From NCBI GenBank assembly GCA_943736015.1, contig OX031058.1, positions 19,555,001 to 19,619,000 of the forward strand: a stretch of 64,000 nucleotides of DNA, written 5' to 3'. This DNA comes from Tridacna crocea (taxonomy: Eukaryota > Mollusca > Bivalvia > Cardiida > Cardiidae). The notes beneath the pieces were generated by a model, which made no database searches, was not told where the DNA came from, and saw only the letters and a program-made list of their open reading frames with translations. Below, in pieces: positions 1-64,000 of this stretch. Each line of letters begins with the position of its first letter. Position 1 is the first letter of the stretch. The translations under genes and the position numbers were made by a program.

Positions 1-356
1 CCAAGGTTTGAGAGGCTGGTGACACCAAATCCCACAAATATCGGTTGAAGTGAAAGTAGACATGATCTATGAATTAAAAGAGCCACACCTTCTCTATAAT
101 ATATTGGCATCTGGTTTGTGGCACATTAAATATTTATTGTTGTAAAGGAAGTATAAAACATTTGGCTTGGAAACAAAAATACCCAAAAAAGAACTTCACA
201 TTTTATATAAATCATGGTAGAGAATCGAAGAAAGAATCACATTTTGACCTCCTGTGCCTGGGCAATGTAGGCGTCAACATAAATTCTTGTTATGAGGACA
301 GAGGAACTTTTAATTTTCCATACTATTTTCTCTAACATTATGTAGTTTGAATTTAT

Positions 357-426
357 GTTAGTCCATAGTCTGACTAGTCTGTGATGTTAGTCCATAGTCT
401 GTGATGTCAGTCCATAGTCTGTGATG
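357..426 (+). repeat. Short tandem repeat, ~22-31 bp units
   Basis: About three copies of a unit containing GTCCATAGTCTGTGATG, the first interrupted. The rest of 1-800 shows no gene or recognised repeat. Confidence 0.7.
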
Positions 427-799
427 CGTCATCTTCACAAGCCAAGGCTGATGATTCATACCCTTGGCGGATCAAGCTTGATTTTTACATTCCTCCGATA
501 CGCTTTTTCATTGGATGCAGCCAGCCCTAACTGGAACGAATGAAATCGCTTGTAGCATTTCATCTTTGATAAAAAAAGAATAATGTCACTACTTTTCGGA
601 TACAAGGTAAACATGGAAACCCACGTGGATGTCTGCTTATTGCTTCATGCATGTTCACAAGTGGTTTGTAAAACAGTATTTCATTGGCTTTTAGAAATAT
701 GATGTAAAGGGGGGTAATAACCAGCATCCAATAGGGAGCACACCCCTGTGAAATTTTTATGAACAGTTCAAGAAATATTCTTGGCACGTTCAGGTACAT

Positions 800-1268
800 T
801 GGTACTTGAACTGTTCCTTATCACCACTAGAACAATTCATGTACATTTTAAGAAATGTTAAATGAAACAAATCTCAAGAACTGGTTGTTCTTAAAGTGTT
901 CTTGATGGAAGTTCAAGAACAGTTCTTGAACTTTATTTCAGGAACAGTTCAAGAACAGTTCTCGAAATTTATAAAAGGAACAGTTCAAGAACAGTTCTCG
1001 AACTTTATTTCAGGAACAGTTCAAGAAAAACTGTTCTTGAAAAATTCTATAATAGTTCTTATTCAGTGTTGCTTAAAATGTTCTTGAACAATTCATGAAT
1101 AAGTCTCGAACACATGTCCAAGAACTACTAATGAACTGTTCAAGAACAGTTGTTCTTAAATTATTCAAGAAAGGTAATGTTTCATTTAACATTTCTTAAA
1201 GTGTTCTAGACAAGATCTTGAACAAATTAAGAACATTTTTTTCACACAAGTTCAAGAAATACTCAGGA
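800..1268. repeat. GTTC/GAAC decamer foldback with 36 bp tandem core
   Basis: Dense copies of palindromic decamers such as GTTCAAGAAC and GTTCTTGAAC. The ends mirror each other: AAGAAATGTTAAATGAAAC (~850) returns inverted at ~1179. Inside, a 36 bp unit beginning GGAACAGTTCAAGAACAG repeats at ~941, 977 and 1013; being 12 codons long, it creates a spurious repetitive ORF. Confidence 0.75.
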
Positions 1269-1608
1269 ATTTTCCAGTACAGTAATTTTTCAACAATTTT
1301 ATCCTTTTAAATTGAAATAGGATGCTCAGAGTGACATAAACATTGCTTAAAATCCTTTAGACATGTGCTTGAACATTACTAATAATGCTAAAACAATTTA
1401 GATTAAATTCAAGTACCAAAAAATTTGAAAAAGTTTCTATATTTCGAATTGTTTATGATTTGTTTTAGTTATGATTCAAATAACTATAAAATAAACAGAA
1501 AAAAATAATAAACAGAGAGACATTTAACCTATAATTTACCAGACAAAATGACACCATGTGACAAAAAGGAACAGTATCTAGTGCAACATTTTATCATTTG
1601 ATATAGAG

Positions 1609-1827
1609 TTAACTCTTTACTAAACGTCAAATTAATAGACTGGTCCAAATTGAAAGCGTTTGCAGATGACAAAATAAATGTGACTGAAGAATAAAAATTT
1701 GATTTGAGAAGGGAAGAAAACATTGTGGGAAACGGAGAAAATCCTGATTACTAGCATTTTTCTCTTTTTCACAATGTTTTCAAAAGGGACCTACCTTAAA
1801 GTTCATCATTGTGTGGTAAAGGGTTAA
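1609..1827 (+). mobile_element. TMF1 copy
   Basis: Both TTAA ends are present. The palindrome is worn, with axis GATTACTAG. Confidence 0.85.
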
Positions 1828-1952
1828 AGATGAAATGTAAAACAAATGACTTTGAAACAAAAAGTTCACTCTCTTTATGGACCGACACAACACAGTTTAT
1901 CCATGGCTTTGATGTTCTTTTACTAGTGTGTGTTCAATTGATCATTTCATCC

Positions 1953-2240
1953 TCAGTGAACAACTGAAGTCATTAGTATTTTTTGATCACCAACAACAGC
2001 TTTGACACTCAAATATTCCTCAGTCAATATTGATGCATCATCTACAGTGTCTAGGCAGTCCTGTTGTTTGTCGCTGTTAGATGTACACAGAGCGTCAACA
2101 GTAACAGTTTCTGTTTCGGGTGTTCTTTGTTCCACGATTGGACCTTTAAGGGCTAGCTGAAGGAATGCTCCAATCTTCCTGTTTGCTCGTCCTTTCTTCA
2201 AATTTTCTATATCTTTTACGGGTGGCTCTAAAGTCTCCTT
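1953..2240 (-). CDS. Coding-like minus-strand ORF, possible last exon of an unknown gene
   Basis: An open frame of 95 codons ends at a TGA, bounded upstream by an in-frame TAG. The peptide is charged and low in repeats (KDIENLKKGRANRK, then TPETETVTVDALC) and looks more protein-like than the repeat frames nearby. Just upstream on the same strand is a good acceptor (TTTCTTTTCTTCGACAG, about 2262-2278), but it feeds different frames: one reads EEIETRRRL and stops, another reads on to about 2153. A frameshifted pseudogene or an alternative exon is therefore possible. Family not recognised. Confidence 0.3.
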   Translation of the reverse strand, partial: KETLEPPVKDIENLKKGRANRKIGAFLQLALKGPIVEQRTPETETVTVDALCTSNSDKQQDCLDTVDDASILTEEYLSVKAVVGDQKILMTSVVH

Positions 2241-2279
2241 CTAGTCTCAATTTCCTCCCTGTCGAAGAAAAGAAATTGC

Positions 2280-3560
2280 TTAGTTACATGTATGTTTGAA
2301 GTTGGGAGTGTGTAGATGTCATAGGCCAGATAGGAGTTTAGCCAGATCTAGAATCTAGCTAGACCAAATAAGAATTCTTATCTGGACTAGGCCAGGAAAG
2401 ACTTCTTATTCATTTGGTATTGCTAGATAGGAATTCACATCTTGCTAGACCGATTCTGTGTATCTGCCTAGGCCAAAAAGGAATCCTTTGACAAAAGGTA
2501 CTGATCTGGACTAAACGTTGATAATTTGGCTGCCAACTCCTTGATTTAAGATCATCAATGTTTTTTTCCCCAAACTTCTACTGAATTCTAGCTAGAAAAT
2601 TGAATAAAATTTATTTACAGTTTCACTGTTAGAGAAGAAAACCTTACTTTCAAATAAAGTTTGTTTGTTGTCTGCATATGCTTTTATTTCCTGTCCTTGA
2701 ACCCGTGATTTTTGTTTGTAAAGCACTTATTTAGATCTAGATGTTTATTTGCGGACATTGAACATGGAAATTAAGATTAAAATTAATTTTTCTCATGAAA
2801 ATGACCAGAAGCACAGCTCTATTTTTTTTTAAGAATGAAAGTAATATCTAGCTCATCTTCTTTTCTAAATTTCATCGTGTTCTTTCCCTATCAACATCAT
2901 TACATGGTATACAGAGACTGTGACAGAAATCTATTTTAATACCAAATGTCTAAGTTTTGGCATGACAATGCCAGGCTTATGACATTGATGCCTATTTATC
3001 TTTGAAAACAGCTAAGTTTTGGTGCGAAGTGATAAAAATATGGTACGAAATGGTATAAATTATGGTAAAAGTGACTGGAACGAAATGGCCATGGTACGAA
3101 ACGTCCGTAAGTCTAGCCTTGATTCGAACATTCCGACTTTGTACTGTCTAATAAGAGCTTTGGTTCTATAACCTGCTTCAGAGCATGCATGGAACGTAGA
3201 TTTCCATCGTTCAACTGTCACATTAATGCAAAAGTTCTCTTGGTTTCAACAGAAATTGTTGATGATTCGCTCGGCAACGTTCACGCGCTAAATTTTAACT
3301 AACCATTACACAAGGTAAAATCTGATTGGCTTATATATTTTTTTTAACCAATCAGCTTCCTTGTAAAAACAATGAATAAGGTCGTTGGGGCATTCGGAAT
3401 ATCTCGGAATATCCTATTATGTAGGTACGGAATCAGCCGAGTTGTGACGAGTAGTCTTTGGGGTGGGGGAAACTTTTTTTTTTTCACGCATGCAGCATAA
3501 TATAGCGGTTTGAAAGAAAGGACATAAACGGGGCGGGCGGGATATTCTATAGAGCGAAAT
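2280..3560. other. Non-coding stretch without a confident gene
   Basis: 2300-2480 has repeated CTAGACCAAATAAGAATTC and CTGGACTAGGCCAG words, foldback-like. 3306-3366 holds a small inverted repeat (ACACAAGG / CCTTGT, with CTGATTGG / CCAATCAG). Nothing else is recognised. Confidence 0.4.
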
Positions 3561-3587
3561 AGATTCGTTAAAAAAATAAAAACTTAC

Positions 3588-3837
3588 CAATTAACAATCT
3601 CTCGTCAACGGCGATGGGCCAACGGAATCGTCCGACTACATTCGGATCTCAAGAAAAACTGCCGATGTTTGCGACATATCAAAGATGGCGTCTCTGACGC
3701 GGAAGTAAACAGAATGGGGATGATATTATCGATGGAAAAAGGAAATTCGAGTGCCTTGTATACAGTATTTCAACGCAAACTAACTTTTAAGCAGACATTT
3801 AACAGCATCTATAGATCTACCATGTTCACGATTTCTG
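3588..3837. promoter_or_regulatory. Possible bidirectional first-exon/promoter region with outward donors
   Basis: This CpG-richer 250 bp stretch is bounded by consensus 5' splice sites facing outward: TCT|GTAAGT on + at 3838 and TTG|GTAAGT on - just below 3588. A YY1-like site AAGATGGCG (about 3678-3686) lies inside. The plus strand has a long open frame ending at the donor. The minus strand just before its donor can encode RFRWPIAVDERLLI, vaguely like SANT/Myb-type helices. No TATA box is obvious. The arrangement suggests two divergent first exons, with the minus one possibly serving the ORF at 1953-2240. Confidence 0.3.
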
Positions 3838-3882
3838 TAAGTAATTTAGTTTATATTTTATTTTACTACGCCAAACGAATGC

Positions 3883-3935
3883 ATGAGAAATCGTCCCCTG
3901 GAGAAATCTTCATCTATATTGGGACGATTTCTCAT
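3883..3935. other. 15 bp perfect inverted repeat
   Basis: ATGAGAAATCGTCCC at 3883-3897 returns as GGGACGATTTCTCAT at 3921-3935, with a 23 nt loop that itself repeats GAGAAATC. Confidence 0.7.
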
Positions 3936-3984
3936 GATTCTTAAGAGTCTTGTAATTTTCAATTTAGATGCTAGTTCTACTCTC

Positions 3985-4183
3985 TGTGGTGTCTGTAGTT
4001 GTGAGGTAGAGCGTTGGCCTCATAACCTAAAAGCCCCGAGTTCGATACCCGGGAGGGGGTTTCAACTTTGGGATTTTTCATAGGCCCACACTACTGGTGT
4101 AGTTCCCAGGAAACAAAGTCGAGAGAGATTAGTATAAGTTGTTGTAAGAACTTGTTTTCTCAATCGATGTAAAATAAATATGT
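3985..4183 (+). mobile_element. tRNA-derived SINE
   Basis: The head resembles a tRNA gene with an A box (GTAGTTGTGAGGTAGAGCG, ~3994-4012) and a B box (GAGTTCGATACCCGG, ~4038-4052). The acceptor stem does not pair and a ~130 bp unrelated tail follows, ending in an A/T-rich stretch. This is the layout of a SINE rather than a tRNA gene. A TMF1 copy abuts its 3' end at TTAA. Confidence 0.55.
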
Positions 4184-4500
4184 TTAAACTAATCCCTGGT
4201 TTTGACGACCCTAAGATAGATGCCTTTTGAAAACATTGTGGTCAAAGGAGAAAATGCTGTAACCAGCATTTTCTCACAGTGTTTTCTACCCTGCTGAAAA
4301 CAAATTGCATTTTTTAGTTACACCAAATTTGTTGTCTGCAAGTGGTTTTAAATTGGCTTGTCTAAAATTTTGTTGTTTGGGAAAAGGAAAAATGCTGGTG
4401 ACTAGCATTTTCTTTTTCCCGGCTTTTTATCCTTTCATGAGCAGAAATTATCAATTGTGTTTTATTTGATTTAGTGTCTGCAAGTGCACTCTGTTAACTC
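4184..4500 (-). mobile_element. TMF1 copy plus a second partial copy
   Basis: A worn element to ~4382 (GTTTGGGAAA end), then a second palindrome half and end piece running to TTAA at ~4494. Confidence 0.7.
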
Positions 4501-4576
4501 AGTCGAAAAATTTCCAGATTTTGTAAAGTGTAATACCATTGACAGGAAATTGGTTTTATGTTGCAGTCAAATGCAT

Positions 4577-4865
4577 GTACAGTACAGTCGCCGCGAATCT
4601 TCGAGAATTCGCGCTCGCGCGTGATGCGGGTAAGTGCGCGGAAAGTATAAAATTTCCACGCAAATCCCCCGCAAAACACTCGCAAGATCGTGAAATCTCC
4701 TCGCATCACGCGCGAAGGGCAAACTACTCGCGCGAACAGAGTTAAATGTCCACGCGCGAACATCTTGCTACGCGCGAAGAGCAAGATGTTCGCGCGTGAA
4801 CAATGGAAATAGTCGCAAGTTTGCGACAAATATGCTGCATGCAGACAAAAATCGCGAACATGTAC
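4577..4865 (+). repeat. CpG-rich element
   Basis: GTACAGTACAGTCGCCGCGA then TCTTCGAGAATTCGCGC; strongly CpG-rich (many CGCG) against an AT-rich background. Inner ACGCGCGAACATCTTGC inverts to GCAAGATGTTCGCGCGT. Confidence 0.65.
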
Positions 4866-5486
4866 ATTTTTTTTTTTTTTAAAAGGAGAGTTCGTCCGTT
4901 TTTAACTGCTCAACGAAGGTTCTACATGTATATTGGTCGACTGGGTTCGATTCTTACCCTAGTAAGCCAACCAACTTTCTGCATTGAACGATAGCCCGTT
5001 GTTTAATCAGATATCTGTTTGTTTTCTTAATCTTGTCACATAGGCATTGTGTTAAAGGGTTAATAGACACGTTTCTGAAGCATTTGCAGGCTACAAATGA
5101 TGGAAGATTTCATACGCTATAATTAAAGTTCTTGCAAAACAGGAAGAAAGAATTTCCTTTTTTTCAAAGATTCCTGAAGCCGAAGTCTTCAATGCCAGTA
5201 AAACGCTATATTTTGGTACAGGAATGAAGAAATGCTTTGTTTCCTTAAACACGCGACCCTTAAAATAACCCTTTCAAAGAGGTGCATGAAACCCGGTGTG
5301 AGAACAGAAGAAATTGCTGTTACGAAATATTTCCCCGATTCTCACATTTTGACTCGATTTTACTTACAATGTTACAAGAAACACTTGATTGTCATTTGCA
5401 ACTACTGTCAGTTTTGACAAGTCTAAAGTTTATTCTTTGTTTCGTACATGTATAGGGCTACACGCAAGAGGGGATAACAGCACGGA

Positions 5487-5666
5487 TTAAGTCTTCACCA
5501 AACGACAAAGTGTTGGACTAGTCCAAATTAAAAGTAGTTGCAGACGGCAAAATCAAATTGAATCAGAAATTGAAATTTGATTTTGCATTTTCTCATTTTC
5601 CCACAATGTTTTCAAAAGCTTTCTTTCTCAGGGTCTTTAAAAGTTGGAATTGTGCAGTAAAGAGTC
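5487..5666 (+). mobile_element. TMF1 copy with internal deletion
   Basis: The left palindrome arm is lost; the sequence resumes at GCATTTTCTCATTTTCCCAC. Confidence 0.75.
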
Positions 5667-5829
5667 TCATCCTTGAGCTTTACATCTCCCCTTTGTTACT
5701 ATTGCGTTTTTTTTCCCGCTGAATGGGCGAGCATTACGTAAGAAAAAAACTCAGAATGAAAGAAAATTTCTCAAAAACTCGGCTAGACGTTTCTCACGAG
5801 AGTTAGTTTGCAACGTACCAGGAAGACCT

Positions 5830-6162
5830 TTAATTTAGGTAAGTAAAAGGCACCTTCCGCAGTTCTAAGCGTGGAAAATCATACCTGTGACTTTGAGGGA
5901 AATGCTTTAAACCATAACTGTGTAATCCCTCTAGATCAATAGAAGATTTATGAATATGCAACACCGAATTGTTTATTTTTAATCCATTTACGTGTATATT
6001 TAAATGTAATGCATTATCGTATGCATCTTCTTGTCTTCCAATTTTGGCTGCAAGGAAATTCTTTAAGAAAACAGCGGACCCTTTTTTCTGCTGACTACAC
6101 GAAACATGTGACACGTTTGCCCAGGTGTTCAAGAAACAACCATTCCTAAATGCTTCAAAACA
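5830..6162 (-). CDS. Coding-like minus-strand ORF, family unknown
   Basis: 110 codons are open between an upstream stop pair and a TAA, with no in-frame ATG near the start. The peptide has normal composition (KNFLAAKIGRQEDAYDNALH, then HVNGLKINNSVLHIHKSS) and is not part of any repeat I recognise here. A possible donor AG|GTATGA lies inside, after ..FPQSH. It may be a single exon, a processed pseudogene piece or a chance frame. Confidence 0.25.
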   Translation of the reverse strand, partial: CFEAFRNGCFLNTWANVSHVSCSQQKKGSAVFLKNFLAAKIGRQEDAYDNALHLNIHVNGLKINNSVLHIHKSSIDLEGLHSYGLKHFPQSHRYDFPRLELRKVPFTYLN

Positions 6163-6365
6163 TTATCAGCTACTATAAGGCAGGCATGATACTTGCTTAT
6201 TGCGTGAGTATTTTGTGTTGACTGCCAGTGTACTTGTAGCAGGGTATAATTTTTTGTTTAATTTGGAGCATAACACTTGTAAATATAGACTACAAACACG
6301 TGCAGTACAACATTCTCGCTTCGAATAATTCGCAACTTACGTCATACCTCCAGTCTCTTCAGAAA

Positions 6366-6596
6366 AACGACAAAAAGTTGGACTGGTCTAAATTCAAAAA
6401 ATGTTACTGACGACAATTTACATGAAGTTCAAATGAGATTATTGTCATCGATAGAAACCAGATTAGTAATAGAGTAATATTAGATAATGTTAGAAAAGGA
6501 GAAAAAGAAGTTTATCGGGTTATTTTCTCCTTTTCCACAATGATTTTTAGAGGCCTTTTTATCATGGCCGTAAAAACTTAGGTTTGAAAGGTTAAC
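6366..6596 (+). mobile_element. TMF1 copy, strongly diverged
   Basis: Recognisable by GACTGGTCTAAATTC, GAAAAGGAGAAAAAG / TTTTCTCCTTTTCC and a GGTTAA end. Confidence 0.6.
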
Positions 6597-7072
6597 TACA
6601 AACACATGTGTACCCGTGATAGGCGTGAAATCATGTTGATGATGGATTATTTTACATTTTTTGGTTGTTCAAAATTACTCTGCCGATGGCAAGATGGCGG
6701 ACGGTGTAGGTACACATCAGACATAGCAGAACTTGCAGTCTGACCTTGGATGTACACCATCTGCTATTTAACTATGACTCAGCTCATATCAGAAAATCGT
6801 CTTCTTGTTGGTCAAAACAGGTAAGAACATAATTATTTAAAGCATGTATTTCAACTTGAAAACACACCGAAACTGGATAAGCTTTTATGCATAATTGGTA
6901 TACATTTAGACTGTACCATATCCGATCGATAATTGCCTGTAAATGTCAAACATCTCTTTATAATATTCACACCTTTTCTACGAAAATTGTCAGCATTGCG
7001 TGATAAGATGAGTCTTTTGAATTAGACAATTAAATCTTTTGAATTCCCTTGTGTAAGCTTAAGCTTATAAAT

Positions 7073-7320
7073 TCTAGTGTGGAGGTCAAAGAATTTGTTG
7101 CGTGAAGTAAAAAATCCGCGCGGGAAACTTCGCGCGGTGTGCGTGAAGCTTCGCGCGGTGTATCTGAATCCTCCCGCGAAAGTTCGCGTAACTAACTTTC
7201 AGTCTCGCGCGCGGATCATGTTAATTCCCCGCAAATTTCACGGAAAATTTGCGCGGAAAAATTTAAGAATTCGCGCGTGATGCGCGATTTCTCGAAGATT
7301 CGCGGTGACTGTACTGTACC
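7073..7320 (-). repeat. CpG-rich element, inverted
   Basis: Ends GATTCGCGGTGACTGTACTG TACC, the inverse of the start at 4577; many CGCG sites. Confidence 0.65.
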
Positions 7321-7576
7321 TTAGCGATAAATATTATTGTTTAACCACCCTGAGGAAGAAGACATTTGAAAACACACTAAAAGGACAAAAATATTTTTTA
7401 ATATTAGAAATTTTTCTGTTTTTGACGGTGTTTTCTATAAAATTACCATGATAAAGTTGTCTTTGGGGCAAGTTGTCCTGCACCCTTTAGAAGTACATGT
7501 AACTAAATATCCCTAATAAGGTATTGGTAAAATATGTGTAGCTCAGATAATTATAGGCAGCCCTGCTGGTTTGGGA

Positions 7577-7680
7577 TTAACTTTTTACCATACAACATTT
7601 TTTTTTGTACACAACCAAACTGAAAGCAATTGCAGACAACATAAATGTAGCTCAGGTGATAATTACTATTTTCCATGGGG
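7577..7680 (+). mobile_element. TMF1 left-end fragment
   Basis: TTAA, TTTTTACCATAC and AAACTGAAAGCAATTGCAGA only. Confidence 0.5.
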
Positions 7681-7741
7681 TAGAATTTAAATATGCTTTG
7701 GGTTTGACTAAGAGTTTGTCAGTAAATTTAAAAAGTACTGG

Positions 7742-7949
7742 TTAATACTTTACCAAGCAACTAAATTTTGGATAAGACCAAACTTAGAGCATTTGCAGAG
7801 GGAAAAGGAAATGTATTTCAGATGATGTTTCTGTCTGATATCATTGACCAAAATCATTATTGGAAAAGTAGAAAATGCTGGTTACAATGTTTTGAAAAGG
7901 CTTGTTCTTCAGACATGTTAAAACTTTGGATAGTGTGGTAAAGAGATAA
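7742..7949 (+). mobile_element. TMF1 copy
   Basis: Ends TTAATACTTTACCA and GTGTGGTAAAGAG. The palindrome lost most of its right arm beyond CTGGTTAC. Confidence 0.75.
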
Positions 7950-8125
7950 CTTTCCCTTGGACTTATTTTCCCATACGGGGTCACTTTTCTCACAAGTTTA
8001 GAGGACAGTGCCACTAAGATTGGTTTTGTTATCTGTTCGAACTCTCATTGCTGTGATTGTAATTTTCCTTTGAACTTCTACATTTCATATCTAGCTCTGA
8101 TGTACTCTGTTTTCTTTCATTTTAG

Positions 8126-8284
8126 GTCCTGATAAAACATGTAAAAAAAAGTATGTAGGTAACAAAGAACTGGAAGTTCCAAAGAGTACTTTTGCAAGAT
8201 GGAAACAGAAGAATTTCATGAAAGATTGTCATGGTACAATCCAGTTGTACAAGTGTCAGTTGGGAAAAAACTTGACATCAGAAG
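8126..8284 (+). CDS. Internal exon A, upstream of the PTK7-like Ig exons
   Basis: The segment is preceded by a pyrimidine-rich tract ending TTTTAG and followed by the donor G|GTAAAC. It is 159 nt, starts with two bases of a split codon, holds 52 uninterrupted codons and ends after the first base of a codon. Exon B begins with the matching two bases, so A-B joins in frame (Ser-Glu-Gly-Ile-Asp). The peptide is lysine-rich with three cysteines (KTCKKK, KDCHG, YKCQ) and one N-x-T site. It does not look like a standard Ig fragment. DCHGT..LYKC loosely recalls the D-x-G-x-Y-x-C end of an Ig domain, so it may be the end of a diverged Ig1. Splice sites, phase and open frame support an exon; the function of this piece is not recognised. 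Confidence 0.6.
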
Positions 8285-8299
8285 GTAAACAGGCATTAA

Positions 8300-8378
8300 T
8301 TAACTTTTTACCATGCAAACAACAAAATGTTAGACTTGTCCAATTTGAAGGTATTTGCAAATGATAAGAAAGTAGCTT
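8300..8378 (+). mobile_element. TMF1 left-arm fragment beside exon A
   Basis: Starts 15 bp after the exon A donor. Left arm only (GACTTGTCCAATTTGAAGG), cut off where the next copy begins. Confidence 0.7.
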
Positions 8379-8604
8379 TTAACCCATTACCACACAATCC
8401 CTACTTTTGATGCCCCTGAGAAAGAACCTTTGGAAAACATTGTGGGAAAAGGAGAAAATGCTAGTAACCAGCATTTTTTTCTTATTCCACAATGTTTTCT
8501 ATCCTTCACAAAATAAATTTCAAATTTTCACTCACTTATTTTGTCATCTGCAAATGCTTTCGATTTTGATAAACCTAAAACTTTGTCGTTTGGTAATGAG
8601 TTAA
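8379..8604 (-). mobile_element. TMF1 copy
   Basis: Full length with TTAA at both ends. The palindrome is nearly intact (ATGCTAGTAACCAGCATT). Confidence 0.88.
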
Positions 8605-8735
8605 GGGAACACCATCAAAAAAACTTTTTTTGTAAATTATTTGTTTTGTTTTTCATATAAATTTCATTGATATATATACATTTATGTTTTAATTTGGTGA
8701 GTTGTGAAAAATCTAAATACCTACCTATAAAGATG
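8605..8735 (-). repeat. Fragment of the AAAGGTGG-ended element
   Basis: ACACCATCAAAAAAACTTTT then TTTTTCATATAAATTTCATTG match, in inverse, the first ~130 bp of the element at 11178. Confidence 0.65.
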
Positions 8736-8968
8736 AACTTTCACATTTCTTGCTTAAAAGTCTGCATATGCATGATTTCATAAAACTGACCCAGATGTAT
8801 TATATCACCAATGGCTTGAGCCCTATTGATTTTGAAAAAGTCTGACAATAAGTAAGAGAGGAGTAGCCATATGAAGTTGAAAATTAAAATTGACAGCAAT
8901 GACGTCCACATTGTTGATCCAATTTGTTTGAAATTTGCCCAGATTACTGTATTTGTCCAATTGAATCA

Positions 8969-9005
8969 TATTAACCCTTTGCCAATTAATCCCTGGTTTT
9001 AGTCT
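8969..9005 (-). mobile_element. TMF1 right-end stub
   Basis: 37 bp: TTAACCCTTTGCCAATTAAT then CCCTGGTTTTAG. Confidence 0.5.
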
Positions 9006-9835
9006 TGTGTGCTCAATACTCTCCACACTTTTCTGGAGTTTCTTTTACCAATACTCTGCACAATATTCTTTCCAAGCTACTGGCTGCTTTCCCACATAGT
9101 CATTTTCCAAAAAAATGGTCTTTGGACGGTGAGACAGAAAGGAATCCTACAATTACTACCATCAATCCTCATAAAATATTGACCACATTTAAGTTGATCA
9201 TCTAATAGTAATAGTTATAGATCTTTCTTTGTTCATATTTCAGTGTTTCCTCAGATGACCCAAGTAACAACAGATGCCAAACGAACATTCTGAAAAATGA
9301 TATTGCAGTTAACTGAAACACTTGTGTACATAAAAATGACCTATGAAATGAGTGAATGTGTTGTCAAATGATAAACAAGCATTTTAAATAATAAAAAGGT
9401 CAGGTATAGTCACATCAAGAGAAAGTATTTCTGTCTTTTTTTGACCCTGTAAAAATCAAATTTGCTAGCTCTGCCATAGAGGTAAAATCTTGAAATGTTT
9501 GTATAGAAAGAAGACTTTCAACATTATACTATCTAGGCAGAAAACAACAATGGTAATAATTAGACTGCAAGTAAGTGCAGGCTGATCTATACTATTTTCT
9601 TTGTATATGAAAGAGTTTCTTGTAATGGAGCATAAGTATTATGTTGGACTGACTATATGTCCAATTGTTCCAGAAATAGTACAGTTTCTGTATTTATATT
9701 CATTTAACTTCTGACAGTAAAGTTGGTTCAGAAATGGTAATTCAATCAGACTTTCAATGGTCTTTTGTGAATACAAATACATGGCCTCTTAAATTTGAAA
9801 TAATAATAAATGGTTGGACAGACTAAATGGTACAC

Positions 9836-10064
9836 TTAACTCATTACCACACAACAAAATTTTAGACTGGTCCAAATTGAAAGCATTTGCAGACGACAAA
9901 ATAAAGGTGACTGAAAAATAGAAATTTGTTCTGGAAAGGGTAGAAAACACTGTGGGAAAAGGAGAAAATGCTGGTTACCAGCATTTTCTCCTTTTCCCAC
10001 AGTGTTTTCAAAAGGCTTCTTTCTCAGGGGCGTCAAAAGTAGGGATTGAGTGGTAATGGGTTAA
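9836..10064 (+). mobile_element. TMF1 reference copy (TTAA-flanked palindromic MITE)
   Basis: A clean 229 bp copy including both TTAAs. Order: TTAA; inverted end C-C/T-ATTACCACAC; left arm with TTTTAGACTGGTCC, AAATTGAAAGCATTTGCAGA and CGACAAAATAAAGGTGACTG; a 67 bp palindrome (9943-10009, two 32 nt arms around TTA at CTGGTTACCAG) with GTGGGAAAAGGAGAAAATGC in each arm; right arm with GGCTTCTTTCTCAGGGGCGT and AGTAGGGATTG; inverted end GTGGTAATGGG; TTAA. It has no coding capacity. The TTAA duplication and CCC-type ends fit a non-autonomous piggyBac element (inference). Transcribed, the palindrome would form a long hairpin. Confidence 0.92.
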
Positions 10065-10320
10065 TGGTATTTAATGGTCTGTTCTCATTCATACCATTAA
10101 AGCTACCATTAGATATACATTTTTACAGATAAGGTAAAATCAGTGGAGAGTTAACCATTGAAATCAGACTATTTAAAGGCCATTTCAATGGTTTTTGCTG
10201 AGAAATGGGATTTTCAATGGCCTTTTAAGGCTCTTTAAATGAATTGTTGACCATTTCATTTTGCTAAGGGAGAGTCTTGAATTTGTCGTTTGAAAAGGGT
10301 TACGGCATAGAGTTGAACAT

Positions 10321-10557
10321 TTAACCCTTTCCCAAACGACAAACTTTTGGACTAGACCAAATTGAAAGTATTTGTAGATGACAATTCAACTCGTGTTGAA
10401 AAGATGATTTCTGTCTATGATAGGGTAGAAAACATTGTGGGAAAAGGAGAAAATGCTGGTTACCAGCATTTTCTCCTTTTCCCACTATGTTTTGTTGTTT
10501 TCAAAAGGCTACTATTCCAGACCCGTAAAAACCAGGGATTTTTGGGGAAAGAGTTAA
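10321..10557 (+). mobile_element. TMF1 copy, CCCAAAC subtype
   Basis: Ends TTAACCCTTTCCCAAACGAC and TTTGGGGAAAGAGTTAA. Right arm AAAACCAGGGA rather than AAAGTAGGGA. Strong palindrome. Confidence 0.88.
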
Positions 10558-10584
10558 AGAAGATACATGTTCTTAAACTCCTTA

Positions 10585-10985
10585 AAAATGTTCTCATTAT
10601 CATTTAAGAATAGTTCTAGGATATTTTAGGAACATTTTTTTTCTTTAACAGTTCCTAAAATGTTCTTGTTATCATTTAAGAATAGTTCTAGGATATTTTA
10701 GGAACATTTTTTTTCTTGAACAGTTCCTAAAATGTTCTTGTTATCATTTAAGAATAGTTCTAGGATATTTTAGGAACCTTTTTTTTTCTTGAACAGTTCC
10801 TAAATGTTCAAAGAACATTTTAAGAATTATTTAAGAACTTGACAAGTTCTTAAGAAATTCTAGAACTGTTCTTAAAAATTGTTCTTGAACAGTTCAAGTA
10901 CAACTGTTCAAGAACAGCCTTCAAGAGCAGATCAAGAACTGTTCCTAAAGTTCTAGAACAATTCATGAACAGTTCTAATCACAAG
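10585..10985. repeat. GTTC/GAAC decamer array with 72 bp tandem repeat
   Basis: Three near-identical 72 bp units starting at 10585, 10657 and 10729 (each with TTCTAGGATATTTTAGGAAC and a T-run), then a scatter of GTTCTTGAAC-type decamers to ~10985. Related to the array at 800-1268; 72 is twice its 36 bp unit. Confidence 0.75.
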
Positions 10986-11177
10986 AACTGCGTTTCGCAG
11001 GGGCATTGCAGGAATCTCGAAATTGGGCTCAGTCAGCCAAGGTAAGATCCGCGTAGTGATCATAACCTTGGCTCGCAAAGATATAGTCATGTATGCTTTT
11101 ATTCAAACAGTGACAACTGATTGACATTTTGAGACTTTCTGTCACAGCCAATCATGCATATTATGCGCTGTCTGATC

Positions 11178-11726
11178 TTAAAGGTGGGTATCTAGAATTT
11201 TCACGTCCCACCAAATTAAAAAATGTATATATCACTGAAATTTATATGAAAAACAATACAAATCATCAATAATTAAGAATCATAAAATTACAAAAAAAAA
11301 TTTTTTTGATGGTATTCCCTTAAAAGGCTATGTAGCCTCTTAAGCTATTTTTAGATTTCCCGCCAAAAATATAAAAAAAAAAGCATTGTGGGAATGTTAA
11401 GTGACTGGCACATGGCTAATGACTCTGAAATTCCATAAAATGACGAACATGTAATTATTTTCCATAATGTCTTTTTCGGACGCTATGTTTGAAGCTTCGT
11501 CTGTATATTTTCGGCGTGTAAATGAGCGAATTGCTATATAAAAATAGACCGTGTTTCCCGTCTGCATCGAACTGGGCTGTAGTGAATCTCTAATTTCTCA
11601 TGTTGTCGGATGGTTTTCGACTGCACAGGCGTTATGAATGAAAATGATAAGGCTTTTGGAGTATAAGGATTATTTTTTTGTATTCTTGTTAAATTTTCAT
11701 CTCAAAATCTGAAAGGCCACCTTTAA
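11178..11726 (+). mobile_element. AAAGGTGG-ended element, ~550 bp
   Basis: Starts TTAAAGGTGGGTATCTAG and ends GAAAGGCCACCTTTAA, giving ~10 bp inverted ends. No coding capacity. Contains GCCTCTTAAGCTATTTTTAG and TGTATATTTTCGGCG. Two further near-complete copies lie at 28699 and 29821. Confidence 0.8.
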
Positions 11727-12122
11727 TCTACATTGGTGCAATGGCAGCTTAAAATATGGAAGGCTCTTTTGAGGATAAATGGTGGTTAGAGTTATTTTCC
11801 TTTCAGAAATTTTGTATGATCATCCACCTTTTTTTGTTTTTTTCCCCAATTCTTATTCTGACAATGTCTGTTGTTTGTCAGGCCTGAACTTTCTTGAAGG
11901 TATGCATTAAGGCGAGCAAAGAAAGGTGCAATAAACATCTGTGGTGGAGAATGTTACTAGATCTAACAGAAATTGTCTGCCTTTTGTCTCATACAGGAGC
12001 AATTTATTTTATTCAGAAAGATTTGGATGAAACCTTACTGCACCAAATAAATATTCTTGGTCAGAATTTTGTAATTATGTTTTTGAAATTCCCTACAAAA
12101 GAAGGTTATTAGGCTTGGCTGT

Positions 12123-12210
12123 TTAACCCATTACCACACAATCCCTTCTTTTGAAGCCCCTGAGAAAGAAGCCTTTTGAAAACACTGTGGGAAAAGGAGA
12201 AAATGCTGGT
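12123..12210 (-). mobile_element. TMF1 half element cut at the palindrome axis
   Basis: Runs perfectly from TTAA to GAAAATGCTGGTAA and stops at the axis; unrelated sequence follows. Confidence 0.8.
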
Positions 12211-12319
12211 AATGTTTAGTGATAGCTCTGGTTGACTGATTGTATCATGGGATTGATGAAAGTCATTGCAGTACATTTAGCATTTATATCTCTATGACTG
12301 TTTGACAGTCTGTCAATGG

Positions 12320-12543
12320 GTTAGCTCTGTACAAGATGACAAAATTTTAGACATGTCCAAATTGAAAGTATTTCTAGAAAGCAAATGTTGTTGAAATTGT
12401 TGGATTGCTCTCTGAAAATGTGGACAGCATCATGAGAAATGAGGCAATGCTTGTAACCAGCATTTTCTCCATTTTCCACAATATTCTCGAAAGCTTTCTT
12501 TCTCAGGGTTGCTAATTCTTGGGCTTTTGATGTAAAGGGTTAA
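12320..12543 (+). mobile_element. TMF1 copy, left part diverged
   Basis: GTCCAAATTGAAAGTATTTC, then a clean right palindrome arm and GTAAAGGGTTAA. Confidence 0.75.
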
Positions 12544-12659
12544 CTTTTGACCAGATGAAGAAATATCAGTAATGCAAATATCAAAAAAACCATTATCTTC
12601 ATAGATGAAAACTGCTGTTAACCAGGAGTTTCTCCCTTCTTCATGATGTTCTCTAGAAA

Positions 12660-12871
12660 ACTTTCCATGCTTATTCTCTACCACACAATTACTTGTGGAA
12701 AAATATGAAATTGTTTGTGACCAACATTTTCTCCTTTTCCCACAGTACTCTCTTCCCTTTCAAAGACAGTTTCCCCATTTAGAGCCACATTTGATTAGCG
12801 TTAGTTGCTTGCAATGTTTTGAATTTGAGCAAGAGCAAGTATTAAATTTTGTCAGTTTGGTAAAGGGTTAA
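12660..12871 (-). mobile_element. TMF1 copy, diverged
   Basis: ACCACACAATTAC start, CCAACATTTTCTCCTTTTCC and a TTTGGTAAAGGGTTAA end. Confidence 0.65.
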
Positions 12872-13057
12872 GGACAAATGAGTTTTTAACTTTACACATG
12901 TGGAAACAATTGGAAATGGAGAGTAAACCTGTGCCTTGGTAAATAGTGTAGGTAAAGCTATTTATCACAAAAACATGCCAAAGCAAAGCAAAGAAAAAAC
13001 ATGTTTATTTTCAGGCAAGTGTAAGAAATAACAAGATTTGCAACCTTGATCATGCTT

Positions 13058-13286
13058 TTACTCTTTACCAAACGAAAAATTTATAGACTGGTCCAAATTG
13101 AAAGCATTTACAGATGACAAAATAATTGTGACTGAAAAATGAAACTGGATGTGGGAAGAGTAGAAATTACATTGTTAGAAAAGGACAAAATGCTGGTTAC
13201 CAGTATTTTGTCCTTTTCCCACAATGCTTTCAAAAGGCCTCCACCTCAGGCTTGTCAGAAGTTGTCAATGTGTAGTAAAGCGATAA
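13058..13286 (+). mobile_element. TMF1 copy with symmetric arm change
   Basis: The left arm reads AAAAGGACAAAATGC and the right arm ATTTTGTCCTTTT: the G-to-C change is mirrored. Confidence 0.82.
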
Positions 13287-13599
13287 AATTATTTGCTACT
13301 CTCAGGTTCCATTGTTGCCCTGTGGTAAAGGGTTTTGATTTTGAACTAGAGGTTCCAAGTTTGATGGCAACTGATGGCAGTGATTCCCTTGCTCTAAGTT
13401 CTGGTGCAATTTTCTTAACCTCTTCTTAACAAGGAAGCTTGAAGACACACTTCCATCGTAAATAGTATTTTGGATATTTGGAGAAGAAAATAATAATGTT
13501 TATCTTCTTGTAAGTGTAAGAAAAAATCATTTTGGTATGGTTAATTGTACACGACATCTACCATTGTATGCTGTAATCTCTGAATTGTCCTTTGTGGCG

Positions 13600-13747
13600 A
13601 TATTGTCAAGCACTGTCATCATTGGAATTGAAAAAATTAAGGTAAAAGAAAAAGCTGCTGGTAACTAGCAGTTTTTCTTTTTCCCTCAATGTTTTTTAAA
13701 GCCTTCCTGAAGGTTGTTTAAAGTCATGATTGTGTTATTAAGGATTA
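13600..13747 (+). mobile_element. TMF1 right half, diverged
   Basis: AAAAAGCTGCTGGTAACTAG CAGTTTTT keeps pairing although both arms left the consensus. Ends GTTATTAAGGATTAA. Confidence 0.6.
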
Positions 13748-13772
13748 ATTTTAATACTATACCAAAACTTCA

Positions 13773-14112
13773 GGGCCCTGTTTCACCAAGGCAGTTACGG
13801 TTTCACCGTGGCAGTTACGAACAAACTTTGTGTAAGTTTAACATAACTGTTGTGTAGTTGCATTGATCTGCTATCATTAACTATAATTGTACAATTTTTG
13901 AAAACTATTGGGAAAAATCAAAGTTTTCCAGGAAATTTTATCTGCATAAATTGAAAAGCTAAAATTTCCATGGAACTTTGATTTATCGCAATAGTTTTCT
14001 GAAATAATCGTGACAGTTATGTCGTATCTGGTAGTGGTTTTATGCCACTATACTCTAGTTAAGTTAAACTTACACAAATTTTGTTGGTAACAGGCTTGGT
14101 GAAATGGGGCCC
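13773..14112. mobile_element. GGGCCC-ended foldback, 340 bp
   Basis: GGGCCCTGTTTCACCAAG at one end returns as CTTGGTGAAATGGGGCCC; inner arms also pair (CAAACTTTGTGTAAGTTTAA / TTAAACTTACACAAATTTTG). Confidence 0.75.
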
Positions 14113-14344
14113 AGGTGTTTAACGACTGAGGAACAAGACTTTCAAGAACATTTTCAAAACATGTTTTCTTCCACTTCAAAGACAGGTGTCATCATTTGTG
14201 ACAGATTTTATACTTATGAAAATAACTTCAATAAAATACAAGTAGTTCTTTGGTAAAGAGACGAGCAAAGACCTAAAGAATATGCAAAATGGGATTATAC
14301 TGAACAGGTGCTTGCTTAGTACAAGTAGATTTCATCTATTTGCC

Positions 14345-14563
14345 TGCACACAATCTCAACTTTTAATGACCCTGAGAAAAAAGACTTTTGAAAATATTAT
14401 GGGAAAAAGAGAAATTGTTGGTAGCCAGCATTTTCTTGTTTTCCCACAATGTTTTCTACTCTTCCCAAAACCAATTTCAATTTTTCAGTCACATTTATTT
14501 TGTTGTCTGCAAATGCCTTCAATTTTGATTGGTCTTAAATTTTGTTGTTTGGTAAAGAGTTAA
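14345..14563 (-). mobile_element. TMF1 copy
   Basis: Right-arm start CACAATCTCAACTTTTAATG; ends TTTGGTAAAGAGTTAA. Confidence 0.82.
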
Positions 14564-14951
14564 TTCAGGTTGTTTGCAAAGGTGGCCACTTAGACAGGTT
14601 TTACTCTGTTTCAGAAACTGATTGTTGAAGGTACTCATAAATCAATAAGGACCTCATGAACAAGTTGGTAATTAAAACACAAACAAAAATAGAATAGAGC
14701 CAAACTGAATATTAGCAAACCACATGGAAAACTGGTAAAAAACTGGTGAAAGAATGAGTATCACAAGGTGTAAATCAAGTAGTTCCATTGGAACTACATG
14801 GTTCAGTAAAAGAAAACATGTTAGTATCATGGTTGAGTGAAAAAGTATATCATTTATTTGACCACAAGAGTCAAACCACAGCCCCAGAGTTAATGAGAGT
14901 TTTGTTGTAGGCTGTTGTTGAACTGCAGATGATCATTTGCCATATTCGAAC

Positions 14952-15072
14952 CCTAACCAAACAATTCTGAGTTTTTATGTTCCTTAGAAAAAGGGTGTTT
15001 GAAAATATTGTAAGAAAAGAAGCAAATGTGAGCAGCCAGCAGTTTCTTGCTTTCCACATAATGTTTTCAACA
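14952..15072 (-). mobile_element. TMF1 right-arm and palindrome fragment
   Basis: ACCAAACAATTCTGAG to ACATAATGTTTTC; abuts the foldback at 15076. Confidence 0.6.
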
Positions 15073-15075
15073 TCT

Positions 15076-15273
15076 GGGCCCGTATTCACCAACCATTCTT
15101 GAGAATATTCGTAGTCTTATTCTCCCAGATTTTCCAAATTTGTAAGTAACACAACCTCTGATTGGCTAAACCATTCGGTTTAGCCAATCAGAAGTTGTGT
15201 TACTTACAAATGTAGATAATTCTGGAGAACAAGACGAAGAACGTTCTTAAGAATGGTTGGTGAATATGGGCCC
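15076..15273. mobile_element. GGGCCC-ended foldback, 198 bp
   Basis: Nearly a full hairpin: GGGCCCGTATTCACCAACCA pairs with TGGTTGGTGAATATGGGCCC, and the tip TGATTGGCTAAACC pairs with GGTTTAGCCAATCA. Confidence 0.82.
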
Positions 15274-15416
15274 TGATCTTGGAAGTATGCAGTCTATCAT
15301 GTCACATCATATATATCTGACTGAAACATCCTTGGAATTGTACTGTTATTCCAAAATTGAAAATGAGAGTGAGAGTTAAATGATTAATATCTCTTTCATT
15401 ATTTTTTTCTTTTCAG

Positions 15417-15552
15417 GGATAGACCCTGTGGCCACAGTTGAAAGGAAAACAGTGAAGGGACAAGACATAGAACTGGGAGCTGACCTCCAGTTAAAATGTC
15501 TGGTGTCTGGGAACCCGGAACCAAACTTTGAATGGTACCAGAATCAATTTCT
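15417..15552 (+). CDS. PTK7: PTK7-like exon B: first half of Ig domain 2
   Basis: The acceptor is TTTTCTTTTCAG and the donor CT|GTGAGT. The exon is 136 nt with 44 whole codons, entering in phase 1 and leaving in phase 2. It encodes the A-C strands of an I-set Ig domain: KGQDIELGADLQLKC, then GNPEPNFEWY, that is, the first disulphide cysteine followed by the core tryptophan. Exon C supplies the second half. The spacing and the G-x-P-x-P-x-F-x-W-Y pattern match the second Ig domain of PTK7, and the text before it (IDPVATVE) matches the linker position there. Other multi-Ig receptors are possible, but exons C-E favour PTK7. The protein would be a surface Wnt/planar-polarity co-receptor; that role is family knowledge, not visible here. 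Confidence 0.82.
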
Positions 15553-15659
15553 GTGAGTAGTTGGTGGACTGATTGTCTTTCTTGCCTCCAAAGTATACAT
15601 TTATTTGTTTGTTATTAAATTCATTATGGAAAAACAACAAATGATGTTTCTGTAGATTT

Positions 15660-15860
15660 ATTCTTCACTAAATGACAAAATGTTCTCTGTAGTGGTAGAT
15701 GTATGCGAAATCTTGTCAGAAAATTAACAATTTCTTGCAACAAGCAGTTGTTTCTTTTCATATGTTGCTTTCAACAGCTGTGACATCTTTAGGGACATTG
15801 CCACAAATAGTTGATCCTTTTGGAACATTGTTTCGAAAAGCTCAGTCGTCTTAGGGGGCA
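15660..15860 (+). mobile_element. Possible very old TMF1 copy
   Basis: CACTAAATGACAAAATGTTC start and palindrome-like CAATTTCTTGCAACAAGCAG; the rest is barely alignable. Confidence 0.3.
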
Positions 15861-16477
15861 TAAAAAGTCATATTTACTCAGTAATGGTCTTAGCATGAGA
15901 AAGTTTATTGTGGTATTATTGGCTGTAAATCAATTATCTAAATCCTAATAATCCTCAAGCATAACATTTGTGTAATTACTATAACAAAAACACACCTCAA
16001 AATACTTACCTGGGAACTACTTTTTCTTGAACTCGAGAATCTGCTAATTGTTTCTCTACCATTCCATTATGAGTTTTAGCCACCTTGACGAAGTGGGATG
16101 TTGGAGGCTTTTTGGGAAAAAAAAATTCTGGTAAAAAGCATCTACTCCTGTCTTAGACTGGTGTCAGTCCATTAAATAGAGCCTTTTCATTAAAACAAAA
16201 TCATCAAGTAAAACTGCAAAACGAAATCTCTTTGTTCTCAATGTTCTGATGTCTGTATTTCAGAAGAAGGGCAAGTAACAACACATATTTCTGTGAGCTG
16301 ATGTAGTTGTGTACCTTGATTATTAGAATGACTTAAATGCAGGGCCTGAATGCCAGGCTACTCTTGTCTCTGCCAATGTGTTTGCTATTCTTTTATACAC
16401 AAATTTGATTATTATATCTATACAGAGCTCGAGATAAGAGGGTTTTATGGCATTCTAAATTCATTGTTTCTCTTCCA

Positions 16478-16550
16478 AACCCTATGTTGTGGGTACTCAT
16501 TAGAATCGTCTTGATGAGACGATTCTAATAAGTACCTACAACCTAGGGTT
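16478..16550. other. 73 nt near-perfect hairpin
   Basis: The arm starting AACCCTATGTTGTGGGTACT at 16478 pairs over 34 positions with the arm ending at 16550 (31 identical by eye), around a 4-5 nt loop at TTGATGAG. It is in the intron between exons B and C. A young foldback or a small-RNA precursor are both possible; the loop is small for a typical microRNA. Confidence 0.6.
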
Positions 16551-16669
16551 AAGTGAACATAAATCTACATTTTCAGCTTTGAAAGCAAAATCAGTCCCTC
16601 TATCTGGAGCAGACTAGGTATAATTCATTTGTTGTCTGATAATACTGTAAAAATAAGAAATTTATTCAT

Positions 16670-16815
16670 AGACAGATACATAATTACCGATGACAGAAAT
16701 GTGGGCTTGTTCTAAATGAAAGCAAATATAGACCACAAATCAAGTATGGTTCAAATCATTAAGTTTTCTCTTTGAAAAGAGTAGAAAACATCATAGAAAA
16801 GGATAGCAATTGCTT
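16670..16815 (+). mobile_element. TMF1 left half
   Basis: CTTGTTCTAAATGAAAGC and GTAGAAAACATCATAGAAAA; cut near the axis by the next element. Confidence 0.55.
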
Positions 16816-17046
16816 TTAACCCTTTACCACACACCCTACTTTTGATGACCCTGAGAAAGAAGCCTTTAGAACACATTGTGGGTAAAGGAGAAAATGCTGG
16901 TAACCAGCATTTTCTCCTTTTTCCACAATGCTTTCTATAATTAACAAAACAAATTTCAAATTTTCAATCACCTTTATTTTGTCGTCTGTATTATTATACT
17001 TTCGATTTGGACAAGCCTAAAATTTTGTCGTTTGGTAATGGGTTAA
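16816..17046 (-). mobile_element. TMF1 copy
   Basis: Complete, with near-perfect palindrome (one arm TTTTTCC) and TTAA ends. Confidence 0.9.
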
Positions 17047-17426
17047 GCTGGAGAAGTCTAACATTTTGGTAAAGTTTTAGACAGCAAAAAAAGTAATTAC
17101 CATGTAACAGATACAGATAGATGTGAAGTTACACTGTTTGCACCACAATCATCCCTTTTTTTGTTCATGTTTAGCGCAGCAGAATTAAAACGAAATTTAT
17201 CCCAATTTCGAGATCAAATGACACCCTCTGTAAAATTCTTATGTGTTGAAAAAATCCATTAAAGAGGATCAATTTCTGCTAACTGTCAGATCCTGGTGAG
17301 ATAAAAGAGATTATCTGTAGATTATCCACCCTGATAAATAGACACAAACCCAACCTTTGACAGTATATATTTATGCATTACCTCCCTTTATTGTTTATGT
17401 TAATTGTTGAGGAATATCAGTTATTT

Positions 17427-17653
17427 CAACCCTTTACCACACAATCCTGATTTTTAACGACCCTGAGAAAGAAGCCTTTTGAAAACATTGTGGGAAAAGG
17501 AGAAAACGCTGGTAACCAGCATTTTCTCCTTTTCCCACAATGATTTCTACCCTTCCCAAAACAAATTTCAGTTTTTGAACAGATTTGTTTTGTTGTCTGC
17601 AAATGCTTTCAATTTGGACCAGCCTAAAATACTGTTGTTTGGTGAAGAGTTAA
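17427..17653 (-). mobile_element. TMF1 copy
   Basis: Complete apart from TCAA in place of the first TTAA; palindrome long and intact. Confidence 0.88.
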
Positions 17654-17811
17654 AGCTGCATAGCCCTGTTATTGATAATTTTTGCCCTCATTAGAGATAG
17701 TTGTAAGAAAATTTCTGCAGAGTTTGATTTTAGATTTTTTTTTCTGCAACAGAATGTTCACGGTTCCTTAAGATATTACTCTTTTTATTTCATGATCTTA
17801 CCCTTATTTGA

Positions 17812-18034
17812 TCTTTTACCACACAATCCTGACTTTTAATGACCCTGATAGAGGAGCCTTTTAAAAACATTGTGGGAAAAGGAGAAAATACTTGTAACCA
17901 GCATTTTCTCCTGTTCCTACAAGGGTTTTTACCTGAGCAAAGACAAATTCCATCATTTGAGGCAGATTTAGATTCAGAAAGCAGTCTTTCAATTTGGACA
18001 AGTGTGATATTTTGTCGCCTGGTAAACGAGTTAA
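17812..18034 (-). mobile_element. TMF1 copy
   Basis: CTTTTACCACACAATCC start, left-arm side diverged, end GGTAAACGAGTTAA. Confidence 0.82.
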
Positions 18035-18061
18035 AGCCTTTTTATCCCGGAGCTTTAATTT

Positions 18062-18277
18062 TTAATTCTTTACCACACAATCCCGACTTTTAACACCTTG
18101 AAAGAAAAGCCTTTTGGAAACATTGAGGGAAAAGAAAAAAATGCATTTTCTTCTTTTCCCACAATGTTTTCTACCCTGGTAGAAATAAATTTTAGTCTTT
18201 GAGTTACCTTTACTTTGTTTTATGCAAGTGCTTGCAATTTGGACCAGTCGAAAATTTTGTGTTTGGTAAAGAGTTAA
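18062..18277 (-). mobile_element. TMF1 copy, shortened palindrome
   Basis: The axis region is deleted: GAAAAAAATGCATTTTCTTC joins the arms directly. Confidence 0.82.
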
Positions 18278-18332
18278 CCTGGATATAAAATTTTAGACCT
18301 GTCCATATCTTAAAGCAACTGTACACAATAAA

Positions 18333-18562
18333 TTAACCCTTTCCCAAACTATCCCTGGTTTTTACGGGTCTGGAATAGTAACCTTTTGAAAAGATTGTGG
18401 GAAAAGGAGAAAATACTGGTATACCAGCATTTTCTCCTTTTCCCACAATGTTTTCTATCCTATTATAGACAGAAATCATCTTTTCAGCAAGAGTTGGGAT
18501 TGTCGTCTGCAAATGCTTTCAATTTGGTCTAGTCCAAAAATTTGTCGTTTGGGAAAGAGTTA
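18333..18562 (-). mobile_element. TMF1 copy, CCCAAAC subtype
   Basis: Right arm CCCTGGTTTTTACGGGTCTG; axis ACTGGTATACCAG is mirrored (consensus GGTTACC). Confidence 0.88.
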
Positions 18563-18808
18563 CAAGTGGCTTAAGTAATGAAACTCGGAAAGGATAGAAA
18601 ACATTGCAGAAAATGGAGGAAGAAAATGCCAGTTGCTGACATTTTTCTTGGACGAAATGTTGGATCTTTCAAAATCCACTTTGCAACAGGCAACATTTTG
18701 CCATTTTCTACCAATCATTGGTTTTTTGTGACCATCCAAGACCATCTTCCCATGCAGGTATTGCTTCAGTCTAGTTTGCCATGACATGTTATAGTTATTT
18801 GGTAAGGA

Positions 18809-19036
18809 TTAACTCTTTACCACACGAGAACATTTTAGACTGGTCCAAATTGAAAGCATTTGCAGACGACAAAATAAAGGTGACTAAAATATAGAAATTT
18901 GTCCTGAAAAGGGTAGAAAACACTGTGGGAAAAGGAGAAAATGCTGGTTACCAGCATTTTCTCCTTTTCCCATGGTGTTTTCAAAAGGCTTCTTTCTTAG
19001 GGGCGTCAAAAGTAGGGATTGTGTGGTAATGGGTTA
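18809..19036 (+). mobile_element. TMF1 copy
   Basis: Complete; almost identical to the copy at 9836, so both are young or recently copied. Confidence 0.92.
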
Positions 19037-19355
19037 AAACCATGACATGGTAGAGAAATGACATAGAAAGATGGCTGCTATAGAGAACAGATGAAGATGC
19101 CAAATGAACTGACTTTGAATGCCAATTATCATAAAAAGAAACAGATTTCCTTTCTCTCAAGAATAGAATTTTTATTTGGTTAAATTAATTCGTAAAAGTA
19201 GGTAATATGTTAGCAAAAGCCTTTATATATTCATAGGTTTTCTGTCCTAGGTTTAATTCTATATTCATCCATAATGATATGAGTGACGTCCCTTGGTAAT
19301 GGCAGCCGACTTTGAATTCGGAAGAAGGGATGCAAGATTTCCTAGATTCATGTCT

Positions 19356-19583
19356 TTAACCATTTCCCAAACAAGCCCTGGTTTGTACGTGTCTGCATTA
19401 AAAGTCTTTTGAAAACAGTGTGGGAAAAGGAGAAATTGCACTTAATGAGCAATTTCTCCTTTTCCCACACTGTTTTCAACCCTTTTTGAGAACTTTCTGC
19501 CATTTTCTCCAAATCTAAAATAGTCGTCTGCAAACTCTTTCGGTTTGGAAGAGTCCAAAACTAGTCATTTGGGAAAGGGTTAA
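19356..19583 (-). mobile_element. TMF1 copy, AATTGC axis subtype
   Basis: Palindrome 19411-19477 has ACAGTGTGGG on one side and CCCACACTGT on the other, plus GAAATTGC / GCAATTTC: every change is mirrored. Confidence 0.9.
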
Positions 19584-19663
19584 AGTCTATCAAGGTACAG
19601 TAATTCCAAAACAACAAAATTAGTAAAAGGTGGCTAAATTTATGGAGCTTTTCTTTCATAATG

Positions 19664-19738
19664 TAACAAGCATTTTCTCCTTTTCCCACAATGTTTTCAA
19701 AGGCTTTCTTTGTCAGAATAGTGTGGTACAGGCATTAA
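19664..19738 (+). mobile_element. TMF1 right half starting at the palindrome axis
   Basis: Begins AACAAGCATTTTCTCC and ends GTGTGGTACAGGCATTAA. Confidence 0.7.
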
Positions 19739-19886
19739 CTAATATAGAAATAATATAACTTGTGTCTCAAAGGGTAGAAAACATTATGGAAAAAGTATAA
19801 AATGGTGTTTACCAGCAATTTCTCCTTCACCCACTGCATTTTTAAAAAGTCTCCCTACCTAAATATTGTTTAGCAAAGAGGTAAAA
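19735..19886 (+). mobile_element. TMF1 copy, diverged and shortened
   Basis: Shares the TTAA of the preceding half; GTAGAAAACATTATGG and ACCAGCAATTTCTCC remain. Confidence 0.6.
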
Positions 19887-20130
19887 GGTTTCATGGTAAA
19901 TAATCATCAAAAAAACTAGTTTTTGTTGAAATTGGTTAAATGGTCTAATGACAAAATCCATTAGTCAAGTCATTTCATCTTTAATTCATTGCCCTTTTTA
20001 CATGTCTTAGGTAATCTAGATGATCATTTTACATGGGGAAGATTATGCACATTGTGCCTAAATGTTCCAGTCGTCGCCAGACTGATTGATGTACAATGTC
20101 TAATTGGGGAATTTCAATGAAATTTGGCCC

Positions 20131-20320
20131 TTAACCCTGTCCCAATTGACATTTTTAATAGACTTAACATTATTTAGAGAATCTGCAGATCTGATGCCCA
20201 ATTGGCTTCAAGTTCTTTGAAAGGGTTGAAAACCTTGTGGGAAAAGGAGAAAATGCTGGTTACCAGTATTTTCTCCTTTTTCCCACATTTTTTTCTAAAG
20301 ATTGTTTCTCAAGGTTTTTT
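20131..20320 (+). mobile_element. TMF1 copy, CCCAA subtype, right end decayed
   Basis: TTAACCCTGTCCCAATTGAC, strong palindrome (ATGCTGGTTACCAGTATT). A second weak AATTGG-containing palindrome follows to ~20405. Confidence 0.72.
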
Positions 20321-20747
20321 GTCTTTGAATAGGTTTGAAAGCATTGTGATAATTGGAGAAATTGGTCTAAATGAAGAATTTCCTTTTTTGTCACAGTGAT
20401 TTCAGAACTTTGTCTGTATTTGGGTCTTGGCTTGTAGTAGAAGCATAAACTTTGAAACTTTTATCAAACTAATTAAAACCCCATTAGCAAACAGAACATG
20501 TTTCTAAGCATTATTGTAAAAATTTAGGTGATTACCATACAGGGAAGCATGTTAAACACACCATGACAAAAGGAAAAATTGCTCTTTGTGAGCAGATTGC
20601 TCTGATTTTGCCTAAATACTAAGATAATACATTTGTTTGAAGAGGACAACTTAGAAACAGATTTTGATTTATAATGATTCTTTAAATGAAAATAAAGAAG
20701 TCTGGAGTTTGAAATAAATGTATAGGAATGGGGGTGATGGTTGGGGT

Positions 20748-20986
20748 TTAACTTTGTATTGAAAATTCCTGACTACTAACAATCAAAAGGAAGAAAGCTT
20801 TTGAAAACATTGTCTGAAAAGGAGAAAATGATGGTAACTGACATTTTCTCCTTTTTCCATTATGTTTTCTACCATTTTAATAGCAAATTGTATTGTCATG
20901 TTAAGTTTGCTGTGTGCTAAATTGATTCAATCCTTTTAAATTGGACAAACCCAACTACATGTATTTGAAGTAGGGTAAAGAGTTAA
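20748..20986 (-). mobile_element. TMF1 copy
   Basis: Arms mirrored at GATGGTAACTGACATT; end GGGTAAAGAGTTAA. Confidence 0.72.
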
Positions 20987-21167
20987 AGACCATATTATTT
21001 GATTTATTTCCCATAAAATTTGAGATTTACATTGTCCATTAAGAGACTATAGAAAATACTATATGATTTTCTGACAATAAATACTTTTCAATAGATAAAA
21101 AGGAAAATTTATCACCAAATGACTTGCTTGAATTGTACAGATTTTATAACTTTTTGGTTTGATGATT

Positions 21168-21396
21168 TTAACCGTTTACCACACAATGATGACTTTTGAC
21201 GACCCTGAGGAAGAGACCTTTTGAAAACATTGTGGGAAAAGAAGAAAATGCTGGTAACCAGCATTTTCTCCTTTTCCCATAAAGTCTTCTACCATGTCAA
21301 AGAAAAATTGTGTCATTTGAGTCACTATAAAATTGTTTTCTGGAAATAGTCTCAATTTGGATGGCTGCAAAATTTTGCCATGAGGTAAAGGGTTAA
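21168..21396 (-). mobile_element. TMF1 copy
   Basis: TTAACCGTTTACCACACAAT to GGTAAAGGGTTAA. Confidence 0.86.
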
Positions 21397-21777
21397 TGGA
21401 TTTGAAAAAATCATTACCTTTGATGTTAGTTCAATAGTTAATTCTGGAATACAAGATCCAAGAGTCTGTGCAGACTGATTATCAAAGACATTTGTCTTTG
21501 AACTGAGTTGTAAAAATATAGTAACATGCTAGTTAACAACATTTTCAGTTTTTTCCAGAATGTTTTAAAAAGGTTTCTTAGGGTGATCCAAACTTGGGTT
21601 CTATCTACGGATTGCTGAAGAGTTAGACGGATTGCTGAAGAGTTAGACGATAGAAAATTTATTAGACGATAGAAAATTTACTGAAAATAAATCAAGATTT
21701 TTCTAAAAATAGACAAGAAAAATAATAAACAAATTATTCCCGAAAAGTTTTGCTTGGGAGTTATTTCTAATCTAAGA

Positions 21778-22007
21778 CTAAACTCTTTACTACACAATCC
21801 TGACTTTTAATGATTGTGAGAAAGAAGCCAACTGAAAACATTGTGGGAAAAGAAGAAAATACTGGTAAACAGCATTTTCTAATTTCCCCACAATGTTTTC
21901 TTCCCTTCCCAAAACAAATTTCAAATTTTCAGTCACTTACATTTTGTTGTCTGCAAATGCTATCAATTTGGACCAGTCTGAAATTTTGTTGTTTTCTAAA
22001 GAGTTAA
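21778..22007 (-). mobile_element. TMF1 copy, first of a three-element array
   Basis: Complete except a degraded first TTAA (CTAA); next element follows at the shared TTAA. Confidence 0.86.
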
Positions 22008-22150
22008 CTCTGGTAACCAGCATTTTCTCCTTTTCTTTTAATGTTTTCTACCGTGTTGAAAACAGATTTCAATTTTTGAGTTACTTTTGTCGTCTGCAAG
22101 TGCTTTCAATTTCAACTAGTCCAAAATTTTGTCTTTTGGTAAAGAGTTAA
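22008..22150 (-). mobile_element. TMF1 half element from the palindrome axis
   Basis: Begins CTGGTAACCAGCATTTTC, i.e. at the axis, and runs to a normal GGTAAAGAGTTAA end. Confidence 0.82.
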
Positions 22151-22375
22151 CCCATTACCAAATGACAATACTATAGACTTGTCCAAATTGAAAGCATTTG
22201 CAGACGACAAAATAGAAGTGACTGAAAATTTGAAATTTGTTTTGAGAAGGGTAGAAAACATTGTGGGAAAAGGAGAAAATGCTGGTTACCAGCATTTTCT
22301 CCTTTTCCCACAATGTTTTCTAAAGGCTTCTTTCTCAGGGGCGTCAAAAGTAGGGATTGTGTGGTAATGGGTTAA
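22147..22375 (+). mobile_element. TMF1 copy, third of the array
   Basis: Complete. Perfect 67 bp palindrome at 22254-22320. Opposite orientation to its neighbours but shares their TTAA. Confidence 0.92.
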
Positions 22376-22659
22376 ATCATTCTCCGCTAATGATGCTTAT
22401 TTTCTCTGGGGTGGGGTAAAGCTAGTTATCTTAAATAAACTGCAGGTACAAGGTACAACTTCCTTCACAGCCAGTCTAGGGCTTATCAGTCTTGTTGAGC
22501 CCTCATTCTGATAGGAAAAGATAATATATGTTTGTTTTTCTGTGTTTATGTTTGAACTTAGGTGAAGAAGTGCAGCAGATGCAAAAAAAGACCCTACTCT
22601 TCCTGTCCTATATCTCTTTTCATATAGATGGAGAAAAGTTGAATGGGAAAGTTTGGATT

Positions 22660-22706
22660 TTTAGTTCCACTGGCAGAAGGCCAGCAAGCTTATCTCATGG
22701 CCCATC
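22660..22706 (+). mobile_element. 5' stub of a pearl-like element
   Basis: TTAGTTCCACTGGCAGAAGG then CTTATCTCATGGCCC matches the start of the element at 35324. Confidence 0.5.
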
Positions 22707-22939
22707 TTAACCCTTTACTCCATAGATACTCATTTCTATGCATTGCTTGTAGGAGCCTTTTGAAAACATTGTGGCAAAAGATGAAATTGCTCGTGACAAG
22801 CACTATCCCCTTTTGTCACAATGTTTTCTATGCTTTCAAAAAGTCTCATATACACATAAGAGACGGCTTGCTCCATCCTTGCTGTTATTTAGGGTCAGTA
22901 AGAGAAACCATAGAAATGCCTTATGAGGTAAAGGGTTAA
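22707..22939 (-). mobile_element. TMF1 subfamily D copy
   Basis: TTAA ends and palindrome core as in TMF1 (ACATTGTGGCAAAAGATG), but different arms: TACTCCATAGATACTCATTT on one side, ACCATAGAAATGCCTTATGA on the other. Confidence 0.82.
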
Positions 22940-23067
22940 AGATCCATAATAGCCTCTTTTTTTCTCAAATAATCAACTGAATCATTAGGTAGGGTGGTCC
23001 TTGGGCATGCAGGAAATTGGCCTATAGCAAAATGTTTCAGCCCAGGTTAGCCTGTGCCTGTCCTGGT

Positions 23068-23296
23068 TTAACCCATTACCACACAATCCCTACTTTTGAC
23101 GCCCCTCAGAATGAAGCCTTTAGAAAACATTGCGGGTAAAGGAGAAAATGCTGGTAACCAGCATTTTCTCCATTTCCCACAATGTTTTCTACCCTTCACA
23201 AAACAAATTTCAAATTTTCAGTCACTTTTATTTTGTCGTCTGCAAACACTTTCAATTTGGACCCGTCTAAAATTCTGTCGTTTGGTAATGGGTTAA
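23068..23296 (-). mobile_element. TMF1 copy
   Basis: Complete and close to consensus; one palindrome arm has TGCGGGTAAAGG. Confidence 0.92.
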
Positions 23297-23555
23297 TACT
23301 TTTCGCACATGCAGTAAGACCCCCTTTTTTCATAGAGCATGGGTCATTTATATGATGTTTTTCCAGTGATCAGTAAAAATGCTTTAGCTAAGTGGACAGT
23401 GCTGATCTAAGATCAGACTGCACACTTACTTTACAGCTTTAATGTCCAGAGCATAACTTCCAAGTGTAGGAGCTGAGTGACTTCCCTTGAGATACTCACA
23501 TGAAAATTTGGTGTCTCAAGTGAGGAGTACAACTTTCGGGCTCATAAAATATTGA

Positions 23556-23790
23556 CTAACCTTTTATCACACAATCCCTACTTTGAATTTGATGATCCTG
23601 GGAAAGAAGCCTTTAGAAAACATTGTGGGAAAAGGAGAAAATAGTGGTAAGCAGCATTTTCTCCTTTTCCCAGAATGTTTTCTATCCGTCGCAAAACAAA
23701 TTTAAAATTTTTCATTCACTTTTATTTTGTTGTCTGCAAATGCTTTCAATTTGGATAAACCTAAAATTTTGTTGTTTGGTAATGAGTTAA
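23556..23790 (-). mobile_element. TMF1 copy
   Basis: Small insertion in the right arm (CTTTGAATTTGATGATCC); shares its final TTAA with the next copy. Confidence 0.86.
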
Positions 23791-24020
23791 CCATTTGCCA
23801 AACAATCCCAGGTTTTTCACAACTAAGAGATAGAACTGGCTGCCTTTAAAAAAAAAATTCTGGGAAAAGGAGAAAATGCAGGTAACAAGGATATTCTACT
23901 TTTCCCATAATGTTTTCTACTTTTCTAAAGCCAGGTTTCAGTTTTTGAGTGGCATTTATTTTGTTGTCTGCAAATGCCTTCAAATTGGACAATCCTAAAA
24001 TTTTGTCGTTTGGTCATGAA
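23787..24020 (-). mobile_element. TMF1 copy, CCAAAC subtype
   Basis: Begins at the shared TTAA; end GTCGTTTGGTCATGAA lost its terminal repeat. Confidence 0.8.
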
Positions 24021-24217
24021 CACTTTTTCAGCACAGAGCCATGTAGTATTCTGGTCTCACAGTACAAAGAATCATAGAATATCTTGATTCAAAACTGTGG
24101 AGGTATGGATACAAACTTGAAAGTGGCATCATTCTAGGTGTAAAATTTCAACAACAACATTTCTAGATTCAAATTATTCTGGCATTTGCTTACTTTGGAA
24201 TGGTGAAAAAGTAGTAA

Positions 24218-24565
24218 ATGCTTTTAATAAACAGATTTTCCATTTACTTCAATGCCTATGATAGCTGTCTGAAAATGAGTTCACTATTGCCCCATAGTAT
24301 TGATATAATAATACAGTTTTATCAAAAAACAGACACAGGGTGTCTTTCTGGTTTTTGGAAGGCGAGATTTTCATTCTCGCCTTCATTTGTCAACGCTCAG
24401 CAGCTTGCTGAAAATGCCTCTGAGCAGCATTATCAAAACGCCTTTCAAATAGTTCGATATTTCTCGAGTACATTAGAACAAAATAATGTCGAGACCATTG
24501 TAAATTTAATCAGAACAGCAAGAAGAATCTTCAAGTTTCTAGAAGGAATGAAATCGAATTCGTAA
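24218..24565 (+). CDS. Coding-like ORF, family unknown
   Basis: The 115-codon frame is most convincing in its C-terminal half, which is predicted helical (AQQLAENASEQHYQNAFQIV, then NVETIVNLIRTARRIFKFLE). The region (24340-24850) is free of TMF1 and has more CpG than its surroundings. A 9 bp hairpin (AAGGCGAGA / TCTCGCCTT, 24359-24383) sits within the frame. I could not assign a family; an exon of a nested gene or a relic are both possible. Confidence 0.3.
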   Translation: MLLINRFSIYFNAYDSCLKMSSLLPHSIDIIIQFYQKTDTGCLSGFWKARFSFSPSFVNAQQLAENASEQHYQNAFQIVRYFSSTLEQNNVETIVNLIRTARRIFKFLEGMKSNS

Positions 24566-24639
24566 AAGGCATCGTTTTTGACAAATGCAAAATACTTTGG
24601 ATCAGTTCATTGATACAATCATGTTGCTACAGCAACAAA

Positions 24640-24800
24640 TAAACCGTAGCTATATTATAAGCCAATCGAAAGCTACTAACATGACGTCATTCACACCTAC
24701 TTCAACTTCACAACGCATAAACAACTAACCGGTGTAATCGTATATGTAAATTTACGATCCCAGAACTAACCAATCAGACAGCTTCTTTGAATGACGAATG
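24640..24800. promoter_or_regulatory. Cluster of CRE and CCAAT-like sites
   Basis: A perfect cAMP-response palindrome TGACGTCA (about 24682-24689) is flanked by GCCAATCG (about 24661) and ACCAATCAG (about 24768). Such a combination is typical of animal proximal promoters. It lies just downstream of the open frame ending at 24565, in a repeat-poor island inside the 15 kb intron. No downstream transcript is evident. Confidence 0.25.
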
Positions 24801-25229
24801 GCTGATAGACCCCTTTCCTCTGTTGACAACCTTATTCTGTCTTTGTGAGAAGTAAAATTTCAATGAAATAAATTCCTTTGAATCATCAAATGTTTAAAGA
24901 AAATGTTCTCTTTCAAAGAAATATAATTTTCTTTTATCAAAGTTGTGCTTGACTTTATGATCAATGACTAGGTTATTGCCGAGTTTTGATCCCGGAGACC
25001 CGTGAAAAGAAAAAGGTAAATCAGTTGAAATCACAATTCTGATCAGTACAATGTACCGAAGGCCTGGGTTCCAGTCTGATCGCTTTTTTCCTTATATACG
25101 AGTATGATCGAATTTTACTGCGTCAAAAATGACAATAACATGATCTGTAACCGTTTTAACACGCAAAAAGTTTTAACGTCTTCTTTTGGTCATCACGTTG
25201 CTTAAAGTTCAGCAAGAATTCATAAATAT

Positions 25230-25457
25230 TTAACCCTTTACCCATCACTTGAAACGACTCTGAAAATCAAGCTTTTAACAACATCGAGAGGAGAGGAGAA
25301 ATTGCAACCGGAAACCGGCACTGTTTTCATTTTACCTCAATGTTTCTACCCTATCAAGAACAAATTTCGTTGCTAATTTGGGCCACCCTGAATTTGTCAT
25401 CTGCATGAATCAGTGCTTTCAACTTAGTCTGGAATTTCTTTGTCAGGTAAAGAATAA
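25230..25457 (-). mobile_element. TMF1 copy, old
   Basis: TTAACCCTTTACCCATCACT, GGAGAAATTGC, GTCATCTGCATG and GTCAGGTAAAGAATAA. Confidence 0.6.
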
Positions 25458-25459
25458 AC

Positions 25460-25970
25460 GCTTATCGCAATGAATTGTTATCATAATCACTTACCTACCA
25501 TTTTTACGCTAAAATATCCCATTTATTTTCCTCGAAAGAATTTCCTTCAACTATACACTTTTTCCCAAAACTGAATAACACAATGATCTTGACACGGAGA
25601 ATCCAACTGTCCTAGAGTGCATCGGACGTGTTCATGATTTTCTAAGAACGCGGAATAAGGGCCTGTATCTGTGTAACTGTACACGATATATTTTTGTCGA
25701 ACAAAGGAATTGGGTGCATCTCAATATTGACGAGTTGACAGTCATTTTGCTTTTATGTTTGCCGACATGCTGGACGTACATTTCGGTAACGCGGGATTAA
25801 TCAAAGACAAAGGCGTTAATGTCGATGAACCCTTAATTCGCTTATTACGCCTTTCTCTTTTGAAGACAAGGCTGATGATTCTATAGTCTACACAGAATAT
25901 GCAATCTTATGTCTGATTAGCTATATTTTAATCATTGAGACATGTAAAGGTAAAAAAAAAAACGTGAGAC
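25460..25970. other. Unique sequence, no gene recognised
   Basis: Several CpG-containing words (GACGAGTTGACAGTC, GGTAACGCGGGATTAATC) and no repeat match in the window. Confidence 0.3.
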
Positions 25971-26071
25971 ATGTAGAAATTTGTTACAGCATTTTTTCCC
26001 CTTTTCTTACAGTGTTATGAAAAGCCATTTTCAGAAGGATTGTTGATACTATAGATATTGTAATTAAATAG

Positions 26072-26590
26072 CAGAACAGAACAGAACAAAACATAATACA
26101 ATCAAGTCGTAAACAACAATTCCCGAAAGTTTTTAAACAAAGAGCAATAGATTGTTTTATTCAAGATTGGCTGAGTACCGTACAAAATAGCGCAGCTTTA
26201 AAAGACTATTCATTAATTAAACACACATTTGGTTACGAACCATATTTAGATATTTTATCAAGAGATATGAGAATTTATTTTACAAGACTAAGATTTTCAT
26301 CACTCAACCTGCAAATTGAAACTGGGAGATACAGCAACTCCCCTGTACCCCGCTCTGGAAGATTTTGTCCTTGTTGTAACGGTACAGATATTGAAGACTC
26401 ATATCACTTTTTATTTTTATGCTCATGTTATAACGAAGTTAGACAGAGATTTTTTCCCTTTTGCCTGTATATTTTCGAAATCGCCCATCTGAAATTTACT
26501 GAACTGCTAAAACCCCAAGACAAAAACATTATTATAAAAACCGTGGTCTACGTCAAATATGCGATCGAAAAACAACTCGAAATATTATAA
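26072..26590 (+). mobile_element. 5'-truncated LINE: C-terminal end of a reverse transcriptase ORF
   Basis: The frame is open for 172 codons after an in-frame TAG and ends at TAA. It carries the zinc-knuckle-like tail typical of invertebrate non-LTR retrotransposon polyproteins: RFCPCCNGTDIEDSYHFLF, then LCSCYNEVRQRF, that is, C-x2-C followed by H and C in the pattern of post-RT domains. Upstream are the usual helical stretches (FIQDWLSTVQNS, MRIYFTRLRF). The endonuclease and RT core are missing, so this copy is dead. An AT-rich tail with no clear poly(A) follows to about 26710. The clade (CR1/Jockey/RTE-like) cannot be fixed from this piece. Confidence 0.75.
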
Positions 26591-26869
26591 CTCTTAGATC
26601 TTAAATGTTCACTCTCTACTGTTTATTATTTATTTCTAATCATGATTCTTTTCAATTTACTTCTTTCCTATGTGTCTTTTTTGTAATATAAAATTATGTC
26701 CTGTTCTGTAACAGCCCTGGGTGGAGTTGAGATAATTAAGCATTTTTCCCGAGATGTAAAATGCCATTTTCATCAATCCAGCGCTCTAGTATAAGGGTTA
26801 ACAGATCCACGATTACAAGAATCGTATAAACGAAGAACACCTTCCGACTTTCCTTATAGGACCTAAGAA

Positions 26870-27010
26870 GTCAACCGTCAAATGATGTTGGTTGGTTATC
26901 CTTAATAGGAGGGTAAACATTGCGTAAAACGGAGAAAATGTTCGTTGCCAGTATTTTCTCATGTTCCTGCATACTTTCAAAGTACCCTTCCCTTTCTAAA
27001 AAGCCCCATT
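26870..27010. mobile_element. TMF1 palindrome relic
   Basis: ACGGAGAAAATGTTCGTTGC CAGTATTTTCTC with decayed arms. Confidence 0.45.
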
Positions 27011-27159
27011 CTTGAAGGTCATTAAAACTCAGCACTTGACTGTGTATTGTAATCTAAAAGTTAAATCTCCGTTTTGAACATTGAAAGTCGTTTGTTTTGA
27101 AACTCTTTTTCAGTCTTGATAAAATATATTTCAAATAAAATGGTAAACAAATAAAAGAA

Positions 27160-27384
27160 GGCTTTTAAATGAATGACAAAATTTTGACAACCTCAAGGGA
27201 AAAAAAGTTTCAAAATACTTTTGGAAAAGGAGAAAACGCTAGTCACAAGTATTTTCTCTTTTTACCACCATGTTTTGTACTTTTTCCCAGCCAAACGACA
27301 CATTTTCAGCTGCTCTTAACTTATTGTCTGCTAATTGCTTTAATGTAGACGGCCCTAATTTTTCGTTATTTTCTGAAGGGTTTT
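27160..27384 (-). mobile_element. TMF1 copy, old
   Basis: GGAAAAGGAGAAAACGCTAG / AGTATTTTCTCTTTTT and TTATTGTCTGCTAATTGC. Confidence 0.55.
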
Positions 27385-27389
27385 GTAAA

Positions 27390-27515
27390 AGGTTACTAAG
27401 ATGGAAAACATTGTGGGAAAGTCAAACAAAAAGTTGATTATTATTATTTGCTACTTTTCCAACAATGCTTTGAAAAGCCTCTTCTTCAACATTGTTGAAA
27501 GTCAGTGGTGTGATC
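27390..27515 (+). mobile_element. TMF1 right-half relic
   Basis: GGAAAACATTGTGGGAAAG, CAACAATGCTTTGAAAAGCC and AGTCAGTGGTGTGATC. Confidence 0.5.
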
Positions 27516-27782
27516 TAAAAGGCTGGATCTCAGTTTCTGTACTCTAAAATGTACCTTTCTAGAAACTCTTTGCTCTCTCAAAAAAATTATCCATGGAATA
27601 AAATGTCAAAGACTTCCAAGAAATTAATCATCTTATTACAGAGTTACAGTTTTAGACCAAAATTGATTGCATTTTCAAGAAAAAACTATTCTTTAATACT
27701 TTACCATACCCTATCAAGTACAGTTTTAACTATCTTGAGAAAGAGGCCATTTAAAGACTAAATTTTGAACAGGAGAAACTTT

Positions 27783-28013
27783 CTTGACTCTTTACACGAA
27801 GAAAAAAAAAATTAGACTTTCCAAAATTGAATGCATTTTCGGGTAGCAATTTTTTGATCTGGCACCATTAATGGAACCTGTATGAAATAGGATGGAAGAC
27901 ATTTTAGGAAAAGGAAAAAATGTCAATTTGCATCGTATTCTCCTTTTCAGACCAAAAGTTCTCAAGCCTTCTTCCTAGACCTTTTAAACACATTATTGGG
28001 GTAATAGAGGGTT
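27783..28013 (+). mobile_element. TMF1 copy, old
   Basis: TTGACTCTTTACACGAAG, CCAAAATTGAATGCATTTTC and GGGGTAATAGAGGGTTA. Confidence 0.6.
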
Positions 28014-28428
28014 AGATCTAAGTTTCTATACAACGTAAAAACATATACGGGTAACAGCAAATTAAACCTCTTTGCTTTCACATAAAACTTTTCCTCCAAA
28101 TGAAATGGAAAGGAGTTTCAGAAAAGTCCATTCGTTTTAATTTTTTTCAACTTACTTTCACAAGCCTTCTTCAAGTTCGTTAAAACTCAGGATGGTAAAC
28201 TGGTCTTCATTGCACAGGAACATTGCACAACTCTATAGACTTTGCTGTATCAGGAGAGGCGATTTAAGTACAGGAAAATGTATTTCAATATGTTATGCCT
28301 GTATTCTAAACTCGCCTTCCAATAGTACTTTCAGTACTTTGATTAGATCAATGTGAGAACTTGGTAGTTTGTTGATGTATTGTTATTCTTATGTTTTCCA
28401 ATTTCAAAGCTTTTGAACTGAAGTTGAT

Positions 28429-28656
28429 TTAACTCTTTACCGAATGACAAATGTATAAACTGGTCCAAATTGAAAGCACTTGCAGGCAACAAAATAAAAG
28501 TGACTGAAAAATCAAATTTTGATTTGGGAAGGGTAGAATACATTGTTGGAAAAGGAGAAAATGCTGGTTACCAGCATTTTCTCCTTTTCTCACAATGTTT
28601 TAAAAAGGCTTCTTTTTAAGGGTCTTTAAAGTCGGGATTGTATGGTAAAGAATTAA
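28429..28656 (+). mobile_element. TMF1 copy
   Basis: Complete; palindrome intact around ATGCTGGTTACCAGCAT; ends 43 bp before the AAAGGTGG element. Confidence 0.9.
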
Positions 28657-28698
28657 ACATTTCTCTTTGAGTTAAGTAAACTATATTTCTGTTGCAGC

Positions 28699-29247
28699 TT
28701 AAAGGTGGGTATTTAGAATTTTCACATCACACCAAATTAAAAAATATATATGTCACTGAAATTTATATGAAAAAACAATACAAATCATCAGTAATTAAGA
28801 ATCATAGAATTACAAAAAAATTTTTTTTTGGTGGTATTCCCTTAAAAGTCTACGTAGCCTCTTAAGCTATTTTTAGATTTCCCGCCAAAATGAAAAAAAG
28901 CATTGTGGGAATGTTAAGTGACTTGCACGTGACTTATGACTATTAAATTGCATAACATAACAAACATTTAATTATTTTCCATCATGTTTAGAACTTTGGA
29001 TGCTATTTTTGAAGCTTCGTCTATATATTTCCAGTATGTAAATGAGCGAGTTGCTCCTGTAAAAATAGACTGTATTTCCCTTTAGTGTCGACCTGGGCTG
29101 TAGTAAATCTCTAATTTACCTAGCTGTCGGATGGTTTTCGACTCCTGGGGTTTAATGAATGAAAATCATTATGCTTTGGGAGTACAAGGATGATTTTTTT
29201 GTATTTTTTGTAAAATTTTGTCCCAATATCTGAAGGGCCACCTTTAA
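28699..29247 (+). mobile_element. AAAGGTGG-ended element
   Basis: Same order and length as at 11178; ends TTAAAGGTGGGTATTTAG and GGGCCACCTTTAA. Confidence 0.8.
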
Positions 29248-29401
29248 AAGCTGAGCAAGAGGTTGGAAAAAGAATGCAAGAAAAACATAAATGTAACCTG
29301 TTGACTGTATATTTCAAGACATAGTAAAAATCCCCTTTTTTCGCATTTGCGAGGAAGTTATTTTTGTCAATTGATCTCGTATGACAAAAAAAAAAGGAAC
29401 C

Positions 29402-29625
29402 TTAACCCTTTACCAAACAATCCCTGGTTTTCATCATCCTGAGATATAAGCCTTTTGAAACATTGAAAAGGTGAAAATACTGGTTATTAGCATTTTCTCC
29501 TTTTCCCACAATGTTTTCTGCCCTGGTGGAAACAAATTCCAATTGTTTAGTTACGTTAATTTTGTCGTCTGCCAGTGCTTTCAATGTGGAGAAGTCTAAA
29601 ATTTTGTCATTCAGCAAAGGATTAA
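29402..29625 (-). mobile_element. TMF1 copy
   Basis: One palindrome arm lost ~10 bp (ACATTGAAAAGGTG); otherwise full length. Confidence 0.82.
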
Positions 29626-29820
29626 TGCTGTCAAAAAGGGATACATATTTCCTGCTGAAAAGCTGGGATAAGTGCTAACATTATGGTCTTCAATAATTGA
29701 AACTTCATCTTTTCTTTGTGATTTCTTTACAAATTATTTTCAACATCATATTTAAAAGCAGGACCATGATTATATTCTTAGACTTGTTGCCATGCAGACT
29801 TGCACTAAATCTTCCAAAAC

Positions 29821-30341
29821 TTAAAGGTGGTCCTTCAGGTTTTAGGATGAAAACTTTACACAAATTAAAAAAAATCATCCTTACACTCCCAAAGCCTCTT
29901 GCATTCATAAAACCCAGTGGTCGAAAACCATCCGACTACAAGAGAAATTAGAGATTTACTATGGCCCAGGTTGACACCAACGTGAGACACGTTCTATTTT
30001 TACATACAGGAAATTCACAGATGAAGCCTCCAACAAAGCATCCGAAGAAGACATTATGGAAAATAATCATTACATATTTGTGGAATTTAAGCGTTATTAG
30101 TCACATGCAAGTCACTTGACATTCCCACAATGCTTTTTTTTACCATTGGTGCAAAATCTAAAAATACCTTAAGAGGCTATGTAACCTTTTAAGGGAATAC
30201 CACCAAAAAAATTTTTTTTGTAATTTTATGAGTCTTAATTATTTATGATTTGTATTGTTTTTTTTTTCATATAAATTTCAGTGATATGTATATATTCTTT
30301 AATATGTTGAGATGTTAAAAACCTAAATACCCACCTTTTAG
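29821..30341 (-). mobile_element. AAAGGTGG-ended element, inverted
   Basis: Inverse of the copy at 28699 and only 573 bp from it, 210 bp upstream of exon C. Ends TTAAAGGTGGTCC and ACCCACCTTTTAG. Confidence 0.8.
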
Positions 30342-30551
30342 GTCACATATAGGACAAACATGTGAAGAAATTAAAAAAAAAATCATTCTGTACTGGAAAA
30401 ATATGGTCTGAGATGGACAAGTTTGCTCCCTTTCACACAAAGTTTCTAAAAAAATGATATGTACGGCAGAGACACAATTTGTTGTATTTGTAGTTATGGA
30501 CTGATAACTGAAATCAGTAGATCATTTTTCATTTTTCTGTCTTTATTTCAG

Positions 30552-30706
30552 GGTGTTTAATAAGGACCACATAAAGATAGTGGATGATGGGGCCAGACTA
30601 AAGATCAATGGTATCAAAGCCACAGACAATGGTGTGTATTCTTGTCGAGCTGAAAATGTTGCTGCAGCAGTTGATAGTGTCAACAACTTCATATTGAATG
30701 TTCAAG
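30552..30706 (+). CDS. PTK7: PTK7-like exon C: second half of Ig domain 2
   Basis: The acceptor is CTTTATTTCAG and the donor G|GTAAAC. The exon is 155 nt with 51 codons; its first base completes the leucine codon begun in exon B. It carries the E-G strands of the domain: ARLKINGIKATDNGVYSC, a classic L-x-I-x-x-x-x-x-x-D-x-G-x-Y-x-C Ig motif, then a G-strand ending FILNVQ. Exons B and C together make one Ig domain bounded by phase-1 introns, the usual modular arrangement, with an intron inside the domain. The 15.0 kb intron before it ends just after a ~520 bp inverted repeat partner, and a TMF1 copy starts 38 bp after it. Confidence 0.85.
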
Positions 30707-30743
30707 GTAAACATTAATTTTGTTCATTGCTATAACCTTTGAC

Positions 30744-30972
30744 TTAACTCATTACCAAACAACAAGATTTTAGGTTTGTCCAAATAGAAAGTATTTGCAG
30801 ATGACAAAATAAAAGTGACGGAAAATTATAATTTGTTTTGTGAAGGGTCGAAAACATTATGGGAATAGGAGAAAATGCTGGTTACCAGCATTTTATCCTT
30901 TTCCTACAATGTTTTCTGAAAGGCTCCTTTCCCAGGGTCGTCAAAAGTAGGGATTGGCTGGTAATGGGTTAA
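30744..30972 (+). mobile_element. TMF1 copy just after exon C
   Basis: Starts 38 bp from the exon C boundary. Complete; arms ATTATGGGAATAGG versus CCTACAATGTTTTC show minor asymmetry. Confidence 0.9.
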
Positions 30973-31165
30973 GAATCATAAATTTTAAGGATCCCAAGGA
31001 AGAACAGTTCTGAAACCATTGTGGAAAAAGGAGAAATAGTAGTGAGCAGCTATTTCTCCTTTTCCCTGACTGTTTTCTTCCCAGTCAAATGCAAATCTTT
31101 CAATTTTTAACCTATTTGTTATGAGCAAGTAGCTTAAAATTTGTTGTTTGGTATAAAGAGATACC
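30973..31165 (-). mobile_element. TMF1-related copy with altered axis
   Basis: GGAAAAAGGAGAAATAG / CTATTTCTCCTTTTTCC: the ATAG change is mirrored in both arms. End TTTGGTATAAAGAG. Confidence 0.68.
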
Positions 31166-31209
31166 TAGATTTTTAACAGTATTACGGCTGATAGTCCTCG
31201 GATTAATTT

Positions 31210-31420
31210 GTTTTACCATTTTACCAAACAATTCTGGTGTTTAGTGGTTGTAAGGAAAAAAACTACTGAATACATAGTGTGAAAAATAAGAAAATACTGG
31301 TAACCAACATTTGCAGTATTTCCTACAACGTTTTTACCCTTTATAAAAACAAGTTTCACTTTTTGAGTGACATTGTTTTGTGATCTGCAAATGCTTTCAG
31401 GTTCTAAAACACCACATCTT
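31210..31420 (-). mobile_element. TMF1 copy, old
   Basis: ACCAAACAATTCTGGTG, GTAACCAACATTTGC, GTGATCTGCAAATGCTTTCA. Confidence 0.55.
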
Positions 31421-31429
31421 GTACACACT

Positions 31430-31560
31430 GCAAAGCCAGATGGCTCGATCAGTAATGTGCATGCCTTGAAGCCAAGGAGTCACTAGTTCGAATCCCTAGC
31501 TCCCCCAATGTCATACGTAGGATAAAAGAGCTGTCAAGGTGCATTCAGCCCTTTTTCATT
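31430..31560 (+). mobile_element. tRNA-derived SINE head
   Basis: An A-box-like segment (TGGCTCGATCAGTAATG, from ~31441) and a B box (AGTTCGAATCCC, ~31484-31496) are correctly spaced, followed by a non-tRNA body. The stems do not close as a tRNA. Confidence 0.5.
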
Positions 31561-31734
31561 TGCTGATCATCATTTAGACAACGGTAAATTGTCTGAAAGC
31601 TGCCAGTGTTTTTGGCAAAGTACAAAGGTTATTCAAGAAACGTGTTGACTTTTTCCATGAACTTGAGTATTTATCAACAGTTTAAAACCACAGTGGTCTG
31701 ACATCATGTACCAGGCAGCAGTTAGGTACAATCA

Positions 31735-32495
31735 TTTTTTGTGGCATTTGTCGAAGACATTGCCGCTGTGATTTCAATAATGAATGTTTAACATTGAATT
31801 TTGAAGACATGTATGGTATTTTATGCAAAACTGAAGGAAAGTAACCCAGTCAAACTCATTTTTCTCAGACAAATGAGTTATATGATAGCACTCGGATATA
31901 CAACTGGAAATGGTGTATTGAAATAACTGAATAAAGCCATAAATTGTGGAAATACTTCTTTTTGTTTGAAAATAGCCTCACACCCTCATAGCCTTCTATT
32001 GGCTCAATGATCTACATAAAATTTGTCTACCACTTTGGTTCCAGGCCTCTTCATTCCAAAATGAGTTCTTCCTTGGGCTTGTTCATCCCATGATTGCATG
32101 CCACTCCATTTTCATTTGATTGTGCATGAATATTTTTAGGTTGAAAAATTTATTGTAATGTTGGAAATTACAACCTGACGGCCAAAGATATCTCAAAATC
32201 ATTGTTTCAGGTATAAACTAAATTCAATTTGATATATTATCATAGTTTCTCTCTCTACCCATTATGCAACCTACCGTCAAGGGATTTCACTCCTGACTCC
32301 TGCTGAATGATCAAAGGGAGACCACTAATATACAAATAATGCAAACTTTGGTACCAGTACTCTCTCTTTAACAAAAGAAGAAGTATTAATTTGCCTAGGA
32401 GGTTACTTTTCAAGTTAGAATATTCATTTAATTTAGTTTTTCAAATCATTAAGTCCACACAATGGCTTTCTTGACAAATGCCACATCGGTGTTTT
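31735..32495. repeat. ~760 bp diverged repeat, copy 1
   Basis: Aligns along its length with 51609-52370, e.g. TAGCACTCGGATAT, GATGATC-free GGGAGACCACTAATA CACA-type blocks and TTCTCTCTCTACCCATTATG. On the minus strand both copies can read NGVA-x-NHGMN and FQL-x-IRVL in the same frames, hinting at a decayed coding source, but stops are present. Confidence 0.65.
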
Positions 32496-32691
32496 GAATG
32501 CTTTGATTATTTTTTTCTTACTGTTTAGAATTATAAATACATGTACTATAACTGAAAATTTTCAGAAAAATCTGTATGTAATTACATTTACATTTACCCT
32601 TAATTTGGTCAAATTATCTCCCTTCTTTACTCAATGATTCACATATAACATACATACATGTACATTTACCGTGCACAAAATCAAGATTTTT

Positions 32692-34267
32692 TTAGCTCAC
32701 CTGAGCACAAAGTGCTCATGGTGAGCTTTTGTGATCGCACAATGTCCGTCGTCCATCGTGCATCGTCCGTCGTCCACAATTTCTTTAAACATCTTCTCCT
32801 CCTAAACCACAGGGCCAATCTTGATGAAACTTGGCAGGAATGATCCTTGGGTGAAGCTCTACCAAAGTTGTTCAAGAGATTGAATTCCAGCCAGAACTCT
32901 GGTTGCCATGGCAACCAAAAGGAAAATCTTTGAAAATCTTCTTCTCTGAAACTAGAAGGCGTAGAGCTTTGATATTTGGTATGTAGCTTCTCCTAGTGGA
33001 CCTCTACCAAGATTGTTCATATGATGCCCCTGGGGTCAAAACTGGCCTTGTCCAGGGGGTTACAAGTTCGAAACAGAGGAACAAAGAAGGAAAGCTTTAA
33101 AAATCTTCTTCTCTGAAAGTACAAGGTGCAGAGCTTTGATATTTTGTATGTAGCATCTCCTAGTAGACCTCTACCAAGACTGTTCATATGATGCCCCTGG
33201 GGTTAACCCTTTCCCAAACGACAAAATTTTAGACTTGTCCAAATCAAAAGCATTTGCAGACTACAAAATAAAAGTGACTGAAAAAATGAAATTTGTTTTG
33301 TGAAGAGTACAAAACATTGTGGGAAAAGGAGAAAACGCTGGTTACCAGCATTTTCTCCTTTTCCCACAGTGTTTTCTAAAGGCTTCTTTCTCAGGGGCGT
33401 CAAAAGTAGGGATTGTGTGGTAATGGGTTAAAACATAGGAACAAAGAAGGAAAACTTTAAAATTCTTCTTCTCTGAAACTAGTAGGAGCAGAGCTTTGAT
33501 ATTTAGTATGTAGCAACTCAAAGTGGACCTCTACCAAGATTGTTCATATGATGCCCCTGGGGTCAAAACTGGCCCTGCCCCAGGGGTCACAAGTTTGAAA
33601 CATAGGAACAAAGAAGGAAGCTTTGAAACTAGAAGGTGCAGAGTTTTGATATTTGGTATGTAGCATCTCTTAGTGGATCTCTACCAAGATTGTTCATATG
33701 ATGCCCCTGGGGTCAAAACTGGCCCTGTCTCGGGGGTCACAAGTTTGAAACATAGCAGGAAAGAAGGAAAACTTTAAAAATCTTCTTCTCTGAAACTAGA
33801 AGGTGCAGAGCTTTGATATTTGTTATGTAGCATCTCCTAGTGGACCTCTACCAAGACTGTTCATATGATGCCCCTGGAATCAAAACTGGCCCAGCTGCGG
33901 GGGTCACAAGTTTGAAACATAGGAACAATGAAGGAAAACTTTAAAATTCTTCTTCTCTGAAACTAGAAGATGCAGAGTTTTGATATTTTGTATGTAGCAT
34001 CTCTTAGTGGATCTCTACCAAGAATGTTCATATGATGCCCCTGGGGTCAAAACTGGCCAGGCTGCAGGGTCACAAGTTTGAAACAGAGGAACAAAGAAGG
34101 AAAACTTTAAAAATCTTCTCTAAAAGTAGAAGATGCATTTTGCACAGTGTGACCCTGTCAGAATTATTTGACCTTGAACTTTGATATTTGGTATTTATCT
34201 TCATTGTAGACCTTTACTGCTTAGTACTCAGGTGAGTGATATAGGACCATCATGGTTCTCTTGTTTT
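32692..34267 (+). mobile_element. Pearl/Helitron-like element with ~166 bp tandem core
   Basis: Starts TTAGCTCACCTGAGCACAAA, with AGTGCTCATGGTGAGCT pairing back. The core repeats about seven times a ~166 bp unit containing GATGCCCCTGGGGTCAAAAC and TCACAAGTTTGAAAC (starts near 33591, 33741, 33908, 34073). It ends with the hairpin GGACCATCATGGTTC and CTCTTGTTT. Non-autonomous Helitron-type (HINE/pearl) is the best fit, by architecture only. A TMF1 copy sits inside at 33203-33431. Confidence 0.7.
33203..33431 (+). mobile_element. TMF1 copy inside a pearl-like element
   Basis: Complete, both TTAAs present, breaking the tandem core of the 32692-34267 element; so this insertion is younger than its host. 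Confidence 0.93.
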
Positions 34268-35089
34268 ATTTTCTCTGCAAAAATTTATGAATTTTCATTA
34301 AAATGATATATATCTGTGTATTTTTCTTTTAATTTCCCTGTTTTACTATTAAAGAAAAGTGCTTTAAATCCAATGTAAGCTTAATTTTGGAACTGTATAC
34401 ACTTTTTCAAAGGCAGAATTTTCAGAAACAGGCACAGTGGCCCACATCTTTTTTTTTTTCTGTAACCTCTAAGAAACATAATGAGCTTTTTTATGTGCAA
34501 AATTTTCAAAAATATGTCCATAAGAAAAATTTGTATGATATCTTGTTAATCGACAATTACCATATTGTATTTTGAAGCATGCATCAATGACACATCCATT
34601 AATACATCATTAAAATTTGACCATAAACTATTGGTACATTAAACTATTAAAAAAAAAACAGTAAAGTTATGGAAAAAGCCCACATATTTCATGGATAACC
34701 CTCTCATTGTACAAAATTCTAGTAAAAAGAGCATCCAGGAAAGCATCTTTTCTCTGCTTTTATTATAAGTTTTATTTCTTGTATCTTAAACGTAAATGTC
34801 AAAGAAGTAGCCTGTATTGTAATCAGTAAAATAAGTCTAAGTTCAACTCACAAAAGACAGGAAAAAAAGGTTGATATAATGGGGGTTTGTTGAAGCCAGA
34901 CTAATTTTTCACTTTCAAGGAAATCATTTGTCTGGGCGGCAAACTCTTTTAGCATTTAACCCTATACAAATACTCTTGGGAACTTCTGAAGTGAAAGGTA
35001 TTTGAAAAAACTGCGACAGATTAAGAAATAACTCAAAAAGGGGTTGAGTTGTTGAATGCTGTTCTCAAGGTGTATTATACTTAACAACA

Positions 35090-35224
35090 AAATCTTGTCC
35101 TTCAACGACTCTGAGCAGGAAGCCTTTTAAAATATTGATTCATGTACAAGTTACAATTGATTTGTGCCCAAAACTTACAATTTTGACTACACTAAAATTT
35201 TTTCATTCTTGATAAAGAGCTACA
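35090..35224 (-). mobile_element. TMF1 copy with large internal deletion
   Basis: TTAACAACAAAATCTTGTCC, AAGCCTTTTAAAATATTG then ACTACACTAAAATTTTTTC. An unclear TTAACCC-start piece lies at ~34957. Confidence 0.45.
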
Positions 35225-35248
35225 TGATGCCCTTACATCTGAAGAAAT

Positions 35249-35323
35249 TTAACTCTTACCCCATAAGGCATTTTTATGGTATCTCTAATTGACCCTAAAT
35301 AACAGCAAGGGTGAAGCCATTTT
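35249..35323 (+). mobile_element. TMF1 subfamily D, left part, split by a pearl-like element
   Basis: TTAACTCTTACCCCATAAGG then TGACCCTAAATAACAGCAAG equals the inverted end of the 22707 copy. The matching remainder resumes at ~36971. Confidence 0.75.
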
Positions 35324-36970
35324 TAGCTCCGCTGGCCTTTGGCCAGTGGGCTTATGTCATGGCCCGTTGTCCGTCGTGCGTGCGTGCGTGCGTCCGTCCG
35401 TTAACTTTTTCTTTAAACATCTTCTTCTCTGAAACTACCCATCCAATTTTGATGAAACTTCACAGAAATGATCCTGCCATGGTCCTCTTCAGAATTTCTT
35501 GAAAGAATTTAATTCCTTCAAAAACTCTGGTTGCCATGGCAACAAAACTGAAAAATTTTGAAAATCTTCTTGTCTGAAACCGTAAGGCCTAGAGCTACCA
35601 AATTTGGCATGTAGCTTTATCTAGTGGATCTCTACCAAGTTTCTTCAAATTATAGCCCTGGGGTCAAAATTGGTCCTGCCCCGGGGGTCACAAGTTTTAC
35701 ATGGGCTTATTTAGTGAGAACTTTAAAAGTCCTCTTCTACCTAGGCATAGGGCCTAGGGCTACCAAATTTGGGATATTGTTTTATTTAGTGGACCTCTAC
35801 CAAGAGTGTCTAAATTATAGCCCTGGGGTCAAAATTGGCCGCGCCCCAGGGGTAACAAGTTTTACATGGGCTTATATAGGGAGAACTTCAAAATTCTTCT
35901 TCCACCTAGTCATAGGGCCTAGGGCTACCAAATTTGGCGTGTAGCTTTATCTAGTGGACCTCTACCAAGGGTTTCCAACTTATAGCCCAGGGATCAAATT
36001 TGGCCCCGCCCCGGGGGGTAACAAATTTTACATGGGCTTATATAGGGAAAACTTTCAAAATCTTGTCGCACCTAGCTATAAGGACTAGGGCTATCAAATT
36101 TTGCATGTAGCTTTATCTAGGGGGTCTCTACCAAGGGTGCCCAGAAGTATAGCCCTGGGGTCAAATTTAGCCCCCGTCACAGGGGATCACAAGTTTTGCA
36201 TTGGCTTATATAGGGAAACTTTAATAATCTACTCGTACATAGCCATAAGGCCTAGGGCTACCAAATTTTGCATGTAGCTTTATCTAATGGGCTTCTACCA
36301 AAAGGGCCAAAATTTTAACTTTGGGGGTGAAGTTTGACCCCATCCCAGGGGTCACAAGTTTTACATTGGCTTTATAAACCTGTTTCATGGGTCACATATT
36401 TTACAGGGCCTTTTATTGAGCAAACTTGTTGTACAGGGCTTTTTATTGGGCAAGATTAAAAAATCTTCGTGTTTATAACCACACATTCTAGTTTCAAATT
36501 GTAGATATGGGGTCAAAATTGGCTCCATCCAGGGATCACAAGTTTAACATGGGCCTCAAGATATAGTCACTTTAATTTATACATTAATCAAGGGAAATAA
36601 CTTTTTATGAAAGATAAAGTTTGGTACTATTTACCTCCCTTGATTATCAAACTGCATTGATACATGATTGATGCTAGACATTAAGTTTTTTGATAGAAAA
36701 TATTCTGTTTTCAAGTGTTATTCATTATTTTGATGCTAATAGTTACGCTCACATGAGGTGAATAATAAATTCAGAGTAAGATTTCTATCATTCAGCTTAT
36801 TTTTCCAAGGATTTTACCTTTCATGCTAATGAATTAACCTGCTTGTACTGCATGACAGCGTTCATTGTTTTTGAAGGCCCTCTTTTTCATGTTCATGAAA
36901 ACTTCAATTTGTGTGGTAAAGGGTTAAAAAGCCAGTGGAGCGATACAGGGCCATCATGGCCCTCTTGTTT
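35324..36970 (+). mobile_element. Pearl/Helitron-like element, second type
   Basis: Starts TAGCTCCGCTGGCCTTTGGC, then a GTGCGTGC/CGTCCGTC run. The core repeats a ~165 bp unit with ACAAGTTTTACATGGGCTTA (near 35691, 35855, 36021, 36189, 36354). It ends with the hairpin GGGCCATCATGGCCC and CTCTTGTTT. Core sequence differs from the 32692 element but period and end match. It splits a TMF1 subfamily D copy. Confidence 0.72.
36855..36927 (+). mobile_element. TMF1 right-end remnant within the pearl-like element
   Basis: CTTCAATTTGTGTGGTAAAGGGTTAA-type end, 13 bp before the host element's terminal hairpin region. Confidence 0.5.
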
Positions 36971-37070
36971 ATGTGTATTTGACTGCTTTTGATAGTGTAG
37001 AAAACATTGTGGCAAAAGGTGAAATTGATTCCTGAACAATTTCTTGAACTTATTGTTGGACCTGCCTTCA
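36971..37070 (+). mobile_element. TMF1 subfamily D, continuation
   Basis: ATGTGTATTTGACTGCTTTT then GTGTAGAAAACATTGTGGCA continues the copy begun at 35249; decays before the second arm. Confidence 0.7.
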
Positions 37071-37427
37071 TTATAAAAACAAAAGAGCAAATTTTTACAT
37101 GCACAATTTGACAAATAGGGCAATTAGTCTTGTGGGAGGATCTCTTCTACCTGAACCCTCCCAAAACACCCGACCCACCTCAAAAGAATTTTTTTCTTCT
37201 GCTTCTGAAATATTTAAGTATCTATGCAGTGAACTGCACACTACTGAATCACATTAACCTATTATGCTTACATAATGAACTTGTTTTCTCTGAAGGAAGT
37301 AGTAGATATAAACTTTATTACCAAACTTTAGAGCAAACATCTAGAATGACAGTACGTTTTTGCTTATAAAATCTTCATTTATGAACTTGAGTCCACTCAG
37401 CTTTAACTCTTTTTCAAACAAACTGTG

Positions 37428-37656
37428 TTTTAGCCCATTACCAAACGACAATATTTTAGACTGGTCCAAATTGAAAGCATTTGCAGACGACAAAATAAAA
37501 GTGACAGAAAATTTGAAATTTATTTTGTCAAGGGTAGAAAACATTGTGGGAAAAGGTAAAAATGCTGGTAACCAGCATTTGCTTCTTTTCCCACAATGTT
37601 TTCAAAAGGCTTCTTTTCCAGGGGGTCAAAAGTTGGTATTGTGTGGTAAAGGGTTA
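37428..37656 (+). mobile_element. TMF1 copy
   Basis: Near full length; first TTAA degraded to TTTAG; right palindrome arm has CATTTGCTTC. Confidence 0.85.
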
Positions 37657-37798
37657 GCAACCTGTGGGGGGAATTATGCTTTGAAAGAAAAGGGGAAAAT
37701 GCTGTTAATCAGCATTTTTTATCCTTTCGGACAATGTTTCCTATTATCTAAAGGACAAATTGCATTATTTTAGCCAGATTTAATGTGTCATCTTTTAA
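37657..37798 (-). mobile_element. TMF1 partial copy
   Basis: AAAATGCTGTTAATCAGCATTTT with a worn left-arm side, running to TTAA shared with TMF2. Confidence 0.55.
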
Positions 37799-38044
37799 CT
37801 CTTTAACTGCTGAATAAATAAAATACATTTTTGCAAAGGCTAGGAACACAAATTTACTCTACAAGATTAATCTAGAATGTAACCGATGATAGTGTAGATG
37901 AGAAATCAGACCACATATTTTGTGCAGTCTAATCTTGATCTAAATTGTGCACCAAAGCTTCTGGTGTTGTCTATGGTATGGAAAGAGGTAATCAATTCTT
38001 TGATTTTGGTAGAGTCAATTTTTTTCCATAAAGTAAAGAGTTAA
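37795..38044 (+). mobile_element. TMF2 copy (second TTAA MITE family)
   Basis: TTAA, CTCTTTAACTGCTGAATAAA start; inner palindrome ATCAGACCACATATTTTG.. GTGCAGTCTAATCTTG; end TGTTGTCTATGGTATG .. AAAGTAAAGAGTTAA. TTAA target and CCCTTT-type start resemble TMF1 but the body is unrelated. Confidence 0.7.
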
Positions 38045-38467
38045 TGAGGCCATTACACTCTTTCTGTTTTTCACTGTTTATATTATCCGACAAAGTGATG
38101 CCAAATAGAAGTCGGTTTCCTGCTTCATTTTGCAACAATCCCAGGATTCTCTTGACTGAATGAGGTTGGCACCTGACAGGTCACCTTTGTTATTTTCCCT
38201 TCTTCTTCTTTCTTATTGTTTGTATTCCAGAATGTGATTCATAGGTTTGAAAATTTTTGAAACTACCAATGTTCTGAATTTGCTTCATACCATTACAACT
38301 TTGAAATCACATGATATATAGTTATCAAAAGACAAGTTATAGACTGATTAACCACTTTTGAAAATAAAGTAAGATGACAAATAATTTTATGTTCAAAATT
38401 AATGCTGATATTTGTCTTTGACACCATATAAAGTATTGTTGACAAAGGGAAAAAAAAATTTTTTTTT

Positions 38468-38665
38468 TTAACCTTTTACACACAATAGCTAGTTTTAAGG
38501 ACCAAAGAAAAAACCCTCGTGAAACATGGAGAAAGAAGAAAAAGCTGGTTACCAGCATTTTCTCCTTTTCCTGCAATGTTTTCAAAAGGCTTCTTTTACA
38601 GAGTTGTAAAAACCAACTCTGGTTGTTGGTTTGTTTAGTAAGGGGATTGTTTAGTAAAGGGTTAA
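38468..38665. mobile_element. TMF1 arm-swapped hybrid (two right arms)
   Basis: Both ends are right-arm type: one side ACACACAATAGC.. GACCAAAGAAA, the other AAAGGCTTCTTTTAC .. TTTAGTAAAGGG. No CCAAATTGAAAGC arm exists, so the element is an inverted duplication about the palindrome. Confidence 0.75.
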
Positions 38666-38888
38666 CTCTTTACCAAACAACAAAATTCAACCAGGTCCAA
38701 ATTGAAAGCATTTGCAGGCGACAAAATAAAAGTGACTGAAAAATTGAAATTTGTTATGTAAGGGTAGAAAACATTGTGGGAAAAGGAGGAAATGCTGGTT
38801 ACCAGCATTTTCTCCTTTTCCCACAATGTTTTCAAAAGGCCTCTCCCTTAGGGTCGTTAAAAGTTGGGATTGTGTGGTGAAGGGTTAA
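38662..38888 (+). mobile_element. TMF1 copy
   Basis: Complete; shares TTAA with the hybrid before it; palindrome GGAGGAAATGC has one unmirrored change. Confidence 0.9.
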
Positions 38889-39074
38889 AGAAGGCAGATA
38901 TTGAACTTAAGCTGTTTATTTCAAGGAGCTAATGACCCTTGTATGCTAAACAGTTGGAATATTTAAAATATACAGATATTCTAAGATTCATAAATATTTT
39001 CATAACCTAAAAAATGCTCTTGGACCTATAACATTGATAATTCACCAATCATTCTAAATATACATGTATTGCAT

Positions 39075-39232
39075 TTTAGTTTTATTGTAGATTTAGCTAG
39101 TGAAATAATTTCTGATTGGCTAAAACAAAATGGTTTAGCCAATCAGAATTTGTTTAACATTGATATTTAGTAAATTCTTGACATCAGGACTAAGAGTGCT
39201 TTTAAGAATGGTTTGTGAAAACCAGCCAGGTT
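39075..39232. mobile_element. GGGCCC-type foldback, decayed
   Basis: Same tip (CTGATTGGCTAAAACA / GGTTTAGCCAATCAG) with eroded outer ends (AAGAATGGTTTGTGAA). Confidence 0.65.
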
Positions 39233-39411
39233 TGAAGTTCCATTCACATTCAGAAAGATCCTCCTTGCAGGATTTTTCTTCATCTGTTGTAACTTCTGGA
39301 AGTTTCTAAGTCAATAAAAGTATTCTGAACAGTGTGAATGTGATTTTATGTTTAGTTCGGACCTCTGAAAATCTTTAACAACAAAGATTGTGTGTCAGAC
39401 TGCACCCCGCT

Positions 39412-39725
39412 TGTTAGGCCCAGTGGCTGAGTTGGTCACATAAAGTGCTTAACTCTTTACCAATCATTCCCTGATTATTACGACCCTGAGATAGAAGCCG
39501 TTTAAAAACATTGTTGGAAAAGGAGAACATGCTGGTAACCAGCATTTTCTCCTTTTCCCACAATGTTTTCTACCCTGCTGGAAACAAATTTCAATTTTTG
39601 AGTTATGTTTATTTTTGTCACCCGCTGGTGCTTTCAATTCGGACGGTCTGAAATTTTGTCATTTGGTAAAGAGTTAAACTCTTTGGTTGCTAGTTCAATC
39701 CCCACATACTCATTCCTACTTCTCA
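39412..39725 (+). mobile_element. tRNA-derived SINE head split by a TMF1 copy
   Basis: The A-box part (GGCCCAGTGGCTGAGTTGG, ~39417-39435) and the B-box part (CTAGTTCAATCCCC, ~39690-39703) lie on either side of the TMF1 element at 39449-39677. Removing that element and one TTAA restores normal A-to-B spacing, so the SINE was there first. Confidence 0.55.
39449..39677 (-). mobile_element. TMF1 copy inserted in a SINE
   Basis: Complete with TTAA both sides; separates the A and B boxes of the SINE at 39412-39725. Confidence 0.92.
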
Positions 39726-39974
39726 TCTGAACATTTTTATGACAGCGTTTATGTGGGATGCAGCGAGTGTTTATGTGGGATGCAGCAAATGTTTATGTGG
39801 GCTGCAGCAAGTAGCTTTGAAAGAATGTATTAGTATTTACAGGAAAGCACAGATAGGTGCACTGATGATTATTATAGTGTTGAAAGCAGTTTTAAACATG
39901 AACAAAAAATCAACTATCAAAACATGCTGTGTGACATCTCTTTTAAATGGAACAATTTATCTTTTCCGGCTCTC

Positions 39975-40045
39975 TGACCCACCATTGTGTGAAAAAGAGA
40001 AAATGCTGATTACCACCAGTTTGTCTTTTTCATAATCTTTTCATT
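39975..40045. mobile_element. TMF1 palindrome fragment
   Basis: TTGTGTGAAAAAGAGAAAATGCTG-like arm and TTGTCTTTTTC return only. Confidence 0.4.
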
Positions 40046-40351
40046 GTCTGTCTAACATAGTTTAGTTATAATATGGGCCTATTTAACTCAATGTAGTATG
40101 GAACAGAGAGAAAAGACAGGATTTTGAACTTTTTTTTCTCCCATTTCTCGTAGTGTTGTTCAAAGTCCCAAAGTATATGGGGCCATCTGTTTAGGGCTCT
40201 AGCACTGAGAAAAGGGTTTTGGGAAAAAGTCAACAAAAATATAACAACAGGCCTTCTCCTAGTATAAATGTTTATGTTTGATAAAATAAACTTTGATTGG
40301 GTAAATTTGTTTGGAAAATTAGGAATGTGTTTTTTAGACACTGTGGGTGAC

Positions 40352-40549
40352 TTAACCCTTTACCAAACAATCCCTGGTTTGTACAACCCTCAGATAGAAG
40401 CCTTTTGAAAACATTTTGGGAAAATGAGAAAATCCTTTTCCCACAATGTTGTCTAACAAATTTCAATGTTTGAGTTACTGTTAATGTGTTGTCTGCAATT
40501 GCTTTGAATTTGGACCAGTCTAAAATTTTGTTGTTTGGTAAAGAGTTAA
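40352..40549 (-). mobile_element. TMF1 copy lacking the palindrome tip
   Basis: Arms are truncated to AAATGAGAAAATCCTTTTCCC, the ~30 bp tip being deleted; ends and outer arms are normal. Confidence 0.85.
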
Positions 40550-41114
40550 TCTTTTGATTGATAAGTTTATGTCTGCCATGAGATTACTTACCCTTGTGCT
40601 GTTATTAAAAGGTCATAGCTAGTGAGGATTGTGTAAATTCAAGATCAGACTACACAGAAAATGTAGTGTGATCTTGGATCTGCACTATCAGATTACAGAG
40701 AGATATACTTGCCAAAAACAGCCTTTATAATTATTGCTTTTTTTTTCTGATGGTTAAAAAAACACATGTTGCAATTTTTCAGCAATTCAATCAGTCACAA
40801 AAATAGTTAAGGCTTTTCTGTTAAGGGTCAGTTTGGTTCAGAGATGACAGAGATTGGTTGAGTAGATAGGCCTGTGGTTTTGGCCTGGCTTTGTAGAGAG
40901 AATCTGCAACAAGGCCGTGCTATAAACAGGATGTTAATAATTGTGCACCATCCTAGTTTTCAAAATAGAAATATGGTAGATACAATGTATGTTCTAGGTT
41001 TCATATTTGCTTATGGCTGAGAACAAAAAGATAGAAGGAATAAATCAACTTAGTTTTAAGTTTGGTACAATGTGCAAACTTGTTTGAAACAATTTTTATT
41101 AATAAATTACTGTC

Positions 41115-41160
41115 TAGATCTCCTCTGGCATAAGGCCAACAAGCTTATGTCATGACTGTG
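41115..41160 (+). mobile_element. 5' stub of the second pearl-like type
   Basis: CTCCTCTGGCATAAGGCCAA then GCTTATGTCATG. Confidence 0.45.
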
Positions 41161-41186
41161 TGTCTGTAACAGGAAAGATCTGGTCC

Positions 41187-41383
41187 AGGGTCCGTATTCA
41201 CTCACCATTCTCAAGACCTTTCTTAGTCTTATTCTCCAGATTTTCCACCTGTGAAAGTAACACAATTTTGATTGGCTAAACCATTTGGTTTAGCCAATCA
41301 GAAGTTGTGTTACTTTTAAACTTGGAAAGTCTTGCAGAATTAGACAAAAAATGTTCTTAAAGAATCATTGGTGAATCCAGACG
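41187..41383. mobile_element. GGGCCC-type foldback
   Basis: AGGGTCCGTATTCACTCACC to ATTGGTGAATCCAGAC; same tip as at 15076. Confidence 0.75.
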
Positions 41384-41437
41384 TAGGTTTTACAACAGAA
41401 TGTTGCTCCATCAGAAAACATGGGGGGTTCAGCCAGG

Positions 41438-41454
41438 CCCCCCCCCCCCCCCCC
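41438..41454 (+). repeat. Run of 17 C
   Basis: Homopolymer; a shorter C run follows at ~41541. Confidence 0.9.
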
Positions 41455-41774
41455 AATAATTTAGAAAATCATAGTAACTAAAATATGAGTTTTTAGTGCA
41501 ATGCAACAACCATGCGAAAAATCTCAGTATTCTGAAGTTAGCCCCCCCCCAATCTTGAAATGCTTCCTATGTGCCTGCATGTAGACACCTTTAGGGCACC
41601 TTGAACTTAATACATAATTTAGATATAATGATAGTAAAGGAAAATGCATGGTCCAATAAGAGCATGTTTACTTATTCTTGTATGATTTCTTTCGGTGTAG
41701 CTGAATGCACTGGCTAAATTTGACCTATAGTAAAATAATCAGTAATTTACAAAGAGCAAAAAAATGTGCCTGCT

Positions 41775-43010
41775 GACTTTTGTAGATTCTTTTACAAGGA
41801 AAAATTTACAAAAGCTCATCCAGAGCATTTTGTCTTCAGGTGAGCTAAAATGATATACAGTTTAACCCATTACCAAACAAGAAAATTTTAGACTGGTCCA
41901 TATTGAAAGCATTTGCAGACGACAAAATAAAGGTGACTATAAAATTGAAATGTGTTCTGGAAAGGGTAGAAAACACTGTGGGAAAAGGAGAAAATGCTGG
42001 TTACCAGCATTTTCTCCTTTTCCCACAGTGTTTTCAAAAGGCTTCTTCCTCAGGGGCGTCAAAAGTAGGGATTGTGTGGTAATGGGTTAAGAGGCACTGG
42101 AAAACAAGTGTAAAAATTGGGTCACATCAGGACAAGAAGTATATCACAGGGAACTTTTGTGGAGTCTAGAGGCCACATTATGAGTCGATACTCATGAAAC
42201 TTTGTCAAAATGTTTGCCTTGATTACAGATGACCTCAGATCAGCTGAGATCAAATAGTAGGTCACTTGAACAAATCTTGGACCCTTTATGCATTCAAGAG
42301 GGTGTGTTTCTGGTCCAAATACATATGAAAGTTAGACTTTTTTTTTTTGCTGATATTCACTTCAGATCAAGGTCATTTTAGATAAAAGAAAGTCATTTGA
42401 TCAAATATTAGAAAAACTTAGTGTGCACTAAGAGGCCTCATTCTCAGTCTGATACCCATGAAACATGGTCAGAATGTTGCGTATGTCAACAAAGGTCAGA
42501 CGTATCATCTGAAAGATATAAAAATGCATCGTTTGGTCATTTATGGTCATAAGGTAAGGCATTGGGATAACTGTAAAAAAAAAAAATTATGCACACTAGA
42601 GGCTTAATTTTCAGTATGATACTTGTGAAAATTGGCCAGAATATCTATCCTGATGGTGTCCCAGACAATTAAAACCTGGGTTATGTGGGAGCAAAAAGTA
42701 GGTCATATAGAAAAAATATTTATGTGCTCTACAGACCTCATTTTCAGTCTGATACTCATGAAAATTGGTCAGAATCTGGCTTGTTGAGTTGATATCAAAG
42801 ACAGGTTTAAAACTGGGACATGTGGGATCAAAAAGTAGGTTAGTTGGACAAATCTTAGAAAATGCCTATATGCACTTCAGAGACCAGATTTTCAGATCAA
42901 TACTTATGAAATGTGGTCAAAATATTTGTCTTGTTGATCTTTCGGACAAGATTAAAATCAGGTTATTAAGGTCTAAAAGAAAGTTATTAGCACTCGTGCG
43001 TTTTTACATC
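41775..43010. mobile_element. Third pearl-like tandem element, with TMF1 insertion
   Basis: An edge with TTCAGGTGAGCTAAAATG (~41836) is followed, after the TMF1 copy at 41862-42090, by about five units of ~135-260 bp containing GATACTCATGAAA-x-TTGGTCAGAAT (near 42169, 42431, 42598, 42732, 42881). The far end is not defined. Confidence 0.55.
41862..42090 (+). mobile_element. TMF1 copy
   Basis: Complete with mirrored ACACTGTGGG / CCCACAGTGT arms; lies between two parts of a pearl-like element. Confidence 0.92.
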
Positions 43011-43078
43011 ACAATGTCCTGGATCTCTCTAGCAATCCTAGATGACTTAACTCAGGCTAAGGCCGACAGCACTTGTGT

Positions 43079-43305
43079 TTAACCTATTACCACACAATCC
43101 CTGCTATTGACGCCCCTGAGAAAGAAGCCATTAGAAAACATTGTGGGATAATGAGAAAATGCTGGTTACCAGCATTTTCTCCTTTTCCCACAATGTTTTC
43201 TACCCTTCACCAAACAAGTTTAAATTTTCAGTCACTTTTATTTTGTGGTCTTCAAATGCTTTCAATTTGGACAAGTCTCAAATATTGTCATCTAGTAATG
43301 AGTTA
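43079..43305 (-). mobile_element. TMF1 copy
   Basis: Complete; last TTAA changed to TTAG; one arm GGGATAATGAG. Confidence 0.88.
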
Positions 43306-43423
43306 GACATATTTCTTACTAGTCCTTTTAGTATGATAGACGAAAACAAGGTTTTGCAGGTGCCTAATAGATCAGACTGTACAAAAAGTGCTCATGTACT
43401 TCTCACACGGTCAAACCTCTTAC

Positions 43424-43758
43424 TCCTTACCACATAATCCTGACTTTTAACAACCCTGAGTGAAAGAAGCCTTTTGAAAACATTGTGAGAAGAAGAGAAA
43501 ATGCTGGTAGCCAGCATTTTCTCCTTTTCCCACAATGTTTTCTACCCTTCCCAAACCAAATTTCAGTTTTTTCAGCCACATTTATTTTGTCATCTGTAAA
43601 TGGTTTCAGTTTGGACCAGTCCAGTGTAGTTTGAACCGATTTGGAAGCACTTGCAGACAACAAAATTAACCAGCATTTTCTCCTTTTCCCACAATGTTTT
43701 CAGAAGGCTTCTTCGTCAGGATCATAAAAAAAGTTGGAATTGTGTGGTAAAGGGTTAT
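43424..43758. mobile_element. Two TMF1 copies fused head to head
   Basis: A minus copy to ~43627 joins, through GACCAGTCCAGTG, a deleted plus copy (GGAAGCACTTGCAGACAAC, then directly ACCAGCATTTTC). Both outer ends are right-arm type. Confidence 0.75.
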
Positions 43759-44389
43759 GAGAGAAATGTTTATGATGCTCAAGTGGTTTTCACAAACACT
43801 GATCAAGATTAACGAAAATGGTATCAATTTGACTGAAACATGCTAAATATTTAAGCGTCACATTTCTTCGAGCAAGGGTTGCAAACAGTGGGGGATTGTT
43901 TAAATCAGATAAAGAAGACTGATATGGAATCACTGATGTAATTTCTTTATCTTTGTGTTTTCTTAGTAAATCTATTTTTCTAGAAGAAAAATTGCCCTCC
44001 CGCGGTTTGCACACAACTTAAATGTTTTCTTCATACATATTATTATGTCATGTTTCATCAGTCTGCTGCAATAGAAATGTCCATAACATAATGACAGATA
44101 CAAAGCAATAATACTCACAAGGATAAGTTTGATCTTTGAATGATGTCATATTAATTCGTTATCAGTGGATAAAATTTTATACTTGGCAAAATTTAAATAA
44201 GCTGGAAATGTCTCAGGCTTATGTATATGATGTGATTTGTCTTAGTGAAAGAAATGGTCCATTTCATTTCATTTAGTCTAAGGTATAACACATAATTTAC
44301 TGCAGACTGATTTGGAAAACCCTGCAGTATTTGTTAAATTGTATTTCTCCTTTTGCAATAATGTTTTCATGCATTGAACCTTAACTTGC

Positions 44390-44470
44390 CCAGCCCTGGT
44401 AGAGCAGTTGGTAATGCATAGGACTCATGAGCAGAGGGTGGCTGTGTGAGTCTGCGACTCAGCCAATTTC
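44390..44470 (+). mobile_element. Degenerate tRNA-like SINE head
   Basis: TGGTAGAGCAGTTGGTAATGC (from ~44397) is a good A-box region of tRNA type. The B box is eroded (GTGTGAGTCTGCGACTC). It is too decayed to be a tRNA gene. Confidence 0.4.
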
Positions 44471-44611
44471 TTTACAAGGATTGATGACTGTCATTGCGAT
44501 GAAGCAGCCAGTTGCTTGAAAACAATTATTATGAAGACTACTGGTAGAAAGTCATACCTGCAATTTACAAGGATGTTTTCAAGGATGTTTTCAAAGTTAT
44601 CTGCTTCAAGT

Positions 44612-44831
44612 TGACCCTTTAGTACACAATCCCAATCTATACAACCTGATGAAAAGGGCTTTTGAAAACATTGTGGTAAAAAAAAATGCTGGTAACCAGG
44701 ATTTTCTTCTTTTGCCGCAATGTTTACTACCCTTCCCAAGACAAGTTTCAATATTTGAGTCACATTTGTCACCTGCAAAATGCTTTCAATTTGATCCAGT
44801 CAAAAAGTTTGTTGTTTTGGTAAAGAGTTAA
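44612..44831 (-). mobile_element. TMF1 copy
   Basis: GACCCTTTAGTACACAATCC to TTGGTAAAGAGTTAA; shares this TTAA with the TMF2 element. Confidence 0.8.
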
Positions 44832-45032
44832 CCCTTTCACTATTAAATAAATAACTTGCATTTACTAAAGAATTTATACCCTTTGCAAGATCAAGTGATA
44901 GTTTGGTCATAATAAAGAATGTAGCAGTGGACAGTGTAGCTTAGAGATCAGACTGCATGTTCTACACAGTCTGAATGTGATCGTCACTGTCCACAAAATT
45001 TAAGCTTTGATATTCTCTATGGTAAGGTAAGA
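44828..45032 (+). mobile_element. TMF2 copy
   Basis: Begins at the TTAA shared with TMF1: TTAACCCTTTCACTATTAAA; palindrome GATCAGACTGCATGTTCTAC ACAGTCTGA. The right end is eroded. Confidence 0.7.
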
Positions 45033-45114
45033 TTTAAGCTTATCTTCTACAATAGGACAGAATTTTTTACTCAGCCAAAGTGTGCGTACTTGCAGACAAG
45101 AATTTTTAATGTGT

Positions 45115-45376
45115 CATAATTAACAGTAATTGCCATTGAAAAAGGAAAATACGTTAGAAAAGGAGAAAATACTGATTACCAGTATTAAAAATCCTCGCAG
45201 ATCTGCAGACGACAGTTTAAATGTAGCTCAATTATGCGATTTTTGTTTGATAGGGTAGAAAACATTGTTGGAAAAGGAGAAAATGCTGTTTACCAGCATT
45301 TTCTCCTTTTCCCACAATGTTTTCAAAAGTCTTTTTCAGGGTTCTTAAAAGTCTGGATTATGTGCTAAAGGGTTAA
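45115..45376 (+). mobile_element. TMF1 copy with a partial second palindrome
   Basis: A short palindrome (AATACTGATTACCAGTATT, ~45165) precedes a normal right part with strong palindrome at ~45260-45325. Confidence 0.75.
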
Positions 45377-45704
45377 GGGTTTTTAAAGATTGTGACAAAG
45401 AACTTCAAATTTTTTGACAAAACTGCAAATACCTTGCTATTCGTGCCACTTACATATAATTCTGTAATACATAAAGAATGGTGTTACTTTTCACCAATGA
45501 AATATGAGGCTGTGATCTCAGGGAAATTAACATAATGTTACAAATGTCAATTATTAACTTGGCCACACAGAAAATCCATTAGCTGTTTTTTGCCATGAAT
45601 TTTCATTTTTTGCCTACGACACTTTGTCACACTCTTGTCTCTGTTATTAACTCTTGACATATTGAGTAAGGCTTAAATGACAGTCTATGCAAGCCAGATT
45701 GTTA

Positions 45705-45838
45705 AATAAAGAAAACTTGGTGGTAAAAGAAGAAAATGCAACTAGTTTTATATACTAACATTTTCTCCTACTGTCTAAGTTTCAGAAACTTTTTCCTCGG
45801 GGTCATGAAAAAACAGGATTCTGTATGATATGGACTGT
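45705..45838 (+). mobile_element. TMF1 right-half relic
   Basis: AAGAAGAAAATGC, AACATTTTCTCCTAC, CTCGGGGTCATGAAAAAAC. Confidence 0.45.
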
Positions 45839-45872
45839 TAATATTGGACATGTTATTAACTGTTAGTAAAGA

Positions 45873-45961
45873 TTTAACCCTTGCCCAAACAATCCAGGTT
45901 TTCACAACCCTGAGAAAAAAGCGCTGTCTAGAAAAATTGTGGGAAAAGGAGAAAATGCTGG
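45873..45961 (-). mobile_element. TMF1 half element cut at the palindrome axis
   Basis: TTAACCCTTGCCCAAACAAT through AAAGGAGAAAATGCTGG, then abruptly unrelated sequence. Confidence 0.8.
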
Positions 45962-46199
45962 AGAACTTGTTTGAAATTTTTTTTATTTCTCAAGAAACAT
46001 GGCTCTGGTGACTGGAGGCTACTTGTGGCCATGAAGAAATTCTTAAAAAATCTTCTCTGAAACGGCAGGTCAGATTTTGAAACAGTTTCCTCCTGCGTGG
46101 TCCAAAAACTTTCAGAATTCTTATAGAGCCATCCCATCTGGTCAATGTTCTCTGAGCATTTCAATTGTTCGATTTTTGAGCCTTCTAGAATGAGGATGG

Positions 46200-46780
46200 C
46201 ACATCTGGTGTGTTATTAAAGTGTACTTAATTCATGGCTAGCGTGAATCTTACACACGAGAAGCGCGTAACAGCAACCAAGTAAGATACCTCTGATACCT
46301 CCATACGCATGGATGTTCGGGAAACGCTCGAATGATGCTCAATGGATGCCAAAAGGACGTTTGTTTCACTTTAGTCAGTCGCTGCGTGTGCTAGGAGACC
46401 ATTCAGCGGTCGTTGACAGGTCGCCAGTGAGTCGTTCACTGCAAAGCAAACGATTAGTAACAGCTAAGTAACCCTAGAGTAACAACTGACTAGTGATAGC
46501 CTAACGCGTGCAGTGCTTGATGAACGTTAGTGAAACTTTCAACAAATGTTCTTTAACGATCTTGAGCATTTAAAATTAAATGTTGAATGTTGGTGTTGGT
46601 GAGAACTTTTGTGCATGTTCAGAACTTTTTTTCCCAACTAGCGTTCTCCGCCGATTCCTGGTGATAACCGACGATCACCGACTTTCATTAGTGTTCACAC
46701 AACGCTCTTCTGGCGCTATCCCAGCGACCATGGGCAACTAACAACATTGACCAGAACGTCATGGTGTGATGGCTCCTTTA
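46200..46780. other. Compositionally distinct unique stretch
   Basis: Base composition near balanced, CpG-rich for this window, no TMF1 and no long open frame. Contains repeated GTCG/CGTTCA words (GCGGTCGTTGACAGGTCGCC). It follows a TMF1 half element. Confidence 0.4.
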
Positions 46781-46956
46781 TAATAATGTCCTTCTGCCAT
46801 TTTGCACTCGTCCTATAGTTGGACAAAGAAGGATAATCCACTAAATGGCCTCACCAAATTTTTACTAGTAAGGATCAAAGCCAATGAGTGGCTTTTTTGG
46901 GCCCTGTCCAGCAGACTGGTTATATTTTTGTGAGTCGTCCTTTCAGATTGGTCAAC

Positions 46957-47177
46957 TTTTTCCCACAGAATCCGAATTTTGACGACCCTGGAGTAGAGGG
47001 CTTTTTAAAAAATTGGAAAAGGAGAAAATGCTGATTACCAGCATTTTCTCCTTTTCCCACAATGTTTTCTACCCTGTCACAGACAAATTTTATCATTTAA
47101 GTCACAATCACTTTGTCGTCTGTGAAAGCTTTCAATTTGGACAAGTCTGAATTTTTTTTCGTTTGGTAAAGAGTTAA
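46957..47177 (-). mobile_element. TMF1 copy
   Basis: CTTTTTCCCACAGAATCC start without TTAA; one arm shortened (AAATTGGAAAAGG); normal end. Confidence 0.8.
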
Positions 47178-47428
47178 TGTAAAACTGTCAGATGACATTT
47201 TTGTGCAACACTCTCACAGACATTTTTGAGAGATGCTACCAGATTGATTATATTTTTCTGTCATGCTTTCTCAGTCTGGTTACATTTTCATGTTCTGCTC
47301 CTTCAGGTTTGGTACATTTTTGTGTGACACTTTCACACTTATGACATCCTAAATTTTGCATGACAAAAATACTTACAAGTTTGTTACCACCTGTAACTTT
47401 TTGTTGGCTGTAATTTAACCTGTCACTC

Positions 47429-47625
47429 TTAACTCTTTCACTACTGAATAATTAAACTGTGTTTTCTGAAAGGCTAAAAACACACAGCCTCTAGAGGCAG
47501 ATTTGGTCATAATCTAGAATATAGCAGTGAACAGTATAGATCAATGATCAGACTGCACATTTGCCTGTAATCCCATCGTGATCTACACTGTCCACAAATG
47601 CTTCTCATCTGCAGTATTTATATAC
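47429..47625 (+). mobile_element. TMF2 copy
   Basis: TTAACTCTTTCACTACTGAA; ATCAGACTGCACATTTGC; GTGATCTACACTGTCCAC. Confidence 0.68.
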
Positions 47626-47712
47626 ATACTTGTCACCTGTCAATAAATGAGCAGTCTATTTTAAAATCCACATTATTCAGACTTATTTAAAGTTATGCAT
47701 AATTATTTTTGT

Positions 47713-47870
47713 TAGCTCGCCTGAGCACAAAGTGCTCATTGTGAGCTATTATAACCATGCTGTGGTTAGAATGTCTGCCTTAATGATATCTTGGACAACT
47801 GTCGAAATGGGTCATTTTGGATAAAAAACTAAGTCACAGGATCAAATCTTTGAAAAACCTTGTGTACCCC
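47713..47870 (+). mobile_element. 5' part of a pearl-like element
   Basis: GTTAGCTCGCCTGAGCACAA AGTGCTCATTGTGAGCT, then one unit of the 42169 type; cut off at the decamer element at 47880. Confidence 0.55.
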
Positions 47871-47879
47871 TGCGAAAAG

Positions 47880-48002
47880 TGGTTCTTGAGTTCATGAATA
47901 ATTCCTGAACTACAGTTCATGAACAATCCCTTAAACAGCAAATGGCCAGTTCATGAACATTTTTTGTTCCTGAACTTTTGTTTGGACTTGCACTTTTCAG
48001 AG
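47880..48002 (+). repeat. GTTCATGAAC decamer element
   Basis: Several GTTCATGAAC-type decamers around AGCAAATGGCCAGTTCATG. The same order occurs inverted at 55485-55612, so this is a defined mobile unit rather than random simple repeat. Confidence 0.6.
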
Positions 48003-48094
48003 GGCAAAACCAGGTTGTGATCCTGCCAGCATCACCAAGTTTCGAATGTTTGCCTAAAGATGACATCCAGTACCAGACTATCAGCAGTTTTTTG

Positions 48095-48192
48095 TAAGTC
48101 TGAGAAAGAAGTTTGTTGAAAACACTGAGAAAAGGAAAAATTGCTTTTAACCATCAATTTCTTCTTTTCTCACAATGTTTCATACCTTCAAT
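48095..48192 (-). mobile_element. TMF1 palindrome fragment, AATTGC type
   Basis: GGAAAAATTGCTTTTAACCA TCAATTTCTTC with AAGAAGTTTGTTGAAAACAC. Confidence 0.5.
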
Positions 48193-48441
48193 TAATCCTT
48201 TACCCAAATTCAATAATCACTGGTTTTTACAACCCTTAGATAGAAGCCTTGTGAAAATATGGCAGGAAAATATGGTGGGAAAAGGAGAAAATGCTGGTAA
48301 CCAGCATTTTCTCCTTTTCCCTCCATGTTTTCTACCCTGCTGGAAATATTTTTAGAAATTCTCTAATTTCATTTATTTTGTTGTCAGCAATAGCTTTTAA
48401 TTTGGACCAGTCTAAAATTTTGTCGTTTAGTAAAGTGTTAT
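48193..48441 (-). mobile_element. TMF1 copy
   Basis: CCTTTACCCAAATTCAATAA start; palindrome contains a duplicated arm start (ATATGGCAGGAAAATATGGT); ends 155 bp before exon D. Confidence 0.8.
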
Positions 48442-48596
48442 GTCACTTTTGATTTGTCATTTGCAAATGCTTTGGATTTGAACTAGTCTATTATTTCATT
48501 TTCGGGTAAAAAGTGTAGCCAAAAACTGAAATCTTTTGTATTTCTACATTTTTGAAAGGATGATATTTAATTTTGTTGTTGTTGTTTCTTTCATAG

Positions 48597-48744
48597 CTCC
48601 AGACACACCTCACTTGATCGAAGATAATTTCACAAGCTACAAGCTGGTATTGAAGAACGAGGCAGCCAGACTAGACTGTCCATTTGTAAATGCCACAAGA
48701 ATTGAATGGTTCGCAAGTTATGAAAAATTATCCAACAGTAGCAG
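48597..48744 (+). CDS. PTK7: PTK7-like exon D: first half of Ig domain 3
   Basis: The acceptor is TTTCTTTCATAG and the donor AG|GTGAGA. The exon is 148 nt with 48 codons, phase 1 in and phase 2 out. It encodes a linker (APDTPHLIEDN), then LVLKNEAARLDCPF with the first Ig cysteine, and RIEWFAS with the core tryptophan. Possible N-glycosylation sites are NFT, NAT and NSS. The short C-to-W spacing and following loop correspond to the third Ig domain of PTK7. The preceding intron is about 17.9 kb and contains most of the pearl-like elements. Confidence 0.85.
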
Positions 48745-48834
48745 GTGAGAATTTTATGTCTGCTTCTCTGGTATTTCTCCAATTATTATCTTGTCGGTCA
48801 TGTAAGTGTGTTTTTTTTTTTCAAACCCTGTACT

Positions 48835-49038
48835 GGATCATTGAATTCTAGACCTGTCCCAATGAAAAATCTTTAATTCTGTGGGATGACAATATCATTT
48901 ATGGTGTAGATCAAAATTTTAATGATGTGGTTTTGTCTTTGATAGGAAAGTTAAAACATTGAAAAGGCGGATAACCAGCATTGTCTGCTATTCCCTCAAT
49001 GTTTTTTATGGCCCTCATTCTTCTGAGGCTCAGATTAA
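48835..49038 (+). mobile_element. TMF1 copy, very old
   Basis: GACCTGTCCCAATGAAAAAT, ACCAGCATTGTCTGC, CAATGTTTTTTATGGCC and a final TTAA. Confidence 0.5.
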
Positions 49039-49140
49039 CCCTTACACAACCATAGTCCATTTGCAGCCAATGTAGATCAACATCACACAGCACAAAATAT
49101 GTAGTCTGATCTTTGACGTACACCATCCGATTTACTGAAA
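49035..49140 (+). mobile_element. TMF2 fragment
   Basis: TTAACCCTTACACAACCATA, ATGTAGTCTGATCTTTGACG. Confidence 0.45.
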
Positions 49141-49239
49141 AACTCTAGAAAAAAGTAACCATGGAATTGCAATCATTGGTTTCTTTCTAGACTGAAATAT
49201 AATTTCTTTCATTACTAAATATAATTATAAATGACATTT

Positions 49240-49415
49240 TCTCAAAGTGTACATATACAGTTTCAGTGCAAGATCAAGAGAGAGTTCAGTCATTGTCTGA
49301 ATGAAACAGTAGACAGTGTAGACTAGAGATCAGACTGCACATTCTGTGCAGTCTGATCTTGGTCTATACAATCCACAAAAGCTTTTGGTGTTGTCTATGG
49401 TATGAAAAGAGTTAA
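49240..49415 (+). mobile_element. TMF2 copy with perfect inner palindrome
   Basis: AGATCAGACTGCACATTCTG TGCAGTCTGATCT is a perfect inverted repeat; end TATGAAAAGAGTTAA. Left end lost. Smaller pieces of the same palindrome occur near 6715, 23400 and 40640. Confidence 0.7.
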
Positions 49416-49644
49416 TGGTTCAGACAAGGGATTGTTTAGTTAAGGGTTGAATTCCACAAGTGAGGGAAAACAGATCATAATAAACTGTCTGGTGGTTAAT
49501 TTAAAGTGTTGTCTGTGCTTAATCAAGAAAACAGTGTCAGAAAATCACCAGAATTTTATCTCATGGATTTATCTCACTATCTACAAAGGCAAATTTGTAG
49601 AAGACAAATTTGAAAATATCATTGTTTCTCCTTTTGCCAGAATG

Positions 49645-49873
49645 TTAACTCTTTACCACACAATCCGGACTTTTAACAACCCTGAAAAAGAAGCCTTTTG
49701 AAAACATTGTGGGAAAAGGAGAAAATGCTGGTAACCAGCATTTTCTCCTTTTCCCACAATGTTTTCTACCCTTCCTAAAACAAATTTCATATTTTCAGTC
49801 ACTTTTATTTTGTCGTCTGCAAATGCTTTTGATTTGGACAAACCTAAAATTTTATCATTTGGTAACGAGTTAA
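49645..49873 (-). mobile_element. TMF1 copy
   Basis: Complete; perfect palindrome with ACATTGTGGG / CCCACAATGT. Confidence 0.92.
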
Positions 49874-49959
49874 AAGGTGAAAATGCTTGTTACTGGCATT
49901 TCCCAATTTTTTTTTCCAAAAGTGTTATTCAGAATATTAGATTGTATTGTAAATGTTTG

Positions 49960-50460
49960 TCTCTGTACCAAATGACAAATTTTCGACGGGTCCAAATTGA
50001 AAGAATTTGCAGACAACAAATAAAGAGCAGAAATGATCAAATTTGTTTGTAAAAGTGTTGAAAACCTTGTTGAAAAGGGAGAATTGCATTTTTATTCACC
50101 TGAAGGGCCATATTATGTTATGACCCTGGTCATTTGCCCATTTGTCTGTCTATCTGTCAGTCCATCCGTTTGTCCATCCGTGAGCCATTTCTATTGCTAG
50201 CAACTCCTCCTACAGTTTTAATTGGAATGGGTTCAAACTTGCCACAATGAATCTCTGTGATAAGTAATACTGTTGTGCATGTGACTTTTAAAATTTGGGT
50301 ATCTGCAGGCCTTCTAGACTTCAAGCCATTCCACTGACAAGCCCCTCCGGGCTATAATTATGCATGGCTTTATGAAGCTCTTGTTTCCCTTTCCCACAAG
50401 GTTTTCAAAAGGCTACTTTCTCAGGTTGTTAAAAGTCTTGATTGTTTGGTAAAGAGTTAC
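49960..50460 (+). mobile_element. TMF1 copy split by a pearl-like insertion
   Basis: The left part runs to ~50091 (GGGAGAATTGCATTTTTA); the right part resumes at 50387 with CCCTTTCCCACAAGG and ends GTTTGGTAAAGAGTTA. The break is near the palindrome axis. Confidence 0.82.
50092..50386 (+). mobile_element. Short Helitron/pearl-like element
   Basis: Starts TTATTCACCTGAAGGGCC, contains TCTGTC/TCCATCCGT stretches and CTCCTACAGTTTTAATTGGA, ends AAGCTCTTGTTT. The terminal CTCTTGTTT is shared with the larger elements at 32692 and 35324. Confidence 0.6.
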
Positions 50461-50656
50461 CCCTTTACAGTTTTATGGCCCTTAGTGAAAGAGAGCTTTT
50501 TGAAACAATGTAGGGAAAGGAAAAGTTCTCAGAATCTTTTATTTGATTATTTTCAGCCCTTTAAAAGAGAAACCCCATTATTATACACTCATTTCATGTT
50601 TGATCTTACATGCTTCAATTTGGACAAGTCCAAAATTCTGTCATTTAAAAGGGGGT
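50456..50656 (-). mobile_element. TMF1 copy, diverged
   Basis: Abuts the previous copy; TTTGGACAAGTCCAAAATTC and a decayed palindrome. Confidence 0.6.
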
Positions 50657-51063
50657 AATTGCAAATGTATAAAATACCAAGGTAAGAAAGGATGAAACAG
50701 ACAAATTTATCTTGAAGAATTTCTCAGCTATCTCAATTGGATGTATTTCGAATGTATCTTCATTTTAAAGGTGAACCATAAATTATTCCTGGCCTTCCTA
50801 CAAAACCTTGGGAGTTTCCCTTCCTAAAGGGTATCCCTCCCATGTGTATGAGAATTTTTAACCTTATCGATAGAATATACATGGTAAATTAGTCACACTC
50901 TGTCATAAAAAGGGGCTTAATTCATATTCTGTGATACATTTTATCTAGCAGTCTTCAATAATTATGGACCCATAGAAACCATCTATACTGTTAATAATTT
51001 GGATGTGTTTGACATTGTTTGAAGAAAAATAAAATATAAAATTCTCTTTCATTTTTTTTTCAG

Positions 51064-51194
51064 GCACCTGATTTTTAGCAATGGTTCTTTGTATTTTCCA
51101 CGAGTAAGAAACAGTGATGCTGGTGGGTACCGGTGTGAGGGCCTCTCTGCAGATATGCCAGCTCAGATTTTCTCCTCCATTTTGGCAATTGCAT
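51064..51194 (+). CDS. PTK7: PTK7-like exon E: second half of Ig domain 3
   Basis: The acceptor is TTTTTTTTCAG and the donor T|GTAAGT. The exon is 131 nt with 43 codons; its first base completes an arginine codon begun in exon D. It encodes IFSNGSLYFPRVRNSDAGGY, then RCEG, close to the PTK7 Ig3 signature in which an F-x-NGSL strand leads to R-x-x-x-AG-x-YRC. NGS is a glycosylation site. The exon ends in phase 1, so the next exon should begin with two codon bases and open Ig4. I could not find such an exon in the remaining 12.8 kb. Confidence 0.85.
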
Positions 51195-51227
51195 GTAAGT
51201 TTTAGGAACAGTGGTCTCCCTTACCTC

Positions 51228-51256
51228 ACCCCCCCCCCCCCCCACACACACACACA
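51228..51256 (+). repeat. C run then CA dinucleotide repeat
   Basis: A run of about 15 C followed by (CA)n, 35 bp past exon E; read on the opposite strand it gives a spurious glycine-rich ORF. Confidence 0.85.
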
Positions 51257-51301
51257 AAATGCAGAGAAATTGAAAAATATCTTTAACCTTTTACCAGTGA
51301 A

Positions 51302-51530
51302 TTAACCCTTTACTACACAATCCCGACTTTTAACGGCCTTGAGAAAGAAGCCTTTTGAAAACATTGTAGGAAAAGGAGAAAATGCTGGTAACCAGCATTT
51401 TCTCCTTTACCAACAATGCTTTCTACCCAATCAAAGACAAATCCCAACATTCGAGCAGCATCGCAAATGTCATCTGCAAATGCTTTTAATTTGGACAGGT
51501 CTAGAGTTTTGTTGTGTTGTAAGGAGTTAA
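51302..51530 (-). mobile_element. TMF1 copy after exon E
   Basis: Complete; begins 107 bp past exon E, after a C-run/CA repeat; arms TTGTAGGAAAAGG and CTTTACCAACAATG differ slightly. Confidence 0.9.
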
Positions 51531-51625
51531 ATGACAAGAAGAAAGAGGCCTCTTGAACCATACTGGAGGAAGGGAAATGCTGATAAACAGCATTTTCTCC
51601 TGTTCTGACTCTTTTTGTGGTGTTT
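51530..51625. mobile_element. TMF1 palindrome fragment
   Basis: GGGAAATGCTGATAAACAGC ATTTTCTCC and AAAGAGGCCTCTTGAACC. Confidence 0.5.
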
Positions 51626-52370
51626 GTCAAAGATAATACCACTGTGAGTTCAGTATTAAGTTTTGAAGACCGTTTATTGTATTTTGTGCGGAGCCAAAGG
51701 ATGTAAACCCGGTAAAACTAAATTTTCTCAGGCAAATGAGTTTTTCGGTAGCACTCGGATATGTAATTGGAAATGGCATGTTAAAAAACACAGGGTGAGC
51801 CTATTGATCGTTGAAATATGAAGTTTTGATTGAAAATAGCTCAACAGTATTTGTCTATGGCTAGCTTGGTCCTGGATTTTTGGTTCCAAAACCAGTTCGT
51901 CCCATGGCATATTCATCCCATGATTGGGCGCTACTCCATTTAATTGCATATGAAAATTTATAGATCGAAATAATTGATAGTAATGTTGGGAATCAAATGT
52001 TAACGGCTAAAGATATGTCAACATCATAGTTTTCAGGAACAAACTGAATTCTATTCGAGATATTCACATGGTTTTTCTCTCTCTCCATCATGCATCCTAC
52101 TGTCAAGAGACGTTTCCCTTGATCCGTCCTAATGATCAAAAGGAGACCACCAATACACAAATAATCCAAACTTTGTCATAAGTACTCTCTTTCAACCAAA
52201 TAGGTATTCAATTGCTTCGTGAGTTGACTTTCAAGCCAATAATAAAAAATGATTTTTTTTCTTTCTTTCAAATTATTAATTCCACACAATGGGTTCCTTG
52301 ACAAATACGACTGCAGCGTTCTCAAAGCTTTGATTTTTCTCCCATATCATTGACAAATTCATTAGAGTCA
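51609..52370. repeat. ~760 bp diverged repeat, copy 2
   Basis: Partner of 31735-32495. Shared blocks include TAGCACTCGGATATGTAATT, TTCATCCCATGATTG and AGGAGACCACCAATAC. Low copy in this window (two), in different introns of the same gene. Confidence 0.65.
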
Positions 52371-52472
52371 CATTTACATTTTTGTCTGTTGTTGCTGTCA
52401 TTTCCGACAAGACTGCATTTTTGTAATTTGTCTAAGAATCAGAAAATAATGAAGGATTAAATGACTTATTTC

Positions 52473-52662
52473 TTAACCAAACTATCCCTTCTTATAAAAG
52501 CCGTTTGAAACAAAGATTTTGAAAATATTGCCAGAACAGAAAAGAATATGGGAAAAAGAAAAAAATGCTTGTAACCAACAGTCTCTTTGTTTACCAACAA
52601 TGTTTTCAAGAGCCTTCTTTCTCAGGGTTGTTAAAACCGGGATTATTTACTGAACGGGTTAA
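52473..52662. mobile_element. TMF1 arm-swapped hybrid (two right arms)
   Basis: TTAACCAAACTATCCC on one side, AAAACCGGGATTATTTACTG and GGGTTAA on the other; neither side has the left arm. Confidence 0.65.
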
Positions 52663-52849
52663 AAGGATTTTTTTTTTTTGTTTGAAAAGCCAGGAACCAG
52701 CTTGCAACTGAAGGTGATTAGAGTAACACTAAAAAGGGTTTTTGAAGTTGAGAAATATCACAAGTGGCAATTTCCGGAAAACTTTCACCAGAATCACCTA
52801 GACCTAGGAATTACATTACTTCTCCAAACGTACTCATTCAAAATGATAT

Positions 52850-53059
52850 AACTCTTCTTAAACTTGACTAAACTGAAAGCAATTGCAGGACATAAATTAA
52901 TTGCAAATCAAATGACGATTTCTGCTTAAGATATAGAAGAAAACATTGCAGGAAAAGAAGAAAATGATGGTCACCAACATTTTCTCAATTTCCTACATTC
53001 TTTTAAAAAGGCTCTGTCTCAGGGTGGTTAAAACTCAGGATTGTATGGTAAGGGCTTAA
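52850..53059 (+). mobile_element. TMF1 copy, diverged
   Basis: AACTGAAAGCAATTGCAGG, GATGGTCACCAACATTTTC and GTATGGTAAGGGCTTAA. Confidence 0.68.
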
Positions 53060-53194
53060 CTCTTTGGTAGACTGCAAATTTTAGTCTTTACCAATTTAAA
53101 GCTCGCCCTCTCAGTTTTCTAAGCCTCACTAGATAAACTTTATCCATCTCGGCACCAACCATATATTCTCTATTTTCATAGCCTCAGAAACTTC

Positions 53195-53400
53195 AGCCAG
53201 CCAGAATGGTAAACTATTATTCTGCGAAAAGGGGCATTTGTTTTTGCGTAAAGTGTCATCTCTAATCAGCAATTCAAGACAGCACTTTAAGCCAAGCAGA
53301 AAATAACATAAAACTGTTGTTTCAGATTAGCCTGTGCGGAGTGCACAGGCTGATCCAGAACAACACTTTCTCAAATGTCCGAATATCCCTTTTGTGTGTT
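53195..53400. repeat. Hairpin-bearing interspersed repeat
   Basis: Perfect hairpin GCCTGTGC-GGAGT-GCACAGGC at 53330-53350, with TGCGTAAAGTGTCATC and CAACACTTTCTC on the flanks; type common in bivalve DNA (recall, not search). Confidence 0.5.
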
Positions 53401-53924
53401 ACAGTCCATATTACAAAGCCTGTCTAGACTAAAGCTGCCATGAAATTGCACTTATTTGGATCTTATTTCAAGCCTGAAAAAGTCCATGTTGCTTATTTGG
53501 CACATTAAGGCCTAATATCAGAGAGCAAAGTCAAGGAAAACTGTACCTTTGGGATAAGATGGCTTTCTTTTCATCATTTTCTCTTCTGTCTTGCTGTGTT
53601 GAATTACTATTGTTCCCAGTGGTACAATATAAGATACCACTTAAATTTTCATTATGATAACCTGGCAGACTAATAGAATTCCTTACTGCAGACTTCTAGC
53701 GATTAGACCTCTTGAAAATTTTGAATAAGAACGGCTTATTGAGGGATGTAGCTCAAATTGTTGTCTTCAGAAAAAGTCTTGGGCTCCACTATTCATAAAT
53801 AAACATTGACCAACACATGTAATAAGTTCCTTAGGAAACTATAATTTTTGATCAACTCTTTTTTAATGATTTATATGGACAGAATAAAAACGAAACTGGT
53901 GCTGTAGAGGTTGAAGGAGTTGTT
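53400..53924. other. Intron-like sequence, nothing recognised
   Basis: No exon with suitable phase and no family seen elsewhere in the window. Confidence 0.3.
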
Positions 53925-54148
53925 CCAACCCGTTACCATCAATTTCTCCCTTTAAGAAGATTAAGAATGAGATTTTGGAAAAGATCGTGGGAAAAGGTGA
54001 AAAAGCTTGCAACCATCATTTTCTCTTTTCTCGCCAGGTTTTCTTTCCTTTCAAAGATAAATTTGAGCTTTTGAGCCACAATTGAATTGTCCTTTCCAAA
54101 TGTTTTCAATTTGGACAAGTTTAAAATTTTGTCATCTGGTAAAAGGTT
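53925..54148 (-). mobile_element. TMF1 copy
   Basis: CAACCCGTTACCATCAATTT to TCTGGTAAAAGG; palindrome worn. Confidence 0.72.
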
Positions 54149-54544
54149 TCTAAACTTGCCAGAAGAGCTTTGGAAAAATAGTTTATGAGAAAATGTGCTA
54201 ATGTCATACAAGTGAAAGTTTATTGCCAGATACACTTGATTTAATGACTTGAGCTTTTATTTTGAATGTCTTATTACATTCAGTGAACATATTAAAAGAC
54301 AAGTGCTATTGGATATTACACCATAAAAACTAAAGCTTTTCGTAACCTGTTCTCTGCTTTTCTGATACAATTAAGTCTATTTACATCTATAAAATTCTTC
54401 TAGAAGAAAAACACTTTTATAATAGTAAATAGAAGGTGTTTTTATAGTTAAGATTTTTTCCCCTTGTAGAAGGCTGTTTCTAACATGAAGTGTTTGTTTT
54501 TTAAATTCCCCAGTCTATCTTACAGGTCACTTATTGATGTCTTT

Positions 54545-54735
54545 TTGTCAGATCCCATGAACAGTTCACTGTATATGTTTTCAGTTCATGAAGTGTTCAT
54601 GAACTATTCAAGAATTAGATTTTGGGGGGGGGGGGGGGGGGGGGGGGGGGTCATGAAATCCATATTCATGAACTATTACTAACAGTTCATGAAATAGACC
54701 CTGATATCAGTTCATGAACTGATTTTTCTTAAACA
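54545..54735. repeat. GTTCATGAAC decamer array with 27 G run
   Basis: Repeated TTCATGAAC palindromes interrupted at 54624-54650 by an unbroken run of 27 G. The run length may be an assembly estimate. Confidence 0.65.
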
Positions 54736-55354
54736 TTTCATGAAGTTGTTGTCTTAAAGAAGTTCAAGGAAGAATTCAATTACTTAAATATTCTAATGGA
54801 AAACAGCTATTTCCACTTTAATATTATCCTAAAAAAGTTGCTATGATTGAAAATGAGTATTATTGTACTACTTTGACAGAGCCACTTTTTTTTTTCCATC
54901 TAAGAATTATCATTTATAAGTCTAGGCCACTCTATTATCATTACAAAAGGAGATAATAATTACCTCCCTTTTCTGAAAAATAACAAAATATCGACAAATA
55001 ATTTCAAGATGGACATCAAATGAATTTCTGGTCAGTAAGAAATGTGCAAAAATATTATATCAGTATAAATCCTTATTTATCAACTAATAAGAAATTTCAT
55101 TCCATGTTGCATTAGAAGAGTTAGGATGGTAATACCTTAAACCCAATTTCAGTCATGCAATTTGCAGATATTTATTGTAAGGGGGTTAACACAATTTATA
55201 ACAGTATTCAGTTACATCATGGCTACAAGTGCAAATACCCACTAATTTCTATCTAAGCTAATTGCCACTGAAACCTAACTGAGTAAAGGTAACTGATGGA
55301 TTGGGGTTTATGATCAAAGGTTTTCTACCATTATAGGAAAATGTCTGAGACACC

Positions 55355-55612
55355 ACAACCAGTTCATGAATTTCGATTCAGGAAAGGTTCACTTGCAGTT
55401 CAAGACTTACTTCGTTGAATTGTTCATGGAACTGATTAAGAGCTGTTTATTCATAAACAGTTCATCAGCTGTTCATGAACAGTTCATAGAACTAAAAGAA
55501 ATGTTCATGAACAAAAATGGTTCATGAAATGGCCATTTGCTGTTCATGGGATTGTTTATGAACTGTAGTTCAGGAATCATTCATGAATTCCAGAACTACT
55601 TTTTGGAGGGTA
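55355..55612 (-). repeat. GTTCATGAAC decamer element, inverted relative to 47880
   Basis: The 3' half (55485-55612) is the reverse complement of the element at 47880-48002, including CATGAAATGGCCATTTGCTG. The 5' half adds further decamers. Confidence 0.6.
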
Positions 55613-55615
55613 TGT

Positions 55616-55700
55616 TAATTAACGGTTTATCAAACAACAGTATTTTAAACTAGTCTAGACTGAAAGCATTTTTGGGCAACAGTATATGTACATTGTTGGT
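55616..55700 (+). mobile_element. TMF1 left-end fragment
   Basis: TTAACGGTTTATCAAACAAC and GACTGAAAGCATTTTTGGGC. Confidence 0.55.
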
Positions 55701-56416
55701 CTAGAGGTCTGACTGATTAAATCACAGATTTGTATGTAAAAATTTCAGATCTAGATGTTGTTGCTCATATGCTTTAACTTTGAGCATGGACACTGCAACA
55801 TTACGTAAGAAGTTTTGGCAGACCATATTGTGAATTTCTACTTATACTGTCTGCTGAAGTAACAGTAACTGAAGTTTTGAACAGGACACTCTTGAGCCTT
55901 TTAATTTTCAGGCGAAAAAATTTTAGGAAATTGTCTTCCTTTGCAATAAATCAAGGCATATGGCATCTATACCAATCTATTGAGGTGTAGTGATTATGAC
56001 AAAAAAGACTTCATGTGAGTGTTAGAATAGTGCTTACACTTAAAAGACACTTACAGCTGCATTTTTAGGGTAATCCATCATTTTCTTAGGTTTTTTTTGT
56101 AATACATACTAGGGTATTTTGTTCACAAGGTTCAATTCTATCAAAAGGAACCTTTGATTATGGGTGTTTCATTATGCAAGCAGTAATTATTCATGGCTTT
56201 GCTTTGAAGTCAAACACCAATCCACTTTTACAGTTTATTAAGCAGATTCATGAGTTCTGTTGGTGCACTCCTCCATCTTACATTACATAGTTATGCAAAA
56301 TTACATACACTTTTAAGTTCTATTGACTTTGAAGGTAGATTTTGAGTCAGTTTTGAAGATCAGGGTTCAGATTCATGTTGGAACTTCAACATGTAGTGTA
56401 TTTGTCAGATGACCCT

Positions 56417-56629
56417 TTAACTCTACAAAATTTTGGACTAATCCAAATTTAAAGCATTTGTAGACAACAACATAAATGTGACTCAAAAAGTGAATTTTGA
56501 TTTCAGAAGGGTAGAAAACACTGAGAAAAGGAGAAAATGCTTGTTTTCAGCATTTCTTTTTCTACAATGTTTTCAAAAGCTTTCCTTCTCAAGGTCATCA
56601 GAAGTCGGGATTGTTTGGTGAAGAGTTAA
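56417..56629 (+). mobile_element. TMF1 copy
   Basis: TTAACTCTACAAAATTTTGG start lacks part of the terminal repeat; end GTTTGGTGAAGAGTTAA. Confidence 0.8.
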
Positions 56630-56850
56630 CTCTTTACTGTTCTATGCAATAAATTTTAGATTTGTCCAACTTGTGAAAGCATCTGCAGACAACAAATGAA
56701 ACATTACACAAAACATGAAGCTGGGTATTTCATGGAGCTATAAACATTATCAGAATAGGAGAAAATGCTGATTCCCAACACTTACTCCTTTTCCATCTAT
56801 GTTTTGAAAAGCTGTGACACTTAAAGGCTTGTTAAAACTCGTGTGGAAAA
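56626..56850 (+). mobile_element. TMF1 copy, diverged
   Basis: Shares TTAA with the preceding copy; CATCTGCAGACAACAAATG and AATGCTGATTCCCAACACTT. Confidence 0.65.
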
Positions 56851-56920
56851 TGCTAATGCAGACTTACTGTGAGAAGACTTTTGAAAACGAAGTTTGAAAA
56901 CTCTGTATTCACTCATATAT

Positions 56921-57145
56921 TTAACTCATTACCACACAGTCCCAAATTTTAATGACCTGTAGAAAGAGTCCTTTAGACAACATTGTGGTAAATGGAAAAA
57001 AAATGCATTTTCTCCTTTACGTGCAATGTTTTCTACCTTTTCAAAGAAAATTTCATCATCTGAGTCCCGTGTAATTTGTCATCTCCAAATGCTGTTAAAT
57101 TTGTCAAGTGTAAAATTTTGTTGTGTGGGTGTGGTAAAGAGTTAA
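56921..57145 (-). mobile_element. TMF1 copy
   Basis: TTAACTCATTACCACACAGT; palindrome tip deleted (AAAAAAAATGCATTTTCTCC); end doubled as GTGGGTGTGGTAAAGAGTTAA-type. Confidence 0.8.
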
Positions 57146-57368
57146 CCCTTTCCCAAACAAGCCCTTGTTTTTATGTGTCTGCAGCACAAGTCTTTTGAAA
57201 ACACTGTGGGAAAAGGAGAAATTGCTCGTAACGAGCAATTTCTCCTTTTCCCACAGTGTTTTCTACTCATTTGGAGAACTTTATGCCATTTCAATTAAAT
57301 TTGAAATAGTCGTCTGCAAACTCTCTGAGTTTGGAAGAGTCTAAAATTTGTTGTTTGGGAAAGGGTTA
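57142..57368 (-). mobile_element. TMF1 copy, AATTGC axis subtype
   Basis: Perfect palindrome 57197-57263 with axis TTGCTCGTAACGAGCAA; shares its first TTAA with the previous copy. Confidence 0.92.
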
Positions 57369-57454
57369 AGTCTCACCTTTTTTGCCACTTTTAGTTTGTC
57401 TATGGAAACAGTGCCAGTTTGGATATATCTGAAATATATCTGTTCTGTAAAGGG

Positions 57455-57712
57455 TTAATCCTTTACCAAAATTTATGAGTTTTAATGCTCCTGAGAAAGG
57501 AGCCTTTACAAACATTGTTGTAAAAGGAAAAGTGCTAGTAACCAGCATTATCTACTTTACCCAAAATGTTTTCTACTCTTTCAAGGACAATTTTTGTCAT
57601 TTTAGCCACATTTATCAGTTATATTTTACTAGCATTTTCTCTTTTTCCCACAATAATTTCAAAAGGTGTCCTCCTCTAGGTTATTAAAAGTTCTGATTCT
57701 GTGGTAAAGTGT
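57455..57712. mobile_element. TMF1 composite with right-arm ends on both sides
   Basis: A minus copy (TTAATCCTTTACCAAAATTT) runs to ~57620 and joins a plus right half (ACTAGCATTTTCTC ... CTGTGGTAAAGTGTTA). A short relic precedes it at 57370-57455. Confidence 0.7.
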
Positions 57713-58786
57713 TATCTTATTTTTCAGAGTCAATTAGTCTTAATTAGTGTATCTTACAGGTTTAATGACTGCAAAATCTCACTTAAAAGATGTTTGTTCT
57801 TAAAGGAATATCGAAGACTGTAATCAAGTTTGGGCGCTTTCCTATTACCTTGTTTAAACAAGACTGCAGGAACAAAGTATAGATGTCAATTAACATAAAA
57901 CATTTTTTGATTGTCTGCTGAACATGTGATAAACCCATAACATAGTTTATGATGTTTAGACTGATTTTGTCTAAGTTACGTAATGAAGAAATAGAGAATG
58001 CTAATAAATTAAAGAGAGAAACTGAGGCAAACTAAAACATTGACACAGAACATGGAGCATTTGTTTGCTTTGCATTGTCTCCAGAGTTGACATTACTTAC
58101 ATCAGTCTTCCACAGCAGATGCATCAAAATGCACCTAGATAATGGGAAAGGGTTTCAGACAATCTCTCTGGAAAGATTTATTTATTTTGGCATCCATTAA
58201 AGTTTATTCAGAAGCATTCTGGCATCAAAAACCAGATCACACACTATTGTGCTGCAGGCAATTCTTTTCAGATTGATGCTAAAAGGTTCAACATGGAATA
58301 AGAAGAGATCTGTCTTGTATTCACCAACCATTTCTTTATTATTTACTCAACAAAAAAGTTAAAGAAATGTCAGAAAAAATGGAACAAAAGAATACCCAAA
58401 CAATTATTCAATTCTAATTCATTTTATGAGATACATTTCATACCATGAAAACAAATGTTTCTATTAGTTTGATAGCAATAATAGCCTTGTTGTGGCACTG
58501 TGTCAAGTAATGTAGGGCTCAAAGCGATCTTTTGCAAAATAATTGTGTCTACAGAGAATTTCCTCTTTCTATGCAAAACCGAGTTAATATAAGCTTAAAC
58601 AATGAATTACTTTAAATTCATTTCCTTTGAATGTCATATGAATTTCAGGTAAGTTCCTTCACATGATATAGCCACAAATTCCAGCTATGGAAGAAGAGAA
58701 TTTTCAAAATATCCCCTCAGTAATGAATTTGTCTCCCATAAAAAGTAAATAAGGACTTGCACTGGCATTGAATAAGCTGAATATAC
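57713..58786. other. Repeat-poor AT-rich sequence
   Basis: No coding frame, TMF1 copy or splice pair that I can support. Confidence 0.35.
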
Positions 58787-59000
58787 TTGCAATTTGGAGC
58801 TGAGGAACCTGCCTCCATTTCCCCAATAGCACCACAGCAAGAGGCTGGAGATGATGCTGGTATTCTACATTAGACTCTAAATAACTCTGTTGCAAGACAA
58901 GAATATTCTGGCAATTTTGAACTGAGAAACCTGCCTCTGTCCATTCCTCCTATAGCACTACAGCAGGAGGCTGAAGGTGGTGCCAGTATTCAGTGTCAAA
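58787..59000. repeat. Tandem near-duplicate, 122 bp apart
   Basis: GAGGAACCTGCCTCCATTTC at ~58801 and GAGAAACCTGCCTCTGTCCA at ~58923 begin similar ~85 bp blocks, both followed by GCACCACAGCAAGAGGCTG-type text. The second can read EAEGGASIQCQTKMSP after a CAG, reminiscent of an Ig strand, but stops at once. Confidence 0.5.
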
Positions 59001-59535
59001 CCAAAATGTCCCCCCACATGCTCAGTGGGAGCCATGTCTGCTGAGCACACCTGGCCAGTCAAAGGACACAATATTTTCATGAAGAAAGAATCTTGGGTGA
59101 TTCTGGGCAATAGCAATGGAGATACTGAACTAATTTTAAAATTGAAATGTCGACTCATTTATGAAAGTATTGCTCAAATTATGGCAGGTAGGTGAACGTC
59201 CTAAGCACCATTAATAGACTCTTTTAGGGCGAAGCTTTACTGTTAAAATCATTGCTCAAACCAGTGAATATTTCAATTTTGCGAAAAATGGCAGGAAGAT
59301 TAGTCAAATTCGAAATTGATAAATATTTAAGTGGCTATAGGTGCTATAAACTGAAATGAAGCATCCTTCTGAAGAAAAATTAACTCTGTAAAACATGGTA
59401 AAACTAACTTCTTGAAGCGATCTAGATTTTTTGTCAATTAGCCGCTCAAACTTTATTTCCTTTTTTTGTTGAGTATATTTTTAGTCTCCCAATCATTTGA
59501 TAAATTTGGAAGGTATCCCATTTTCTGATGAACTA

Positions 59536-59682
59536 AAGTAACAGTTTGTCCTCGTCCAACATGTTTTCCACTCATTCAGAGAGAGTACCGGTAACTATCA
59601 TTTGATCAGCACATTATTTGTTGTCTGCAAATGCCTTCAATTTGTGCAAGTGTACAATAATATCATCCTTGTGTAGAGTTTA
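59536..59682 (-). mobile_element. TMF1 relic
   Basis: TTTGTTGTCTGCAAATGCCT TCAATTTG with a worn palindrome side. Confidence 0.5.
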
Positions 59683-60079
59683 TACATGAATACATGGGTC
59701 AAGATGCTAAAGGAGAAATTGTTTGTGTTGGACAATGCCTCTCTCTTTTCCTACAAATTTTCAAAGTAACTCTGTTGCAAGACATACAAGAAATATCATG
59801 TAAACAAAGAAAGAGGGGGAGCAGAGGCAGTCAGAAATGAATTTCAAAACTCTTTTGTTTATGATATGAAAAGGGTGAAATACATGTAGTTAAAATTAAC
59901 AGTGCCAAAAGTTGTCTCCATTCACTTACGGTTTTGCATCTTGTTGAATAGTAAAGTTTTCAGATAGATATAAGAATGGAAAACCACTTGTAGTGACGAC
60001 CTATGGAGCAATACTTTCTCTTGCATTTTGAGTGCCCATATTCAGCGATGTTTCAGGATATGTCATTACTCTAATTTCT

Positions 60080-60827
60080 TAGCTCCACTGGCCAAAGGCC
60101 ACCAGACTTATGACCCGGTGTCTGTCATGCATCTGTCTGTGCATGTGTGTGTTAACTTTTATTTCAAATACCTATGAAACTAACCATCCAATTTCCATGA
60201 AAAATCACAGAAATTATCCTGCCATGGTCCTTCTCCAGAGTTTTTTTGAAAGAATTTGATTCCTCCAACATCTGTGGTTGCCATGGCAACAAAACTGAAA
60301 AATATTGAAAATCTTGTCTGAAACTATAAGGTCATGGGCTACCAAATTTGGCATGCAGCTTTATCTAGTGAACCTCTACCATGTTTCGACAGGTTAAAGC
60401 CATGGGGTCAAATTTGGCCCTGTCCTGTGGGTCACAAAATTATATGGGCCTTGATGGATAAACCTTTAAAAATCTATGTGTACCTAGCCATTAGACCCAG
60501 GGCTTTTAAATTCCGCCCTGTCTTAGGGGTTTCATGTTTTACAGAGGCTTTATTAAGGAAGCTTTGTAGATCTTCTTGTTTGTATCCATACACTCGAGAC
60601 TTGTATTATTTGGTATGGGGCTTTATCTAGTGGACCTCCACCAGGATTCAAGTAATTGTAGCTTTGTGGTCAAAAATGGCTTTGCCTTAGGATCATTACT
60701 TGTTGGTAATATCCTATAGAAAAAATTTGTACGACTTCTGCTTTGAAACAAATTTGCCAAGTATTGTGATGTTTGGCATGTAGTATTTTTACCTATTAGC
60801 CAGTGAAGTGATATAGCCCTCTTGTTT
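60080..60827 (+). mobile_element. Pearl/Helitron-like element, second type, shorter copy
   Basis: TTAGCTCCACTGGCCAAAGG start, GTTGCCATGGCAACAAAACT as in the 35324 copy, about two to three decayed core units, end AGCCCTCTTGTTT. Confidence 0.7.
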
Positions 60828-61144
60828 CATACATGTTATTATGTATCACGCATAAGTAGAGACCTGTTCAGACCATACAATCCAATCTAAAAAAAAGCAA
60901 AGTAAATCTACATGTTTTCTTTTTACAAAAATGAAGCATCAGTGATGTATCATCCCATCTCACTGCTTGCTCGCACTCGCATCTCGCTAGGAGTAACAGA
61001 GACTAATATGCCAACATCGCAAATGAACGAGTTTGTCCCCCATAGACCATGTGATACCTGTTTTAGACACTTAAGTATGTATGGTATGCACCAAATCTCT
61101 TGCATTGAACAAAATATAAAAACAGCCAATATTTGCTGTCATTT

Positions 61145-61440
61145 TATTATACCCCCACAAACGAATGTTTTCAGGGGTATACTGGAAGCAGCTTGTCTGT
61201 TTGTGTGTCTGTCCATCCCACAGTGTCTGTCTGTGTACAAAACACTAGTAATTTTGTGTTGTGAACTCCTCCTACAGTTTTCCTCCAATTGTATTGAAAC
61301 TTTGCACACACACTGATCATATATTGGAAATTTTCAAAACAATTTTCAAGTGTCAACTCTTCCTGGTTGAGGAATTATCTCCCCTTGAACTTAGCACTTT
61401 TTTTTTCTGTCAAAGCACTGGTGGGGGTATTAAGTCACAT
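61145..61440. mobile_element. TATACCCCC-ended repeat, ~295 bp
   Basis: TTATTATACCCCCACAAACG at one end and GGTGGGGGTATTAAG at the other form inverted ends; inside are GTCTGT stretches and CTCCTACAGTTTTCCTCCAA, shared with 50092-50386. Confidence 0.6.
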
Positions 61441-62754
61441 TCAGTGACAGCTGTAGTTCTTATTGCTTAGATTATGGATGTCTTTTCAGTGTTTAACATT
61501 TGCATAAATTACAGCTTTACATGATATGAATAAGATCATGATATGATTGTTCAGTCAAGACTACTTTTCTCAATGATCAGTAATTTACTTGAATTCCAGA
61601 GTTAATTTACCATTAGTCAGTCAAAAATTGAGGAATTATTAATTTCATTAATTACTAAAAGTTCCGGTAGGTCTAAAGTGAGATCGTTCAGGAATGGTGA
61701 AAAAGGTCTACCCTAAGTAGTAGGATGTAATGTTTTATGAAGAAATATCTTTCTCTCTGTATCTATAGATCATCGTGATTTCAAGTGTTAGAAAGCAAGT
61801 CATAAATGCAACATTTAAAACATAAGTGGTGCTGCTCTGGTTCATATTTTGTCTGACATTTACCTCCAGATTTTATGTTCTATCTAGTTGTTTAATGGTC
61901 ATTTGATAATTTGCAACATTGCACAAACATGATGCAAAGAGAAGTCAAGACTTTTCTGTAAGTTGGAAAATCCTGACCACTATGGAATCTGAAAAGGGCA
62001 GAAAGGTACTTACTAGAAGAGAATAGGAACATCTTATTCTGGTGAATACAATGAATAAAAGATAAAAGGATAAAAAAAGTTCACTGGGCTTGTTGCAACA
62101 GTTTTGTGGTTACAGACATGAACCTATTAGTTACCATACTGCATCAGACAAGGAAGAGTCAGGCACAGAAGATAAATGGGTATCACATTGCATTTTATTA
62201 TCATAGAAATGTGCCTTAGAGTGAAAGCTCTCAATGGGGTAGCATCAAATACTTTAAGTGTTTAAAGACTTCTCTTTAGTCTTTTTATAGGCTTCTTCCA
62301 ATGCAGGTAGGGTAAAATATAAGCCATTGCTGTGCAAGCTTAGTTAAGACCTATTTTTCAAATATGCATGAAAGAGTTGTGGTTGCTTACAAGTACCGGT
62401 AATTGTTCCTTTGCCATATCTCTTCACAGATATTGGACTTTTACTTCCTTTATCCTATTTAGCACCAAAATTTATTATTTTGTATGGTCTTTAGGAATGA
62501 ACAGTAGTGTTGAGGAATGAAACAAACAGCAATGATTATCATCAGTCCTGGAAAAGAAATTCCCACAAAGCAAGCCCTGTAAACTACTGACTGAGATACA
62601 GAGCTCAGCCAGTTTATCTTTTTTTTCCTTTAATTTTTATAAAATTTATATGCAAATACAATCACATGTGTTGGAGGTGAAGCAACTTAAATTACCTTAA
62701 GCTTGCTGAAATTGTCTTCGATCCTGCCAAGTGGGATCCATAGTTGTTGTGCTA
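61441..62754. other. Repeat-poor AT-rich sequence
   Basis: I see no gene, RNA or defined repeat. Confidence 0.35.
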
Positions 62755-62950
62755 TTGCCAAATAATCCTGATTTGAAATGATCCTAAGGGCTTTTGAAAA
62801 TATCATGGAAAAGGAGAAATGCTGGTGACCAGCATTTCTCCTTTTCCCATTTGTTTTATTCTTACAAAAACAACTTAATTATCATAGTAAGATGTATTTT
62901 GTTTTCTACAAATCCTTTTAATTTTGACTCCAAGCAAAAAACTCTGTGGT
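62755..62950 (-). mobile_element. TMF1 copy with mirrored 1 bp change
   Basis: GAGAAATGCTGGTGACCAGC ATTTCTC: both arms lack the same A relative to consensus. Confidence 0.72.
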
Positions 62951-63950
62951 CTGTGACCTTTATAGCATAATGGAGACAGCCTGTCACCTTGGAGTGAGTC
63001 AGTGTTAAATCAGAAAACATTGTAGTAAAATTCTGAATTTCAATACAATTTTTCAGCGCTATTAGGATGGAATACAGGCAAGTGACGCTGTATTATCAAT
63101 GAGGTATACCAATATAGCTGTTATTACAGCATGGTATTCAGTTCTTCAAATCTCATGTGAGCAGAAAAAGGAATTAAAAGCAATAAACCATAGATGAAAA
63201 CCTGAAATCTAGTAAAATTTTATTATCTGTGTAATTTTGGAAAAGCCATAAATGGGATTAAGAGAAGTATAATTGCATTTAGAATTTGTCAGAAAGAACT
63301 AAATTCTTAATCTATGGTGATAGTTCTTCACTTCTCATTTATCCCCAATGTAATTTCTTTTTATTCTTTTTATTTGGTTTCTACAGAGATCTTAATTCTG
63401 ACATTGAGGCAGGATCTTACCTTCATTAACCTCACTGGAAGTTTCCTTTCAGTCAACATAGTTCTTAGCTAGCTGAAAGTAATTCTTGGTACACTAGGGA
63501 GCTGTAATTATTTTCAGGGGAGAAGTAATTGTTTTCATGTGATATCATCCCTTGTGCACAGCTTGATAATGTACACTTTGTTAGGAAAACTGCCTCCATG
63601 GAATATGATAACGTCTTAAATTTGGGAACATTTTCGTAATATCTGACTTTGAAAGTGTGACTGTGTAACAAATTTTTGTCATATTATTTCTATAATTAAG
63701 TCACATAGTTATTTTTTTGCATGGGGGGCTGAACTAGATAAGAAATGTGGTGTTATTCTGAGTGACAATAGCACCACAGGTAATTTTCAGTAAGAGAAGA
63801 GCTTCTGGGTTAGATATTTCCTCTCCCAGTGGGGAAACAAATTTATTGCTGTTAAAATAGCCCTAGAAATGACATTAATGTTCTCTAATGCCTTAGAATA
63901 ATCCTAAATACATGCAACCATGTGATTGTCCTTTGGAACTAGCTGGTCAG
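62951..63950. other. Repeat-poor AT-rich sequence
   Basis: A TTTGGTTTCTACAG acceptor-like site at ~63375-63386 has no convincing exon behind it; nothing else seen. Confidence 0.35.
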
Positions 63951-64000
63951 TTAATCCTATCAAACAAACATGTTTTTTATGATCCTGAGATAGAAGCCTT
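63951..64000 (-). mobile_element. TMF1 copy cut by the window end
   Basis: TTAATCCTATCAAACAAACA and GATCCTGAGATAGAAGCC are a typical right-arm start. Confidence 0.7.

Follow-up and report, generated by a model that had tools for sequence, protein, structure and literature searches.

Mirrored changes in the palindrome arms of a TTAA-ended MITE family: inherited states and recurrence in separate copies

The MITE family and its palindrome

The window, meaning the whole 64-kb stretch of DNA analysed, carries 106 non-overlapping copies of a single MITE family, which together occupy 18,728 bases within positions 1605..62953. The element is a non-autonomous DNA transposon of about 229 bp with TTAA ends and a 67-bp core palindrome composed of two 33-bp arms and a 1-bp axis; a preceding sequence-only reading gave it the label TMF1. 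Among the 53 window copies with a score of at least 100, 34 have TTAA at the 5' end and 34 have it at the 3' end. A Pfam search of five window ORFs returned nothing above the cut-off, Rfam gave no match at the gathering threshold, and viral contig, genome contig and plasmid collections contained no match to the element.

The sequence-only reading described mirrored differences between the arms of many copies, and these are real: the quoted pairs could be located, and their number exceeds the null expectation (see below). The pair ACATTGTGGG/CCCACAATGT is found at six places in the window, for example at 22258 and 49704, within copies that carry the subfamily A consensus palindrome (22146..22384, minus strand, palindrome 22254-22320 with 0 mismatches; 49635..49873, plus strand, palindrome 49700-49766). 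ACACTGTGGG/CCCACAGTGT is paired at 9947, 41973, and 57201, in copies with mirrored 26C and exact palindromes: a subfamily A copy at 9823..10064 (minus strand; palindrome 9943-10009; DNA fold z-score -10.81), a copy at 41854..42090 (minus strand; palindrome 41969-42035), and a subfamily B copy at 57128..57381 (plus strand; palindrome 57197-57263) that also has mirrored 3C and 8T and pairs TTGCTCG with CGAGCAA at 57222. The single pair ACAGTGTGGG/CCCACACTGT, at 19415, represents a private mirrored 26G in another subfamily B copy (19355..19589, plus strand; palindrome 19411-19477). GGAGAAATGC/GCATTTCTCC is paired at 62813, in a plus-strand copy (62755..62953) that has lost one A from each arm and retains exact 20-bp arms around 62827, with mirrored 24A, and GAAATAG/CTATTTC is paired at 31033 in an older plus-strand copy (30948..31158). 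Two further plus-strand copies show a private mirrored 25T>G (48192..48440) and the symmetrical loss of an 11-bp hairpin tip, leaving ATGCAT, together with mirrored 14A (18060..18283). Of the pair reported near 13058, CATTTTGTCC has no occurrence in the window, but the minus-strand copy at 13049..13290 (palindrome approximately 13165-13231) does hold a mirrored pair, GGACAAAAT/ATTTTGTCC (13183, 13205), which corresponds to a mirrored 12G>C. The positions given in that reading are palindrome starts for 9943, 19411, 22254, and 57197, and lie near element starts, some 40-110 bp before the palindrome, for 13058, 30973, 41862, 49645, and 62755.

Mirrored states in excess of chance

In the window, 48 mirrored pair-states were counted in 72 copies, against 26.3±4.3 under a within-copy null in which the right-arm states of a copy are permuted among its positions with the same base (maximum of 1000 shuffles, 39), and against 30.3±4.8 when states are shuffled between copies of like score. 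Removal of the four recurring states left 30, compared with 22.3±3.9 within copies (P 0.034) and 22.8±4.0 between copies (P 0.050). A larger sample of this genome, covering 314 kb, gave 194 mirrored states in 242 copies vs 76.7±7.0 expected, and in 121 young copies, again with four states removed, 18 were observed vs 7.1±2.3, a number matched by 0/300 shuffles.

Subfamily inheritance and chance alone, which would trace mirrored states to source elements or to two independent hits in an old copy, would suffice for copies with at least 9.5 mismatches (29 mirrored vs 27.6 expected), but not for the 42 copies that have one mismatch or none, where 8 mirrored states contrast with 0.11 expected even after seven subfamily states are excluded. 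The per-copy excess shows no steady rise across mismatch classes (0.19, 0.13, 0.20, 0.48, 0.03). The excess of double changes on terminal branches that arm-to-arm correction should leave is lacking in the window alone (9 mirrored vs 7.65 expected), as inheritance and chance would have it, and nodes with support of at least 0.9 number only 3/52 in the window tree; column-bootstrap trees gave 10.45 vs 8.13, or 5.0 vs 2.67 for the 38 better copies. Once 25 further genome stretches are added, however, 13 mirrored changes fall on the terminal branches of 121 young copies, against an expectation of 5.0, and 38 on those of 210 copies, against 25.1. A purely source-level origin of mirrored states, as read from the window, was overturned in part by this larger sample and by the 12C copies described below, and inheritance plus chance is unlikely to be a sufficient account.

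Inherited and scattered states

Mirrored states fall into two classes, those inherited with subfamilies and those scattered among copies. For six inherited states, the nearest relative of a carrier is also a carrier in 77/94 cases (8T 19/23, 26C 18/22, 3C 16/20, 13T 10/12, 20C 8/11, 4A 6/6), and these states, among them the 26C of ACACTGTGGG and the 3C and 8T of the TTGCTCG axis type, contribute 99 of the 194 mirrored entries in the 314-kb sample, a share that inheritance plus chance can claim. The 16 copies paired at 33/33 positions represent six distinct arm sequences, and the arms of subfamilies A, A-26C, B, and C differ by mirrored changes, single-arm changes being mostly not inherited. 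The larger sample does contain inherited single-arm states at position 21 in subfamily C and position 22 in A-26C, indicating that stepwise change also occurs. Clustering was judged by shared minority states in the window and by nearest relatives in the larger sample; raw outer distance (P 0.11-0.13 for mirrored sets) was replaced as uninformative, since it is dominated by terminal lengths. Mirrored sets cluster in the window (P 0.0014 and 0.023; 0.11 for all four young 26C copies jointly), whereas of 30 single-arm states common to at least two young copies, a single one clusters at P 0.05 and none reaches 0.01.

The latter contrast favors selection acting on mobile copies to keep the palindrome matched, either as a DNA hairpin or as a two-fold site for a dimeric protein, which would explain the arms of source elements while dead copies decay freely. 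Regression of outer on palindrome divergence gave a slope of 0.996 and intercept of 0.122 for 53 window copies, and 0.81 and 0.149 for 154 A-type copies, suggesting that it was before insertion, not afterwards, that the arms were maintained. The subfamily B copy at 57128 differs from A at 6/67 palindrome positions and at 47/127 positions in the outer parts without the ends, and the ratio of internal to terminal changes is lower for the palindrome (0.137) than for held-out outer columns (0.369). piggyBac-type transposases are reported to bind palindromic sites through paired domains (PMC11707139). Against such selection, neither a function nor a partner protein was found, inherited forms with one mismatch have also spread, and on its own it would not generate doubles that recur, scattered, among copies whose flanks are old. 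The chances that it shaped the source arms appear evenly balanced, and it is compatible with arm copying. Selection on an RNA hairpin, with compensatory changes passing through G-U pairs, could draw on positions 21 and 22, where the one-arm states that are inherited result from G to A changes and permit G-U on one strand; it is nevertheless very improbable, given that four inherited mirrored transversions (3G>C, 8A>T, 13A>T, 20G>C) have no G-U path, that inserted copies decay, and that an Rfam match is absent.

For eleven scattered states the nearest relative is also a carrier in 0/41 cases. Nine of the eleven are G>A, the most frequent single-arm change, and part of the scattered class is therefore chance. 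A rare mirrored transversion, 12G>C, occupies 52 genome loci with an intact inner palindrome. Single-arm 12C is found at 723+831=1554 loci genome-wide, and with intact inner palindromes extrapolated to about 136,000 from 26 in 200 kb, chance would yield 3.0-6.8 mirrored loci, rising to 4.3-9.7 once age differences are corrected for by a factor of 1.43, an excess that inheritance plus chance does not provide for and that applies to one state against an extrapolated baseline. Among the first 20 listed of the 52 loci, 18 were evaluable, and in 0/18 was another mirrored-12C copy the nearest relative, where the set sizes predict 1.38 for unrelated copies. Compared with equal numbers of random non-carriers, after carriers, including w_13049, were taken out of the comparison set, their own set was closer in a fraction of 0.49 of the 18 copies, vs 0.83, 0.91, and 0.89 for inherited states in the same size-matched test. 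Mirrored 12C thus recurs in separate copies and does not represent one inheritance; derivation of every mirrored state from a handful of subfamilies, the outcome named beforehand as telling against correction, holds for the six inherited states but not here.

The flanks of 12C copies are older, with a divergence of 0.226 vs 0.132 for copies with the consensus inner palindrome (P 0.0001) and vs 0.171 for copies with one single-arm change (P 0.012); by mismatches they are not significantly older than the latter (P 0.15). More generally, mirrored excess increases with flank divergence (+2.09, CI 1.03 to 3.19), while the mismatch coefficient should be negative but its CI spans zero (-0.060 to 0.003). 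Copies with scattered mirrored states have flanks more diverged than their mismatches predict (P 0.007, 193 copies; P 0.13 when restricted to copies with at most three mismatches). Palindromes are difficult to sequence, and assembly or consensus errors might mirror one arm onto the other, yet mirrored states vary with flank age and six of them are inherited, so that such errors are a hardly credible source.

Copy L038 has perfect arms with three mirrored changes (12C, 20A, 27C), a private triple that inheritance plus chance does not readily produce. No second genome copy carries its 24-base arm stretch on both sides, although a further-changed sibling would escape this search. L038, L031, L008_364, and L008_1670 all look like several changes copied at once, siblings having been searched for L038 only. 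Gene conversion from one copy to another, if its tracts stayed within the palindrome, could plant one mirrored state in unrelated flanks, as seen for 12C, and some 10^5 donors are possible; mirrored-12C donors are rare (52), however, and no intact donor was found in the genome for the L038 triple, the one such copy checked, making this route improbable.

One kind of template switch would be expected to flip the spacer. At the axis, A>T recurs without clustering (0/16 nearest relatives), but G and C are gained there too. Axis A/T flips were set aside as proof of inversion because poorly anchored copies may be misoriented and the axis changes at a frequency similar to that of source-level outer columns. 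A post hoc excess of breakpoints at the axis (9/83 vs 3.5 expected, P 0.0075) was not used; the peak at the palindrome end is slightly higher (10).

Probable arm copying and comparison with known systems

Neither correction nor selection alone accounts for all mirrored states. Of the two explanations offered by the sequence-only reading, correction survives as a slow, minor process, seen in the terminal branches of the larger sample and the recurrence of 12G>C, and hairpin selection as a pressure on mobile copies to keep their arms matched, pertinent to the inherited class. We consider it reasonably probable that slow, recurrent arm-to-arm copying in single copies and inherited matched arms jointly explain the agreement of the arms. 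Source elements would have carried matched arms, and bursts would therefore have spread perfect palindromes; in individual copies one arm would occasionally serve as template for the other, so that single-arm mutations appear in both, sometimes several together. The basis for this is the presence of both classes of state, recurrence in unrelated copies, older carrier flanks, and one private triple. The route is likely to be template switching by a polymerase where the palindrome folds into a hairpin or cruciform, and most scattered events probably postdate insertion. A simulation agrees with the data at roughly 1-2 whole-arm events per copy per site-substitution time, a rough match rather than a fit. 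More tentatively, the more than 10^5 near-perfect palindromes might undergo continuous, mostly neutral rewriting of arms in the germ line at about that rate, constituting a built-in nuclear template-switching clock that also supplied the mirrored changes of source lineages.

The PALTTAA elements of Caenorhabditis elegans in Repbase are palindromic, TTAA-ended MITEs of the piggyBac kind. The present element resembles them in its TTAA ends, its inverted ends, and in that coding sequence was not found, and differs in that its core palindrome lies far from the ends and that the Pfam search revealed no transposase. In human Y palindromes, arm-to-arm gene conversion reportedly keeps the arms alike; those arms are very long and the process is recombination, whereas the MITE arms measure 33 bp, the likeness being that arms are kept alike by copying. 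Pseudomonas REPINs are likewise miniature mobile palindromes in which the two sides of a hairpin show compensatory changes, but are described as bacterial, linked to RAYT transposases, and without TTAA ends (PMC3116915). Concerted palindrome evolution in nematomorph mitochondrial genes, for which template switching has been proposed, similarly involves paired substitutions that preserve perfect inverted repeats, in mitochondrial coding DNA at few loci rather than in a nuclear repeat family (PMC6649704). Literature searches brought up no description of arm covariation in a eukaryotic MITE, as judged by titles and abstract openings.

The closest parallels are the quasi-palindromes of yeast genes, where template switching homogenizes inverted-repeat arms (PMC8604942), and RNA stems with homogenized arms, for which the evidence of stem maintenance is termed circumstantial by its own authors (PMC8794818). 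There too an arm is copied onto an arm, recurrently and with several matched changes at once. Matched stem changes may arise through selected intermediates or by copying in one step, a matter mostly addressed in genes, in which the mutation process is masked by selection. Covariation alone does not demonstrate that a repeat-derived hairpin functions as RNA. Unlike the yeast and RNA-stem cases, which concern genes under selection, MITE copies are very numerous and mostly presumably dead: around 10^5 intact inner palindromes (extrapolated) offer, in one genome, a single palindrome with dating flanks that is countable state by state, and counts of mirrored vs non-mirrored doubles would yield a nearly selection-free rate of arm copying for a large nuclear genome.

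Abundance and arm states of the palindromic MITE

An iterated profile search of the 64-kb window (C3:19555001-19619000, in a genome of 1.049 Gb and 31 contigs) recovered 106 non-overlapping copies of one repeat, totaling 18,728 bases, with a unit of about 229 bp and TTAA at each end in 34 of 53 well-scoring copies. Central in the unit is a 67-bp palindrome of two 33-bp arms and a single axis base; one perfect copy folded, as DNA, far better than its shuffles (z -10.81), Rfam returned no match, and none of five open frames in the window carried a Pfam domain above cut-off. The element is spread genome-wide, with 165 copies in 200 kb sampled at 20 places (one adjoining the window) and copies in 17 of these 20 stretches. 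Among window neighbors, 27 of 105 lie at most 20 bp apart against 4.9 at random (21774-22384, 23556-24018, and 56410-57714), as if the TTAA of older copies serves as insertion site for newer ones. The window also holds tandem arrays at 33466-34119 and 35583-36376 (167-bp and 165-bp units, 82-90% matches), and a 172-aa open frame at 26072-26590 that has no Pfam match and presumably resembles the C-terminal end of a mollusc LINE.

The sequence-only reading had held that the two arms change together from copy to copy; the strings it quoted occur in the window, one of them inexactly, and some of its coordinates mark the element start. Where at least 26 of the 33 pairs could be read (72 window copies), 407 changes affect a single arm, 53 pairs differ in how their two arms changed, and 48 changes are mirrored, compared with 26.3±4.3 mirrored when right-arm states were shuffled among same-base positions of each copy, which preserves age and base, and 30.3±4.8 when they were shuffled between copies of like score. 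A large share of this excess comes from four states, and without them 30 mirrored changes stand against 22.3±3.9. A tree of 55 copies, made with the outer columns alone, places 9 mirrored changes on terminal branches against 7.65 expected, with 258 single, and 5 on internal branches against 0.5, with 29 single. Mirrored sets cluster with outer states in subfamily B (P 0.0014) and in three copies of A-26C, the branch of subfamily A with mirrored 26C (P 0.023; all four young 26C copies together, P 0.11), whereas among 30 single-arm states common to at least two young copies, one clusters at P 0.05 and none at P 0.01. Divergence of the outer parts amounts to that of the palindrome plus a further 12% (slope 0.996, n=53 window copies). 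Read alone, the window data thus say that source elements had matched arms and that the arms decay independently once inserted.

Inherited and scattered mirrored states

A further 25 stretches totaling 250 kb (19 spaced, one adjoining the window, four beside dense places, and one more spaced) yielded a larger sample of 341 copies, 242 of them with at least 26 pairs, of which 210 had at least 80 outer columns and, of these, 121 scored at least 150. The 242 copies hold 194 mirrored entries against 76.7±7.0; with four states left out, the 121 young copies hold 18 against 7.1±2.3, a value reached in 0 of 300 shuffles. The excess on terminal branches that had been proposed as the mark of arm-to-arm correction did not emerge from the window alone but is present here, with 13 mirrored against 5.0 expected (121 copies) and 38 against 25.1 in the 210-copy set; internal branches gave 3 against 0.0 and 7 against 1.5, respectively. 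Excluding seven subfamily states, 42 copies with at most one mismatch carry 8 mirrored states against 0.11 expected. A third subfamily, C, was also found (mirrored 3C, 8T, 13T, and 20C). At its axis, 14 copies (in L001, L005, L015, L021, L025, and other sampled stretches) show G eight times, C four times, and A twice, even though no single-arm change at G positions is rarer than G to C in low-mismatch copies; one sub-lineage or an inversion may account for this.

For six mirrored states the nearest relative is also a carrier in 77 of 94 carriers summed, and this class is inheritance. For 11 other states with at least three usable carriers it is so in 0 of 41; nine of the 11 are G>A changes, and this class is chance plus some recurring process. 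Two one-arm states are inherited as well, one at position 21, seen in 5 of 12 listed copies of subfamily C with one more copy matched, and one at position 22, seen in 3 of 14 listed A-26C copies, again with one more matched, so stepwise change happens too. For the inherited class, the data support selection that keeps the arms of mobile elements matched: the copy at 57128 differs from A at 6 of 67 palindrome positions against 47 of 127 outside, the ratio of internal to terminal change is 0.137 in the palindrome against 0.369 in held-out outer columns, and piggyBac-type transposases are described as using paired domains to bind palindromic sites (PMC11707139).

Recurrent change at 12G>C and possible whole-arm events

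Genome-wide, 12G>C is mirrored at 52 loci with the inner 31 bp otherwise intact and single-arm at 1554. With the intact inner form put at about 136,000 (95% interval 89,000-200,000, extrapolated from 26 in 200 kb of L001-L020), chance predicts 3.0-6.8 mirrored loci on this extrapolated baseline, or 4.3-9.7 once corrected for the 1.43-fold excess over independence of sampled non-mirrored opposite-arm doubles (8 copies). That genome-wide support comes from one state on an extrapolated baseline is among the weakest points of the analysis. From the list of 52 loci the first 20 were retrieved; 18 had enough flank, and the nearest relative was a mirrored-12C copy in none of them (1.38 expected from set sizes if unrelated); the fraction closer to their own set was 0.49 (0.28-0.78) against equal numbers of random non-carriers, and is 0.83, 0.91, and 0.89 for the inherited states 8T, 13T, and 26C. 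Flank divergence was 0.226 in mirrored-12C copies against 0.132 in consensus-inner-palindrome copies (P 0.0001) and 0.171 in copies with one single change (P 0.012), and was close to the 0.214 of 8 copies bearing two independent changes; aged by mismatches, the same comparisons gave P 0.011 and 0.15. Older flanks and the lack of clustering therefore indicate that the mirrored event takes time and that a single inheritance is not its source.

In L038, a copy from elsewhere in the genome, 33 of 33 pairs match and three changes are mirrored, and its flanks are diverged, at 0.273 from the nearest relative. The genome has six occurrences of a 24-base stretch from this arm, two within L038 itself and one at each of four further sites; an intact sibling bearing it on both sides is therefore absent. 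This private triple disfavors conversion from other copies. L031, L008_364, and L008_1670 look similar to L038, the one copy for which siblings were sought. Across 212 copies, mirrored excess climbs with flank divergence (coefficient 2.09, CI 1.03 to 3.19), and its coefficient on mismatches is -0.028, with zero inside the CI (-0.060 to 0.003). In simulations with 1-2 whole-arm copying events per site-substitution time, 9-11% of copies of age 0.12 keep at most two mismatches, and few-mismatch survivors hold about 1.7-2.5 mirrored changes each; in the real data, few mismatches were seen in 4 of 45 copies of the most diverged class, with 6 counted mirrored changes among them.

Proposed arm copying and known systems

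Matched sources together with occasional arm-to-arm copying are probably the best explanation of the two classes. Template switching between inverted-repeat arms is reported from phages, bacteria, and yeast, with arm homogenization and spacer inversion as its marks (PMC8604942). Axis changes from A to T arise repeatedly and do not cluster (0 of 16 nearest relatives); the axis also gains G and C, so it is too variable for proof of spacer inversion. The hairpin tip is missing in two copies with ATGCAT at the new axis (18060-18283, by an 11-bp symmetrical deletion, and 56918-57128), and five copies break off or jump close to the axis, at most a few bases away, all with the same half kept (12212, 19663, 43667, 45961, and 57626); breakpoints fall at the axis in 9 of 83 cases against 3.5 expected, counted post hoc.

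Arm covariation with matched changes is also described in REPINs (PMC3116915), nematomorph mitochondrial palindromes (PMC6649704), and RNA stems, where the authors themselves term the evidence for stem maintenance circumstantial (PMC8794818). The novelty of this MITE lies in its scale and in its dead copies being probably free of selection.
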